A stretch of 64,000 nucleotides of DNA from Gautieria morchelliformis (Eukaryota > Basidiomycota > Agaricomycetes > Gomphales > Gomphaceae). Shown one piece after another: positions 1 to 64,000 of this stretch. The notes under the pieces were generated by a model that did not search any database, had not been told where the DNA came from, and saw only the letters and a list, made by a program, of their open reading frames with translations. The stretch covers positions 124,001 through 188,000 of the forward strand of contig WHVA01000134.1 of NCBI GenBank assembly GCA_015179125.1, written 5' to 3'. The position numbers were made by a program, and so were the translations under genes. Numbering within the stretch: the stretch's first letter is position 1; each line of letters opens with the position of its first letter.

Positions 1-633
1 CAGAGAGCACACACATTTATCATGGTGCCAAGTCCAGTCCTGGGTAACAGCCTTGGTGAGTACAACCTTTGCATTTATATGTATTAATCGCTGCTAATAA
101 TGCGAATTTAGGTTTCTAACATTCACGGGGTCACTCTGAAAGTTCCTCCAAACAACGCTCACTTCGAAGATTTCCATTATCGCAAAGACTCCATTCAAAA
201 AGAGAAGACCGATGAAGGGTCAACGGCCAACCTGCCCGGCGCTGCATTGGGTCTTCAAGGATCATTTCCTATGATGATATTCCCACCAATTGACTATTGA
301 ATGTTTGCTCAGAACATGGTCCTGAACCGCCCTGTTACTCCAGTCAATCCTGACAAGAGACTGGAACAGTTGACCCCTGCGACTCCCAGTGACATCGCTT
401 ACCCAAGCATCGAAGAGTTTCTTGACGATGTCCATAATTGGCCTGAGGCTAGGGGGCGGAACATTGACGAATTCAAAGGTAAATTTGAAGCAAACAATGT
501 TTACTTCCTAAATGAACTGAAGGAGGTGACGGCTGATGTGCTCATGGCCAACATCGGGATGTCATGGGGTGACGCGAATTTCATCAAAGGAGCGGCTAGA
601 AATGCTATAAGGAAGCTTGCTAAGAAGGTGTGA
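1..633 (+). pseudogene. 3' part of unknown gene, in-frame TGA
   Basis: I do not recognise this protein. A partial exon (1-55) is followed by a plausible intron (56-111, GTGAG...TTTAG), and exon 2 is open in one frame from 112 to 633 except for a TGA at 298-300. The last 110 codons form a compact acidic/helical region containing WPEARGRNIDEF and a basic C-terminus ending LAKKV, reminiscent of a SAM-like helical bundle, but this is only an impression. The start lies outside the window. The TGA may be a disabling mutation; I found no intron that removes it and keeps the frame. The gene lies just outside the left end of the putative Plavaka-like element. Confidence 0.45.
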
Positions 634-726
634 GAGGGAGCGATGCAAGCAGAATTATGCCAGTAGGACACAATAATTAGATTTACTATATACATCAAAA
701 AGAACAATTTAGAGAATTATGGACAG

Positions 727-900
727 GGCTGTCCACGAGTCAACCTGCAGGTTACCTGGACTTGGACTTGCAGGTTTGCCAGCTTCCAGAAGTGGAACCT
801 GGACTTGACCTGAGTTTTTCTGCAGGTTCAGTTTGTCCCGCAGTCCCAGCAATCCTCTACCATACCCGCTCTTGCTCCGTGGGGTGAGAGTGGATACAGT
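727..900. repeat. left subterminal repeat cluster of a DNA transposon
   Basis: Starts with CTGTCCACGAGTC (729-741), the exact inverted copy of 9132-9144. It is followed by repeated short words such as CCTGGACTTG, CCTGCAGGTT and ACTTGCAGGT. The same words recur at 8970-9144. Clusters of short motifs inside the termini are typical of CACTA/Plavaka-type transposons, where transposase binds. The remaining stretch to 1364 holds nothing else I can identify. Confidence 0.6.
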
Positions 901-1364
901 TATCACGATACCACTAGCCACCACTCGCAGCCAGGAACAAGCCAGCACAACATAGTGATGTCATATCCCAGGATGAACAACGTTGCCAAAGCCTCAGTAC
1001 GTCCATCACATTTTGTCAAGTCTTGTATATGCCACCTAATTTTGCTGTTTTCTTGTTCCAGCACAACCCCTCGTCATCCAGATTTCAAAACACAGATAGC
1101 AGCACCTATATAGCACAGGAATTCTAGGAGAATGTCGTCATCCTGCATATATCAAGGCATTGAAGCACATCGAGAGCTTAGAAGTTGAAAACAAACTTAT
1201 GAAGTCTTTTATGTTCTTGTAGGCTGATCTCCATATGCTAATATCATTACAGAACATTATATTCGCAACTGCTCACCACAATCTCTCCCGGGGCTACGTC
1301 TCACCCTCAGCCGGTCATTGGGGCCGCGAAGCCTCTCGTCGCATCAAAACCACAAAGTCACCAA

Positions 1365-3088
1365 ATGAAATCACTCGATATCTCAGTGAATTCACCGAAC
1401 TCCCCTGACATGCCCAATGAACTCGACTATCCTCATGCCGCCTACTGGACACACGAAGAGTGGGACAGTTTCCGTCAAAAGATATCGGGGCTCCACACAA
1501 CCAATTCCCGGCGTATCCGGCTCAAGGACTTATCGTTACCTAATGCCAGCCTGGCATATATTACAAATGAGGTAGGTACAGGTGTCAACGGGTATCAAGC
1601 CAAATATATGCAACAGACGGCCCGCCGTTTGTTTGCATCGCTTCATGAAGCCGGTTATGCCCCGAAAACCTGGTCTCGAGCTCCCTTCGATGCGGTTGAG
1701 TATTTTTGGGCTAACATGTACAAGCACTATCCCGACCTTCGCCTTTGTGAGGGTCATTGGAAACTCAATCTATTTGCTAGCCAGGAATACCCGGCCTTCA
1801 CGTGTCCGAAGAACGGAGGCAATGTTAAGGGGGTGCATGAATCTGATAACTCCTCGTCTCGTATTCCCGAAACCCCAAAGAAACGCATGCACGCTTCCTC
1901 TGACAAACCAGCTCAGAATGTCAAAAAAAACAAGGTAAATCATCCAGTGCCTGGCACTGCAGGCCCGATACCTGTGCTGTTGTGATACCCGCTTCGACGT
2001 CCAAAGGCAGTCCGATTGTGTCACTGACATCTTCAAGTGAGATGTTCATACCGTCTTCCAACTTGGACTTCGCTCTTCATACCATGCCAGTACCTTCTGC
2101 CGCTAACCAGGACACTGTTCAAGCATCAACTACCAAAGGTTCGGCTCCATCTACTAGCTCAACAGCCGACACTCCATCTATTACTCAGGCTTAGAAATCT
2201 TCCTTGTGCAGCCCTGCTTTGCTGGACACTCTCTGTTCAACCTTGCCTGTCTCTATCCCGCCATCTGCTTCAGCTCCTCTGCCCCTTAGCTCCCCAGTTC
2301 AGCCACTGAAATCTACTAGCAAGGACAACCTACTGGAGCTGATATCGGCATCTCCACTTACCCCTAACAAGGCGCCAGATATTCGTGGGTTTTGTCCATA
2401 GTTATTTATTTAATCCAAAGCTGACTGTCAGTGCAAGTGGGTAATACAGCGCTGAGCTCCAATCCGAGCATTGGCGATACACCTGCGATGCTGAAGCAAC
2501 CCGAAGCTTCAGCTCAAATAGTAAGACATTTCTCCTGTAGTAGCGTTAGTTATTGATCATTGCTACATGATGTGCACAGATAAATCCTTTGTGAGTACAT
2601 CATCTTCAAGTGTTGAATGTAATGTCTTCCGACATGTCCCGCAGTGCACAGCGCATTCACGCGATACCAAAAGTCAATCTACAGCTTCCCGAGCCACCTC
2701 CACCAGCCCCGTCCTTGAATAACGCATCCAAATGCAAGAAGAACTTGGACGACACTGTCTGGAAACCAAGCCCCAAATGGAATTCTGCTAAGTCAGTGTT
2801 AATTATTATTCTCAGTCTACTCTAATGATGTTAGTTGATGCCACAGTAACTTATTCGGCATCGACTATATACGTACTCATCCAAATGCGTCTAAAATAAA
2901 TGTTAGGCTTGCATTCGAGGGACTGTCAGCTCAGGAGAAGAAGGTAAGAGTGATTATACCGTCTGGCTGGTACTCATTCGCCTCTGGTTATAGGTATACG
3001 CTGACCGAGGTGCTTACAACAAGAAAAACAAAATCCCCCCTCAGTTGGACTCGGTGGATGCCAGCGAAGTTCGCTGGATGATATGAGC
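1365..3088 (+). CDS. uncharacterised multi-exon accessory protein of the transposon
   Basis: The first exon (1365-1934) encodes ~190 residues with an aromatic core (motifs QAKYMQQTARRLF, HEAGYAPKTW, CEGHWKLNLFA) followed by a basic Ser/Pro-rich tail. I believe proteins of this shape accompany DNA transposons in agaricomycetes, but I assign no function. A Ser/Thr-rich stretch follows (1982-2401) with an in-frame TAG at 2192-2194. Later exons (2610-2790, 2850-2943, 2995-3088) contain a Pro-rich segment and a short domain with NLFGIDYIRTHP and WMI at the stop. Introns at ~2791-2849 and 2944-2994 have GT-AG ends. I could not find a clean splice between exon 1 and the Ser/Thr region, so the gene may be broken or the model incomplete. 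Confidence 0.4.
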
Positions 3089-4261
3089 GTATTGTCAGCT
3101 AATTGCCTGATGCTGATTTCATTCCCTCCCAGAAGCAATCACGGGAAATGGCGTGAGCGTATAGGTGAGCGAGAGGGGTGGTAAGCGCTGAGTTGGAGGT
3201 TCGGGAGCCATCGGGTGGATGGGGCCCATATCTGGTCAACTGGGATTGCTCGGAGAGATGCAGTAGTATACCGTTGTATGTTGAGATGTACCGAAAATGA
3301 CCGATGGTTACCGAGCATTACCGATGGGGAACTGTCTATTGTAGCTTATCTGATTTTCGCTGCGTCTATAAATACAACCGATATATTCAGCTGTGTTCTG
3401 TAGTATTCCAATTTACAATCGGTCAGACTCTCGTTTTACGGGACACAGCAGATTGCAGCGGTGAATCGGATCTTTCCAATGTCTACCTACAAATCCCGAT
3501 GTATCCCTGGTCGATTCTCACTGGGCTTAAATTCCAAGAATTCATGTTATTTACATGTCATTCAACTACTATTACCTCCTTCTGGAGTAGAGAAGTCAGT
3601 CATCTCAGGTATCTGCGAGTATGCCGGTTCCTCCACAATGGATTACAGGGTTGACTTCCTTGACTACTAGACAATTGAATAGAGACCTGAAACTCAGAAA
3701 TAAAAACACGAACCGGTAGAGAACTCGCAGCTCTCAGGTGATCTGCGAGTATGCCCGTTCCTCCACACCGATGTGGTGGCATTGCTGCCCACTGATTGAC
3801 GTATGTAGGGCCATCAGTTGTGCAGACTTGCAAGTCCGAACAGACCATGTGACTCACTGTCTGTTCATATGATCTGCACCTGGCCAGGGACCTGGGCCAT
3901 GTCTTTCCATGGAGGAGGGTCGTCCCCACCGGAGGAGACGCATCATGCACTCGCATGGGGTGAGTCAGCTCGGAATAATCTGGCAAGTCACTGCAAGTCA
4001 CCCGCAGGTTTAACCTGCGCGCAGCGTCTGGGCGACCCAGCCACACAATCAGGGTATTCTTGACCAGGCCTATCGCATGAACGTCGATGTCTATCTCATT
4101 TTCAGCGCAAACAAAAGCGGGGAGTTTTTCAGGTACGCGAGGTGCACCCGTGTCCATCTCAGTACTTTCCACTGGTCGACTCATATGTTCTATGTGGCAG
4201 TCTTCCACAGCGATCACGTGACCACGTCTCATGGGCAGCGCGGTCTAGTGCTAAGTACTCC
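3089..4261. other. non-coding stretch inside the transposon
   Basis: No supported gene. It contains the paired ~35-bp repeat described separately. A word shared with the right end of the transposon (GGTCGATTCTCACTGGG) occurs at ~3509 and ~8952. Short motifs resembling the subterminal repeats (CTTGCAAGTC at ~3828, GCAAGTCACCCGCAGG at ~3992) suggest either a spread-out left subterminal region or the end of a second nested copy. Long minus-strand frames here (3600-4232) show no family resemblance. Confidence 0.4.
3604..3767 (+). repeat. direct repeat pair, ~35 bp, 129 bp apart
   Basis: Near-identical copies at 3604-3639 and 3733-3767 share CTCAGG, ATCTGCGAGTATGCC and GTTCCTCCACA with only a few mismatches. 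They lie in otherwise non-coding sequence of the putative transposon. Confidence 0.8.
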
Positions 4262-4766
4262 CAGCAGTGCACACAGAGGCTCTAGCCCTCCAGCAATGAT
4301 CGTGCCTGATCCAACCTCAGTATTGGCCAGGTGAGCCCAGTTGTTATTCCCACTGTCCCTGGTAAGTTGACTTTCTTTCGCTAGACAATTTGTTTGGGCA
4401 CCATCGGTGAGGACTTCTCGAACACGTACACTGTGGTCCCCAACGACACGTGTTCCACCGTTATGAACATGGCTGGTACCAACGCTACCATTCTCTATGC
4501 GAATAACCCGCAAATCAACTCTGATTGCACCAACATCTACGTTGGAGAGGTAAGGGCTGTGCCGCTTGATCCCAACAAACACCTGTTTAACCCGTGTTCG
4601 ATAGGTGCTCTGCACACTCAACGAAGTCCGTGTACCCCCTGCCTCGGCTAACAAGCCAACATCCCCCGTCCTCCCCTCGCCAGGCATGGCCACTGCAGCC
4701 CCTGCTCCTATGCAGACTCCTGTGGACCTCCCTTGGTGCGACGACCCCAATGATGACGGCGAATGA
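4262..4766 (+). pseudogene. LysM-domain protein gene, decayed, carried inside the transposon
   Basis: Three exons read as a LysM protein: 4262-4330, 4385-4549 and 4605-4766, with GT-AG introns 4331-4384 and 4550-4604. Exon 2 contains a full LysM repeat (YTVVPNDTC ... NNPQINSDCTNIYVGE), continued by VLCTLNE in exon 3, and a Pro-rich tail ending DDPNDDGE. LysM domains bind chitin or other N-acetylglucosamine polymers, and fungal LysM proteins are usually secreted. The tail of an upstream LysM repeat is visible in exon 1 (SNLSIGQ joined to TICLG), but two stops lie there: TAG near 4283 and TGA at the position of the conserved Cys, 4313-4315. No signal peptide exon is visible. The second LysM is intact; the gene as a whole is not. 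Confidence 0.75.
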
Positions 4767-5196
4767 GCCAACCTAGTGTATGTGACCCGGTTTTTGATAT
4801 TCTCTAGAGCGGTCTCAGTGTCAAGCTCGCTGTGCCGCTGTCCATGTGGGGGTGAAATGATAACTGAACCGAAGAAAAGGGAAGGGGTAAAGGGGCTACA
4901 TCAATCAGTATGCCTGAACTTCAATCGCCATGTCCCTCCTCTCCCTGGCTGTTACCTGGCTGTGACATTGTCTGCACATGGGGTGCCAGAGATGCCCCTT
5001 CTGAGTCCACCATGTGAAGCGCGGAGAGTGGGATGGTGGAGACGATATGGTTACAACTCACATAGTCAGTCATTTTTTTCCAATGCAGAGGATGTACCTA
5101 GAGGCTGCTGTGACGCTGTGGTTAACGCATTCGCGAGTGGCTAAGTTCACTGATATGTTGATTCATCTCTATTGAAAGATTTGAAATACATTTGTT
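4767..5196. other. no gene seen
   Basis: Between the LysM relic and the transposase 3' end. The open frame at 4776-5144 has no recognisable content or codon pattern. I see no repeat or RNA gene here. Confidence 0.3.
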
Positions 5197-8100
5197 TCAT
5201 TGATCTATATCTACTTCAGGGTGTGCCCATTCGAGACCCATTTGCTCCCAAATGAAGAAACGCTTGTCTGTCTTATCTGGTATAACATGGTATGCATGGG
5301 GTATCACTGCGACGATGGATAATATCGACTTCGCATCGACCAGTCGTAGTCCGTCAGTGTCATCGAGTTCCGTTACAGAATAGACAGTACATTGGGACTC
5401 TTCGTAAAGAATGGGGTCCGGGCGTGAAAACAGTCGCACAACGGCCAATATCTGTGTTTTCTCAGCAATTAGAACAGGGAAGTAGAATTGTACCTCTGCG
5501 AATTCATCGGTCCCATCCAGATGGAGCTAGGACACATGGTTTGGATGAGATATTGCAGTCTCAAGAGTGTTTGACTGTGCACTCACCTTCACACACCGTG
5601 CACGCCGTAGCTCATCAATCGCCTTGCGTTCTTCCTTCCACAGTGAATGGGCAATTTGACCATTAGGCAACCGCAGGCGAGCCCAGCGTGTTATAGTTAC
5701 ATGCCAATTTGGAGCAGGATTGTTGCCCAGCTTCCGCTCCTCGTTTAATATATACCTCAATACCAAGCCTCCAATAACTCCCTCCAGTTGGTGAGGTCTC
5801 CGATCACGTGCCCTCAACAGGGCATACCCATCTCCTAGCTCCATTGATGGCACATTGGAATTTTGGTTGTCAGGACTCAAGCTTGGGACCATGGTGAAGA
5901 GTGCATTGAGCTGAGCCCGCTGCACCGCACGCTGAGATAGGTTGTGATAAGGGTTTGACGGCTGTTTCAGTTCTTGACCCATAATCCCAATGGTGCGTTC
6001 GATTGTCCAGGTCGAGTAGATAGTTGGAGGGCCGAGACGTGGAACTTCTAATCCCGAATGCAGTAGCGCATGGATGCAGGGTCGTACAAAATGTAGCCGG
6101 TCTACACGTCGTTGCACATAAAGGATCTCATACTCCAGGTGAAATTCATCCAGACACTGTTGTGCTACTAGAAGTTGTGCCAACGGTATTGTGCGTTGAT
6201 GAATGATGCAAACTGCGCCCACCAATTTGCAAAAATTCTGCCAATATTTCCTGGGGAGTATTCCGTACAAGAGGGCAGGGGCGATACCATACAAATAGCT
6301 TTGCCATTCTTTTGCTTTGTAATTTCTGTTCATCTTGAGAGCGATATTACGTGGTGGGAGATCATAGGAGCCAGGGAGATAGGGCCTGCAATCAGCTACG
6401 GACTGCCCGTGTGCCTCCCAGACCTTCGTCTTCAAGACAGCCCAGTCCCACATCTTAACATCGTCAGTACTTTCTCATTGAAATTTTCCCCGCCACAATT
6501 GAATGAGTAACAGTCCCAGATTGAGCATGGGAACATGCATGGAATCGCCTGCAAATGTAGAAGTGATCGTGAGTTGACGCTGGGGCGATAAACCACTAAT
6601 GAGAGAGGGCTTTGAGATACCAGAAAGTCTTCGTCGGGTTTTGTAATTTGTTGGCCCGGGAGAATGCATAAGATACTTAAGCTTCTGCTGGTAATCTTCC
6701 TCGCGTGGGCCGGTAATATTACTAATGTTCACATCTTCATGGTCGCAGCCCTCCATGTCGTAATGGAATGGTTTTTGAAGGGCAGGATAATAGTGAGAGC
6801 CACCGGGTTTATGCCTACCCTTGAGGCCACAAAAAATGCGGCAAGGGAAGGCTCCATGGTGTCCGACGAGTCCTGTGACATGCACACTGCCTGGTCCATC
6901 AGCTGTGCCTGCCCATAAAATAGCATCACCAATATTTATTGCTTAAATAAAGTCTCACCTATTAAGAAGAAGATGTTTGAGTCATGTACCTTGTCTTCCG
7001 AAGCATCCCATATACGAAAACCTTCTTTCTGAACAGCTGCAATGTGGTGAAAACCCGGGAAAAGAAACAACTCCGGGTGTTGTAAATTGTTAGGGCCTGG
7101 AACACTTCCACCAGGGATCACATGTATTTTTGTGTACCGGATATTTGGGTTGCGATTTAATATAACCCATATGTATATCCAACAATCCGAAGCCTTGGAA
7201 CGATAGAGTTGAGCACCATCAATTGAAAACATAACCACCGTGTCGTAAGGGCCAATGTCCCCACGTCGGCAAGCATCGAGATAATCCTTTCCCTGAAGAA
7301 AATCATCAAAGGACTGGAGTAGCGTTTCACCGCCTTCAAGTTGCGCCAAAATCTCATTTGTGCGTGTCTGTCGATATTTCATTTCAATTGCACTTTTGGG
7401 AGAACGCCATTGCGCTTGAAGCTGTGGTGCAAGTGGGATAGTGTGGAAGTGCTGGGCCGGATGCTTGACTTTACCGCCACTGCTATTAAATTGGAAGGGG
7501 TCCCAGCGACTCTTTGAGCATTTTCTGCACTGCTCTAGTTCTGAGAATGGGCCAGTGTAGGCCATGCAAGAGTTTGGGCACATGTCTTGCTCAATAGGTA
7601 TGATTCCACTGCACTCGGCTACCTTGGCATGGATTTTCTCATACGGAAGCATGGGGTCGTCAGGATATTGATTGTTATGGTTCTCACGCACAGCTCGGTA
7701 CGTCTGTTGGGACACTCCTTGTAGTGCCAGATACTGCTGGAGAGAATACATATCATCGGAATTTTCTATGTCGAGCAAATCTCGGGGGGGGGGGGTTCTG
7801 AAGTCGAGCCTGTGCAGCCACATCAAGGTATCCATCACCATGTGTTGCGCCTTCAAGTGCCTTGATGAAATCAACGGCTATTTTCAGCTTTTTCACCTTA
7901 GGTACAAACTCTTCAGATGACCTGTCAGCGCCCTCAGCCGGTTCACCCTCATCATCGTCCAATGCTGAGCTGTGATCACTAGATGTATCCGGTGAGTCGT
8001 GACCATCCTCTGACCCTGCTTGCACTTCGCAACGGCTTCCAGGGTCTGCTGCAGACTGCAGAGGATTGTCTTCGGCGTCATCTTCTGTACATTAACACCA

Positions 8101-8820
8101 TGTGATTTAATTGTTTGAATAGTACTTACCATTGTCTGCATCATGAGGCTCGTCCACGTCCGTCTAAAAACAAGAAACGAAAGATAATTAGCATCTCATC
8201 ATATACTGACAATGAATGGCTTACCACGTGGTCCATATGATGGCTGCCAGCTCCCATACCATCAAATGCATTTGCGTTCATCTAACAAGGGGAGACAAAA
8301 GAAAATTAGCACGAGTATAGTTGATGCCATAGGATATGTGTACCTCGCTGTCCTGAGGCTGGCCTCCAGTTCCCGTATGGTTGAGATCGTTCTCATGCTC
8401 ATGCGTGTCCATCTAACGACAATAGACAGGGTTTATTTAAAAGCTGCCACTGAATATATAGATACATACACCGAGTCCGGTATTGTCGACTTCAGGGTCT
8501 TCGATGTCTGGTGCGAGATTGCCAGAACCAGACCCACTAGCATGCGCTGGACCTGGCTCAACTACACCATGGTCAGCTTGGTCAGCCTCACCATGCAATG
8601 TGGGGGCTGTGTGAATACACTGCGGTTTGTGAGGATGTTCTTGGGATGAGCTCGCGCCAGGGCCAGGTACAAATGGCAAGATTTCCTTCTCGCGAAATTT
8701 TGCGTGCTTGTACCAAGTAGACAGGCCGATGTATTTGCTGCCGTGGCAGTGCTCTTCGCATGTGCACTTCCTTCGAGTCGGATCCCCCAACATCTGCTGA
8801 AATCTTGTTAAATTTGTCAA
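5197..8820 (-). pseudogene. Tnp2/Plavaka-type transposase, multi-exon, disabled
   Basis: The gene runs right to left. Exon 1 (8820-~8471) has a Cys/His N-terminus (KCTCEEHCHG), then small acidic exons (~8420-8040) and an exon with a basic segment. The core exon (7874-~6956) has a zinc-knuckle-like segment (CPNSC ... CRKC) and FSIDGAQLYRSK ... IPGGSVPGPNN, typical of the Tnp2 transposase family. Next come GLVGHHGAFPCRIFC (6915-6478), WDWAVLK ... STWTIERTIG ... QPSNPYHNLSQR (6474-~5586) and a C-terminal exon (5528-5197). Breaks: a run of 12 C on the coding strand (plus 7784-7795) puts the two flanking frames out of register, and a TGA (6475-6477) lies inside otherwise continuous coding where relatives have Cys. 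Other introns have GT-AG ends. The family identification is firm. Confidence 0.82.
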
Positions 8821-8949
8821 TTCAGATCAGCTGCACAAAAGAAAATCTACAAGTCAGGGGGATGGAGTCAAAGTTAATTATGGCATCATCGGTTCATCCC
8901 GAAATACCCCACTCCCTCCCTAAAATACATTAATTACCCGCCAGATCCC

Positions 8950-9144
8950 AAAGGATCCTGGGTCGATTCTCACTGGGATTTAAGGCTTGCAGGTCTGCAA
9001 GTCACCTGCGGAATTCCAAAGGCGAAACCTGGACTTGGCAGGTTTTTAGGCGCCGGGTCACCTGGACTTGTGGGAGTTGGATCTGCAGGTTAAAATCGCA
9101 GGTTGAACTGCGAGTCACCTGCAGGAACCTGGACTCGTGGACAG
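8950..9144. repeat. right subterminal repeats and terminal inverted repeat
   Basis: Contains the same short words as 727-900 (CCTGGACTTG, CTGCAGGTT, AAGTCACCTGC), repeated about every 25-40 bp, and ends with GACTCGTGGACAG (9132-9144), the inverse of 729-741. The 8821-8949 stretch between the transposase start and these repeats is plain. 9145-9363 is probably the upstream region of the kinase relic. Confidence 0.6.
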
Positions 9145-9363
9145 TATTTGAGATCGGCGGCCTTAGTACCGTCTGAGGCAGCGCACGGCACATTATTGGT
9201 ATTTAACCTTGAGGCCGCTACCACCAACACACCGCAAGAATGTATGATGGTTCACTTGTCACGTGACTTGTCCGCATGTTGACAACAGCTCTGCCTCTCA
9301 GACTCGCACAACATAGTTCTTTACTTGTTGTCTGCCTCTAATTCTCGATATTTGTTATTCCAG

Positions 9364-11709
9364 ATGCCATCAACACCGCCCCAATCTCTCAAGCTTCCGT
9401 TGATGATGAGCACACCATATAGTGTCAGTTCCAGTAAATCTCCTGAATCACACATTCGGACACAGGATGATTTGAAAAAGCTGATGAAGGGCGAGTTCTC
9501 CGGTGCGATATTTGAGAGTAATTCTCTGCTTGAAGAGCGCTGTTGGGCGGATCAAAAATTTGTCGACACTGTCCTATCCAAACTGAAACCTGGTGTGTTC
9601 TGGGACAGCCCAACCGACACTTTCAAGGAATGGGCCAGCTGCACTGGTCCAGAAAGCGCTCATTATGTGCCGTTGGAGTGGTTACTCAACCAGATTCTGT
9701 CCATCTCCTCCCAAAAGCTGCCGAATGGCAATATCCACCGAGGTCTTCAGTTTTACATGTACGGTCGGGAAATGGCTGAAGGACTTGACACAGACCCCCC
9801 CCTAAAACCAGACCTTGTTGGTTGTCAGTCTGTTGGTAAGAGCCGAGGCTCGAAGCCGAAGCTCTCATGGAACGAGACTGAAATTTGCGTAGAGGTGAAG
9901 AATAACTGGCCTGGTTTGATCCTGCAGTCAAGCACGTACGCGCGCTGTATGTTCACACACTGATTGGATAGACTCTTCGTCACTGTTATCCATTTCAACA
10001 ATGCAACGATGGGGGTGCGCTTCGAATTTTATTCTCACATGGGTCTGGTTGTTACGCCGGAACTTGACCTCTCGAAGGAGGGAGGCTTTAAAGGATTTGT
10101 CCGCGGAGTGGTTGGGATTAATTCTTGGACCGACACAAACCACACTGGAATCGATACTACTCGTACCATCACAGACATTGCGATTCCCGAGAGGGGTATA
10201 TTCAAGATTTCGAAAACACTTTGTGACCGACGTTGCGTTCACGGACGAGCAAGATGTGTGTATCTTTTGGTCAAGAAGGGTGCGTTTTGATGTTTAGAGA
10301 TCTGGGCCAGTAGTTAACAATTGGGTTTGAAGGTGCAACCGCCACCGATGGTTCTCCCGCTCAACCTTCATCCACTCACCGGTATAACTTACGAAGTCAC
10401 CAACCCCCGCGTTCTCAGCCTGGAAAAAAGACTGACGGTCGAGAACCCTTGAGGTTGAAGGGAGGCATATCTTTTCTCTTGCCGGACACTGTCATTCTGA
10501 AAGATTCATGGCCATTGAAAACCCATAACGAAGAAGGCACAATGTTTGGAGCGTTATCGGGTGGATTTGGACTGCCAGACATCCTTGTCTTATACCCGGT
10601 CAAGAACGGAATGGATAAGCTCATACCTGATGACGCAACGTATTGGCCCGTGTGTGCGCCAGAGCCATACGCTGGGGTTAGGCCTGACAAACGAATACAT
10701 ATGCGATCTGTTTTTGAGACCCGAGGGACATCACTGCGAGCTGCACAAAGTCCTCGATTGCTCGTGCGTGCATAGTGCACGCCATGTTGGGTATGTGAAC
10801 GAAGAGGGCATCGGACATGATTTACCTATAATGGTGATTGACAGGGCATTTTGGGCTGTTTAAGAACGGCTGGTTGCACCGCGACGTAAGCATCGGGAAC
10901 GTCATGCTGATGGATGAAGCTGAGCGGCCGCCTGTGGCAGAGTACATACCGTCTTTCACATCAGTCCTTTCGTTTTTTTATGTTTGCTTCAGTTTTGCCG
11001 TGACTCGAGAAGTTACTAGATGTGTGGGATTCATATGCGATGGGGACCAGGCGATTCGTTGGATGGATCAGAAGCAGGAATTAGCAAAGCATCGCTCAGT
11101 GGGTCTTTAGTTGTTGTGTGCGGCTTGTGATTTACATGGTTCTAGGGTACGCTGCCTTTCATGTCTCAGGCGCTGATTGTTGCTTGGGACTCTGGAACGC
11201 AAGTTGTGCACCAAGTAATTGATGACCTGGAGTTGTTTATATGGGTTTTATTTTGGTCGATTCTGGAGATTCTGGAGAACAAGGGGGCACTTGGGTGACT
11301 AGAACAGAATTACCGTCAAACAATGCTCTCCGATGAGTTACCTGTGTTACAAGCTAGGGGAAGTTTCCTTGATAGGTTAAAGCAACAGGATGCCGCGAAA
11401 AACTTCTCCACGGGCTTCAAGCCATTCTCCAAACTCTTGATTCAATGGTTAACGCTTTCTCGAGAGACTGCTCTGGAATAGCTGACACCAGACTTCGTTA
11501 AGGTGAACGCCGATGAGTACACTTTACAGGCCACCAAGCCATACAGGCAGTATGTAATGATTGGGCTTGAATCTCTTTCAGACCTGCCAGAGAGTTGGGA
11601 TTATGTTAATGAGGGGGAAATGCCAGGTGAAGAGAGAGTCGAGGAGGGGGAAATGACAGGTGAACATAGAGTCGAGGAGGGGGAAATAACAGGTGAAGAG
11701 AGAGGATGA
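9364..11709 (+). pseudogene. FunK1-type fungal protein kinase, pseudogene
   Basis: Fungal-type (FunK1) protein kinase, a family expanded in agaricomycetes. Exon 1 (9364-10279) has the N-terminal regions (WASCTGPESAH, VRFEFYSHMGLVVTPEL, FVRGVVGI). Exon 2 (10333-10790) has the VILKDSW lysine region. The next exon starts at 10845 with LHRDVSIGNVM, the catalytic HRD/N loop, and further exons carry CDGD and SGTLPFMS. Introns 10280-10332 and 10791-10844, and one ending before 11146, look normal. Breaks: TGA at 9961-9963, a one-base loss around 10773 just before the HRD exon, TGA at 11296-11298 and TAG at 11479-11481; coding similarity continues in frame past each stop. The C-terminus has three 33-bp repeats. 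These breaks make a working kinase very unlikely. Confidence 0.85.
11611..11709 (+). repeat. three 33-bp coding repeats
   Basis: Three tandem 33-bp units (11611, 11644, 11677) encode an 11-residue acidic unit of the form EGEMxGExRVE at the C-terminus of the kinase relic. The period keeps the frame. Confidence 0.9.
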
Positions 11710-11900
11710 GCTGGGAAAGACCGCATGTAACGCATGACATATAATATTATGAGATCCTGTAGCCACTGTAGGAAGAGCGGGCACTTACAATGAGTACTTT
11801 TTGCACTACTAAGTGTTGTTTACCAATATCATCCATCACATTGCAGATAATTTTCAACATTCTGCCAACAAAAAAATTACATTACAGTAGTACAACTGCA

Positions 11901-13080
11901 CTACAGATAGCCACAGTCCTTCATCCACCCTCGCGCATGTCTGCGTGTAATCCGATCCAGTGCCTCGTAGAGAAACATGAATAGCTCAGCCCTCTCCTTA
12001 CTTGCAACACATGCACGGAACTCAGCACCATGACATCTGAGGTGAGCTTTGATGAAGGAGAATGATTCTTCGATCGGGTTGAGATCGGGCGAGTACGGCG
12101 GAAGATACATCAGTTTGATTCCTCTGCAAATGCAAGATTAGACACTAGTGAAAACAGTTTATAATGGTAAAAACCTTTGGGCACATAAGAGTGAGACCTC
12201 ATGTATGTGGTGAATGGCGCAGTTATCCATAACAAGAATGCTCTGTGGTGCCAGGTAAGGGTTCATTACCTCTAAAAGGCCCTTCAGAAACCCAAGGAAC
12301 TCTGGACCGTCGTATGCCCCTAATTTGATATGGCTATAGATGATTCCATCTTGTGAGAGCGCCGGAAGGATTGAAAATATGAGTGGATATTAGCGATACA
12401 ATAATGGAGGCCCGTGCACAAATCATTACCTTTCGCCCCTTTGGAAACGTGCTCGCACTCGAGGCCTACATCCCTTGTAAGCCCATCCCATTACTCTATA
12501 CGTTGTGCGAAGGTCAATTGCGCTTTCATCTGTGAAACCCAAACGGTCCGGTGGTTCACTACCAATACGAAACTGGAAAGCAGTCCGCGAGGCTTCACCG
12601 CGCTCTGCGGCTGCCTGTGAAAGCTGGATTGGAGACAAATATAAAGGTTGTCATTCTTCGAGGATTTAATGACTCACTTTCTTTCTTTGCAAGCCAAGAT
12701 GTCGAAGTGTCCTCCAGACAGTTGATATACTTACTAAAATACCATGCTGCACCTCTAGCTCTTTGACAAGCTCATCGAGGTAAAGATCGGGTGAGCGTTC
12801 AAGAAGCGCAAGAAGAAACTGTTATAAAATAAAATAAGCTACAGCTAAACACAGACATGAATTACTTACTTCACTCTGAGCTGAGGTCATTTTTGACCCA
12901 TGAGATAGCCGCTTTGGCTCTGCCACGACGTCTCCAACATCCCGCCAGAGTTTCATTGTGCGTTGAACTACACGTAGTGACATATCGAGGTCAATTGCAA
13001 TATTGGTTGATTTCTTGTTGAGCTTGAATTTTTGGTGTATAACGCGATCCCGCAGATCCTTGCTTTGCTGTACATGTGAC
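11901..13080 (-). mobile_element. Tc1/mariner-type transposase gene (DD34E)
   Basis: Read right to left. An N-terminal helix-turn-helix region (~13080-12885: QSKDLRDRVIHQKFKLN ... DMSLRVVQRTM) is followed by an intron (~12884-12836) and a second DNA-binding part (SISTVWRTLRHLGL). The catalytic domain has TDESAIDL (first Asp), VMDNCAIHH (second Asp) and YLPPYSPDLNPIE (Glu). After removal of the intron ending near 12122, exactly 34 residues separate the second Asp and the Glu, as in Tc1. The stop is at 11901. An expected intron near 12430-12375 has a good donor but no AG acceptor where the coding resumes (TAAT stands where TAG would fit), so the gene may be dead. I could not find terminal inverted repeats in the flanks. 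Confidence 0.75.
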
Positions 13081-14638
13081 GAACAGGTTTAGGGTTGCCA
13101 GGGCAAGGCATATGAGCGATGGTGTGGGTAGTACATACAAGGAGAACGGAAGTTCCCAAAACACACACCCTGACCAAGAATTCTATGACATGAATCGTGC
13201 GACAGCATTTGCACCCTTACTCCCAATGCTGAACCCCAACTCAAGTGTAATTTTCAGGTGTCGAATGGCCACTATCCCGTTTTTATTGGTGAGTTTGCTA
13301 CTTATGCTTACTTTACATCCTCGCTGAAAGGGCTGTCACGCGTCCCAACTCTAAGTCCACCAGTGTGACTTGAAGCGCCCCTTCTACTCATACAAGCACG
13401 AGCAGTTCCTTCCTGTCGTCCACCCACACCCCAACCGACCGCGGCTCCATCACTCCTACCTTCAACACCCTCGCGATGACCACCGCCACGTCCCGCGCCT
13501 CCACGCGCTACCGCAACACCAACAGCGGCGACGCCCTCGCACGCCTCGAGGGCCGCCAGCCCAGTCGTGTCACGTCCACGCTCCCGTCCCTCTACCGGCT
13601 GCCGTTTGGGCCGGTATCCCCCATGTCCCCTGCGTGGAGTCCCCTGGGTGTCAAGGTGTGTCGACGCCCCCGCACCCTGCTAACCGTATGCCCAGTCTCC
13701 TCACGATAAGCTCCGTGTCGTCCGTGCTGCAATCGCACCCGCACCTGCACCCGTACCTGCACCCGCACCCGCACCCACACCTGCACCCGCTGCTGCCCGC
13801 TCCCCCACCACCCCGTCCTCCTACACCAGCTCACCCACCCTAGCACCTCCGCGCCCCTCACCCCACCGCATACGTGTGCGCCCCCGCGGTTTCCGAGCTC
13901 AAGAATGTGTCAGGATCAGCGAAGTTGCCTTATGGTGCATTGGCACTCGGTGCGGAAGGGATCAAAGATTTCGGGGCTTGTGCTACACAGGAGGAAATCC
14001 GACATTGAGAATGAACGCCTACCGTCAGATCTCACTGATCCAATGTCAGAAGAAGCTAAGCCCTTCCTCTCCAATCCTATGACACCCTCTTCTGGAGATT
14101 CTCCTGTAGTGGGTTCCCACCATTAGTACAAAGTAGCAAACAAAATTAAAACCTGCATTGAACTACATACAGTAAGCTAAGCTTGACATTGTTCCCCCCT
14201 CAGCACCCAAAATGCAAAATAAAAAATGCTTGTTTTATTCGGATTTTTTAGTTCTATGCCCTAGCTATGGTCCACATAGCTTCAGATATGAAATTTCAAG
14301 CGAATCGGAGCGATATCAAGCAAGATATCGTTGTTCGAAGTTTGCGCGCTAAAACGGAAGCAAATCCGACGCACGCCTTAGGTATGCAAACGGGTGTAAT
14401 ATTCAAGTATATTTTCGTACTAGTATATAAGCATTAGAGAACGGTTGCGTCCACGCTGTACATATATACTGTAGTATTGATACACATGATATGAGATTAG
14501 GGACACGCACTTCAAGCCAACTGTGATGGCAAGGGCCGGCCGACGCCGCACAGCCTTGGAAGCCGACGCACCCACAGATGTCAATAGAGTTCGGTCACTG
14601 GCCGGGCGTGTATCGCCTCTCTATCTCTCTCTCTCCCC
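13081..14638. other. intergenic, low-complexity patch
   Basis: No confident gene. A plus-strand frame at 13476-13709 starts MTTATSRASTRYRN and could be the first exon of a small Ser/Pro-rich protein, but no downstream exon is recognisable. 13727-13800 is a CCGCAC/CTGCACC hexamer-rich minisatellite. 14170-14520 is AT-richer and plain, and probably includes the promoter of the GT17 gene. Confidence 0.35.
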
Positions 14639-16081
14639 ATGGATTGCCGGCATCGGCGACTCCTCTCCCTCGCAGCCGCCCTCTCCCTCTGCTTCCTTCT
14701 CTACACCTACGCCTACCAGATCCGGAACACCATCTCCTACGGCTCCCGCCCACTATGGGACACGCCCGACGGCCCGCGGCGCGTCGTCCCCCACTACTAC
14801 GCGGAAGGCAGCACGTTCGACGCACAGCACTGTGCGCTGCACAGCCGGACCCTACGGGACCGGGCGCGCGCGCCGGAGGTGTGGGACGCGGTGCTGTTCA
14901 GCACGGAGCTGGACCTGCTCGAGATACGGATGCATGAGCTCGACGCCGTCGTCGACAGGTTCTTCATCATCGAAAACGACCGTATGTTTATTGCCGTTTG
15001 TGCCTTTTTCGTTGATCGTTGACCAAACATTGCTCTCTCGTATAGGTCCGTTCACGGGCATCCCGAAGGCGCCCGTCTTTTCGCAGAACCGCGCCCGCTT
15101 CGACGCCTTCGCCGGCAAGATCGTCTATAAGCTCATCAGCGGGCGCGTCCCCGCACATGGGGAAACGGCGTTCGACGTCGAGCGCGACCAGCGCGCTGCG
15201 ATGACCGCGCTGATCAACGCGCATGTCCCCGCGCAGGCGCGCCGCTCGTCGTCTTCTCGGACGTGGATGAGATCCCGGCCGCGCATACCCTCCGGCTCAT
15301 CAAAGCGTGCGCGGCGCCGTCGCGGCTGCACCCCCAGATGCGCAACTACATCTACTCGTTTGAGTGGCCGTACGGCTGGGGGAGCTGGAGCGCGCGAGTT
15401 CTACATGCATTCGAAGGCGACGGACGTCGTGTTGGCGGATGCGGGGTGGCATTGCAGGTGCGCGGCTTCTCCCATGGCTGGTTGCGGCTGCGGCTGCGTG
15501 CGCCGCCGGTGGCTGACGTTGACGTTGACGGGCGCTGCAGTTATTGCTTCAGGTATATCCACGAGTTTGTGACGAAAATGCAAGGTGCGGGTTTTCAATT
15601 CCCGGTGGTGACTTTGGCTGGCATTCAATCAATGTACTTATGTGTGGTTCGCGCGTAGGTTTCTCGCTCGCCGATCGTATTGGGGGAGATCGGTCCCTTC
15701 TCTCTCCAGCGAGGATTCAGGTGATATGCGAGGGTACGGATATATTCAACATGTTGCCTGAGGTCTGTCAATACCTCTATTCTACGCAATCGATACTCAT
15801 TCTTCATCTCGACCTTCAGGCATATCCCGTACGTCCTGCCAAATATTCACTTAACGTCCTCGACCCAACCGACCCCGCCAACCGATTATACAGTACAAAG
15901 ACATGCTCTCTCTGATGCATCCCGATGCGTAAGCCCCAGCGTCACGTGCTCCGAGATCCGTCTATATAGCCAGTCCAGCAGGTTGCAGAGTGCCGTCGGC
16001 TTACCGCAGCACCTCATACGGAACGCGGAAAAGTTCAAATTCTTACTGCCCGGGGGGTGCCAGCGCGCGCCCGAGGACTGA
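14639..16081 (+). CDS. GT17-family N-acetylglucosaminyltransferase-like protein
   Basis: Glycosyltransferase family 17, the family of beta-1,4-mannosyl-glycoprotein N-acetylglucosaminyltransferase; likely a type II Golgi membrane protein. Exons: 14639-14981, 15046-15457, 15541-15584, 15659-15762, 15820-15828 (only 9 bp), 15894-15928 and 15982-16081, all with GT-AG introns. The start gives a basic MDCRHRR head and a signal anchor (residues ~8-25). Family marks: [48 protein letters not shown] (the DxD-type motif), [34 protein letters not shown] and the C-terminal [11 protein letters not shown]. Exon 2 needs two frame changes, near 15240 and near 15390, which cancel. Several residues seem missing at the second. 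This is either a mildly damaged gene or base-call indels in GC-rich sequence. Confidence 0.85.
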
Positions 16082-18586
16082 ATCGCTTTACCGTGCGTAA
16101 GGGGTCCGGGTCCGAGTTCGTTGTTCGTCGTCGCACATTTTTACGCCCGCAACGGCTCGCCTTTTCGTCACGTGCGAGTCAGGTGTAGTGCGTTTATTTG
16201 CTAGGGGCCTCTTTCGCGCACCTCTGTTCCAGCGCAGTAAATACCAGCTTTGCGCCCCTCGTCCTCTGTGACGGCGGGTATGGCACAGTCCGCCCATATG
16301 TCCCGGCTGGGACGTATGGAGAACTCGTACTGGCCACACCAACCCCGACGGAAAGGTTGGACATGCGCCAGCTGCCGTCAAAGGTGTAGTTCTCACACAT
16401 TTCCCTTTGTATTTTCTTATGTAACTCAAGCACAGTAGGATGGATGCACGCCAGTCCTAGCCATTACTGTAACAACATGCGGCGTAAATTCACGGAAATG
16501 GTAACTCTGAACCGAATAAGCCATGCATGTAGCAGTAGCGGCAGCCGTCATCTCCTGCCAATGCACCTCGATTACGCCATGAGCCTCACACGTGCAGTAC
16601 CAGTACGCTCGAAAGCCCCTCTATATAACGGGCATCATGTATATATGAGAAGCATAGCCCATGCCGAGACCGTACACAGGTGATTGTCTTGAGACTTGCA
16701 GATCGTCGTCGCGCTACTGGGGGCGCCGTACGGTGGAGGTGTTCCACCGTAGTGAGAGGCGGGATATGGTGCACGTGCATCGTACTGGGAGGCGGCGTAT
16801 GGTGCCGGTTCACCGTACGAGTGAAGGCGGGATACGGTGCACCTGCGTAAGGAGTCGGTCACCGCGCGTATGTGGATATATACCGAGAGCGCTTAGCACT
16901 CTACGACACGCCGATCAGGGCAGAGATTGATCATTGTGGCGTGATCGTGATTGTGTGGCGTAATTGACTCCGCGTGGCGTGATCGTGATCACGTGGCACA
17001 TGCCTGATCGGGGTCGTGATGCGCCACGTCATTACGTCATCATGGCTCCCGTGTGTAAATGGTGATTCTCAAGAGCCGTCTATTGCTAGAGTCTTCCTAT
17101 CTACCCTCTGACCCTAGATTAGCTCTGTCCTGAGCCTCTTCGTCCACCTTCCACCGTTGTTCCCTCTTCCCACTTTCGGGCCTCTGGTAGTGTGCGTGTG
17201 CGTGTTTGTTCTGCCTGCGCTGGTACCGTCTGCCTCTTGGAACTCCACCTTCCCTGTTGTTCCCCCGTACTCCTTTCCTTCCTGTCTCTCTCCTTTGCGC
17301 TTCCCGTTCTGCCTCCTACCCCACCCGGCGTGAGTCTGAGGTATGCGGCCGTGGCGTGGCTAAGTGTTGAGCGTAAACAGCTTGCGTTCGACACATGCTT
17401 GGAGGGAGGCCTTCGGCGAGACGGATAGCTTATATTTGAAGTATTCGACCCTCCCTCATATTCTTGAGTTGACCTTGTCCACGACGTTCTGGTCAACGTA
17501 AGCGTAGCATTGACGGAAGGAAAGATGGGGAAAAACCCAGAAAGTCCCTCGACGCCTACGTCCAAGACAGAATCATTCTTGAAATTCAGGGCAATGCGAT
17601 CTACCGTGGAGTTATCGAAGCCAACCAACCAGCCCGCTCTCCGTCGGCTGCTCTCGCCGCTCCCGACCCCGACAAAGCATGTGTCCGCCAGTCCCGCCTC
17701 ATTCCGTCCTCTATCGCGCGTCGAGCCCATCCTTCCCCCGACGACTCCCAGGCCCCTATCGCCTCTCCGCCACCCCCGCTGAGCAGATTGCCTTTATCAA
17801 CCTCTGCACCTCCTCGCCCGTTGTCCCCGCACCCCAACCTGCAAACCCGGCCAGCTATCCGTTTTGATACCCCTCGCCCAACAGGGTAGCCCACACACGC
17901 CCTCTCTGCTTGAGCAAGGCTATCGGTTGTGTCATTCCTTCGGAGGGAGGCACTACTTTTTCGGAGGCTGCCACCAGGCGGAGTTGTCGCAGTCTTTGGA
18001 GGTTTGGGGCTTGTGCTGGGTATGGGGATTGGAAGTGGCTGCATTTGGCTTTGGCTGACGGGGCTGGTGAAACGCCTTTGTGAAACTCCTTGAAGACAGC
18101 GGGCTTGCGGGGTCATAGAGGGACACGCTGGCAGGGAACGGAGGGTGAGCCACTTGCGGGCGGATTGGTACTAGACGGTTCGGAAGAGGATGGCCATGGA
18201 CCCTCTCGGGACTTGATACGACCTGGAGAAGGCCTCCCTGGGGACAATACGGTTTCTGTCTGTTGTCTTTTAAGGGATTACTGATGACGCGCGACGTGGG
18301 GTATTGGAGGGTCTAGGCTGGCTGGAAAAGTTGGGAGGGGAGATGGACCGGGAGGGACAAGTGCTGCATTTGGAGGTCTGGTAGCGGACTTCTTTGAGGA
18401 TGGAACCTGAGCACTGGATGTTAAACGTTAACTACGTGTGACCTCATATCTAAGTAGAAGTGCGGGATAGACCGCCGGGGTCAACTTACTTGCGATGATG
18501 CATGTGTTGTGGGTGCGACAACGGATCCACAAAACTTTGACAGGCAGTGCACAGAGCTCACTCACTGCAAGGCAGGACATGATATG
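16082..18586. other. long stretch without a confident gene
   Basis: 16586-16862 on the minus strand encodes a Pro/Tyr/Gly-rich run (PYPASHYGGTPPPYG) that could be an exon of a low-complexity protein tail, but nothing adjoining confirms it. 16938-17040 repeats GTGGCGTGATCGTGAT and partial palindromes (GATCACGTGGC). 17510-17880 is Ser/Pro-rich in several frames and could be a decayed gene. I assign no function to any of it. Confidence 0.3.
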
Positions 18587-18780
18587 TGTTGGAGTTTGTA
18601 ATCTTCGCTGTATTTTGTGGGGCGCGCTTGGCGCCTAATAAGACCTAAGCCATTTTCGTCCCTACTGCGATCTCTACAGGTTATGGGCCCCGCCCGTTCG
18701 CTCCAGTTGTCGGCTCCCTCGGGATTGAAAAGCGTGCTCCCCCGGTGTTGGGGTCGAGAGGGCTCTCCCGTTGTAAAGTT
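18587..18780 (+). repeat. 5' LTR and leader of a split short LTR element
   Basis: LTR 18587-18678 (92 bp, starts TGTTGGAGTTTG, ends CTCTACA), preceded by ATATG (18582-18586). It is followed by a primer-binding site (GGTTATGGGCCCC) and a leader that matches 50859-50965 (CCTCGGGATTG, GGGGTCGAGAGG, TCTCCCGTTG). It is homologous to the LTRs at 50758-50858 and 51899-51984. An ATG at 18906-18908 sits just before the copia insertion. Confidence 0.8.
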
Positions 18781-18913
18781 CATCGCAAAGCGCTGTGACG
18801 TTCCAGGCATTTACCACATCGCGCGAGAAACACCCCCAACCACGTCGCACACACACACATCATTTGTTGCCGGTCACCAGTCAATACTGGGATTCATCAT
18901 TAACCATGGGAAC

Positions 18914-19171
18914 TGTTGAGTGAAACGGCACTTCCGGCGTGCTGACATAAGATGATGACGCGTACGAGGCACAGCCGCACAAGGAGTCAAAGGTATGGGA
19001 TAGAAGAAGGAGCGCAGCAAAGTACAATGAGCTCCTTGTACTTTGCTGGACAAAAGGACATGTTATAATTAGAGTAGGATTTTTTGTATTTAAGACGGCA
19101 CCTCACATTACTATAGATCCTCGAAACAACAGACTTCCTCACATCTTATTTGTAAGCATCTTTGACCTATA
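18914..19171 (+). repeat. copia-1 5' LTR
   Basis: 258 bp, begins TGTTGAGTGAAA and ends GACCTATA, directly followed by the primer-binding site. It contains a TATTTAAG box-like sequence near 19097. Confidence 0.95.
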
Positions 19172-22100
19172 GGTTATGGGCCCCGGCCGTAACTAAATAT
19201 CTAATCAAAAAACAATCTTTCCATATCAGCAATAATCGACCTACAATGTCCCTTTCCAACACCAATAGTATGTACAAGATCGATCCCCTGAATGGGGACA
19301 ACTACGCCGCATGACGCCACCGCCTCGAATGGATTCTCAATGACCAAGACCTTTGGGAAATCACAGTCGGCACCGATGTCGAACCTACAGCGGCGGACCC
19401 AGACAACGTAACATCGGCAGAAGGACAGGCGATTGCCGATTGGAAGAAAAAAGACAAGAAGGCGAGCAAAGAGATCTGTTTACGTATATCCGATGAACAC
19501 CTCGTTTATGTTGATCAATTCATGGGGAGTCACGCTATCTGGATTAGATTACAGGAAATATTCGAGTCCAAAGGTGCGGTCGGAATCGTCAACCTCCGCT
19601 GCAACTTCTTCCGTACCCTTGCAGAAGAGGGAGCCAACATGGAAGAACATATTCGAAAACTCCGGGGACTCAGCCAGGAACTGTGTGCCCGCGGCCAATT
19701 AATCACAGATGACGATTTCTCTAATACATTACTCACCTCACTCCCGGACTCTTGGTCTTCATTCATTACCGCGGTTAACGCCAGCGGCACTACAATTTCG
19801 TCAGACATCCTGATAGCCAGAATCCTGGACGAAGATCGGGCATGGCAAGAAGGGTCGGCCTGGCAAACAGCACTCAGAAGTCAGTCACACGATGAATCTG
19901 GAGCCACGAAAGGGAAGTGCCGAAATTGTGGCAAGAAGGGCCACTACATAAAGGATTGTTGGGCAAAGGGAGAGGGAAAGAAGGACAAGCACCAACATGG
20001 TATAAGTCAAAAGATAGTGACACTTCCCAACAAACAGAAGAAAATGATTTTGCATTCACCGCTGATGACGCAATTCTTATCTCCATCTCAACATCAGATT
20101 GGCTTGCTGACTCGGCCGCAACCACACATATAGCCCGAGACCGCCATTGTTTTTCAACGTACACTGAAGAAAATTCTACTATTAATGGCATCACACCCGG
20201 AGCCTCACTGAAGACACGTGGACCAGGGACGGTGCCTGTCCAATTCAAAGTTGGCACAGCCACTTTCGACATCAAACTCACTGATGTAAAACATGCCCCT
20301 GAAGCACCCAATAACCTAATCAGTGTAGGACGTCTCACAGATCTTGGACACATGGCCACGTTTACATCATCTGTCGTCGAATTCAAAGCTAAGTCAGGGC
20401 TTCTATTTGGCATGGGACAGAAGATAGGAAGAATGTATCAGATGAGATGTAAGGGAACGGCAGGAAGTGAGCCAAGAGACTTTGCAGCAGTAGCGAGGAC
20501 ACGTACCCTGGATTAGTGGCACCGAATACTCGGACACCTCAACCCGTGGACCATCAAGACTATTCAAAGTAACAACCTGGTTGACGGGTTACTTATCGAC
20601 GGTTCCCAGGCACCTACCCAGTGCACTGCCTGCATTAAGGGGAAACGCCATGTGGAGCCTTTCCCGAAGCATGCCGAGGAGACCGCCAGGGCACCAGGCG
20701 ATTTGATCGTATCTGATGTATGAGGACCAGCCCAAGTCGAGGGTCCAGCCCGAGAGCGCTATTTCTATTCATTCACAGACGCCAAAACCAGGTACTCCGT
20801 GGTTTATTTCGGGAATACCAAAGATGAAGCTCTGAAGAGCTTCGAAGGGTTCAAAAGTTTGCTGGAAACGCAAACCGGTAACAAAATCAAAGTTTTTCGT
20901 TCAGATAACGGCGGAGAATATGTTAACAAACCCTTCAAAGATTTTTGTCACCAGCATGGCATCATTATGGAAACAACCGCCCCCTATTCACCGGCACAGA
21001 ACAGTATTGCCGAACGACTCAATAGGACTTTACTCGAGCATGCCCGTGCCATGCTATTTGCCAAGGATCTACCTAAAATCCTGTGGCCAGAGGCAGTAGC
21101 ATATGCTTGCTACATTAAGAAGAGATCCCCGACCCGAGCTCTTGGATCTGCGATTACATCTTATCAAGCCTTTTTTGGAAGGAAACCTGATATATCACGA
21201 CTGGAAGAATTCGGAACACGTTGTTGGGTTATGGTACCGGATCAGCGCCGGGTCAAGCTGGATCCGAAAGCGGAACATCACCTGTTCGTTGGAGTTGCTG
21301 AACACGCGAAGGCCTGGAAGTACTACAATAAATTCTCAAGGCATGTCCAAATCTCCAGAAACATTTGATGCAAGTGACACTAAACTGTATACTATACCTG
21401 ATGGAGACCACGGTGGGATGGCTGCGCTCGAGGGGGAGACAGAATCGCACGAGCAACAGCCCGAGGAAACTGGAGCGGAGGCGGAAGTGAATGGGAGAGC
21501 GGAAGTGGAAGCGAATGACGTTGCCCCTCACACATCTGTGATAACTATGTCAACACCCGAGGAACAAGTGCCCGAGATCCGACGCAGCAGCCGAGTGACC
21601 AATAGGCCAGACTATCGGAAGCTCAACGATCCGGATCGAGCATTAGTCACCACGAGCATCATTACCGAACCAAATAATTACGCTGAACCAATCAGTCGAT
21701 CGGACGCCCCCATTTGGGAAAAGGCAATGGAGACAGAAATAAAACAGCACCAGCAAATTGGGACATGGGAACTAGTGGATCTACCGCCGGATCGCAATAT
21801 TATTGGGTGTTGATGGGTATACGCAGTGAAAACAAAAACAGATGGAGAATTCGAGAAAGGAAAGGCACGGGTAGTCGCGCAAGGGTTCACTCAGAGGCCG
21901 GGAATGGACTACTACGACATAACCTCACCTGTCGTCAAGTTCGACTCCTTAAGACTTTTGTTGGCTATCGCAAACTCTAAGGATTGGGAGATTGAAATGA
22001 TGGACGTAAAGGGAGCTTATCTCAACTTGAAACTGGAAGAAGAAATTTACATGAAACAGCCAGAGGGTTTCAACGACGGATCAGGACGAGTATTGAAGTT

Positions 22101-23236
22101 GCACCGCGCGATCTATGGACTCAAACAAGCGGGACGTGCTTGGCACCAGCGGCTCCGCAAGGAACTACTCAATCTCAATTACACCCAAAGCTCGGCAGAC
22201 GAATGTATTTACATCAGGAGATCCGGATCCAACATCGAGGCCATAGCTGTATACGTTGATGACTTGAGCCTGGTTGCAAACACAATCAGCGGGATGACTA
22301 GGATGAAAGAGGAGCTGAATGAGAAATTTGTGATGACGGACTTGGGGGAAATGAGCAGAATTTTAGGGATAAGGGTGGAGAGGAATAGGATGGAAGGAAC
22401 TCTGAAAATCTCTCAAGGAGCGTACATCGATGTTATGCTCGCTCGATTCCACATGCAAGAAGCTTACCCGGTCGCAACCCCGTTCAGCATTTCCACCAGA
22501 CTTGACATACCAGAATCGGGAAAAGTATCCAGTATCAACGTACCTTATGCCCAAGCTGTCGGCTCGCTCATGTACGCGGCACTCGGAACAAGACCTGACA
22601 TAGCCTTCGCTGTCCAACATCTCAGCCAGTTCATGAACTCCTATGGACCGGAACATTGGACCGCCATCAAGCATGTCCTCCGTTACCTTAAAGGCACACG
22701 AGATGGTGGTATTCTGTTCAGAAAAGAGGCAGGAGACAATCTTGAAATATTCACCGATGCGGACTACGCAAACCGATCTGACACTAGATCCATCGGCGGG
22801 TACGTTGCGATTCTTGGAGGAGGAGCAGTCGCTTGGAGTTCGAAAACCCAACGCACCGTCTCGTTATCTACACAGAGGCTGAGTATATTGCTATCACCGA
22901 AGGAACTAAAGAACTTATCTGGCTTCGAAGAGCGCTCCAGGAACTAGGTCTTGACCAGGCCCAACCGACTTCTATCAGATCTGATAACTTAGGTGCGATC
23001 ACACTTTCCCATGACGCGACCTACCATGCCAGGACCAAACATATCAATGTAGCCTACCATTTCATCCACGAGAAGGTGGCCTCTAACGAGGCTTCACTCA
23101 CCTATGTTAGGTCGAAGGAAAACCCCGCGGATCTAACGACAAAGGGGCTTGAAGGACATCAGCACAAATACTTACGCAATAAATTGGGATTCACCGAGGA
23201 TAGGGGGAGTATTGGATTTGCCGAAGTGAGGGGGAG

Positions 23237-23494
23237 TGTTGAGTGAAATGGCACTTCCGGCGTGCTGACATAAGATGATGACGCGTACGAGGCACAGCCG
23301 CACAAGGAGTCAAAGGTATGGGATAGAAGAAGGAGTGCAGCAAAGTACAATGAGCTCCTTGTACTTTGCTGGACAAAAGGACATGTTATAATTAGAGTAG
23401 GATTTTTTGTATTTAAGACGGCACCTCGCATTACTATAGATCATCGAAACAACAGACTTGCTCACATCTTATTTGTAAGCATCTTCGACCTATA
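23237..23494 (+). repeat. copia-1 3' LTR
   Basis: 258 bp, six substitutions relative to the 5' copy, followed by GGAAC. The Helitron array starts 22 bp downstream. Confidence 0.95.
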
Positions 23495-23644
23495 GGAACT
23501 CGAGTTGTTGTTGAGACTAGCCAATAGAGCCGTGCTTCGCACCGGGTTATTTAGGGTTAACATTGCACATGGGTAGTTAATAGAATCAAAGAATTATTTG
23601 GTGAAATGCAACTACATACATTAAATACAAATGGAAATACATAT

Positions 23645-26600
23645 TTAATCAGGCTTCAGCAACACTTCTTTGTATACAATATTAGAAGTTTTGTTCCCCT
23701 CCCCTAAAAGAATATGGACTCTGTTCCAATTAGTGCCTCTTGACACTGCAACATACAACTGTCCATGTGAAAATACCACGTATCGCAAGTCTATGCCTAC
23801 CGTGCCAAGAGACTGCCCTTGAGACTTGTTGATAGTCATGGCAAAGGCCAGCCTGACAGGAAACTGGCGATGCTGGACCTCAAATGGCAATTGGTCTGAG
23901 GTGGGTGTCACTGTCATCCTAGGGATAAATGCAGTCTCTCCTGCAAATGGTCCTGAAATGATCCGCACAAAGAGTACCCTGTTGGTCATATTGATGAGAC
24001 GCAACCTTGTACCATTGCAGAGTCCACGACCAAGGTCAAGATTCCGAAGAAGCATGAGTACCACTCCAGGTTTAAGCCTAAGTTGAGATGGAGGAAGCCC
24101 ACCCATGTTGAGTGAGTTGAGATACTCCACAGGATACACATTGCCATCTTCATTTCCTTTGACTGAGTCTGCACTGGGATAGAGACGCTCCTCCCCAGGG
24201 AATACATTGAGCACCTCAGCATTAACCTCATCCATTTCCATATTGCGAGGGCAAAGGATGGCACGTTCCAAAAAGTATTTGTCTTGGAGTGCCTCCCCAG
24301 TACCAATGTTAGGATAGATAGCTGCAATGAGATCTGACACCTGTGGTCCACAGATCATGTGCTGAGGAAGTGTCAATGAATTGTCCAAAGGGAGATCCTT
24401 TCCCTGACCAACATCAGAGAGCCACTGAGCAAATTGTTCACTCTGGGGATCATGAGGGTGGACTCGCATATTTTGAGTAAGATGGAGGACCTTGACATGA
24501 TGCCACAAAGGAGATCTTTGGATAGAAGCACCCACAATCTCCTCCTTGTTACCTCGAGGAACAACAGGCAGAGTTTGCTGGAAATCTCCACCCCAAGCCA
24601 CAGTAATACCACCAAATGGACGATCTGGACGCTCTAGGACCCTGCAGGTTCTGTTGACAGCTTCAACTACATGACGATGCTGCATAGGCACCTCATCCCA
24701 TATGATCAAATGGACCTGCTTGAGAAGTTCTGCCAATGGTGAGCCTCTTTTGATGTCACATAGAGAACCCTCATGAATCAGAATTGGAATCTTGAGCATA
24801 GCATGTGATGTTCTGCCCCCAATCAGAAGCAATGCTGCAATTCCTGAAGATGCAATGCATAGGACAATAAGACCCCTTCCTCTGATAGAATGAGCCAGGG
24901 TGTTCCAGGTAAAAGCTTTGCCTGTACCACCAGGGCCATTGACAAAGAACAGAAGACCCTCTCCATTTATGGCTGAATGGAGGATCTCATCGTGGACACG
25001 CCTCTGTTCTGCATTAAGCTTGTCAATATTGGTGGCGGCTTTTTCCAGCTCTGTAGCTGGGTCATAGTCCCGCTGCTCAGCTATCCAACGGTTCCCTACC
25101 AATCCCTCCCAGTCCCCCATTATCTGTGGCATATCTGGGAACTCATCCAGAGACTTCCCCCCCTGACGTATGATCTTGTCAATGAGAAAGAGACCAAAGT
25201 CATAGATTTGATCATTGGTAGGATGGTGAATGCCATGCCTATTTTGAAGCTGATACTCCAGGTCATCACAAATACGCTCCTGAAACTCCTCCCAGATTTG
25301 AGCAGGCCGAGCAGGGTTACACCGAAGGAGAATAGTGACAAATAACCTCCTGAGCTGGAAACCTGTTTGTATATGTGCAGCCTCCTGAAGACACTGTGTC
25401 CACTCTGAATCATCTTCTGACAGGCCCCTTGCCAGGCATGCAGCCTTGTAAGTAGGACAAAGGTCACCATCAAATGATCTAAGCTCCTCGAATGACGTTG
25501 CACCTCTGACAACTGTAAGGAGGGTTCGCAAGTAAAAGCGCTCTCCAGAGGCTGGACTTGCAAAATGAAGGCGACCGAGACTGAAACCCAGCTGGCAAGG
25601 TTGCCACCGCTTGGCTTGCTTTTTCCAAACAAAGTGCTCAGGAAATTCCACATAGAGTAGTTCACACGCCTCAGGATATCTGTCATTGGCTTCAAAATAG
25701 GCCATGAGCATGGTCTTAGCATCCGCTGCCCTCTGCCAAGCCATGCCTGGATAGATATGAGGATCAAATATCACATTGTGCTGGCCTGGCAAATGGACTG
25801 GAAGTACCATGACAGGAGGGACCTGAACATGCATTTTATATTCCAGCAGTCTCCAAGCACCTTCATGTGAGCTCACATAGCGTGCATCGAGGTACTGTTT
25901 AACCTCATCCCTCTCCTTATTAATGGTCATTGTGGTCCTGTCAGGCCCCTTGTACATATACTTGTGAATGTACTTGATAGAGCGCACATTGAAAGTGGGT
26001 TCCACATTAATATGGCATTCAAATTCCAAGAGGAGGGTGGGACAATAGGGAACCACGTCGCGGTTGTCCATGATGTTGCCTCTGACATTATGCTGTCTGC
26101 CATCATTAGGACGGCGATACTGTGGATAGCGATCTTCAGTGACAGATGGCACCTCACGAAATTCCTTTGGGAAATGTTTAGAACACTCACCCTCTGTCAT
26201 GCAAGAAGCCCAAGGATGTGCTTGTCCACAGGGGCCATGAGTCATTAGATCACAAACTAATTTGTAGAGCCTTGGATGCTCTTGCTGATCAGGAAAGACA
26301 GCCCAAACCAAAGCATCCACAGCTTCCGGTGTCCTGATCTTATCCGCCTCTTTAAACCCTATGAGAAGGTGCATATGAGGGAGCCCCCGCTTCTGGAATT
26401 CAATCACATGGACACGTGCAACTGTGCGACCAAGGATACCATCCTTCATGATACGTTTGATCAATTGCTCCTTCTTGAGATGAAAAACCCTTGCAACCAA
26501 GTCAGGACGATCACTGGGAGTCTGGCCTGGCTTGAGAGCATCTTTGATTTCTTTCCACTGGGAGTTTGCTGTCATTGTCACAAAGACATCTGCTGGACCA

Positions 26601-28545
26601 TGCTTCCTAGTGATTGCCATTGAATTTTGAAAATTCTCATTCATATCCCTGGCGCTCCCAGTAAATGTAGCAGGCAAGATGACCTTTTGTCCCAAGTTAG
26701 CTGGATTGGCCTGATTGTCCTCAGGTCCAAATGTATCAATCATCTGATTGTAGACCTCAGCTCGCAGCTCATGTTGGTGGTATTTGATCCAATTTAGCTT
26801 CTGCTGTTCAGTCACATCCACAATGTATCCTGAAAGAGCTTGCCAGCCAGGAAGAGAGTTTCAGCTTCACCCTCCCTTGGAAAAAGACGATAACGATAGT
26901 ATTTTGAAATGGTCACACGCCTGTCACTTGAAGGGTCCTCCTCCTCCTCCTCCTCCTGGCCTTGTCGTGGAAGAGCTTGGTCTATCCGTGGAATGTCCCA
27001 ATCCTAGCCTGATTCACCTCTGGGAAAGAGAAGGACATAGTGTAGTGGCGCATACAAACATGTTCGGCCTGAATTCGTCGCAGTTCTCCACCTCTAAGCT
27101 GAATGACAATGTCTCTAGTGCCTCCAGGCACACCTTCTCCAGGGAGCACAATGGCAATCTCATCCGCTGTAGGAATATTATATCTTCTCTGGTCTGTATG
27201 TGCTCTGTAGGTGAGTCTGGCCTCCACAGTCAACCTATCTGGCTGGTTCCTAAGCCTTTCCATCACCTGCTGATAGATTGGAACCAATGGATTGTGAGCC
27301 TGCATCATTTCCTGGAGGTCACTTAAAACATCTGAATCCAAAGGATCAAAACTGTTATTGGCCTCCCTACGTCGCAAAGCCTCTGCTGGATCATAAAAGT
27401 AGAGCTGCGCATAGCTGGGTGCCCTATCCTGACCCTGAGTAGGAAGAAGAGCGCCATGAATATGATAGAGGACTCCCTGAATTTTGAAGACATATGGCCC
27501 AGGTCTATTCACGACCGTGTCATCTATGTTCACTCCCACAGAGACGAATGCCAGTGCAGCATTATAGTTCCGAATCTTTTCCCTAAACTGTTTGCCACGC
27601 CTGGCTTGGATGACCAAAAGAGTCTTTAGTGGTTCTGGAGGTTCCATCAACAATTCAAGGTGTATCTGGCCCTTTGAACAACATATACCAAATTTGGGCT
27701 CAGCAATGGTAGAGTCGGACAGACGCTCTGCCTTCCAATGCCATGCTTTACATTTTGGACATTTGTCATCCATAGCACCAAGGTCATGAGGTGCAATCTG
27801 TTGTTCAATCAAAGGGTGACGTGCTAGCGGAAGGTTTCTTAAAGGCATTGGTGGAGGCGGTGGAAGTGGAGGGGGCTGAGGAGGAGCAGGTGGATGCAGA
27901 GGGTGTGGAGGCACAGGGGGCACAGGGGCAACAGGAGGCACAGGTTGTTGTGGAGCAGGCTGATGAGGCAGTGGAAGTGGAGGGCCCGAGGATGAGCAGG
28001 TGGATGTGGAGGCTGTGGAGCACAGGTCGTTGTAGTGCAGGCTGCTGCTGGAGTGACATTTGATTTGGGAGAGGTTCAGGGTTTGGATTCAATGCCTGTG
28101 CAAGTCGTCGTGGCCGTCCTCGATGTGGCAGAGGCATAGGATTGATATTAGCAGCCTGGGCCCGCAATAGAGCTACAGCTGCAGAGCCTATAGGGACAGG
28201 AGGAGGTGCTGCCTGGGCCTGTCTTTGACCCACAGGTGCAAGAGGCATATCAGCTAACTGTTCCTGTATGGCACGTACAGCATCCCGAGGACTTAGATCA
28301 GGTGGAATGGCATTTGAAGCTCCAGCCACAGAAGGCCAAGGAATTGCATTGTCCTGAGGGAGTAGAGGTCGAGGAAATGGCTGAGGAGGTGGAGGGTCAG
28401 GATTTCAAAGATGTTCTTCAGCTGCAGCGAGAACCCTATCCCGACGACGCATAGAAGGGGACGTCATTGGCAACCGCTGCTGACGCTCCAGAGCACGCTC
28501 CTCCTGCCTATCACGCTCTGGTGTAGAGGGCTCCCTTGAATTACA
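23645..28545 (-). pseudogene. Helitron Rep-Pif1 helicase (H1), frameshifted
   Basis: Rolling-circle replication initiator fused to a Pif1-family helicase. Order from the right: Pro-rich N-terminus (~28545-27850), zinc-finger-like segment (CPKCKAWHW), the Helitron-like N domain (YNIPTADEIAIVLPG), the Rep domain with its His pair (RGLPHMHLLIGF, ~26380) and tyrosine region (IKYIHKYMYKG, ~25960), then helicase motifs GPGGTGKA, LIIWDEVPMQ, GGDFQQTLP and a C-terminal NKSQGQSLGTVG. The last 1058 codons (26821-23645) are uninterrupted. Upstream the frame breaks near 27940 and 27045, a TAG follows, and a one-base loss near 26830 separates LFQD from IVDV. The Walker A motif ends GKA instead of GKS/GKT. 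Not functional as it stands. Confidence 0.85.
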
Positions 28546-28619
28546 GTCAGTTTCAAATCAAGCCAATATATATATATATAATATAAAGGATACTCACATT
28601 TTCACAATGACTGTAGCTC

Positions 28620-28930
28620 ACGGCCAACAATAGGGGATACCAGGGAGGCAGTCAATGTCCACCTAAACCGTCTAAACCTAATGTGTGCCACCAAACCAAT
28701 CCCAGTTCACAGACCACACTGGCTATCAGAGTTATAACTCTGGCCGGAATCAAACTGCAATGCAAGCTCACACTGCGCAATCCAACCAACCAACCAAACA
28801 AATCCACCACAGATACCAGTGAGGTGGTCAATCCGCCTAAATCCAATGTGCACCACCAAACCAATCTTAGTCCACAGACCACACTGGAGTTGCAACTCTG
28901 GCCAGAATCAAACGGCAATGCAGGAGAGTA
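28620..28930. repeat. two ~180-bp direct repeats in H1
   Basis: Units beginning GATACCAG (28636 and 28811) share ACCACCAAACCAATC and CACAGACCACACTGG. Non-coding; they lie between the helicase N-terminus and the 150-bp repeats. Confidence 0.7.
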
Positions 28931-29449
28931 TGCCAGTCCACGATACAACCAACTGACCACACCAACTGCTCTAGGAAGGTCAGATATTAGCACAGCACAG
29001 AGCACACCAAAAACCAAGGAGAGAATCTAAAACATTAGCTTGAAAATCCAACATATGCATTGCAAAACCTTACCAAATAGCTGCAGGGCTTGACTGAAAG
29101 AAATAGCAAATCAGTCAGGGACCAAGCCCAAATAGGCCCCAAAAAGGCAAAGTTCCATGAGAATTAGACCATACCTAAGGAATGACAGACTGAAGAACAG
29201 ATCTGGCATAAAGAAGTCAAATTGTGGCTGAAAAAGCGATATTAAACAACAAAAAATACCAGAAGGAAACAACTATAATTACCAGAGGGATTGCAGATAT
29301 AAATACTTAAAATAGCAAATACAGTAGCATAACACTCACCAGAATGGGGGAGCAATATCCAGGTAGGATGGGCAGTAGTTACAGGACCAAAGTCAACTGC
29401 AAAGAGCCTAAAAAATGCCAAAAAAAGCGAAAATATAAGAAATAAAAAC

Positions 29450-29990
29450 ATAACAAAAATAAAGAAAGGCAGATACAGTAGCATAAAACTGACCTGCAAT
29501 GGAAGACGGGAGGGAGGCAGTGAGAGGAGAAACCTGGGGTGAAAAAAGGTCAAAAAAAGCGAAAATAAAATGAAGAAATAACAATAATAAAAAAAGGCCA
29601 AAAAAGCGAAAATTAATGGAAAAGAAGACACACCAGGGGCAGGGACAGCAGCCAGGAATGGATGGAGGCACGGAGAGGAGAAACCTGGGGTGAAAAAAAG
29701 TCAAAAAAAGTGGAAATAAATGAAGAAATAACAATAATAAAAAAAGGCCAAAAAAGCGAAAATTAATGGAAAAGAAGACACACCAGGGGCAGGGAAGACA
29801 GCCAGGAATGGATGGAGGCAAGGAGAGGAGAAACCTGGGGTGAAAAAAAGTCAAAAAAAGCGAAAATAAATGAAGAAATGACAATAATAAAAAAAGGCCA
29901 AAAAAGCGAAAATTAATGGAAAGGAAGACACACCAGGGACAGGGACAGCAGCCAGGAGTGGATGGAGGCAAGGGGAGGAGAAACCTGGGG
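29450..29990. repeat. ~150-bp tandem repeats in H1
   Basis: At least three copies (GCGAAAATTAATGGAAAAG at ~29606, ~29756 and ~29906), with another part at 30715-30835 beyond the inserted solo LTR. Related, more divergent units occur in H2 (32930-33660). Because the period is a multiple of three, a 187-codon hydrophobic frame (29971-29408, minus) survives through it; I regard that as a by-product. Confidence 0.85.
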
Positions 29991-29997
29991 TGAAAAA

Positions 29998-30707
29998 TGT
30001 TACAATTCCAACATCATACACATTCCCACTCCATATATCCCCATTCCCCCTGCCCAGAACCCATATCATAAACCGTGCCACTAATCATCAGTCCACCCCT
30101 CGAACGCACACATCTCCACTCGCTACACCACAACGCCCCGCCGGTCCACGAGTATACAGACGATGCAGCCATCAGCGGATCCGCCCCCGAACCCCGAGAC
30201 CGAGACGCCCCCACGGATCAGTAGTACGATCGTTCCATCACACGCTCCACTTCGTATAGACGCGTTCCGATTCTGATAGTTTTCGATCGCTCGTTTCCAT
30301 CACCCCTTCCCCACATACCACACATTCCTTATGTCCATTTCATACGACTCCTTTCCTATTCGACAAGTAGAATACACGTGCATAACAGCAGCCGGCACTC
30401 CAACCCCCGTAGCACATGCCTCGTACATCCATCCACCGGCGCCGGTAACATCTCTTTTGACTTAGCGTGTTACACACTGGGGATAAAAGCTGTCATATGT
30501 ATAGTAGAAGATCAGTCAATCAAACTCATTATCCCCAGACATAGTTACTCGGCTTGGATATTATTCTCCTACAACGCATACATCTCACCGCTCACATATC
30601 CCACACGATTCGCTCACATTGGAGCAATCATACACTCGATTCGACTTCACGTTGAAGTCTGAATTATAACGCCTTCCTATCTAAAAACTCGACTCTTATT
30701 CCTCACA
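29998..30707. repeat. probable solo LTR (710 bp) in H1
   Basis: Begins TGTTACAATTCC and ends TTCCTCACA, and interrupts the 150-bp repeat precisely, with AAAAA on both sides. The A-rich site makes the target duplication weak evidence, but the repeat context resumes on the far side. No coding sequence is seen within. Confidence 0.55.
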
Positions 30708-31134
30708 AAAAAAAGTCAAAAAAAGCTAAAATAATGAAGAAATAACAATAATAAAAAAAGGCCAAAAAAGCGAAAATTAATGGAAAGGAAGACACACCAG
30801 GGGCAGGGATGACAGCCAGGAATGGATGGAGGCAAGGAGAGACAGGCAGGAGGCAGAGACAGCCCGTAGCAGACACAGAGAAGGCCAGTAGCAGACAGAG
30901 AGAGAGCAGGCTGCGCAGCTAGGAACGGCGCTCGCGGCTGCGCCGCTCACGTTCAAACTCAGCAAATTACGTAACATTATTATGTAAAACACCCACAACC
31001 ACCCTTCCAGCAACTTTATACTATAGACTAGCCAATAGACCCGTGCTTCGCACCAGGTTAGTTAAGTAAGGTTAACATTGCACAGGGGTAGTCAATAGTA
31101 TTACAGAATTATTTGGTGAAATGAAACTACATAT

Positions 31135-31300
31135 TTAATCAGGCTTTAGCAGCACCTGTTTGTATAAAATATTAGATGTTGTGTTCCCTTCCCTAAAGAA
31201 CATGGACTCTGTTACAATTAGTGCAACATAAAACTGTCCATGTGAAAATACTGCATATCGCAAGTCAATTCCTACTGTGGCCCTGCGCTGCACACCAGGA
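31135..31300 (-). pseudogene. helicase C-terminal fragment in H2
   Basis: Encodes GIDLRYAVFSHGQFYVAL and a C-terminus NILYKQVLLKPD that matches the end of the H1 helicase (NIVYKEVLLKPD). Only the 3' tail remains, consistent with internal deletion of an autonomous ancestor. Confidence 0.8.
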
Positions 31301-31610
31301 TGTGGCACAGCACTGGGTAGGGACTGCCAGGGACCCATTGGATGTGAATGCACTGGGACCACTGCTAGGGTGGATACCTGTGGCTAGGTCAAACACATTG
31401 GGTAAATAAAACTTGGAATAAGTACAATTATTTGGATAAGTAAAACATATCTTATCACAATTGAAAGTAGCTCTAAGTAATGCATCAGGGTAGGTAATGT
31501 CTCCACCCATGTCTCCCATGTCTGTGTGCCCCTCATGGGTAGCATGTCCCTATGTATGGCATGTGTTCCCAGAGTGTAGTGTGTCCTGCAAGTATAGTGT
31601 GCGTAGCATG

Positions 31611-32280
31611 TGTTATGACTGTGCATTTCCGACTTCCAACACTCAGTTCCACTCAAATTCCAACCCTCTGATAATTCCAACATGACACCCATTGTTTTAT
31701 TCCTTTGTTCTTTCGACTCTATTACTCGAACCCACCGGACTCGCCTCGCAGCACAGCAAGACCATCTGTCCGGCCCCTTTGGAGTCTCATTGTTTCTTTA
31801 TCTCAGATATACTTTCCGACCCCTTGTTCTTTTGCCATTGTTCTACCCTACCCTGCACTCCCCTTGAAGTCCCCTTGTTCCCAATTAGTTAATTATCCTG
31901 TATGTCTATCTGACTTCCGCTCCCTCCAGAATTTGCTTAGTACCACACCATTACATGTTGTCTCAGCTCTTTGTATAAAAGCCCCTCATGTATGCTCATT
32001 ATTCTGCAATCAGATAATTGCCTTCGATACATGATTTCCTTCGCTGTATCTCCTGTTCTTAGCACAGTGAGTTTTGCAAGACCTCTGTCTCTCCGCCTCC
32101 CACCTTCCACCTTCTGACTCAGTTTCCAACTCAAGTTCTGACTTCTGTTTAGTTTGATACATTCCGACTTCCGACTCACGATCCGAAATACTTAGGAGGA
32201 TAGTTCATTGGGGGTGCAACATATAAGTTGAAGCTGTTGTCCTTTCTAGTTCCGACTTGCGGAAATATTGATACATACCA
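31611..32280. repeat. solo LTR (family sL1) in H2
   Basis: 670 bp, starts TGTTATGACTG, ends GATACATACCA, flanked by GCATG (31606-31610 and 32281-32285). Homologous to the solo LTRs in H3 and H6. It contains a TTTGTATAAAAG box (~31972). Confidence 0.85.
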
Positions 32281-32560
32281 GCATGTCACCATGCATAGCA
32301 TGTCCCCCAAGTGTAGCATGTTCCCCATGTGTAGTGTGTTCCCCATGTGTAAAGTGTTCCCCATGTGTAGTGTGTCTCCCAAGTATATCATATGTATTAT
32401 GTCCCTTGTGTGTAGCATGTCCCCATGTGTAGCATATCCCCCATGCACAGCATGTCCCCCAAGTATATCATGTGTAGCATGTCCCTTGAGTGTAGCATGT
32501 CACCCAAGTATAGTGTGCATAGCATGTCCCTTGTTTGTAGTATGTCCCCATATGTAATAT
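32281..32560. repeat. minisatellite in H2
   Basis: Irregular tandem units of ~17-20 bp of the type AGCATGTCCCCCATGTGT. Same family as the arrays in H3, H4, H6 and H7. Confidence 0.8.
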
Positions 32561-34206
32561 AACTCTAAGAGCCTAAAAGCGAACTTATTGTAGGTGCAGA
32601 GAAAATAAATAAATGTCAGAGGGTTTACAATGGATAATAGAGCAATAGACTTATCTTTTTCAAGCAGAGGCTGTTGTCATTAATTTTTAGCAAAGTCAAA
32701 GAAATTTTTTGATATCTATTTTGACAAATATACAGTATATATATACATAAAATAAAATAAAATAAAAAATAACATAACAATTAAAAAAAAAGAGAATATG
32801 ATCCTAATAAATATAAAAAAAGAAGCAGATATGAGAGCAAGAAACATACCACTTGCAGCCATGACACACAGGAATGGTGGGAGCTCTGAACCTGCGCTAG
32901 AAAAAAAAAAAAAAAAAAAAAGAGGATAAAAAGTGCAAAATTATTGCAAGACAGAAGAAAACACAGACCTGAGGCAGTGATAATGATCAAGAAAGGTGGG
33001 ATCCAATAAGAGGAGCAGCTTATGGTGGAAAGAAATCAAAAAGTGGTTAAAAAAGTGAAAATGTTGGTAGAAATACCATGGATAGAAGCTGATCCTAATA
33101 AATGTCAAAACAACACAAATATTATAGCAGGACACACACCAGATGCAGCAATAGCAGACAGGACAGGGGAAGCACTGAGAGGAGGAACCTGGGCTGAAAA
33201 TATGGCAAAAAGAGGATAAAAAAGCGAAAATTAGTGGAAGAAATGACAGATATGATAAGGAAAGAACACACACAGGAGGCAGTAGTGATGACCAAGAAAG
33301 GTGGAGGCAATCAGAGGAGCAACCTAAGCTGAAAAGAAGTCAAAACGTGATTAAAAAAGCGAAAATTATAGCAAGAAATAGCAATATTTACCATGGAGAG
33401 AAGCTGATTATAATAAATATCAAACCAGGATAGCAAGACACATACCAGATGCAGCAATATCAGACAGGCAAGGTGGGAGGCAGTGAGAGAGGGGGCTGAA
33501 AAGAAGACAAAAAGGGGATAAAAAGCGAAATTTATTGGAAGAAATGATAGTTATGATAGGAAAAAACACACCAGAGCCAGTAATTACCATCCAGAAAGGT
33601 GGGAGGCAATGAGAGGAGCAGCCTAGGGTGAAAAGAAGTGAAAAGAGTATAAAAAAGCGAAAGTATTAACAATAGTTACCTGAGGGGGCTGTAGAGAGAT
33701 AGACAGCCCTAATAACAGACACAGAGAGAGCTAGTAGCAGACAGAGAGAGCCTGCAGCAGACAAAGATCCAGCAGCAGACACAGAGATCCAGCAGCAGAC
33801 ACAGAGATCCAGCAGCAGACAGACAGATCCAGCAGGCACAGAGACAGTGGGCAGGAGAGCCAGAGGTTGCCAGCAGTTGAGCCAGAGGAAATGCCAGCAG
33901 GAGGATTGAGGCAAGGTGGGTGCGCGCGCAGTAGCGTTGGACGCGAACAGGTCACGTGACCAGGAATGCTGCTTGGTCACTCGCGGCTGCGCCGCTCGCG
34001 TTCAAACTCCGCAAATTACGTAACATTATTACATAAAACACCCACAACCACCCTTCCAGCAACTTTATACTATAGACTAGGTGGATACCCGCGCTTCACG
34101 CGGGGGTGCAAGTCAAACGCATCCGTAAGGTCAAATGCATCAGCAAGGTCAAACACATTGGGTGAATCAAACTTGGGATAAGTCAAACACATTCCAAGGT
34201 AGGTAA

Positions 34207-34894
34207 TGTTATGACCATACTGGTTGACCAACTCCAGTACCTCCACACCTCCTCCAACTCTATTCCGCAACATCCTCACTTTGACCTTTTGATCCCCTTG
34301 TTCTTTCCTATTCACATGCTTCCCCCTATGCCTCTATTCACCGGCCTTCCGTACTCAACTGTCAGCACAGCAAGTCTGGATCATCAGAAGTTCCATTTGT
34401 TTTGCTATCAATTAGACCTACACACCCCTTGTTCTTTTGCCCATTGTTCTTAGTTCTACCCTGCACCCCCTGGTAGTTCCTCTTGTTCCACATTAGTTAC
34501 TTACTCCATGTATCCTAGTGACTTTCGCTTGCACTGGAATTGCTTACCTCTCTACCTTCTGACATATTGTCTCAGCTCTTTGTATAAAACCCAGTCACGT
34601 ATGCCTCTGTTCTACAATCAGATAATCAACTTTAATATGTGACTCCCTTTGCACTGTTTCCTATTCTTAGCACAGCAAGTACTTGCAAGGGCGCCGCCTC
34701 TCTGACCTCCATCTTCCAACTTGATTTCTGATATCCAACTTCACTTAATTCTTGAACCCTTACCTCTTCAGTTATAATACTTGACCTCTTCCAACTTCCG
34801 ATCTCCAATCTCCAAAATACTTAGGATGATAGTTGGGGGCGCAACATATAAGTTGAAGCCGCAGTCCTTTTAGAGCCAAACCCGATACATAACA
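34207..34894. repeat. solo LTR (sL1) in H3
   Basis: 688 bp, TGTTATGACC to GATACATAACA, flanked by GGTAA (34202-34206 and 34895-34899). H6 has the same insertion at the same site, and H2 carries the matching empty site (31493-31497). Confidence 0.92.
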
Positions 34895-34929
34895 GGTAAT
34901 GACTCTACACATTTCTCCCATGTCTGTGT

Positions 34930-35660
34930 GTCCCCTACCTCATGTGTAGCATGTCCTCACCTGTAGTGTGTCATCACACTTCATCTGTCCTCACACATAT
35001 CGCATCCTCACACGTAGCGTGTCCTCACAGGTGGCATGTCCCCACATGTACTGTGTCCCCAAGTATAGTGTGCATAGTGTGTCCCTCAAGTATAGTGTGT
35101 GTAGTGTGTCCCTTGTTTGTAATGTGTCCCTAAGTATAGTGTGCATAGTGTGTCCCCAAATGTAGCATGTCCCTAAATTAGAGCATGTGTGTCCCCCATG
35201 CATAGCGTATCCACATGGGTAGCATCTCCGTACACATAGTGTGTGTAGCCTCTACCTCAAGTATAGTGTGCAAAGTGTGTCCCCCATGCATAACATGTCC
35301 CCGAAGGATAGCATGTGCAGAATGTCCCTTGTTTGTAGTGTTTTCCCCTGTAGGGCGTCCCTTGTTCGTAACGTGTCCCCCAAGCATAGTGTGTCCTCAC
35401 ATATAATGTGCACATCCTCATGCATAGCGTGCATGTGCCCATGCATAGCCTGTGTGTCCCCATGCATAGCATGCTTGTCCCCACGCATAACATGCATGTC
35501 TCCACTCATAACATGCGTGTCTCCACGCATAACATGTGTCTCCATGCATAACATGCATGTCCCCATGCATAGCGTGCGTGTCCCCATGCATAGTGTGTGT
35601 AGCATGCCCCTCAAGTATAGCATGCATAGCATGTCCTAATGGCATGTGTAGCATATCCCC
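34930..35660. repeat. minisatellite in H3 (17-21-bp units)
   Basis: The first part has ~17-bp units (GTGTCCCTCAAGTATAGT type). From 35400 the units are 21 bp and built on TCCCCATGCATAACATGC. Open frames running through it on both strands are by-products of the repeat. Confidence 0.9.
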
Positions 35661-35689
35661 AAGGGCCTCAAAGTGAAGAAAGCAGAGGC

Positions 35690-36060
35690 TGTTACTACTT
35701 ATTAACTTTTAGCAAGCTCAGGGACCTGGATCAATATCTATTTTGTGACATATACAGACATAAATAAAATAGTCAAGGAAAGCATATTTAAGCAGCTGCT
35801 GTTATTAATAAAGGCAGGATTATCTATTTTTGAAAAAATGTCAAGAAAATGTCCAGTACATGTAAGCTGAAGCTGTTATTAATTTTAGCAAAGTTAGGGT
35901 TATCTATTTTTCGAAAATGTCAAAAAAAATGCACTGTACATTTAACCTGGAGCTGTTGTCAATTTTCACAAAGTCAGGATAATTTATTGATATCTATTTG
36001 CGAAAAAATGTCAAAAAAGTACAGTACATTGAAGCAGAAGCTGGGATTAATGCCCAGCCA
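35690..36060. repeat. ~85-bp repeat block in H3
   Basis: Diverged tandem units contain TTAGCAAAGTCAGGAT, ATTGATATCTATTT, CGAAAAAATGTCAAAAAA and TGTACAGTACATT. The same monomer occurs in H4 (37730-37880, 38240-38600), H6 (47280-47530) and H7 (49700-50190). Confidence 0.8.
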
Positions 36061-36639
36061 AAGCCAGGGAAGCCCAGAGACTGACAGAGAAACCCAGAGC
36101 CCAGCCAAAGCCATAGTAAGCCAGCCACCAGTATAGCCAGAGAAGGAGTGCCTGGCAGCCTTACAGTAAATAAAACAACAAAACAAACCACATTTAAAAG
36201 TAGAACCTATCATCATTAATTTTAGAGGAAACTTATTGATGTCAATTTTCGAAAAAACCCTAAATATATATATATATATAAATCCTTTTTTTTAGCAGTC
36301 TTCGGATTTTATTTAAATCTATTTTCGAACAAAATCACCAAAATATAATGCACATGTGACAATACTATGATGAAAAAAAAAGAACTAATAAAATTACAAA
36401 CACAAATAAAATAAAATACATGGCAATGCATTAAACAAAAGATATTACCTACCAATAGAAAGCCAGCCAAGCAATAGACAGGCAGCCAGCTAAAGGAGGA
36501 GACAGCACCCAGAGCAGACAGCAGACAGAGCACAGAGCAGACAGCACAGAGCAGACAGCACAGAGCAGACAGAGCGCATAGCAGACAGCAGACAGAGGAA
36601 GCACCGGTTGGGCAGGTTCCTGGCGTTCCATCCAGGCCA

Positions 36640-36825
36640 TTCAGCCTTTATACCGCGTGCGCGCGTCGTGCACGGACCACGCGCGAACGGGTCATGTGAC
36701 CGCGGACGCTGCTGCGCAGCATCCATTGCTCGCGGCTGCGCTGCTCGCCGCTGACCTAATATTTACGTAATATTATTTGTCAGTGGTGCGCCCACAACCC
36801 ACCGAGCTGCTTTCATATAGTGTAA
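36640..36825 (-). promoter_or_regulatory. conserved 5' module of H3 with TATA box
   Basis: On the minus strand, downstream of the Helitron 5' end: GGTTGTGGG, a GCGAGC/GCAGCCGCGAGC palindrome, a CATGTGAC box, then GTGCACGACGCG and GGTATAAAGGC (plus ~36650-36660). A splice-donor-like GGTAGGTAATATC follows at plus ~36440-36452. The same order appears in H4, H6 and H7. Inferred promoter plus first exon. Confidence 0.5.
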
Positions 36826-36960
36826 CTAGGTGGGTACCCGCGCTTCGCGCGGGGGTGTAGGTCAAGCGCCTTAGTAAGGTCAAATGCATCAGTAATGTCA
36901 AGTGAATCAGTAAGGTCAAGTGCATTAGGGTAAATAGGATCATGCAAAATATATCCCTGA

Positions 36961-37161
36961 TCATATAGTATCATGAATCATGTATGCACCCATGGAACAG
37001 CCGAACATGCAGAGCTCTCTCTCGACCTCTGGGATGGGCCTCCCAGCGACTCTAGACATGAAAGTGGTAATAGTCTTGACTGAATCATCAGAGATTATAA
37101 GATTGCGCCTATTGTCATAATCAACAGGTTTCAAAGCTTGTGCATTGTGAAATAGATCCAA
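36961..37161 (-). CDS. captured 66-codon fragment in H4
   Basis: Unrecognised open frame, MDLFHNAQALKPVDYD ... FMSRVAGRPIPEVERE ... YMIHDTI. The copy in H7 (48558-48758) encodes the same protein except for one Arg to Cys change. It has no intron or promoter of its own and lies ~130 bp inside the Helitron 3' end. It may be a piece of a host gene picked up by the ancestor. The near identity could reflect recent duplication rather than selection. Confidence 0.5.
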   Translation of the reverse strand: MDLFHNAQALKPVDYDNRRNLIISDDSVKTITTFMSRVAGRPIPEVERELCMFGCSMGAYMIHDTI

Positions 37162-37299
37162 TAGTGATCTTGGGGATCCTGAATGTTGACAATGTGGTTA
37201 CATCAATATGCCAGCTGATCCTCCGGTGACACTCTCACAGAACCAGAAACAATACCAAAATCAGAAATTGGGGAAGACCCAAAGTGCAGTTGGATAGCA

Positions 37300-37720
37300 T
37301 GTCCTCACACGTAACGTGTCCTCACAGGTAGCGTTCCCCACACGTAACGTGTCCTCACAGGTAGCATGTCCCCAAACGTAGCGTGTCCCCACAGGTAGCG
37401 TGTCCTCACAGGTAGCGTGTCCTCACAGGTAGTGTGTCCCCAAACGTAATGTGTCCTCACAGGTAGCGTGTCCCCACACGTAACGTGTCCTCACAGGTAG
37501 CGTGTCCTCACAGGTAGCGTGTCCCCAAACGTAGCGTGTCCTCACAGGTAATGTGTCCCCACAGGTAGCGTGTCCTCACAGGTAGCGTGTCCTCACAGGT
37601 AGCGTGTCCTCACAGGTAGCGTGTCCCCACACGTAACATGTCCTCACAGGTAGAGTGTCCCCAAACGTACCGTGTCCTCACAGGTAATGTGTCCCCACAG
37701 GTAGCGTGTCCTCACACATA
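37300..37720. repeat. 17-bp minisatellite in H4
   Basis: About 24 units alternate between GTGTCCTCACAGGTAGC and GTGTCCCCACACGTAAC. Same array type as 48897-49690 in H7. Confidence 0.95.
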
Positions 37721-37879
37721 TCAGGGACATGTATCAGTATCTATTTTGTGACATATATAAAATAGGAAAAGAAACCACATTTAAGCAGCTGTTCTTATTA
37801 ATTTTAGCAAAGTCAGGATAATTTATTGATATCTACCTTTTGAAAAAATGTCAAAAAATGTACAGTACATTTAACCTGA

Positions 37880-38220
37880 AGCATCCATGCATAGCATGCT
37901 TGTCCCCATGCATAACATGCGTGTCTCCACGCATAACATGGGTGTCCCCAAGCATAGCGTGTGTGTCCCCATGGATAGCATGCTTGTCCCCATGCATGAC
38001 ATGTGTGTCTCCACGCATAGCATGTGTGTCCCCATGCATAGCCTGTCTGTCCCCAAGGATAGTGTGTCCCCACATGTGGCATGCATGTCCCCATGCATAA
38101 CATGCGTGTCCCCATGCATAGCAGGCGTGTCCCCAAGCATAGTGTGTGTGTCCCCACGCATAACATGCGTGTCCCCATGCATAGTGTGTGTAGCATGCCC
38201 CTCAAGTATAGCATGCGTAG
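37880..38220. repeat. 21-bp minisatellite in H4
   Basis: Units of the form TCCCCATGCATAGCATGCG, closely matching the second half of the H3 array at 35400-35620. Confidence 0.92.
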
Positions 38221-39139
38221 CATATCCCCAAGGGCCTCAAAGTGAAGCAAGCAGAGGCTGTTACTACTTATTAACTCTTAGCAAACTCAGGGGCATGTAT
38301 CACTATCTATTTTGTGACATATACAGACATAAATAAAATAGTCAAGGAAACCATATTTAAGCAGCTGCTGTCAGTAATTTTTAGCAAAGTCAGGGTTATC
38401 TATTTTGCGAAAAAATGCCAAGAAAATGTCCAGTACATGTAAGCTGAAGCTGTTATTAATTTTAGCAAAGTTAGGATATCTATTTTTCGAAAAATGTCAA
38501 AAAAATGCACTGTACATTTAACCTGGAGCTGTTGTCAATCTTCACAAAGTCAGGATAATTTATTGATATCTATTTGCGGTCAAAAAAGTACAGTACATTG
38601 AAGCAGAAGCTGTTATTAATGCCCAGCCAAAGCCAGAGAACCGGGAGACTGACAGAGAAACCCAGAGCCCAGCCAAAGCCATAGTAAGCCAGCCACCAGT
38701 ATAGCCAGAGAGGAGTGGCTGGTAAGCAGCTTTACAGTAAATAAAACAATAAAACAAACCACATTTAAAAGCAGAATCTATTGTCATTAATTTTAGAGGA
38801 AACTTATTGATGTCTACTTGCGAAAAAAACCTGAAAAATATTGATATTAAAACATCTTTTTTCAGCAGTCTTTGGATGTTATTTAAATCTATTTTCGAAA
38901 AAAAATCACAAAAATATAATGCACATGTGACAACTATATGATGAAAACAAAAAGGAACCAATAAAATTGCCAACAGAAATATAATAAAATACATGGCAAT
39001 GCATTAACAAAAAGATATTACCTACCAATAGCCAGCCAGCTAAAGCAGCAGACAGCAGACAGCAAACAGCAGACAGCAGACAGAGCAGAGCAGACAGCAG
39101 ACAGAGGAATCGCCGGTTGGGCAGGTTCCTGGTGTTCCC

Positions 39140-39432
39140 TCCTTACCATTCGGCCTTTATACCCCGCGCGCGTGTCGTGCACGGACCACGCTCGCATATG
39201 CGCGCTCTGGTCGCGAACAGGTCACGTGACCGCTGCGCAGCGTTCTATGCTCGCGGCTGCGCCGCTCGCTGCTGACCTAATTTGGAACGCAAACGGTCAC
39301 GTGACCATGCTGCGCAGCGTTCTTGGCTCGCGGCTGCGCCGCTCGCGTCCGATTGGCCAGCTGACTAAGGCTGACCTAAAACCTGACATAAGCTCGACGC
39401 CCACAACCCACTGAGCGCGTTTAACTCTTAGA
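39140..39432 (-). promoter_or_regulatory. conserved 5' module of H4
   Basis: Contains GGGGTATAAAGGC on the minus strand (plus ~39156-39167), GTGCACGACACG, two GTCACGTGAC palindromes (39220-39230, 39296-39306), two GCGAGC-type palindromes and the Helitron 5' end. A splice-donor-like GGTAGGTAATATC lies downstream (plus ~39014-39026). Confidence 0.5.
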
Positions 39433-42400
39433 CTAGGTGGGTACCCGCGCTTCGCGCGGGGGTGTAGGTCAAGCGCCTCGGTAAGGTCAAATGCATCAGT
39501 AAGTCTAACATATCAGTAAGGTCAAGTACATTGGGGAAAACCAAAGTAATCAATTTGCATCAAGTAAAATGAAGTCAAACACATAAACCATATCAAGAGA
39601 AGTGGATATTAAAAAATCAAGGAGCTCTAAGTAATACATCTTTATATACTATGTTGGTTGTGTCCAAACCCTCCTCAAGCAAGACCTTCACTCTGTTCCA
39701 ATTGGTCCCTCTTGATACACCAACATACAACTGACCATGTCCAAACACTGGATATCTCAGGTCCAGCCCAACCGTACCCGAAGACTGTCCCTGAGACTTG
39801 TTGATGGTCATTGCAAATGCCAAACGCACTGGAAACTGCCTCCTTTGCAGCACAAATGGCAACTCTCCCTCTGATGGCTTAATGATGATCCTGGGGATGA
39901 AAGCAATATTTCCTGCACATGGACCTGAGATGATCCTGACCTCCAACACTCTAATGCTTATCCTCACCAACCGCAACCTTGTCCCATTGCATAGTCCTTG
40001 CTTCTGATCCAAATTGCGCAACAGCATCAGAGGCACTCCAGGCTTGACTTCCAAGCGAGCAGGAGGAAGACAGCCCATCTCTATGGAATTCAGATACTCC
40101 ACAGGATACCGATCTGCATCATCGGATTCTTCAATGGAATTTGTGCAGTGCAAGACCTGAGCATCACCTGGAAACTCCCTAAACACCATGGAATTGATCT
40201 CATTGACATCAGTGTTTCTGGCACAGAGGATGGCACGCTCCAAAAAGTAATTGTCCTGGGCAGGGACATGATTGCCAATGCCAGGGTATATTTCCTGGAT
40301 CAGATCTTCAATTCCAGGGCCACAAACCATGTGAGGAGGGAGTGAGAACATATGATCTAGTGGGAGATCCTTTCCCTGGCCCACATTCTGCAGCCATTCT
40401 GCAAACCTGGCTCTGTCAGGGTCATTTCTCACCCGCATGTTCTCTGTCAGATGGAGGACATTGATCTTTGGCCACAGATATGCCTTCTGAAGGGTAGCTC
40501 CCACAATATCCTCCTTGGAGCCTTTAGGGACAATTGGGAGAGTCTGCTGAAAGTCACCTCCAAAGGTGACTGTGATGCCACCAAAGGGTCTGTCAGGCTG
40601 GTCAAGGAAATCCCTCAGTGTCCTGTCAATGGCCTCTGTGGCATGGCGATACTGCATTGCAGCCTCATCCCAGATGAGGAGACTGGCCTGTCTCAGCATG
40701 CCAGCCTTGTCAGAGTTCTTTTTGATGGAGGAGAAAGAGCGCTCATGGACAGGAATGGGAATTCCAAGCATGCTATGAGAGGTTGTACCCTTAGTGAGGA
40801 TAAGTGCAGCCATTGCAGATGAGGCTACTGCAATCACAATGAGGCTCTCCGCTCTACAGGAGTGGATTAGAGCGTTCCATGTGAATGATTTCCCGGCGCC
40901 ACCTGAGCCAGTGACAAAAAACATTTGTCCATCAGGTTTCCCATGAGCATCTCTGGTCAGTGCCGACCGTAATAGCTGATCATGCGTGGACCTTTGCCCC
41001 TCATTCAGCCTGGGAACCTCCTCATCAGCTATGTTCCTCTCTTCAACACGGTCATAGTCCCTCTGCTCAGCTATGAACCTGTTTCCAATGAGGGCCTCCC
41101 ACTCGCCTGCCACCCGAGGCATATCATCAAAGCTGCTCAAGGACATTCCACCCTGCTGGAGGATTTTTTCCAAGAGAAAGAGGCCAAAATCATAAACCTG
41201 ATCGTCCTGTGGATCCTGCATACCATGTCTGATTTGGAGCTGATGTCTGAGATCATCACATATGTGCTCCCTGAAGCCATCCCATAGTCTTCCGGGGCCT
41301 GATGGATTGCAATGGCCAAGGATGGTGGCAAAGAGATGTCTGAGCTGAGCACCTGTTTTCATGCCACTGGCATCCTGGAGACACAACCTCAACTCCTGAT
41401 CATCATCCAAAAGTCCCCTTGCACGACAGGCCTCCTTGTAAGTAGCATATTGTATGCCATCCACCGACCTAAGCTCCTCAAAGGATCTAGCCCCCTTGAC
41501 CACTGTGAGGAGAGTGCGCACAAAAAATCTCTCTCCTGATCTAGGGTTTGCAAAGTGAAGGCGACAGATGCTATAACCTCCTTGGCGTGGTGTCCATACC
41601 TTTTCCTGTGAGTGCCAGGTAAAATGCTCAGGAAAATCCACATAGAGCAGATCACGTGCTTCAGGGTAGATATCATTGGCCTCAAAGTAAGCCATGAGCG
41701 GTGTCTTTTTCGCCTCAGCCCTTTCCAGGATGTTGTCCACATCCTGGTTGGGATCAAAGATGATTGTGTGATGGTCCTTTTCATGGACTGGCAGTGCAAT
41801 GACTGCAGGCACCTGGGTGTGGATTTCCCGCTCCAGCAACCTCAGGATGTGTCTCTGGATCAGGGAACTCTGCTGAAATCATTGAATCCACCTCATGTGG
41901 ATGTCTGATCTTGGAATCTCTTTCAAACCAGATAAGAATATGCATGTGTGGGAGTCCCCTTTTCTGGAATTCAATGGTGTGCACCTGAGCGATGGTTTCC
42001 CCAAAAATATTTTCCTTGACGATCAAGTCAATGAGGTATTTCTTTTTGAGCTGGAACACCCGCGACACCAGGTCAGGCCTGTCCTGAGGAGTTTGTCCAG
42101 GCAACAATGCATCCAATACCTCCTGCCAGTTGGGATTGGCAGTCATGGTAATGCAGACATCTGCCACACCATACTTCCTTGAAATGGCCAGAGAGTTCTG
42201 CAGGTTTTCCTGCATGTCCCGTGTCCCCCCCTGAAATGTGGCAGGCAGAATGGATCTTATGCCCAAGTTGTTTGGATCTCTGTCATTGTCATTGCGATGA
42301 AAGGCATCCATCATCTGGGTATACATCTCAGCACGGAGAGTGTGTTGATTTGTCCTGATCCACCACAGCCTGCTTTGCTCTGCAACGGCCCAAGAGTCTA

Positions 42401-44951
42401 CAATGTACTGCTGGAATAATTTGCCAGCGCGCAGGAGTGTTGTAGGTTCTTCTGTTCTCTGGAAGAGACGATAGGAATGGAACTGAATTTGGGTGACATG
42501 CCCACTTCGCTCACGCACGTCTGGTAATTGGCGATAGCGAATACCCGGTTGCCACCCCAACTCTCCCCTGGGAAAGAGCAAGACATAGTGAAGAGAGGCA
42601 TAGTTTGGATTCATATCGGATACCCTTCGAAAGCGTCCACCTTTGAGCTGCACAATAACATCCCTAGGTTCAGGGTTGATGCCATCTCCAGGAAGAACCA
42701 CCGCAATCTCATCCGCGGTAGGGATATTATACCTCCTAGGATCCCTGTGTTCCCTGTATGTGAGCCTAGCCCGGATCTCACCATTCTGTCCCTGAGCTCT
42801 GAGCCTCTCAGCCACTTGTCTATATATGGGAACATGAGGATTGCATAAGAGGAGCATTTCCTGCAAGTCTCCCATGATAGTTGGAGACAGACCTGGGTTA
42901 CGCGTGTTCCTCTGTGCCAAAGCCAATGCTGGATCATATATATAAAGTTGGGCATACTGTATCCGCCTCCCAGGGTTAGGGATGAGAGAGCCATGAATAT
43001 GATACAGTTCGCCCTGCAGCTTGAGGACATATGGACCACGACCCTCCCGAAGCAAATCTAGATCAAAGTCGGCTCCCAAGGAAGTGAATGCAAATGCAGC
43101 ATTGTACTGCCTGATGTTCTTGCGAAACTGTTTGGCCTCAGGGTCCTGGCCCTCTAAGAGCCGTCTCAATGGCTGAGGGAGCACTGGCAGCTCTGGAAGC
43201 TGCACCTTTCCTTCTAAACAGCAATCACCAAATCTGGGCCGCCGATTGGAGGATCTCAGCAGGTGTTCTGCCATCCAGTGTAATGCTCCACAGTCAGGGC
43301 AGGCAACAACCATGGGACCCAGATCATGACGCAGCACATCTGCCTCGATTATTCTAGAGTGACCGAGTGGAATAAAAGGAGGAAGTCGCTGAGGACGCTG
43401 CCGAGGTACAGGGTGTGGCAGAAGAGGCTGTGGAGGTCCAGGGAGTGGCAGAGGAGGCTGAGGAGGTGCAGGGTGTGTCAGAAGAGGCTGTGGAGGTGAA
43501 GGGAGTGGCAGAGGAGGCTGAGGAGGTGCAGGGAGTGGCCGAGGAGGCTGAGGAGGTGCAGGGAGTCGCTGAAGAGGCCGCAGAAGCGCAGGGAGTAGCG
43601 GAGGCATTGGTCTTATTGCATTGGCCTGAGCACGCAATGCTGCCACTCCTGCAGAACCTACTACAGGAGGATTAGCTGCCTGTCTACCTCTTCCCAATTG
43701 CTGCAATATAGCAGACTGCTCAGCAGCCTGAGCACGCAACTGTGCAATTCCTGCAGAACCTACCAGAGGAAGATTGGGAGGTGGCTGTATAGGCGCCTGC
43801 CTGTATCTTCTCACGGGCTGTGCTGCTGGGATTGCTACTAACTGAGCACGAAGGGCTGCCACCTGCTGTCCAGGACTGGGATCGGGAGGACGTAATGGCC
43901 CTGCAGCAGGTTGTTGAAAAGGATCAGCCGCATTGCTTCTAGGAGGAGGGTGAGGGATGGCAAAAGGAGCTGGTGGAGGGGGTGGCTGGTTCCAAGCTCT
44001 GGCAGCAGCCACAGCAAGGGCACGCGCTCTCCGATCAGTAGGCGACGTCATATGACCCTCCTGCTCCTCCCTCGCCCTTTCACGCTCCTGCTGACAATTT
44101 CTCTCTGGAGTAGATGGATCCCTGAGAAATGTAGGCATAAGCTTAGAGGAACAATCAAGCTACCCCACTTCAACTTACATTTGCAAGCAGATGCTGTTGT
44201 TGTTAATTTTTCTTGGGCAAAGTCAGGGGAATTTATTAATTTCTAATTAAATAAATGTCAGACGGCTCACACCAGACCACAGAGAAATATATGTACCAAG
44301 GAAGGGATGGGGAATTTTTTTGATGAAAATATCCAAGTCTTCTTCGGCTATCCAACTGGAATAATTCTTCCAGTAAAAGGTCCTGGTCCTGGTCCTGGTC
44401 CTGGGGAGATGTCTTCTTCAGCCACCAGTAGTGCAAGTCAACACTGAAAGAACTGCAATGCAATTGTGGCTCCCTCTAAGGCAGCCTGGGATGACTACCT
44501 GGCTCCTTAGCAGAGAAAAAGCTGCCCCAATGAAGGGGTCAACCCCAATAGTTCACTGCAGAGACCTCCCTGGGAAGAGATCTTTTGTGTACTACACTAT
44601 GTAGGCTATCTATTAATTCAGTCTCACGCAATTTTTATTCTATCTAGTAGTGGGCAGAGAGGAGAGGAGAGGAGGGTGGTGGTGGAGTGCGCAAAGCGGC
44701 TGGCTGCGCAGCGATCTGCCAGCGCAGCGCTGCTTTGAGCGCCTGAGCCGGCAGACCGGCGTAAACCGCTCGCGGCTGCGCTGCTCGCACGCTCCAGAAC
44801 GCTGCGCAGCGCTGGAGCCGGCAGAGTGGCGCAAACCGCCGGTAGGGCCCAGGGGCTCGCGGCTGCGCCGCTCACGTGCTCCGCTGACAAACTGATGACC
44901 AAGCATTGGTCAGCAGCGCCCACAACCCACTGAGCGCGTTTAACTCTTAGA
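39433..44951 (-). mobile_element. Helitron H5 (family C, Rep-helicase bearing, 5.5 kb)
   Basis: 3' end CCCGCGCGAAGCGCGGG ... CACCTAG (plus 39433-39460) and 5' end TCTAAGAGTTAAACGCGC (plus 44951 leftwards), both as in H4. It carries a nearly complete Rep-helicase gene on the minus strand (39617-44138) with one internal deletion. It is likely the autonomous type for family C. The 44140-44940 stretch holds the 5' leader, a TCCTGG hexamer run (44378-44405) and GC palindromes. Confidence 0.92.
39617..44138 (-). pseudogene. Helitron Rep-Pif1 helicase (H5), internal deletion
   Basis: Two long frames. 44138-41781 (785 codons) holds a Pro/Gln-rich N-terminus, a zinc-finger-like segment (CPDCGALHWM), the N domain (YNIPTADEIAVVLPG) and the Rep His pair (RGLPHMHILIWF). 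41839-39617 (740 codons) holds the helicase: GSGGAGKSFTWN (intact Walker A), LLIWDEAAMQ, GGDFQQTLP and NKSQGQSSGTVG. Against H1, about 180 residues are missing between FPDPETHPE and LLEREIHTQVPAV (junction at plus ~41846-41852). This removes the Rep tyrosine region and shifts the frame. A TCTCAG acceptor just upstream of RDPSTPERN suggests a non-coding first exon. The helicase half is otherwise clean. Confidence 0.88.
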
Positions 44952-45150
44952 CTAGGTGGATACCCGCGCTTCGCGCGGGGGTGCAAGTCAAACGCCTCGG
45001 TAAGGTCAAACGCATCAGCAAGGTCAAACACCTTGGGTAAATCAAACTTGGGATAAGTCAAACACATTTGGATAAGAAAATTTCATTCAGATAAGTAAAA
45101 CACATTTTATTGATTGAAAGTAGCTCTAAGTAACACATCAAGGTAGGTAA

Positions 45151-46534
45151 TGTTATGACCATGCTGCTTGACCAACTCTGGTACCTCCATGCCTCCTCTG
45201 GCTCTATTCCACAATGTCCACACTTTGACCTTTTGATCCCCTTGTTCTTTACTATTCACATACTTCCCCTTTTGACTCTATTCACCGGCCTTCCCTACTT
45301 GACCCTTAGCATAGCAAGTCCGGAGCATCAGGAGATCCATTTGTTCCACTATCAATGTTACGACTGTTCCCCTCAACCATCTCCACCATATCCGCATATC
45401 CTCCGCACCACCTCTGCACCGCCTCCGCACCACCTCCGACTCTATTCCACAACATCCGCACCATCTGCAACCCTCTACCTCGACCCTTGTGATTTCAGTA
45501 CCCCTGGCCACCTCCCGATACCGGCCCCCGTACTCAACCCTGAACACAGCAAGATACCATTTCCGTAATTCCGTTTCTTCCGAGGCCTATTGTACATACT
45601 TGCCTTGTTCTTTCCCATTGTACTTACCCTACCCTGCACCCCCGTTGTCATCCCATTGTTCCACATTAGTTACTTGCCCCGTATGTCTATCCGATTCCTG
45701 CACTCTCCAGAATTTGCTTAGTACCATACCATTACCTGTTGCTTCAGCTCTTTGTATAAAACCCCCTCATGTATGTCTCCGTTCCTGCAATCAGATAATC
45801 AACTTCGATATGTGATTCCCTTGGCACTGTCTCCTGTTCTTAGCACAGCGAGTTTTGCTAGTCTTGTCTCCTTCCGCTCTCGACCCTCTGTCCTCTGCCT
45901 CTTCCAACCTTTGTTCTCCGGCCCTCGAACCTCGACTCTCAGTACTCTGTTCCCGACTTCTGCCTAGTTCATCAGGGGCGCAACACATAAGTTGAAGCCG
46001 TTGTCCTTTCCAGTTCCGACCTCTGGGAATTCCAATACGTAACAATCAATTAGACCCACATTCCCCTTGTTCTTTTGCCTATTGATTGTTCTTAGTTCTA
46101 CCCGGCACCCCCTTGTAGTTCCTCTTGTTCCGTATTAGTTACTTACTCCATTTATCCTAGTTACTTTTGCTTGCACTGGAATTGCTTACCTCTACCTTCT
46201 GACATGTTGTCTCAGCTCTTTGTATAAAACCCAGTCATGTGTGCCTCTGTTCTGCAATCACATAATTGACTTTGATATGTGACTCCCTTTGCACTGTTTC
46301 CTGTTCTTACCACAGCAAGTACTTGCAAGGCCTCTGTCTCTCTGACCTCTGCCTTCCAACTTGATTTCTGATATCCAACTTAACTCAATTCTTGAACCCT
46401 TACTACTTCAGTTACAATACTCAACCTCTTCCAACTTCCAATCTCAGATCTCAAAAATACTTAGGATGATAGTTGGGGGTGCAACATATAAGTTGAAGCT
46501 GCAGTCCCTTTAGATCCAAACCTGATACATAACA
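45151..46534. repeat. solo LTR (sL1) in H6, interrupted
   Basis: Starts TGTTATGACC, ends GATACATAACA, flanked by GGTAA (45146-45150 and 46535-46539), as in H3. Without the inner element it is 690 bp. Confidence 0.92.
45356..46044. repeat. second solo LTR nested in the first
   Basis: 689 bp, TGTTACGACTG to AATACGTAACA, with ATCAA on both sides (45351-45355 and 46045-46049). The uninterrupted site is present in H3 (CTATCAATTAGACC, ~34407). Same LTR family as its host. Confidence 0.92.
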
Positions 46535-46559
46535 GGTAATGACTCTCCACATTTCTCCC

Positions 46560-47260
46560 ATGTCTCATATCCCCTACCTCACATGTAGTGTGTCCTTGCC
46601 TGTAGTGTGTCATCACACTTTATCTGTCCTCACACGTATTGCATCCTCACATGGAGCATGTCCTCACATGTGGCATGTCCCCACACGTAGTGTGTCCCCA
46701 AGCATAGTGTGCGTAGTGTGTCTCCACATGTAGCATGTCTCCATATGTAGTATGTCCCCACATGCAGTACAGTGTGCATGGCATGTCCCACATGCATAAC
46801 ATGTCCCTCAAGTATTTTGTGTGTAGCATGTCCCTGGTTTGTAGCATGTGCCCAAACATAGTGTGTCCCTAAATTATAGCATGTGTGTCCCCCATGCATA
46901 GTGTGTCCACATGTGTAGCATGTCCCTACATGTAGTGTGTGTAGCATCTCCCTCAAGTATAGTGTGCAAAGTGTGTCCCCAATGCATAACATGTCCCCCA
47001 AGTATAGTGTGCATAGCATGTCCTTTGTTTGTAGCGTGTCCCCCAAGTATAGCATGTGTAGAATGTCCCTTGTTTGTAGTGTTTTCCCCTGTAGTGTGTC
47101 CCATGTTTGTACTGTGTCCCCCAAGCATAGTGTGTCCCCACATATAGTGTGCACATCCCCATGCATAGCATGCATGTTAGTGTGTGTAGCATGCCCCTCA
47201 AGTATAGCATGCATAGCATGTCCCAATGGCATGTGTAGCATATCCCCAAGGGCTTCAAAG
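46560..47260. repeat. minisatellite in H6
   Basis: Units of ~17-20 bp (GTGTCCCCAAGTATAGC type), the counterpart of 34930-35660 in H3 with unit gains and losses. Confidence 0.9.
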
Positions 47261-48139
47261 TGAAGCGAGCAGGGGCTGTTACTTATCATTAACTTTTCGC
47301 AAACTCAGGGACATGTATCAATATCTATTTTTCAAAAAATGTCAAAATAAATGTCCAGTACATTTAAGCTGAAGTTGTTATTAATTTTAGCAGAGTCAAG
47401 ATTATCTATTTTTGAAAAATGTCAAAAAAATGCACTGTACATTTAAGCTAACAATTTTCACAAAGTCAGGATAATTTATTGACATCTATCTGCGAATAAA
47501 TGTCAAAAAAGTACAGTACATTGAAGCAGAGGCTGTTATTAATGCCCAGCCAAAGCCAGAGAAGCCCTGAGACTGACAGAGAAACCCAGAGCCCAGCCAA
47601 AGCCATAGTAAGCCAGCCACCAGTATAGCCAGAGAGGAGTGGCTGGTAAGTGGCTTTACAGTAAATAAAACAATAAAACAAACCACATTTAAAAGCAGAA
47701 TCTATTGTCATTGATTTTAGAGGAAACTTATTGATGTCAATTTTCGAAAAAAAACCTGAAAAATATTGATATTAAAATACATTTTTTTCTGCAGTCTTTG
47801 GATGTTATTTAAATCTATTTTTGAAAAAGATCACAAAAATATAATGCAAATGTGACAATACTATATGATGAGAAAAAAAGGAACTAATAAAATTACCAAC
47901 ACCAATAAAATAAAATACATGGCAATGCATTAAAAAAAGATATTACCTAGCAATAGAAAGCCAGCCAAGCCAATAGATAGCCAGCCAGCCAAAGCAATAG
48001 ACAGCCAGCCAGCTACAGGAGGAGACAGCACACAGAGCAGACAGCACACAGAGCAGCCAGCACACAGAGGGGACAGCAGACAGAGCACACAGCAGAAAGA
48101 GGAATCGCCGGTTGGGCAGGTTCCTAGTGTTCCCTCCTT

Positions 48140-48404
48140 ACCGTGCGGCCTTTATACCGCGCGCGCGTCGTGCACGGACCATGCTCGTACGCTGTCGCGA
48201 ACGTGTCACGTGACCGCTGCTCAGCGTTCGAGCTCGCGGCTGCGCCGCTCGCGCGCTCCAGGTTCACGCCGGTCTGCCGGTCACGTGACCGCTGCGCAGC
48301 GTTGGTGCTCGCGGCTGCGCCGCTCGCCGCTGACATAAGTTTTACGTAATATTATTTGTAAGCGCGCCCACAACCTCCCACCGTGCTACTTTCACCTATA
48401 GGAA
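48140..48404 (-). promoter_or_regulatory. conserved 5' module of H6
   Basis: Minus-strand GGTATAAAGGC (plus ~48149-48160), GTGCACGACGCG, two GTCACGTGAC palindromes (48207-48216, 48280-48289), two GCGAGC-type palindromes, then the Helitron 5' end. A donor-like GGTAATATC lies at plus ~47938-47947. Confidence 0.5.
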
Positions 48405-48557
48405 CTAGGTGGGTACCCGCGCTTCGCCCAGGGGTGTAGGTCAAGCGCCTTGGTAAGGTCAAATGCATAAGTAAGGTCAAGTGAATCAGTAAGGTCAAGT
48501 GAATCAGTAAGTTCAAGTGCATTGGGGTAAATAGGATCATGCAAAATATATCCCTGA

Positions 48558-48758
48558 TCATATAGTATCATGAATCATGTATGCACCCATGGAACAGCCG
48601 AACATGCAGAGCTCTCTCTCGACCTCTGGGATGGGCCTCCCAGCGACTCTAGACATGAAAGTGGTAATAGTCTTGACTGAATCATCAGAGATTATAAGAT
48701 TGCACCTATTGTCATAATCCACAGGTTTCAAAGCTTGTGCATTGTGAAATAGATCCAA
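48558..48758 (-). CDS. captured 66-codon fragment in H7
   Basis: Same open frame as 36961-37161 with one residue changed (NRRNL to NRCNL). Function unknown; likely a captured host exon piece. It has no visible promoter of its own. Confidence 0.5.
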   Translation of the reverse strand: MDLFHNAQALKPVDYDNRCNLIISDDSVKTITTFMSRVAGRPIPEVERELCMFGCSMGAYMIHDTI

Positions 48759-48896
48759 TAGTGATCTTGGGGATCCTGAATTTTGACAATGTGGTTATAT
48801 CGATATGCCAGCTGATCCTCGGGTGACACTCTCACAGGACCAGAAACAATACCAAAATCAGAAATGGGGGAAGACCGAAAGTGCAGTTGGATAGCA

Positions 48897-49690
48897 TGTC
48901 CTCACACGTAACGTGTCCTCACAGGTACCATGTCCCCACATGTAACGTGTCCTCACAGGTAGCGTGTCCCCACACGTAACATGTCCTCACAGGTAGCGTG
49001 TCCCCACATGTAACGTGTCCTCACAGGTAGCGTGTCCCCACACGTAACGTGTCCTCACAGGTAGCGTGTCCTCACAGGCAGCGTGTCCCCACACGTAACG
49101 TGTCCTCACAGGTAGCGTGTCCCCACACATAACGTGTCCTCACAGGTAGCATGTCCCCACACATAACGTGTCCCCACTCCCCACACATAACATGTCCTCA
49201 CAGGTAGTGTGTCCCCGCACATAACGTGTCCTCACAGGTAGCATGTCCCCATACATAACGTGTCCTCACAGGTAGCGTGTCCCCGCACGTAACGTGTCCT
49301 CACAGGTAGTGTGTCCCCGCACGTAACGTGTCCTCACAGGTAGTGTGTCCCCACACGTAACGTGTCCTCACAGGTAGTGTGTCCTCGCACATAACGTGTC
49401 CCCACTCCCCACACGTAACATGTCCTCACAGGTAGTGTGTCCCCGCACATAACGTGTCCTCACAGGTAGCATGTCCCCACACATAACGTGTCCTCACAGG
49501 TAGCGTGTCCCCGCACGTAACGTGTCCTCACAGGTAGTGTGTCCCCGCACGTAACGTGTCCCCACAGGTAGCGTGTCCCCACATGTAACGTGTCCTCACA
49601 GGTAGCGTGTCCTCACAGGTAGCGTGTCCTCGCACGTAACGTGTCCCCACAGGTAGCGTGTCCTCACACGTAACATGTCCTCACACATAT
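48897..49690. repeat. long 17-bp minisatellite in H7
   Basis: Over 40 units alternating GTGTCCTCACAGGTAGC and GTGTCCCCACACGTAAC, with a higher-order ~34-bp pattern. The longest tandem array in the window. Confidence 0.95.
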
Positions 49691-50575
49691 CAGGGACATG
49701 TATCAGTATCTATTTATATAGACATAAATAAAATAGCAAAAGAAACCACATTTAAGCAGCTGTTGTCATTAATTTTAGCAAAGCCTGGATAATTTATTGA
49801 TATCTACCTTTTGAAAAAATGTCAAAAAATGTACAGTACATTTACCCTGAAGCTGGTATTAATTTTAGCAAAGTCAGGATAATTCATTGATATCTATATT
49901 TATTTTTCAAAAAAAGATAATAAAAAACACACTACATTAAAACAGAAGTTGTTATCAACTTGAGCAAAGTCAGTATAAGTTATTGATATCCATTTGCGAA
50001 AAAATGTCAAAAAAATTTACAGGATAGTTAAGGTGGCTGAGGTTAGCCAGTTAGATTTATTGATGTCTATTTGCGAAAAAATATCAAAAAAAATGTACAG
50101 GATATTTAAGTTGGCAGTGATTAAGGTTAGCAAGTTAGATTTATTGATGTCTATTTGCGAAAAAAATATCAAAAAAATATACAGGACATTGAAGCAGAAG
50201 CTGGTGTCAATTCACAGCCAGAGAAGCCCAGAGACACCCAGAGACACACACAAAGACACCCAGAGCCCAGCCAAAGCAATAGTAAGCCCACCAGTACAGC
50301 CAGAACACAGGAAGACACCAGTGGGGAGTGCGGTGATGCAGCATCGCTCTCTTTATACCGAGCGAAGGGTCGTGCACGGACCACCCTCGCGTATGGTCAC
50401 GATGACTGCGAACCGGTCACGTGACCTGGGACGCTGCTGCGCAGCGTCAATGGTCTGGCCTGGGCCAGGGGCCTAGGGCTCGCGGCTGCGCCACTCGCTC
50501 CGCTGACCTAATTTTTACGTAACATTATTTGTCAGCAGTGCGCCCACAACCCACCGTGCTCGTTTAACTCTTAGA

Positions 50576-50757
50576 TGGCGGTTGGCACACCCAAGCCTTC
50601 GTATTCTGAGGCGGTTTGTGTAAGCCCTTATTTGTTGAGGCCTCAATATTCTCATTCTACCCGGGGAGGTCACTCGGTATTGGAAAGCTGTTGGAGCTAT
50701 TCCAGGAGTTGGTTTTCAGGGAAGCTGGAGTTGAAGAGTGCTTCGATTAAGGAGGTG
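50576..50757 (+). pseudogene. internal end of the split LTR element
   Basis: Open frame continuing MAVGTPKPSYSEAV and ending in a purine-rich tract (CGATTAAGGAGGTG) directly before an LTR, just as CGATTAAGAGGGTA precedes the LTR at 51899. If copia-1 with one GGAAC copy and the Helitron array are removed, the frame joins the ATG at 18906. I infer this is the 3' internal part of the element whose 5' LTR is at 18587. Confidence 0.5.
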
Positions 50758-51984
50758 TGTTGGAGTTTGTAATCTTCGCTGTATTTTGTGGGGCGCTCTC
50801 GGCACCTAATAAGACCTAAGCGTTTTTTCCTACTGCGACCACCCCGTAAACTTCTACAGGTTATGGGCCCCGCCCGTTCGCTTTAGTTAAACAATAGGCC
50901 CCTCGGGATTGTAAGACGTGCTCCCCCTGTTGTTTGTTGGGGTCGAGAGGGTATCTCCCGTTGCACCATAAAAGCCCTGTATCGACTACAGGCCGAATCA
51001 AAATTCTTCGCCATGCCTGCCGGCGATTCATTATTCTTGAAACTCTCGGACTCGAACTATATTGACTGGAAGTATCAGATGGAGGCCTACCTGACTACAA
51101 AGGACTTATGGGATGTTGTGGATGGCACAGAGGAGAGGCCCACTGGATCTACATCCTCAAAGACCGTTAAGGCATGGATAAAAAAGCAGAGGTTAGCACG
51201 TGCTGAGATAATCCTTCAGTCGAACCTGGTCAGCTCCCGCACACGCGCTTCGATGACCCAAAGGATATTTGGGAAAACCTTGAGAAGGTTCACCGAGCCC
51301 GCGGTTTCGCGACACGTCTGTCACTACAATGACGCTTCCTCTCGATGAGAAAGGATGACACTCAAACGATGCGCGCCTGTATCGCAGCTGTGAGGCACCT
51401 TGCACATGAACTCACCGAGGCAGGCACCAAGGTCACCGACGACGACACCATCGTAGTCCTCACGCTAGGTTTGCCACCAACATACGAGAACTTTGTTATC
51501 ACGCTGGATGCCACCCCTGATGACCAACTCAGCCTTGACCTGGTCATAACACGCCTCCTAAACAAGGAATCGCGACAACTAATGGTAAACGACGTGGAAC
51601 TACATCATGACACGGTTCTCTACGCAAAGAGAAAGGCCATGAAACGAAATGTTACCTGTTTCCGGTGCGGAAAGTGAGGCCACATGCGCGGAGACTGCCC
51701 AGATAGGATACGCGACCACTCGGCCTCTAGCGATGATTCGACCACTTCGTCAGATGAGGATCAGAGGAGAAAAGAGAAGATGGACCGGAAGCAGAGGAAG
51801 AAAAAGGAAAAGGAGAAATTGGTAAAGGAAGTTACTCAGGCTGCTTTTGCGTGCTATGCTGCATCAGACAACTAACTCGTTACTCGATTAAGAGGGTATG
51901 TTGGAGTTTGTAATCTCGTTAGTTAAGCTAGTTACAGTTGCTTAGTAATACGCTGCCGTTTTCGTCCCTACTGCGATCTCTACA
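50758..51984 (+). mobile_element. gag-only LTR element, 1.2 kb
   Basis: LTRs 50758-50858 (101 bp) and 51899-51984 (86 bp), both TGTTGGAGTTTG ... CTACA. Primer-binding site GGTTATGGGCCCC at 50859; purine tract before 51899. The inside encodes only a gag (51013-51875). The downstream flank ATATG (51985-51989) does not match the base pairs before 50758 but matches the flank of the LTR at 18587, so the three LTRs probably belong to one tandem element. Confidence 0.8.
51013..51875 (+). pseudogene. copia-type gag (UBN2) with CCHC knuckle
   Basis: Structural capsid/nucleocapsid-type protein of a Ty1/copia element. Starts MPAGDSLFLKLSDSNY ... WKYQMEAYLTTKDLW (UBN2 N-terminus). The frame changes near 51340 to a second frame with LAHELTEAGTKVTDDD and LTLGLPPTYENFV. 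The zinc knuckle CFRCGK-GHMRGDCP has TGA (51675-51677) where Trp/Lys-like residues occur. A Ser/Asp then Lys-rich tail stops at 51875, 23 bp before the 3' LTR. No protease, integrase or reverse transcriptase follows, so movement would need enzymes from another copy. Confidence 0.85.
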
Positions 51985-52149
51985 ATATGTACCCTTATTG
52001 CCTCTGAGACACGCACCAGCTGTACTTACGAAGACGGCCGAGTACTTGAACATCGACAGGCGCTTCACATTGACGCCGGGAACACGTGGGCGCCGTGTCA
52101 GGTCCGACGGCGGTGCCTCTTGTCGTCGTTTTCTATCTACCACCCACCT

Positions 52150-53100
52150 CGAACACTGTGCACGACAACGTTGAGGGCACTGTGACAGCACCGTAAGTCC
52201 ACGATCGTTTCTTTAGTGAGCCAACTGGTCACTCTCCGCCCAGAAATATTCCTGCAGGAATCAAAGTTGCTGGAAAGACTCTTTCGTTTGCGCTGCCCAT
52301 TGCACTGACTTTTGGCCATTGACAACAGGCCTGAAATTCGAGCACCTTCCCACTGTCGAACTGCTCTCTATATGTCCTAGTAACTACTACGTAAAACTCT
52401 TTGTCGATAAGGATGTGAAGAAGACTGCGTTACCTGCGAGCGGAAGTACTGCGTCGTGGGATGATTCGTTCTATTTGTGCGTTTAATCCCCGTGTTATCT
52501 TCACATAGATCTTAAATCCCTGCCCAGCAACGACTTGAATGGGGGTTCCGTATTAGGAATCGATGTCTACGGGCACCGTATCTTTACACGTGATTACTAC
52601 ATAGGCGGCGGGATGGAAAGCATTGAGTCGCTGCTTGCAAAAGGAGCAACTGCAGGTCAGTCCTTTTCCCTCGTCGACGGAATGCACGTGTAATCATCGA
52701 CCACGGCAGGCGTTGCTCGCACACTGCGTAAATACCACGACGCAGGGAACATGCGTGAGGTACTAACTGCCCTAGAGTTCACCCTCACATCTTTCGCGAC
52801 GTCCGACGAGGCGCGGAAGGTCCAGTTGAACAAAGCCGTCAGCGGAACAAGGGTGGTCGATGATATGAACCCGCCGCCGTCTCTAATTCCTTGGGTACGG
52901 AATATAGTAAACTGGGTCACTTCGACCACCAATACTATCCAAGGTACAGTTCAAACACCGGGGGTCTCTCAGGTCATCTCATTGACACGGTGTGTTTTAA
53001 TCCTAGGTCCATCCTGGTTCTTGCTCACACGGTACATCTATGACATACATTAACAGGACAGACATGGCTGACATCTGCGGTTGACTCTATTAGACAATCA
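52150..53100 (+). pseudogene. C2-like N-terminal exons of an NLR-like gene, fragment
   Basis: Exons with GT-AG introns encode a C2-like segment: GLKFEHLPTVELL ... SNYYVKLFVDKDVKKT ... STASWDDSF (52333-~52477), then SVLGIDVYGHRIFTRDYYIGG ... SLLAKGAT (~52529-52654) and LRKYHDAGNMREVLTALEF ... WVRNIVNWVTSTTN (~52707-52944). I know this layout from agaricomycete STAND/NLR-type proteins in which a C2 domain precedes NACHT and WD40 repeats. The reading frame is intact over these exons, but no NACHT is found: coding resemblance fades after ~53100 and the region then enters the inverted-repeat structure. The start codon is unclear (upstream exon before 52200). Confidence 0.6.
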
Positions 53101-53834
53101 TTGCTGAGATGGACCGGAATGATAGGATCCATGGTCTGGCGTTATTGGAGACACCTATGCATTCGTCCATCTGGCAGCAGTGGGAGAGAACCTCGGATTC
53201 TAAGGGGATCGATAAGTTGGAGCCCGAGTGGCGAGCTTCGAAGACAAAGCAAGGGGAACACGAAGGACCCGAGCGGGTGCATCCCTTGGGGTGCGTTCTC
53301 ATTCATGCTACACTTTGCGTTCCTTTCCTGTCCCTCTGTCTCCCCATGGTCCCTTTTGCGTTTCCTTTGTGTCCCTCTTTGGATTCTCTTTGCGATGCGT
53401 GTCTTATTCGGATAGTCCTTTGTGACATCCAATTCGAGACGTGTGCAATGACTGGTTGAGATGTTTTTATTTGTGAGTCTTGACGCACGTCTCCAAGTTC
53501 CGGTATACTCCAGCGTCACCTATGCGTTGCGCGCGATGGGAAATTATGCTGTGAACGTGTGCCACTCAGCGTGATAAGAAGGACGTCTAACAGCAGAGAT
53601 CAGGCACACTTTGGGTCACATTGCGGATATGTATGACACACTGACCATCGACGCGATGCGGGTGTATTTGGAGACAAGCGTTGGAGGCCATCTTCGGCAC
53701 GAATGGTATGCGGACAAGCTAAAGTCATGGAAGGGGGTCTATCAACAGGCGATGCAGAATCCGTCGCGTTGGTTCAACTCCATAGGATGCGAGTGTGTGA
53801 TGGGTTCGATTCAGGACTCCGGAGACTGTTGTGC
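53101..53834. other. unassigned stretch, possible gene remains
   Basis: A frame at 53611-53800 reads TLGHIADMYDTLTIDAM ... HEWYADKLKSWKGVYQQ, which looks protein-like (helical, regular) but matches nothing I know. It may be a further piece of the broken gene to the left. The frames at 53101-53460 are Arg/Ser-rich and probably spurious. Confidence 0.3.
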
Positions 53835-54580
53835 GCGATGGACCGTCAGCCAGGAGGGGGTTGCACATCCGATGTACTGTCGATGTGCTGCCTGCCCGTA
53901 TAGTGCATGTCTGTCACGGAAGGTCGTTCTTCGTAAACATCATCACTATCCCTCACCTCAAGGCTCCTCAGTAAGTCAGTTAAATCGCCACGTGTGACGA
54001 GTTGCAACCGAATCGAGGGTCATGTGGCACCGCGCGCTGCCGGGAGCCGAGAATAGAAACAGGGCGCTGGATTCGAAGATCGGAACAAGCGAGCGCTTCT
54101 CGGATTGCAAGCTTCGGGGCTTCTGCTTCCTACGCTGATGCGTGCCTTGTGGCGTTAGCAGCGAAGTGGTCTGCGGGCTTCTGGTGATGGGTTGATCGAC
54201 AGGTTGGTCTTGCAATGCTTCTGGGCTTCTGCTTCATAAGATGCGTGCCTTGTGGCGTGGCATGCCTGCGCGCTTGACGTGAATCGAGCCCATATGGGTA
54301 TAGGATCAATACGTCTGATGCCCGATTGATCACCGAGCGATCACTTTGATCAGCATCAACGTCCTCCGGTGAGTTCTTCCCTGCGCATGACGGCCACGTG
54401 TCCCGAGCTCCGCGTTCCTGATCTTACGTCACTTCCTCGCTTCTTCTCTTCTCTTGGTAACTTGCCCCACCGGCGCTTCTGTCCCTGTTGTCGATCGGAA
54501 GTTGGCGCTGGGTGCTTCCATTAATTGCCTTGTCAACTGCTTCTGTCGTTTATAAGCGCCGGTATATCCGGAATACCCGA

Positions 54581-55301
54581 AATTCTGGTAGCGGCGCCTA
54601 CCGACACGTCGCGTCACGTGGCCTACTGGTTACGGGCTGCGTAAATCACATACTGCTAGTGCTCCGTGCTCAAACGTCCCTATGTATCATATATTAGATA
54701 CATATCCGACACCTTTCTATCATGGTGACGATGAATACCGAACCCCTGAACGACGAAATGTGGGATGGACCATAGCCCGCACCACGTCCATCTCCCCACT
54801 TAGAATGCATTCAATTTTCGAGGATGGTGCAGGGCGCCGAGGAGTGCATGCTTCTAGTTGGAGGACGTGCTTCTCGAGGCCATCCGCTGGTAGGCATCTG
54901 GGTGCGTGTGCAGCCCCCATTCCCGCCCCTCCATCCATCCGGTCCTCACCCGCCTTCTCCTTTATCTCTCGTGCCTCATACATGCCTGATGTAGCACTGG
55001 CATCCGTCCCTGTGCTGCTCGTACAGCCTCCTGACACGGCATATGTTGCGATGCGGCCGTGCTCTTGGCTGCTCGTGGCCAAAGGCTACTTCTCAACGGA
55101 GTCGGTGCGAGGCGTGAAAGACAATTTGTAGACTCGAACTTGAAGCGCATCCTTGTCTCCACTGCGAGTAGGTGTCTGTAACTATCTAGTGTGCATGGAG
55201 AGGAGCAAGAAGTAAAACCAAATATAAAAAAGGATTGCAGACAGCGAGAAAAATCTAGAACAGAAAGTGCGAACGTGCCTCCACAGAGTGCGCACACGCA
55301 A
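54581..55301. other. no confident gene
   Basis: Open frames at 54682-55131 (+) and 55082-54720 (-) lack recognisable motifs or introns; I do not call either. This is the interior of the inverted-repeat structure, left of copia-3. Confidence 0.3.
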
Positions 55302-55306
55302 GGGGT

Positions 55307-55528
55307 TGTGGAACGAAGGAGATATAATGATCTGATATTCCTACGATCTGTACAAGATCATCTGTCCTTATATACTAATTATGATGTTCCTATATTACCA
55401 ATCTCTTCGAGCTGCTGTGCCGATGCGATGCCGGTGCACCAGTAACCCGGGGTCGAGAGCGATCTCGAACCTCCGGCTAAATGCGTGCCGGCTCTGCCTC
55501 GGCGGTGTCATCGTCCCGATTACTAACA
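55307..55528 (-). repeat. copia-3 3' LTR
   Basis: 222 bp; preceded on the plus strand by GGGGT. Confidence 0.97.
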
Positions 55529-58500
55529 CTCCCCTTCAGCGAGAAGTTCCTTCGGCAAAATCCTAATTTCCCTAATAGATACCTGTGTTGGTGTAAATCC
55601 AATCCCTTTGTAAATATGTCCGCTATGTTCTCCTTCGTCGGTACGTATGTAAGTGATGCCTCGTGAGAGGCCACTTTCTCACGGATAAAATGATATGCGA
55701 CATTGATGTGTTTGGTACGCGCATGATACGTTGCGTCATGTGATAGTGTAATGGCGCCTAGATTGTCTGATCGAAGTGACGTGGGCTGGGTTTGATCGAT
55801 TCCAAGTTCCTCGATGAAACGCCTCAGCCAGATTAATTGCTTGGCGCCCTCGGTAAGTGCCATGTATTCGGCCTCCGTGGTAGATAGCGCGATCGTTCGC
55901 TGCTTCTTTGAGCTCCATGCGATAGCTCCCCCTCCTAGTATAGCTACATAGCCACTAATAGATAGTGCGTCGTTTCTATTGGCATAATCCGAGTTGACAA
56001 ATATTTCGAGGTCGAGACCAGCGTCTCGTCGGAAGATTATGCCGTCGTCACGTGACCCCTTGAGGTACCTGAGCGCGTGCTTGATGGCCGTCCAGTGCTC
56101 GGTTCCGTAAGTAGTAGTGAATTGGCTCAAGTGTTGTACGGTAAAAGCCAAATCAGGTCGCGTGCTGAGTGCTGCATACATTAATGATCCGATCGCTTTA
56201 GCATAGGGTACTTCGGCAGTTGGACCTGTTGAGTCCATGGGTGTCGTGAGTTTGATCATTTTATGCAGAGGTGTAGATACGGAATGTGCTGTTGTCATGT
56301 TGAATCGATCGAGTATGATGTCGATGTAATGCCCTTGTGACATGATCAGTGTTCCCTCATCCCTATTCCTCTCAACTCTAATTCCCAAGATTTTCTTCAT
56401 TTCTCCTAAATATGTTAAAGGGAATTTCCCATGAAGCTCCCCCTTGAGCTTAATCATCCCTCCTTTGGAGTCAGCAAATAGTCCAAAGTCGTCCACACAT
56501 ACTGATATGACTTCGATTGAATCCTTATCTTGTCTGATGTAGACGCATTCATCGGCTGTACTTTGATGGAAGCCGAGATCGAGTAGTAATTTGCATAAGC
56601 GCTGATGCCAAGCTCGCCCCGATTGCTTGAGTCCGTAGAGCGCTCTGTATATTCTTAGAACACGTCCAGATCCATCATCAAAACCGTCGGGCTGGCGCAT
56701 GTAGATCTCCTCATCTATGGTTGAATTGAGGTAGGCGCCTTTGACATCCATCATTTCGATTTCCCAATCGAGTGTGTTTGCAATCGCTAATAGAACACGT
56801 AGTGAATCGAATTTGACCATGGGTGAGGTTATCTCGTAGTAATCCATCCCTGGCCTCTGTGTGAATCCTTGAGCCACAACCCTTGCTTTAGCCTTATTGA
56901 ATTGTCCGTCCGGTTGTGTTTTGACAGCGTATACCCATCGGCAACCGATAGCTACTCGTCCGGGTGGTAGTTCTGTTAGCTCCCATGTTCCTAACGTCTT
57001 GTGTTGGTCCATCTCAATATCCATCGCTTTCTCCCAGATCGGCGCATCATCACGTGATACCGCCGCTCTGTAATTCTCAGGTTCAGTGACGATTTCTCTC
57101 GTTATGTAAACCTGCTCGGTGCGTCCTGAATTATTCAGTTTCCGGTAATCCGGTCTTTGAATGATACGCGCGCTCCGTCGGATCTCTGGAGCTGGCGCTT
57201 GTTCAGGTGGATCAGGAACGGGCGTCGTGTGGGGTGATGACGTCTGTGGGGTAGATGTGATTGGGTCCGGCACATGCTCGCGTGGTGAGTGCTCCCCCTC
57301 GAGCGGTGCCGTGTCGTCATCGTCGTTATCTGGGATAGGGTAGAGTTTGTTGTCGTTTTCGTCGAATGTAATATTTCTCGAAATTTGAACATGTTTTGAG
57401 GCTTTATTGTAATACCTCCAGGCTTTTGCATGTTCAGCTACTCCGACGAATATATGTTCTTCTGCCTTTGGATCAAGTTTGGCTCGACGTTGATCCGGCA
57501 CCATAACCCAGCAATTTGTCCCAAATTCCTCTAGACGTGCTATGTTCGGCTTCTTGCCGAATAGTGCTTGGAATGGCGTTGCGTCATCTCCAAGCGCTCG
57601 CGTGGGTGATCGATTTTTGATATAACACGCGTAAGCCACGGCCTCGGGCCAGAGTATTTTTGGCAGGTTCTTGGCAAATATCATTGCCCGTGCGTGCTCG
57701 AGTAAGGTCCGGTTGAGTCGTTCGGCGATTCCATTCTGGGCTGGGGAGTATGGAGCTGTGGTCTCCATGATAATGCCATATTTTGCACAAAATTCCTTGA
57801 AATTTTTATTGACATATTCCCCTCCATTATCTGAGCGAAACCTCTTCAGTTTCTGACCTGTTTGGGTCTCGAGGAATGCCTTGTACGTCTCGAAGTGTTT
57901 GAGCGCTTCATCTTTGGCGCTCCCAAAATAGATGACCGTGTACCTCGATTTGATGTCCGTGAAAGAATAAAAGTACTTTTCACGTGATGGTCCCTCGGTC
58001 TGGGCAGGCCCCCATACATCGGATACTGTCAGGTCACCGACCTGTTCTACAGTGTCCTCGGCTCTTTTGGGGAACGGCTCCACATGCCGCTTGCCTTGTA
58101 TGCATGCCTTGCACTGGCTCGGCTCGTTTGATTCGTCGATCTCAAGTCCAGTAACTAGATCGTTAGATTTCAACATCTTTATAGAATTTATGTTGACGTG
58201 CCCGAGTATTCTGTGCCATTTGACCCATGACCGTCCTTTTGCCGCTGCGGCAAAGTCCCGTGCCTCGACTGATCGAGTGACCCGTGCCTTCATACAGAAT
58301 AGCCGCCCACGCTTCTGTCCCTGTGCGAAGGTAACTCCGGCGCGCGTTTTGAATTCGACGCCGGTGCCTGAAAATGTGGCCGTGTTACCCTTATCAGTTA
58401 GACGCCCTACACTGATAAGGTTGTTCGGCGCATCTGGTGCGTGTTTGACGTCACGTAGCTCGATCGTGTTCGTCTTGGCGCCGATCTTGAATTCCATGTA

Positions 58501-58992
58501 TATAGTGCCTCGGCCTTGTGTATGTAGTACCGCATCAGGTGAAATTCCTTCAATCTCTGATGGTTCCTCGGCATAGCTAGCGAAATCGTTTCGGCTTCGA
58601 GCTATATGTGTTGTTGCCGCTGAATCGGCTAGCCAGTCGGATGCAGATATAGCACTGTATGCTACCTCCTTAGATACAAATGCGAAGTCTTTTTCTTCTG
58701 CTTGTTTGACTGTTTCTTTGTTCCCTGATTTGAACCATTTCGGTGCTTGGCCCTCCTTGCCGCCACCTTTCGCCCAACAGTCCTTCACGTAATGACCCTT
58801 CTTGCCGCAATTTCGGCATTTTCCCTTTGTTGCTCCTGAGTCATCTTTCTTGGGCCTGTGACATTGTTGCGCCTTAAGCGCCGTCTGCCGTGCCGATCCA
58901 GCTTTCCGTGCTCGATCCTCATCGAGGACCCGAGCTATTAATATATCAGCTGTTGTCCCGGCTCCACTGGCGTTTACTGCGCCCCCGCGCAT
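55477..58992 (-). CDS. copia-3 gag C-terminus-pol polyprotein
   Basis: One uninterrupted 1171-codon frame. CCHC knuckle CRNCGKKGHYVKDC (~residues 58-71), protease DWLADSAATTHIA (~118-130), GAG-pre-integrase WHRILGHVNINSIKML, integrase core (FTDIKSRYTVIYF, SDNGGEYVN, YSPAQNGIAERLNR), reverse transcriptase (WVYAVKTQPDG, DVKGAYLNS, CVDDFGLFAD) and RNase H (TEAEYMALTEGAKQLIWLRR). The RT active site reads CVDD rather than the usual YVDD seen in copia-1. The frame runs on ~50 bp into the 3' LTR. Its first residues are out of frame with the gag start because of a deletion (see the gag entry). Confidence 0.95.
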   Translation of the reverse strand: MRGGAVNASGAGTTADILIARVLDEDRARKAGSARQTALKAQQCHRPKKDDSGATKGKCRNCGKKGHYVKDCWAKGGGKEGQAPKWFKSGNKETVKQAEEKDFAFVSKEVAYSAISASDWLADSAATTHIARSRNDFASYAEEPSEIEGISPDAVLHTQGRGTIYMEFKIGAKTNTIELRDVKHAPDAPNNLISVGRLTDKGNTATFSGTGVEFKTRAGVTFAQGQKRGRLFCMKARVTRSVEARDFAAAAKGRSWVKWHRILGHVNINSIKMLKSNDLVTGLEIDESNEPSQCKACIQGKRHVEPFPKRAEDTVEQVGDLTVSDVWGPAQTEGPSREKYFYSFTDIKSRYTVIYFGSAKDEALKHFETYKAFLETQTGQKLKRFRSDNGGEYVNKNFKEFCAKYGIIMETTAPYSPAQNGIAERLNRTLLEHARAMIFAKNLPKILWPEAVAYACYIKNRSPTRALGDDATPFQALFGKKPNIARLEEFGTNCWVMVPDQRRAKLDPKAEEHIFVGVAEHAKAWRYYNKASKHVQISRNITFDENDNKLYPIPDNDDDDTAPLEGEHSPREHVPDPITSTPQTSSPHTTPVPDPPEQAPAPEIRRSARIIQRPDYRKLNNSGRTEQVYITREIVTEPENYRAAVSRDDAPIWEKAMDIEMDQHKTLGTWELTELPPGRVAIGCRWVYAVKTQPDGQFNKAKARVVAQGFTQRPGMDYYEITSPMVKFDSLRVLLAIANTLDWEIEMMDVKGAYLNSTIDEEIYMRQPDGFDDGSGRVLRIYRALYGLKQSGRAWHQRLCKLLLDLGFHQSTADECVYIRQDKDSIEVISVCVDDFGLFADSKGGMIKLKGELHGKFPLTYLGEMKKILGIRVERNRDEGTLIMSQGHYIDIILDRFNMTTAHSVSTPLHKMIKLTTPMDSTGPTAEVPYAKAIGSLMYAALSTRPDLAFTVQHLSQFTTTYGTEHWTAIKHALRYLKGSRDDGIIFRRDAGLDLEIFVNSDYANRNDALSISGYVAILGGGAIAWSSKKQRTIALSTTEAEYMALTEGAKQLIWLRRFIEELGIDQTQPTSLRSDNLGAITLSHDATYHARTKHINVAYHFIREKVASHEASLTYVPTKENIADIFTKGLDLHQHRYLLGKLGFCRRNFSLKGSVSNRDDDTAEAEPARI

Positions 58993-59425
58993 TCAGTTCC
59001 TGTTGAATGCCGCGGAGCTTGCGTACGTGCTCCTCCATGTTCGCGCCGTCCTCGGCAAGCGTCCGGAAGAAATCTCTTCGGAGATTTACAATCCCCACTG
59101 CTCCCTTAGATTCGAATATAGCTTGTAGACTAGTCCATACAGCAAATGCAGACATCGTCTGATTGATGTAAACTAGTTGTTCATCGGCAACTCTGAGGCA
59201 AATCTCTTTTCTGGCTTTCTTGTCCTTCCTTCTCCAATCGTCGATCTCCTGCTGCTCGGTCGCAGTGACGTTGTCGGCATCTGCCGGTCTCAGTTCCGTC
59301 TCCCTGCCAATAGCCACGTCCCACAGATCTAAGTCATCGAGTATCCACTCGAGCCGCCGGCGCCACGCCGCGTAATTATCCCCGTTCAAGGGGTCGATCT
59401 TGTACGTGTTGTTGCTACTCGACAT
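58946..59425 (-). CDS. copia-3 gag N-terminus, truncated by a deletion
   Basis: Starts MSSSNNTYKIDPLNGDNYAA and carries the UBN2-type gag through HVRKLRGIQQELNARG, then leaves the frame and stops. Compared with copia-1, about 26 residues (QLITDDDFSNTLLTSLPDSW and the next few) are missing between ARG and VNASG. The loss of ~78-79 bp puts the rest of gag-pol in another frame (58992 onward). A frameshift in the 47-base overlap could still make the fusion, but with a shortened gag. Confidence 0.85.
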   Translation of the reverse strand: MSSSNNTYKIDPLNGDNYAAWRRRLEWILDDLDLWDVAIGRETELRPADADNVTATEQQEIDDWRRKDKKARKEICLRVADEQLVYINQTMSAFAVWTSLQAIFESKGAVGIVNLRRDFFRTLAEDGANMEEHVRKLRGIQQELNARGRSKRQWSRDNS

Positions 59426-59506
59426 CGTCGATCGGTATTGAGTTATTGGAGTATAGAGCGTAGTTAGATTTGTAGTAGTTTAGTTATGCGCGTGGCCCAT
59501 AACCTG

Positions 59507-59726
59507 TGGAACGAAGGAGATATAATGATCTGATATTCCTACGATCTGTACAAGATCATCTGTCCTTATATACTAATTATGATGTTCCTATATTACCAAT
59601 CTCTTCGAGCTGCTGTGCCGATGCGATGCCGGTGCACCAGTAACCCGGGGTCGAGAGCGATCTCGAACCTCCGGCTAAATGCGTGCCGGCTCTGCCTCGG
59701 CGGTGTCATCATCCCGATTACTAACA
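59507..59726 (-). repeat. copia-3 5' LTR
   Basis: 220 bp; followed on the plus strand by GGGGT. Nearly identical to the 3' LTR. Confidence 0.97.
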
Positions 59727-60113
59727 GGGGTTGCGCCGTAAAGCATGTCAGGAGCGGAGCTATTACCGGCACATAGCGACAGAAAAGGCAATTAATGGAA
59801 GCACCCAGCGCCAAATTCTGTGTGACAGGGACAGAAGCGCCGCAGCGCCAAGTTACCAAGAGAACGAGGAAGTGACGTAAGATGTAGCCAGGAACCCGAA
59901 GCCGAAGGAAGCTCGGGACACGTGGCCGCCACGCGCAGGGCAGAATTCACCGAGAAATTTTAGGCGCCTTAGCTAATTATCCCGCGTTTCGTGCTCCCAC
60001 ACGTGCGCTATCTGCGGCTGCCCTGCTTAGTGTGTCGAATCTGAAGATCACAATCTTGCCAGTTCATTATATAATGCTCATTGTGCCTATGCTCGCAGAA
60101 GAAAGGAGACATG

Positions 60114-60335
60114 TGTGGGACGAAGGCGTTATAATAGACTGATTATACTATGATCTGTACAAGATCATCTGTCCTTATATACTAATTATGATGTTCCTAT
60201 ATTACCAATGTCTTCGAGCTGCTGTGCCGATGCAATGCCGGTGCACCAGCAACCCGGGGTCGAGAGCGATCTCGAACCTCCGGCTAAGTGCGTGCCGGCT
60301 CTGCCTCGGCGGTGTCATCGTCCCGATTACTAACA
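60114..60335 (-). repeat. solo LTR of the copia-3 family
   Basis: 222 bp, same LTR as copia-3 with several substitutions, flanked by ACATG on both sides (60109-60113 and 60336-60340). Older than copia-3. Confidence 0.97.
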
Positions 60336-60340
60336 ACATG

Positions 60341-61024
60341 TGTGCGGAGTTGACTTTGATATTTATATAAATTTGCGATTGGAGGTGGGATTTACCTTGC
60401 GACTGAAATGAAACCGAAAGTGATTAGGAGTGAAATGGTGAACGGGAGAGAGAGGGTGTGGGTTCAAATCATTATGATATGAAATATGGAGACGAATACG
60501 AATATGAATACGAACCCGGCGTCGGGAGAGGCAGAGAGGATATGAAGATGACGAGCACGGCCCCTCTTCCTTGAAGGAGCTAAATATATAGTACACGAAG
60601 AGGATGTACGGGCGGTTGGTGCGGGGAGGGCGGTTAGTGGATGGAGAACGGGCACAGTGGGCTGGGAATGACAAAGATGACTCACAGACTGGGAGAATAT
60701 CGACCCCCGACTCTTGGCCTAGAACCAGGTGGGTGCATCGAGCTGGGTACTGTCCGGGTCTACAAGCTCGCTGCCTGCAACATCGTCGCGTGCAGTTTAG
60801 TCAACGCTGCATATCATGATGAAGAAGAAAGACGCTCATATTCTTCGGGGGAAGGGTTCACCGTGGGAGCAGCGGCAGCCACGGTAGCAAGGAGGAACCG
60901 ACTAACTAGTGAGGTGTGAATGAGTACTAGTCGAGTGACGGGTGGGTAGGGCGCAGACGAATGCCGCTCGCCTGCCTTATATATGGAGCATGCATCGGTG
61001 ACGTATGCGTACCGCGATTAGCTC
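60341..61024. other. non-coding insert in the right inverted-repeat arm
   Basis: Interrupts the right arm together with the solo LTR. Short frames on both strands (60363-60685 -, 60604-60919 +) have no recognisable content. ATAYGAATAYGAAT-like runs near 60493-60515. Confidence 0.3.
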
Positions 61025-61699
61025 GCGCTCGTGATCGAAGTGATGGATCGGCTATCAAATGCATTGATAGGCTATACCTATTTGGGCTCGATTCACGTCA
61101 AGCGCCCAGAGCACTTCGCTGCCAACGCCACAAGGCACGCATCAGCTAAGGAAGCAGAAGCCGCGAAGCTTGCAACCCGAGAACCGCGCGCTTGCTCCAA
61201 TGAATCCAACCCCCTGTTTCTATTCTCGGCTCCCGGCAGCGTGCGGTGCCGCATTACCGGTTGCGACTCATCACACGTGGCGGTGGAAATTAGTACGCAC
61301 CGGTGAATTATGTAAGGGTCGGTATACTCATGTGAACCCGAGCCTTGATGTGTGAGGGACAGTGATGATGTTTAGGAAGAACGACCTTCTGTGACAGACA
61401 TGCACTATATGGGCAGGCAGGACATCGAAAGTACATCGGACATGCAACCCTCTCCTGGCTGACGGACCATCGCATCAGGAACGGCCGCTTCCGGCTTGTA
61501 ATTCGGCCATATTTACGCAGCGCCACCGGCGCTACTAGTAGACTACGTCAACTACGTAGCTGACTCTGGGTTCCACGTAGTGCCACAGATCGGTATGTGG
61601 CGCTGCTGCCCGCACTAGGTCCTACAGCTTTCTAGCTCCAGGGACGGTCTTGCCCATGCCTCTAGTAGCCCTCCACTCCCCCAACCTTGACGGGCCGGA

Positions 61700-61861
61700 G
61701 CCTCCTTGTGTGCATCTGGCCGACCAGGCAGCTCTGTTGCGGTGTCGTGGGACGGCAAGCGGATCGTGTTGAGATCGTATGACAGGACCATTCGGGTATG
61801 GGATGTAACGACCGGCGATGTCATTGGAGGGCCATTCAAAGGTCACCGTAAGTGGGTCTAC
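61700..61861 (+). pseudogene. WD40-repeat gene fragment cut by a LINE
   Basis: Encodes one WD40 repeat, SVAVSWDGKRIVLRSYDRTIRVWDV (split here: SVAVSWDGKRIV, RTIRVWDVTTGDVIGGPF), and the start of the next (GHRKWV). The coding sequence stops at the 22-bp T run (61862-61883) that is the reversed poly(A) tail of the LINE. It may be the C-terminal WD40 part of the same NLR-like gene whose C2 exons lie at 52-53 kb. The rest of the repeats are not in the window. Confidence 0.75.
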
Positions 61862-64000
61862 TTTTTTTTTTTTTTTTTTTTTTGTCATTTTATTCGACCT
61901 CAGGATAAACCTATGATGGTCGCTACACGCGCTGTACCTATGAAAGGTGGGCCTTTCCCCTCTCTCCCTGGGACTCCCAACCCCTGCGTCCTCGAGTGGG
62001 CGGATGCACTGCCGACGAGCTCCATGCCCCCCGGCAGCCCAACTCCTTGAGTCGTTTTCCGCCCCCCTCTCTTGTGAGGTAAGGTACTCACTCTCCCCGG
62101 GTGGTCTATCCCTAACGTGTGTGGTCTAGCTTCGTAAGTGCTCGGCCGCCGAGGCGGTCTAGCACGACGGGAGTGAGCGCCGCAGGCAAAGAATAAAAAG
62201 GGGTCCTAGGGTCTTCATGGTCTTGCTGCGACGAGTCGGTTCCCGCCGTTGCCCGAGCTTGTAAGGTGAGGGTGATATAGTATGATCATGTTCGTGTTGC
62301 AGAGCCGGTTGTATGTATCCGTGTCTAATAGAGGTCTTGTTGGTGCCCGAAACTCGTGCGTGTTACACTCCTCAGATGTGTTTCCCTGCCCTAGTTGGTG
62401 GGTTATCTCTCTGTCATATGAGTGGGGGGGATACATCACCGAATGTAACCTTCAAACGGCCTGTAGCAGCCACGTAGTTCAGTAGTTCCAGCATGCCCGC
62501 CGGCTTCCCTAGCAATTCACTGATCGACGTTGCTTTTCGCCCTAGCTTCCTCCTTAGCTTGTGTCTGGAGTACTCATATGTCCGGCATTCGAACAGGAAG
62601 TGGTGGACCGACTCGTCGGCCCTAGTGCAAGCGGGACAGATCGGCGTGGGCAACCTCTTGATCCTGTGGAGGTGCTTGTTGAGCGGGGCGTGGCTGGTTC
62701 TCAACTGGGTGATTAGGCTGCATTGTGCTCTGGTCAACCTGGCCGTGTCCGCGATATAGTGGCTGGAGGGCATCTTGCCGTCTATCTTCGATAGTCTCGC
62801 ATACCGGGGGGATCGCTGCCACCGTAACCTCCAGTTCTGTTTCATCCCCATCCTAAAGGCTTGTCTCGCGGCCGCCATGCTGCGCGGAAGGGGTTCAGCC
62901 TCCAGGAGGGGCGGGAGATCACTTAGCTGGTGAGTAGCATCTAATGCTGCCTTTTTTGCCTCAGCGTCTGCCTCCTCGTTGCCTCCCACCCCGTCATGTC
63001 CCGATATCCAGGCTACGGCTAGGTCTATCTTGTGTCGTCGTGTCGGTGTCGCCATCCTGGTGGCCGTGTCGTGTATCTGGCTCAGGATGTGTTGTCCCAG
63101 CCTTGGATGTATCTTCTCTATCGCCTGTATCACCCCCTGATTGTCGAGGAGGATTGTGGCCTTTCTGACTTCTTTCTCACGCCTCAGTAGTTCTAGCCCC
63201 AGAAGTACTCCGATCGCCTCTGCCTCGTAGGTGGTGTGCTCTGTCAGGGCGCCGAGGTGGTATCCCAAGATAGCTTTCCTCATGCCTTCCCTGTATAATA
63301 CTGCCGTGGCTCCTGCTCCACCCTCTGTGCCCGATCCGTCCGTGTATATCATCACGTCGGCCGTGCTGGTCACCTCGCCCTCCTTGGACTCTAACCTTGT
63401 GGCCGCTATCTCGGTCGTGTATCGCCGCGGTGCGTCGGGAACTTGTGCGAAGGGTAGTATTTCCTCATAGGTGTCGGGTGCGATGTCGAAGATATGGGTC
63501 AGTGTGTGCAGTGGGGACGGGTGTCTCTTTACTAGATGGCGGGTGCACGTGCGAAGTGGCTGGTGGAGAGGGTGTGCCCTTGGGAGGGTTGCAATGCGGC
63601 TGACCGCCTTGTAGCATACGTTCAGTAGTAGGAGTTCTATCGGCATTATGTTGGCATGTGCCTCGAGGACGTCGCTGGCAGTCGTTCTCATGGCTCCAGT
63701 GATAGCGATAGTGGCAATGCGCTGTATCGACGTTAGCTTATGCACTATTTTCACTGAACCTGTGGACCTCTTCTTCCCTTCCACTCTCTGAATTGGCGTG
63801 TACCACACGTCCGCCGCCTATGTGAATTTTGGTATGGCCACTGCGCAGTATAATTGTCTCATGTACGTTGCTCGGACACCTGTGGAGGGCTTGGTCAGTC
63901 TGTGCGCTAGGAGTGTCCACTTTACTGCCTTGGCTGCAACTTTCTCCGCATGCTCGCTCCACCTCTGTTCCTCGTCCAGGAGTATGCCCAGGAATTTATG
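61862..64000 (-). mobile_element. LINE-type retrotransposon, 3' part, runs off window
   Basis: Minus strand, poly(A) tail at plus 61862-61883, 3' untranslated region to ~62413, ORF2 3' half upstream. The 5' part lies beyond 64000. It is inserted in a WD40 coding exon. Confidence 0.9.
62414..64000 (-). pseudogene. LINE ORF2: RT thumb, RNase H, C-terminal zinc knuckle
   Basis: From the window edge: the RT thumb (KFLGILLDEEQRWSEHA, RQLYCAVAIPKF), a TAG at 63818-63820 in place of a codon before AADVWYTPI, then 464 open codons: RNase H (IYTDGSGTEGGAGA, TTYEAEAIGVLLGLEL, LLDNQGVIQAI, AWISGHDGVGGNEEAD, giving the D-E-D-D set) and a C-terminal CPACTRADESVHHFLFEC knuckle typical of fungal LINEs. The TAG makes this copy inactive unless it is a base-call error. 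The stop is at plus 62414. Confidence 0.88.

Follow-up and report, generated by a model that had tools for sequence, protein, structure and literature searches.

Why should seven Helitrons lie end to end without a single base between them? In the window analysed here, a stretch of 64,000 nucleotides from Gautieria morchelliformis contig WHVA01000134.1 (positions 124,001 to 188,000), seven minus-strand units fill plus-strand positions 23517..50575 in this manner. Our reading is that these are canonical-type Helitrons that were probably inserted one after another at one place, each newcomer entering specifically at the left terminal sequence (LTS) of a resident element and in one orientation, with the newest unit 5'-most.

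The array and its host site

The units, their coding frames and their flanks are as follows, in window coordinates.

23317..23516, plus strand: left flank; a Copia LTR runs out at about 23496 and is followed by some 20 bp of host repeat, last base A
23517..31027, minus strand: U1, 7511 bp, with a REP/HEL frame; 5' TCTATAGTATAAAG, 3' CTATTGGCTAG; outermost unit at the 3' end, followed by host T
23648..26860, minus strand: U1 frame; Helitron_like_N, E 3.5e-49 (profile 36-191 of 191), and PIF1 PF05970, E 4.4e-72
31028..34076, minus strand: U2, non-autonomous Helitron, 3049 bp; 5' TCTATAGTATAAAG, 3' CTATTGGCTAG (second 3'-end family)
34077..36825, minus strand: U3, non-autonomous Helitron, 2749 bp; 5' TTACACTATATG, 3' CCACCTAG
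36826..39432, minus strand: U4, non-autonomous Helitron, 2607 bp
39433..44951, minus strand: U5, 5519 bp, with REP and Pif1-helicase frames; 5' TCTAAGAG, 3' CCACCTAG
39620..41878, minus strand: U5 helicase frame; PIF1 PF05970, E 5.7e-63, with Pif1_2B and Walker A
41784..44159, minus strand: U5 REP frame; Helitron_like_N PF14214, E 3.6e-55, with a PHMH (HUH-type) motif
44952..48404, minus strand: U6, non-autonomous Helitron, 3453 bp; 5' TTCCTATAGG, 3' CCACCTAG
48405..50575, minus strand: U7, non-autonomous Helitron, 2171 bp; 5' TCTAAGAG, 3' CCACCTAG; outermost unit at the 5' end, preceded by host A, degenerate 3' hairpin
50576..50775, plus strand: right host flank, the same host repeat continued, first base T

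The initial annotation had described a head-to-tail Helitron array of at least two families with base-precise junctions, and most of that description stands. The six internal junctions (31027/31028, 34076/34077, 36825/36826, 39432/39433, 44951/44952 and 48404/48405) and both outer boundaries (23517 and 50575) were recovered base for base; the host A and T occur at the outermost flanks only, at plus-strand positions 23516 and 50576; and U1 and U2 carry a 3' end of a second family. All seven units end in CTAG on the minus strand, in agreement with the canonical Helitron CTRR. Five start with TC (U1, U2, U4, U5 and U7) and U3 and U6 with TT, a type of start that is common at the same boundary genome-wide. 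The GC-rich hairpin said to precede every CTAG is clear in four of the seven, U3-U6 (z against shuffles -2.9 to -4.0), while U1, U2 and U7 fold no better than shuffled sequence (z 0.0, -0.6 and +0.6).

Together with the termini, the coding domains bear out the identification of the units as Helitrons. U1 and U5 carry the combination that marks autonomous Helitrons, a REP (HUH, two tyrosines) and a Pif1-type helicase. The U1 frame contains the motifs PHMHLLIG and KYIHKYMYK and lacks the start of the REP domain. In U5 the helicase and REP parts are separate, overlapping open stretches; PHMH is present, and a simple pattern search gave no match to the two-tyrosine motif. Among the best 120 of 2629 relatives of the U1 protein are sequences from the Agaricomycetes Coprinopsis, Phanerochaete, Antrodiella and Psilocybe at 47-50% identity and from Rhododendron and Aquilegia at 45-48%. 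Helentrons, or Helitron2 (HLE2), have an endonuclease domain and a T-containing target other than A^T. The array does not belong to this group, given that no endonuclease domain was found in the four Helitron frames scanned and that the target is A^T.

What did the site look like before the array arrived? The joined flanks were matched contiguously across the join by 24 of the 40 candidates scored. Twelve such empty loci, where the host repeat runs on without interruption, were fetched, and the 11 readable at the join have GAGATTGG (nine) or GAGCTTGG (two), where the filled site reads GAGA, the array, then TGG, with one host T fewer. Apart from that T, the outer A and T and the empty-site copies show canonical insertion at A^T, as the initial annotation had supposed, and no target duplication.

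Junctions throughout the genome

Is the array exceptional? It had been called unusual, a description that does not hold for this genome: by a genome-wide pattern count, 703 of 974 intact 3' ends of the family (72%) run directly into another Helitron 5' end. A control pattern for the junction motif has 0 matches genome-wide, which excludes a chance origin. With about 8.4 million AT sites in the genome, as estimated from their density in the window, random A^T insertion would yield about 0.1-0.2 junctions if each were an independent event. Many different 5' and 3' types are brought together at the junctions. These figures suggest why arrays pile up, in that most intact copies have probably landed exactly at the 5' end of another copy.

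The termini assigned to the units agree with those of other copies. T is the next base at 964 of the 974 exact 3' ends and another base at 10. Two 5' patterns in which the start may be preceded by A, C or G gave 854 matches, and in the 200 listed, tallied by eye, the preceding base is G in 135, A in 65 and never C; T precedes 7 copies of the TCTAAGAG-type end, against 410 preceded by A, C or G. Every G-preceded 5' end in fetched sequence lies directly after CTAG (75/75, counted in windows of at least 170 bases and without L001, which is part of the window), the 75 including all 40 in windows picked solely for the preceding G. Two units on different contigs, c1 and e1, differ at 2 of 1550 bases, which suggests recent activity of the family in this one assembly.

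The upstream side was also classified for 150 5' ends in fetched sequence (again without L001), a non-random sample that includes 55 windows picked because A precedes the end and 40 because G does, these 95 with only about 29 bases visible upstream. CTAG abuts 89 of the ends and lies within 10 nt of 5; a reversed 5' terminus lies upstream of 2, and 54 have neither. A simple local preference for A^T was rejected on these figures, because A^T is palindromic and head-to-head joins should then be equally common. A general A^T hot spot inside Helitrons was likewise rejected, as genome-wide pattern searches for junctions at a conserved A^T some 50 nt into the element gave 0 matches; for A^T inside the 3' terminus the count was also 0.

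Proposed insertion at the 5' end and its alternatives

How could units accumulate without spacer bases? In the proposed scheme, the 3' CTAG of the newcomer would be joined to the 5' T of the resident, and the host A to the newcomer's own 5' T. Next to the first T of the resident, the host A would form an A^T target anew, and thus no base would be left between units; the missing spacer base is a prediction of A^T insertion at a resident 5' end. With each insertion the host A would shift outward, which would make U7 the newest and U1 the oldest unit. The transposase may nick the resident LTS as it would at the start of transposition, and the incoming 3' end may then attack the nicked LTS in trans, a joining that would amount to the Helitron circle-closing reaction carried out between two elements. 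We lean slightly towards the broader proposition that the Helitron left terminus is a site- and orientation-specific landing pad for other Helitrons, used through such a nick and trans joining, that arrays are ordered records of insertion with the newest unit 5', and that most new copies are thereby diverted from host DNA.

Insertions that narrowly missed the resident's end fix the order wherever they are present, since they put the newcomer 5' of the resident. Fourteen junction matches lie a few bases inside a resident 5' terminus, at the LTS tip, compared with 1 for the control pattern. Both sides of the event are seen at three of them (C102, C188 and C196), the left-over tip being visible for just these 3 of the 14. 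Two near misses (C612:40883 and C704) start with TC and may be intact variants, and three share one reading, TATGAAAGTAGC, and might all stem from a single element with a short end. At C188 four copies of TTCCTA precede the 5' end; only one matching partner was found on that contig, so for the other copies slippage is as possible a source as successive insertion.

The relative ages of units support growth of arrays on the 5' side, newest unit outermost, moderately. Within arrays, defined for this test as same-strand groups of 5' ends separated by less than 12 kb rather than as arrays read through, the 3'-ward unit is older in 44 pairs and younger in 21, with 2 ties (L001 left out; within-array permutation on rounded age values, one-sided p=0.0076). 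Ends preceded by A have closer relatives than internal ends (median 0.021, n=55, versus 0.040, n=65; p=0.033), a comparison that leaves out 15 of 135 5' ends, 14 on contigs under 20 kb and 1 without a recorded place. By 5' type, with L001 and the same 14 of 135 on short contigs left out, only TCTAAGAG is in favour (p=0.001); for TTAC there is no trend (p=0.37), and TTCC runs in the opposite direction, not significantly (p=0.18). Permutation of means gave p=0.13, and whole arrays were signed 15 to 8 (p=0.21). At the 3' ends (windows of at least 170 bases, without L001, L006 and exact repeats of one sequence), the medians are equal and the mean is higher in the expected class (p=0.32). U7, predicted to be the youngest unit, has a degenerate 3' hairpin, an observation that counts against the 5'-ward order. 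An allelic comparison of C111 and C164, which have the same 5' flank, showed no difference in the part read; the window's test region for an allele search is repeated at 88-91% in the genome.

Could the units instead have arrived together? In a concatemer, one event overruns the 3' end and inserts several head-to-tail copies of one element, an idea proposed for bat Helitrons, stated in the part of PMC5876387 consulted and, according to the excerpt of Du et al. 2008 (PMC2267711), also held by Pritham and Feschotte. Precise CTAG/T junctions are expected of circles and concatemers too, but the eight stretches read show no greater likeness between neighbours than between non-adjacent units (mean identity fraction 0.37, n=16, versus 0.41, n=260; Mann-Whitney p=0.61), so these arrays are very probably not rolling-circle concatemers. 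Moreover, the closest relative of U4, a full-length copy (a3) at 97%, lies on contig C25 with other neighbours, c1 and e1 likewise sit on different contigs, and U1 and U2 are 96% alike over their first 97 bp yet 75% at the 3' end. This reading is largely refuted for the arrays read and has little probability left. Pairs or runs might also move or duplicate jointly by read-through past an inner 3' end, known for Helitrons from the consulted text of PMC5148889, or arrays might swap units by recombination. Contigs C101 and C122 have one common junction, identical over 221/221 nt, and their spacing matches over about 9 kb, with different 3' neighbours; the case is weak, since these contigs are 10-11 kb long and the C122 stretch near the contig end looks error-prone. 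Against such block movement, the neighbours of young units differ from locus to locus (c1/e1 and U4/a3) and junctions mix many 5' and 3' types, and we regard it as doubtful. Abutting units might, finally, come from collapsed or misjoined repeats: the assembly has 1113 contigs for 122 Mb, with array pieces on several contigs of 10-16 kb, and the unit number in any one array could be wrong. Misjoins, however, would neither hit the exact terminal base 703 times with heterogeneous partners nor yield the matching near-miss pairs, which makes an artefact highly improbable.

Identical junctions would also arise if each newcomer entered on the 3' side, at the G^T formed by the resident CTAG and the host T, with the newest unit 3'-most. 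Taken at face value, PCR data from maize favour this order, because in the part of Du et al. 2008 consulted the upstream element is alone in some lines and the downstream one never (PMC2267711). The 3' end is a plausible target as well, given that Helraiser transposase cuts both transposon ends in vitro (PMC5876387, as excerpted). In G. morchelliformis, however, no G^T insertion occurs away from CTAG among the 40 preceding-G windows, near misses number 14 in the LTS tip and 0 inside the 3' terminus, and the within-array age order is, moderately, the opposite. Insertion on the 3' side is therefore disfavoured and unlikely, and we retain A^T insertion at the resident 5' end.

Comparison with known systems and implications

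Tandem Helitrons with perfect head-to-tail junctions were reportedly found in Myotis bats by Pritham and Feschotte in 2007 and interpreted as rolling-circle tandem repeats. The junctions are perfect in both cases, but the neighbours in G. morchelliformis are no more alike than other units. The adjacent Helitrons at maize r1, as given in the excerpt of Du et al. 2008 (PMC2267711), likewise show CTAG directly followed by TC, between unlike neighbours and with no A between. A^T insertion at the 5' end is one of two models offered there, the order being left open in that text. That locus is a single pair, whereas we have 703 junctions, near misses that put the newcomer 5' and an age test. The circle junction of Helraiser, in the available part of PMC5876387, similarly joins the 5' TC directly to the 3' end, but within one element, where here the joining would be between two. 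FoHeli self-insertion and a three-copy tandem in Metarhizium acridum, as presented in the text consulted (PMC5148889), are isolated cases with non-canonical ends and a T/A target; here the ends are CTAG, the target is A^T and the pattern extends to 72% of intact 3' ends. Maize Helitrons favour insertion in the vicinity of other Helitrons (according to Yang and Bennetzen 2009, cited in the parts of PMC12477314 and PMC3288121 consulted); that preference is for sites near or inside Helitrons, whereas the insertions described here are base-precise, at the 5' terminus and in one orientation.

Head-to-tail pairs are thus already known from maize and bats, and what is new is how many there are, how specific the site is and what can be said about their order. 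The literature searched, with subscription literature mostly outside it, yielded no account of a genome where the majority of Helitrons directly adjoin another one at the 5' end. Bacterial IS608 (IS200/IS605) offers a parallel: its left cleavage site is its insertion site, the element's own left-flank tetranucleotide, and elements can therefore stack. It has a different class of transposase and is comparable in mode only.

Why does this matter? From 2007-2008 onwards, Helitron junctions that lack a spacer have been read in three ways, namely as a concatemer, as insertion at G^T or as insertion at A^T on the 5' side. In this genome the question becomes directly testable, because junctions between unlike partners number in the hundreds and near misses fix the order at the loci that have them. 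If the proposed reading is true, Helitrons possess a mode of self-targeting by which harm to host genes could be limited and composite elements built, and which could explain the phenomenon described as 'multiple 5' termini'. The order of units in an array would then date them relative to one another. The system also points to a natural target for site-specific insertion of Helitrons.

Architecture and insertion site of the array

The seven Helitron units of the array, U7 to U1, follow one another head to tail on the minus strand, and the initial annotation proved exact at all six junctions and at both outer boundaries.

Units of the array (window coordinates)
50575-48405, minus strand: U7, first in 5' to 3' order
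48404-44952, minus strand: U6, second
44951-39433, minus strand: U5, third
39432-36826, minus strand: U4, fourth
36825-34077, minus strand: U3, fifth
34076-31028, minus strand: U2, sixth
31027-23517, minus strand: U1, last

Every unit ends in CTAG, and the T of the next unit is the very next base. Five units start with TC, U3 and U6 with TT. There are two 3'-end types, CCACCTAG in U3-U7 and CTATTGGCTAG in U1-U2, while the 5' types number three among U3-U7 and a fourth in U1-U2. The hairpin that had been described before every 3' end is strong in U3-U6, whereas those of U1, U2 and U7 are no better than shuffles. Minisatellites lie inside U7 (48897-49685, a 17-base unit about 46 times), U4 (37295-37716, a 17-base unit about 25 times) and U1 (29509-29997, a 150-base unit 3.3 times).

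The units are Helitrons. Frames in U1 and U5 encode a REP domain of Helitron type (PF14214) together with a helicase of the Pif1 type (PF05970). U1 has the HUH-type motif PHMHLLIG, the two-tyrosine motif KYIHKYMYK and a Walker A motif; U5 has PHMH and Walker A, and a simple pattern for the two-tyrosine motif found no match in its two open stretches. In the window sequence as it stands, the REP domain of U1 starts outside the helicase-bearing frame, and the REP and helicase of U5 occupy two overlapping open stretches. The best of 7971 proteins scored against U1 is 54% identical over the full query, and the named relatives come from Agaricomycetes and some plants.

Does the array occupy a single site? 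When its host flanks were joined, 24 of 40 scored candidates aligned contiguously through the join at 200/201. In 23 the alignment spans query base 176 to 400 and in one it starts from 180; the left 180 bases of this query are a Copia LTR end. Eleven of 12 fetched loci are readable at the join, with GAGATTGG in nine and GAGCTTGG in two; at the filled site, GAGA borders one end of the array and TGG the opposite end. A single A^T site, short of one T, therefore holds all 27 kb of the array, and the target is not duplicated. The array is real and is built of ordinary canonical-type Helitrons.

A Copia retrotransposon with integrase and RVT_2 lies directly left of the array (about 19.0-23.5 kb, plus strand). 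Its 3' LTR ends some 20 bp short of the array, and a matching stretch (97% identity) lies at 18994-19173. A second Copia element (55480-59479, minus strand) has one 1171-codon open stretch with RVT_2, integrase and gag-pre-integrase; another open stretch spans 58949-59479. The region at 14700-16200 of the window has nine more near-full-length genome copies at 88-91% identity and shorter copies at up to 96%.

Abutting Helitrons across the assembly

What stands out is the genome as a whole, in which 72% of intact 3' ends from the array's Helitron family abut another's 5' terminus. In the 122 Mb assembly (1113 contigs), the exact 3' end CGCGGGTANCCACCTAG occurs in 974 copies, followed by T in 964 and by another base in 10. 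The 5' core GGTTGTGGG lies 14-44 bases past this end in 703 of the 974, so the next Helitron starts at the very next base, a count that overlooks degenerate 5' ends. In two fetched samples, 28/35 3' ends (one junction counted twice via the window's own stretch) and 24/40 abut a 5' end. Random A^T insertion would give about 0.1-0.2 adjacent cases per 974 insertions, an expectation that treats every junction as a separate event; block copying of units would soften the contrast.

Two 5'-end patterns permitting A, C or G ahead of the start gave 854 matches; among the 200 listed and counted by eye, the preceding base is G in 135, A in 65 and C in none. T precedes 7 copies of the TCTAAGAG-type 5' end, versus 410 preceded by A, C or G. 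CTAG stands before 75/75 G-preceded 5' ends in fetched sequence, including 40/40 windows picked solely for G.

Two stretches (L033:2153, L040:7239) hold a 3'-end-like sequence ending CCACCTAG and then AGGTAAGGG, at a distance from any 5' start; it may be a terminator within a unit, either fossil or bypassed. On contig C133 (15099-16075; L087 and L109), two 5' ends of different types lie about 730 bases apart, with identical 17 bases ahead of each.

Side and orientation of growth

On which side do arrays grow? A newcomer at the A^T formed by the host A and the resident's first T would extend an array 5'-ward; one at G^T past the resident's CTAG would extend it 3'-ward. At 14 places a 3' end is followed by a 5' terminus lacking its first bases, compared with 1 for a control pattern. 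Most of these near misses begin at an A^T of a known left terminal sequence (LTS), e.g. TTCCTA^TAGG or TTACACTA^TATG, and the six that were read (contigs C102, C188, C371, C263, C1070, C656) are all as expected. A left-over tip precedes the newcomer at three sites: TTACTA after host A at C102, TTCCTA at C188 and TTA after CTAG at C196. In events of this kind the newcomer necessarily sits 5' of the resident. Two of the 14 (C612:40883 and C704) start with TC and may be intact variants; those of C656, C723 and C1103 read alike and may all derive from a single element with a short end. Searches for near misses returned none at the A^T within the 3' terminus and none at A^T sites lying some 50 nt into the 5' region, and no G^T insertion outside CTAG was seen among the 75 G-preceded 5' ends in fetched sequence. 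Four TTCCTA copies stand ahead of the TTCCTATAGG 5' end in L122 (C188:50525-50774), two in L117 and one in L115, reflecting successive insertions or slippage.

As a measure of age, the first 190 bases of each 5' end were compared with those of its nearest relative. By this distance, ends preceded by A are the younger class (median 0.021, n=55, versus 0.040, n=65, for internal ends; p=0.033). Within 23 groups taken as arrays (same-strand 5' ends <12 kb apart, not read through), the 3'-ward unit of a pair is older in 44 cases and younger in 21, with 2 ties (within-group permutation, one-sided p=0.0076). The signal is strong for TCTAAGAG, absent for TTAC and reversed without significance for TTCC; permutation of means gives 0.13, the sign over whole groups is 15 to 8 (p=0.21), and 3'-end medians are equal (p=0.32). 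U7, the youngest under 5'-side growth, has a damaged hairpin, which counts against that order.

Because A^T is palindromic, head-to-head joins should be equally frequent at a simple hot spot. Of 150 fetched 5' ends, 89 lie directly against CTAG in head-to-tail order, and a reversed 5' terminus stands upstream of 2 (L112, L175). As 55 were picked for a preceding A and 40 for a preceding G, proportions are unlike the genome's, and most picked ends show only about 29 upstream bases; the scarcity of reversed neighbours, rather than the proportions, is what this sample shows. It follows that recognition must be of a Helitron 5' terminus and of its strand as well.

Mechanism and alternatives

Could the arrays be rolling-circle concatemers? 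For the arrays read, we reject this origin: among 24 complete units cut from the window and seven other stretches, adjacent pairs are no more alike than non-adjacent ones (mean shared bases 0.37, n=16, versus 0.41, n=260; p=0.61). A full-length relative of U4, at 97%, lies among other neighbours on contig C25. A unit of 1550 bases on contig C47 and another on C102 differ at 2 bases; one exactly abuts a 5' terminus and the other lies six bases inside one. Copying or recombination of blocks is suggested for some runs by contigs C101 and C122, whose common junction is identical over 221/221 bases and whose next unit differs, unless these small contigs are poor. C101/C122 and C111/C164 are small contigs repeating array parts found elsewhere in the assembly; they may be haplotigs or remnants of assembly.

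Insertion on the 5' side of the resident has maize against it: in Du 2008, some lines have the upstream element alone and none has only the downstream one, and the explanations given there are G^T insertion or subsequent loss (PMC2267711).

In Helraiser circles the two transposon ends are joined with the same precision as at the junctions here (PMC5876387). The simplest account of 5'-side insertion is a nick and a joining to the resident. The transposase would nick the resident's LTS as when starting transposition, the incoming element's free 3' end would join the resident's T instead of its own, and the newcomer's T would then be joined to the host A. Such a step, itself inferred, would explain the exactness, the orientation and the missing A between units. 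It would also account for subfamilies with similar termini occurring mixed and for near misses falling inside the LTS tip. Helitron pairs and arrays were already known; what this genome adds is their scale, a specificity for both site and strand, and evidence about their order.
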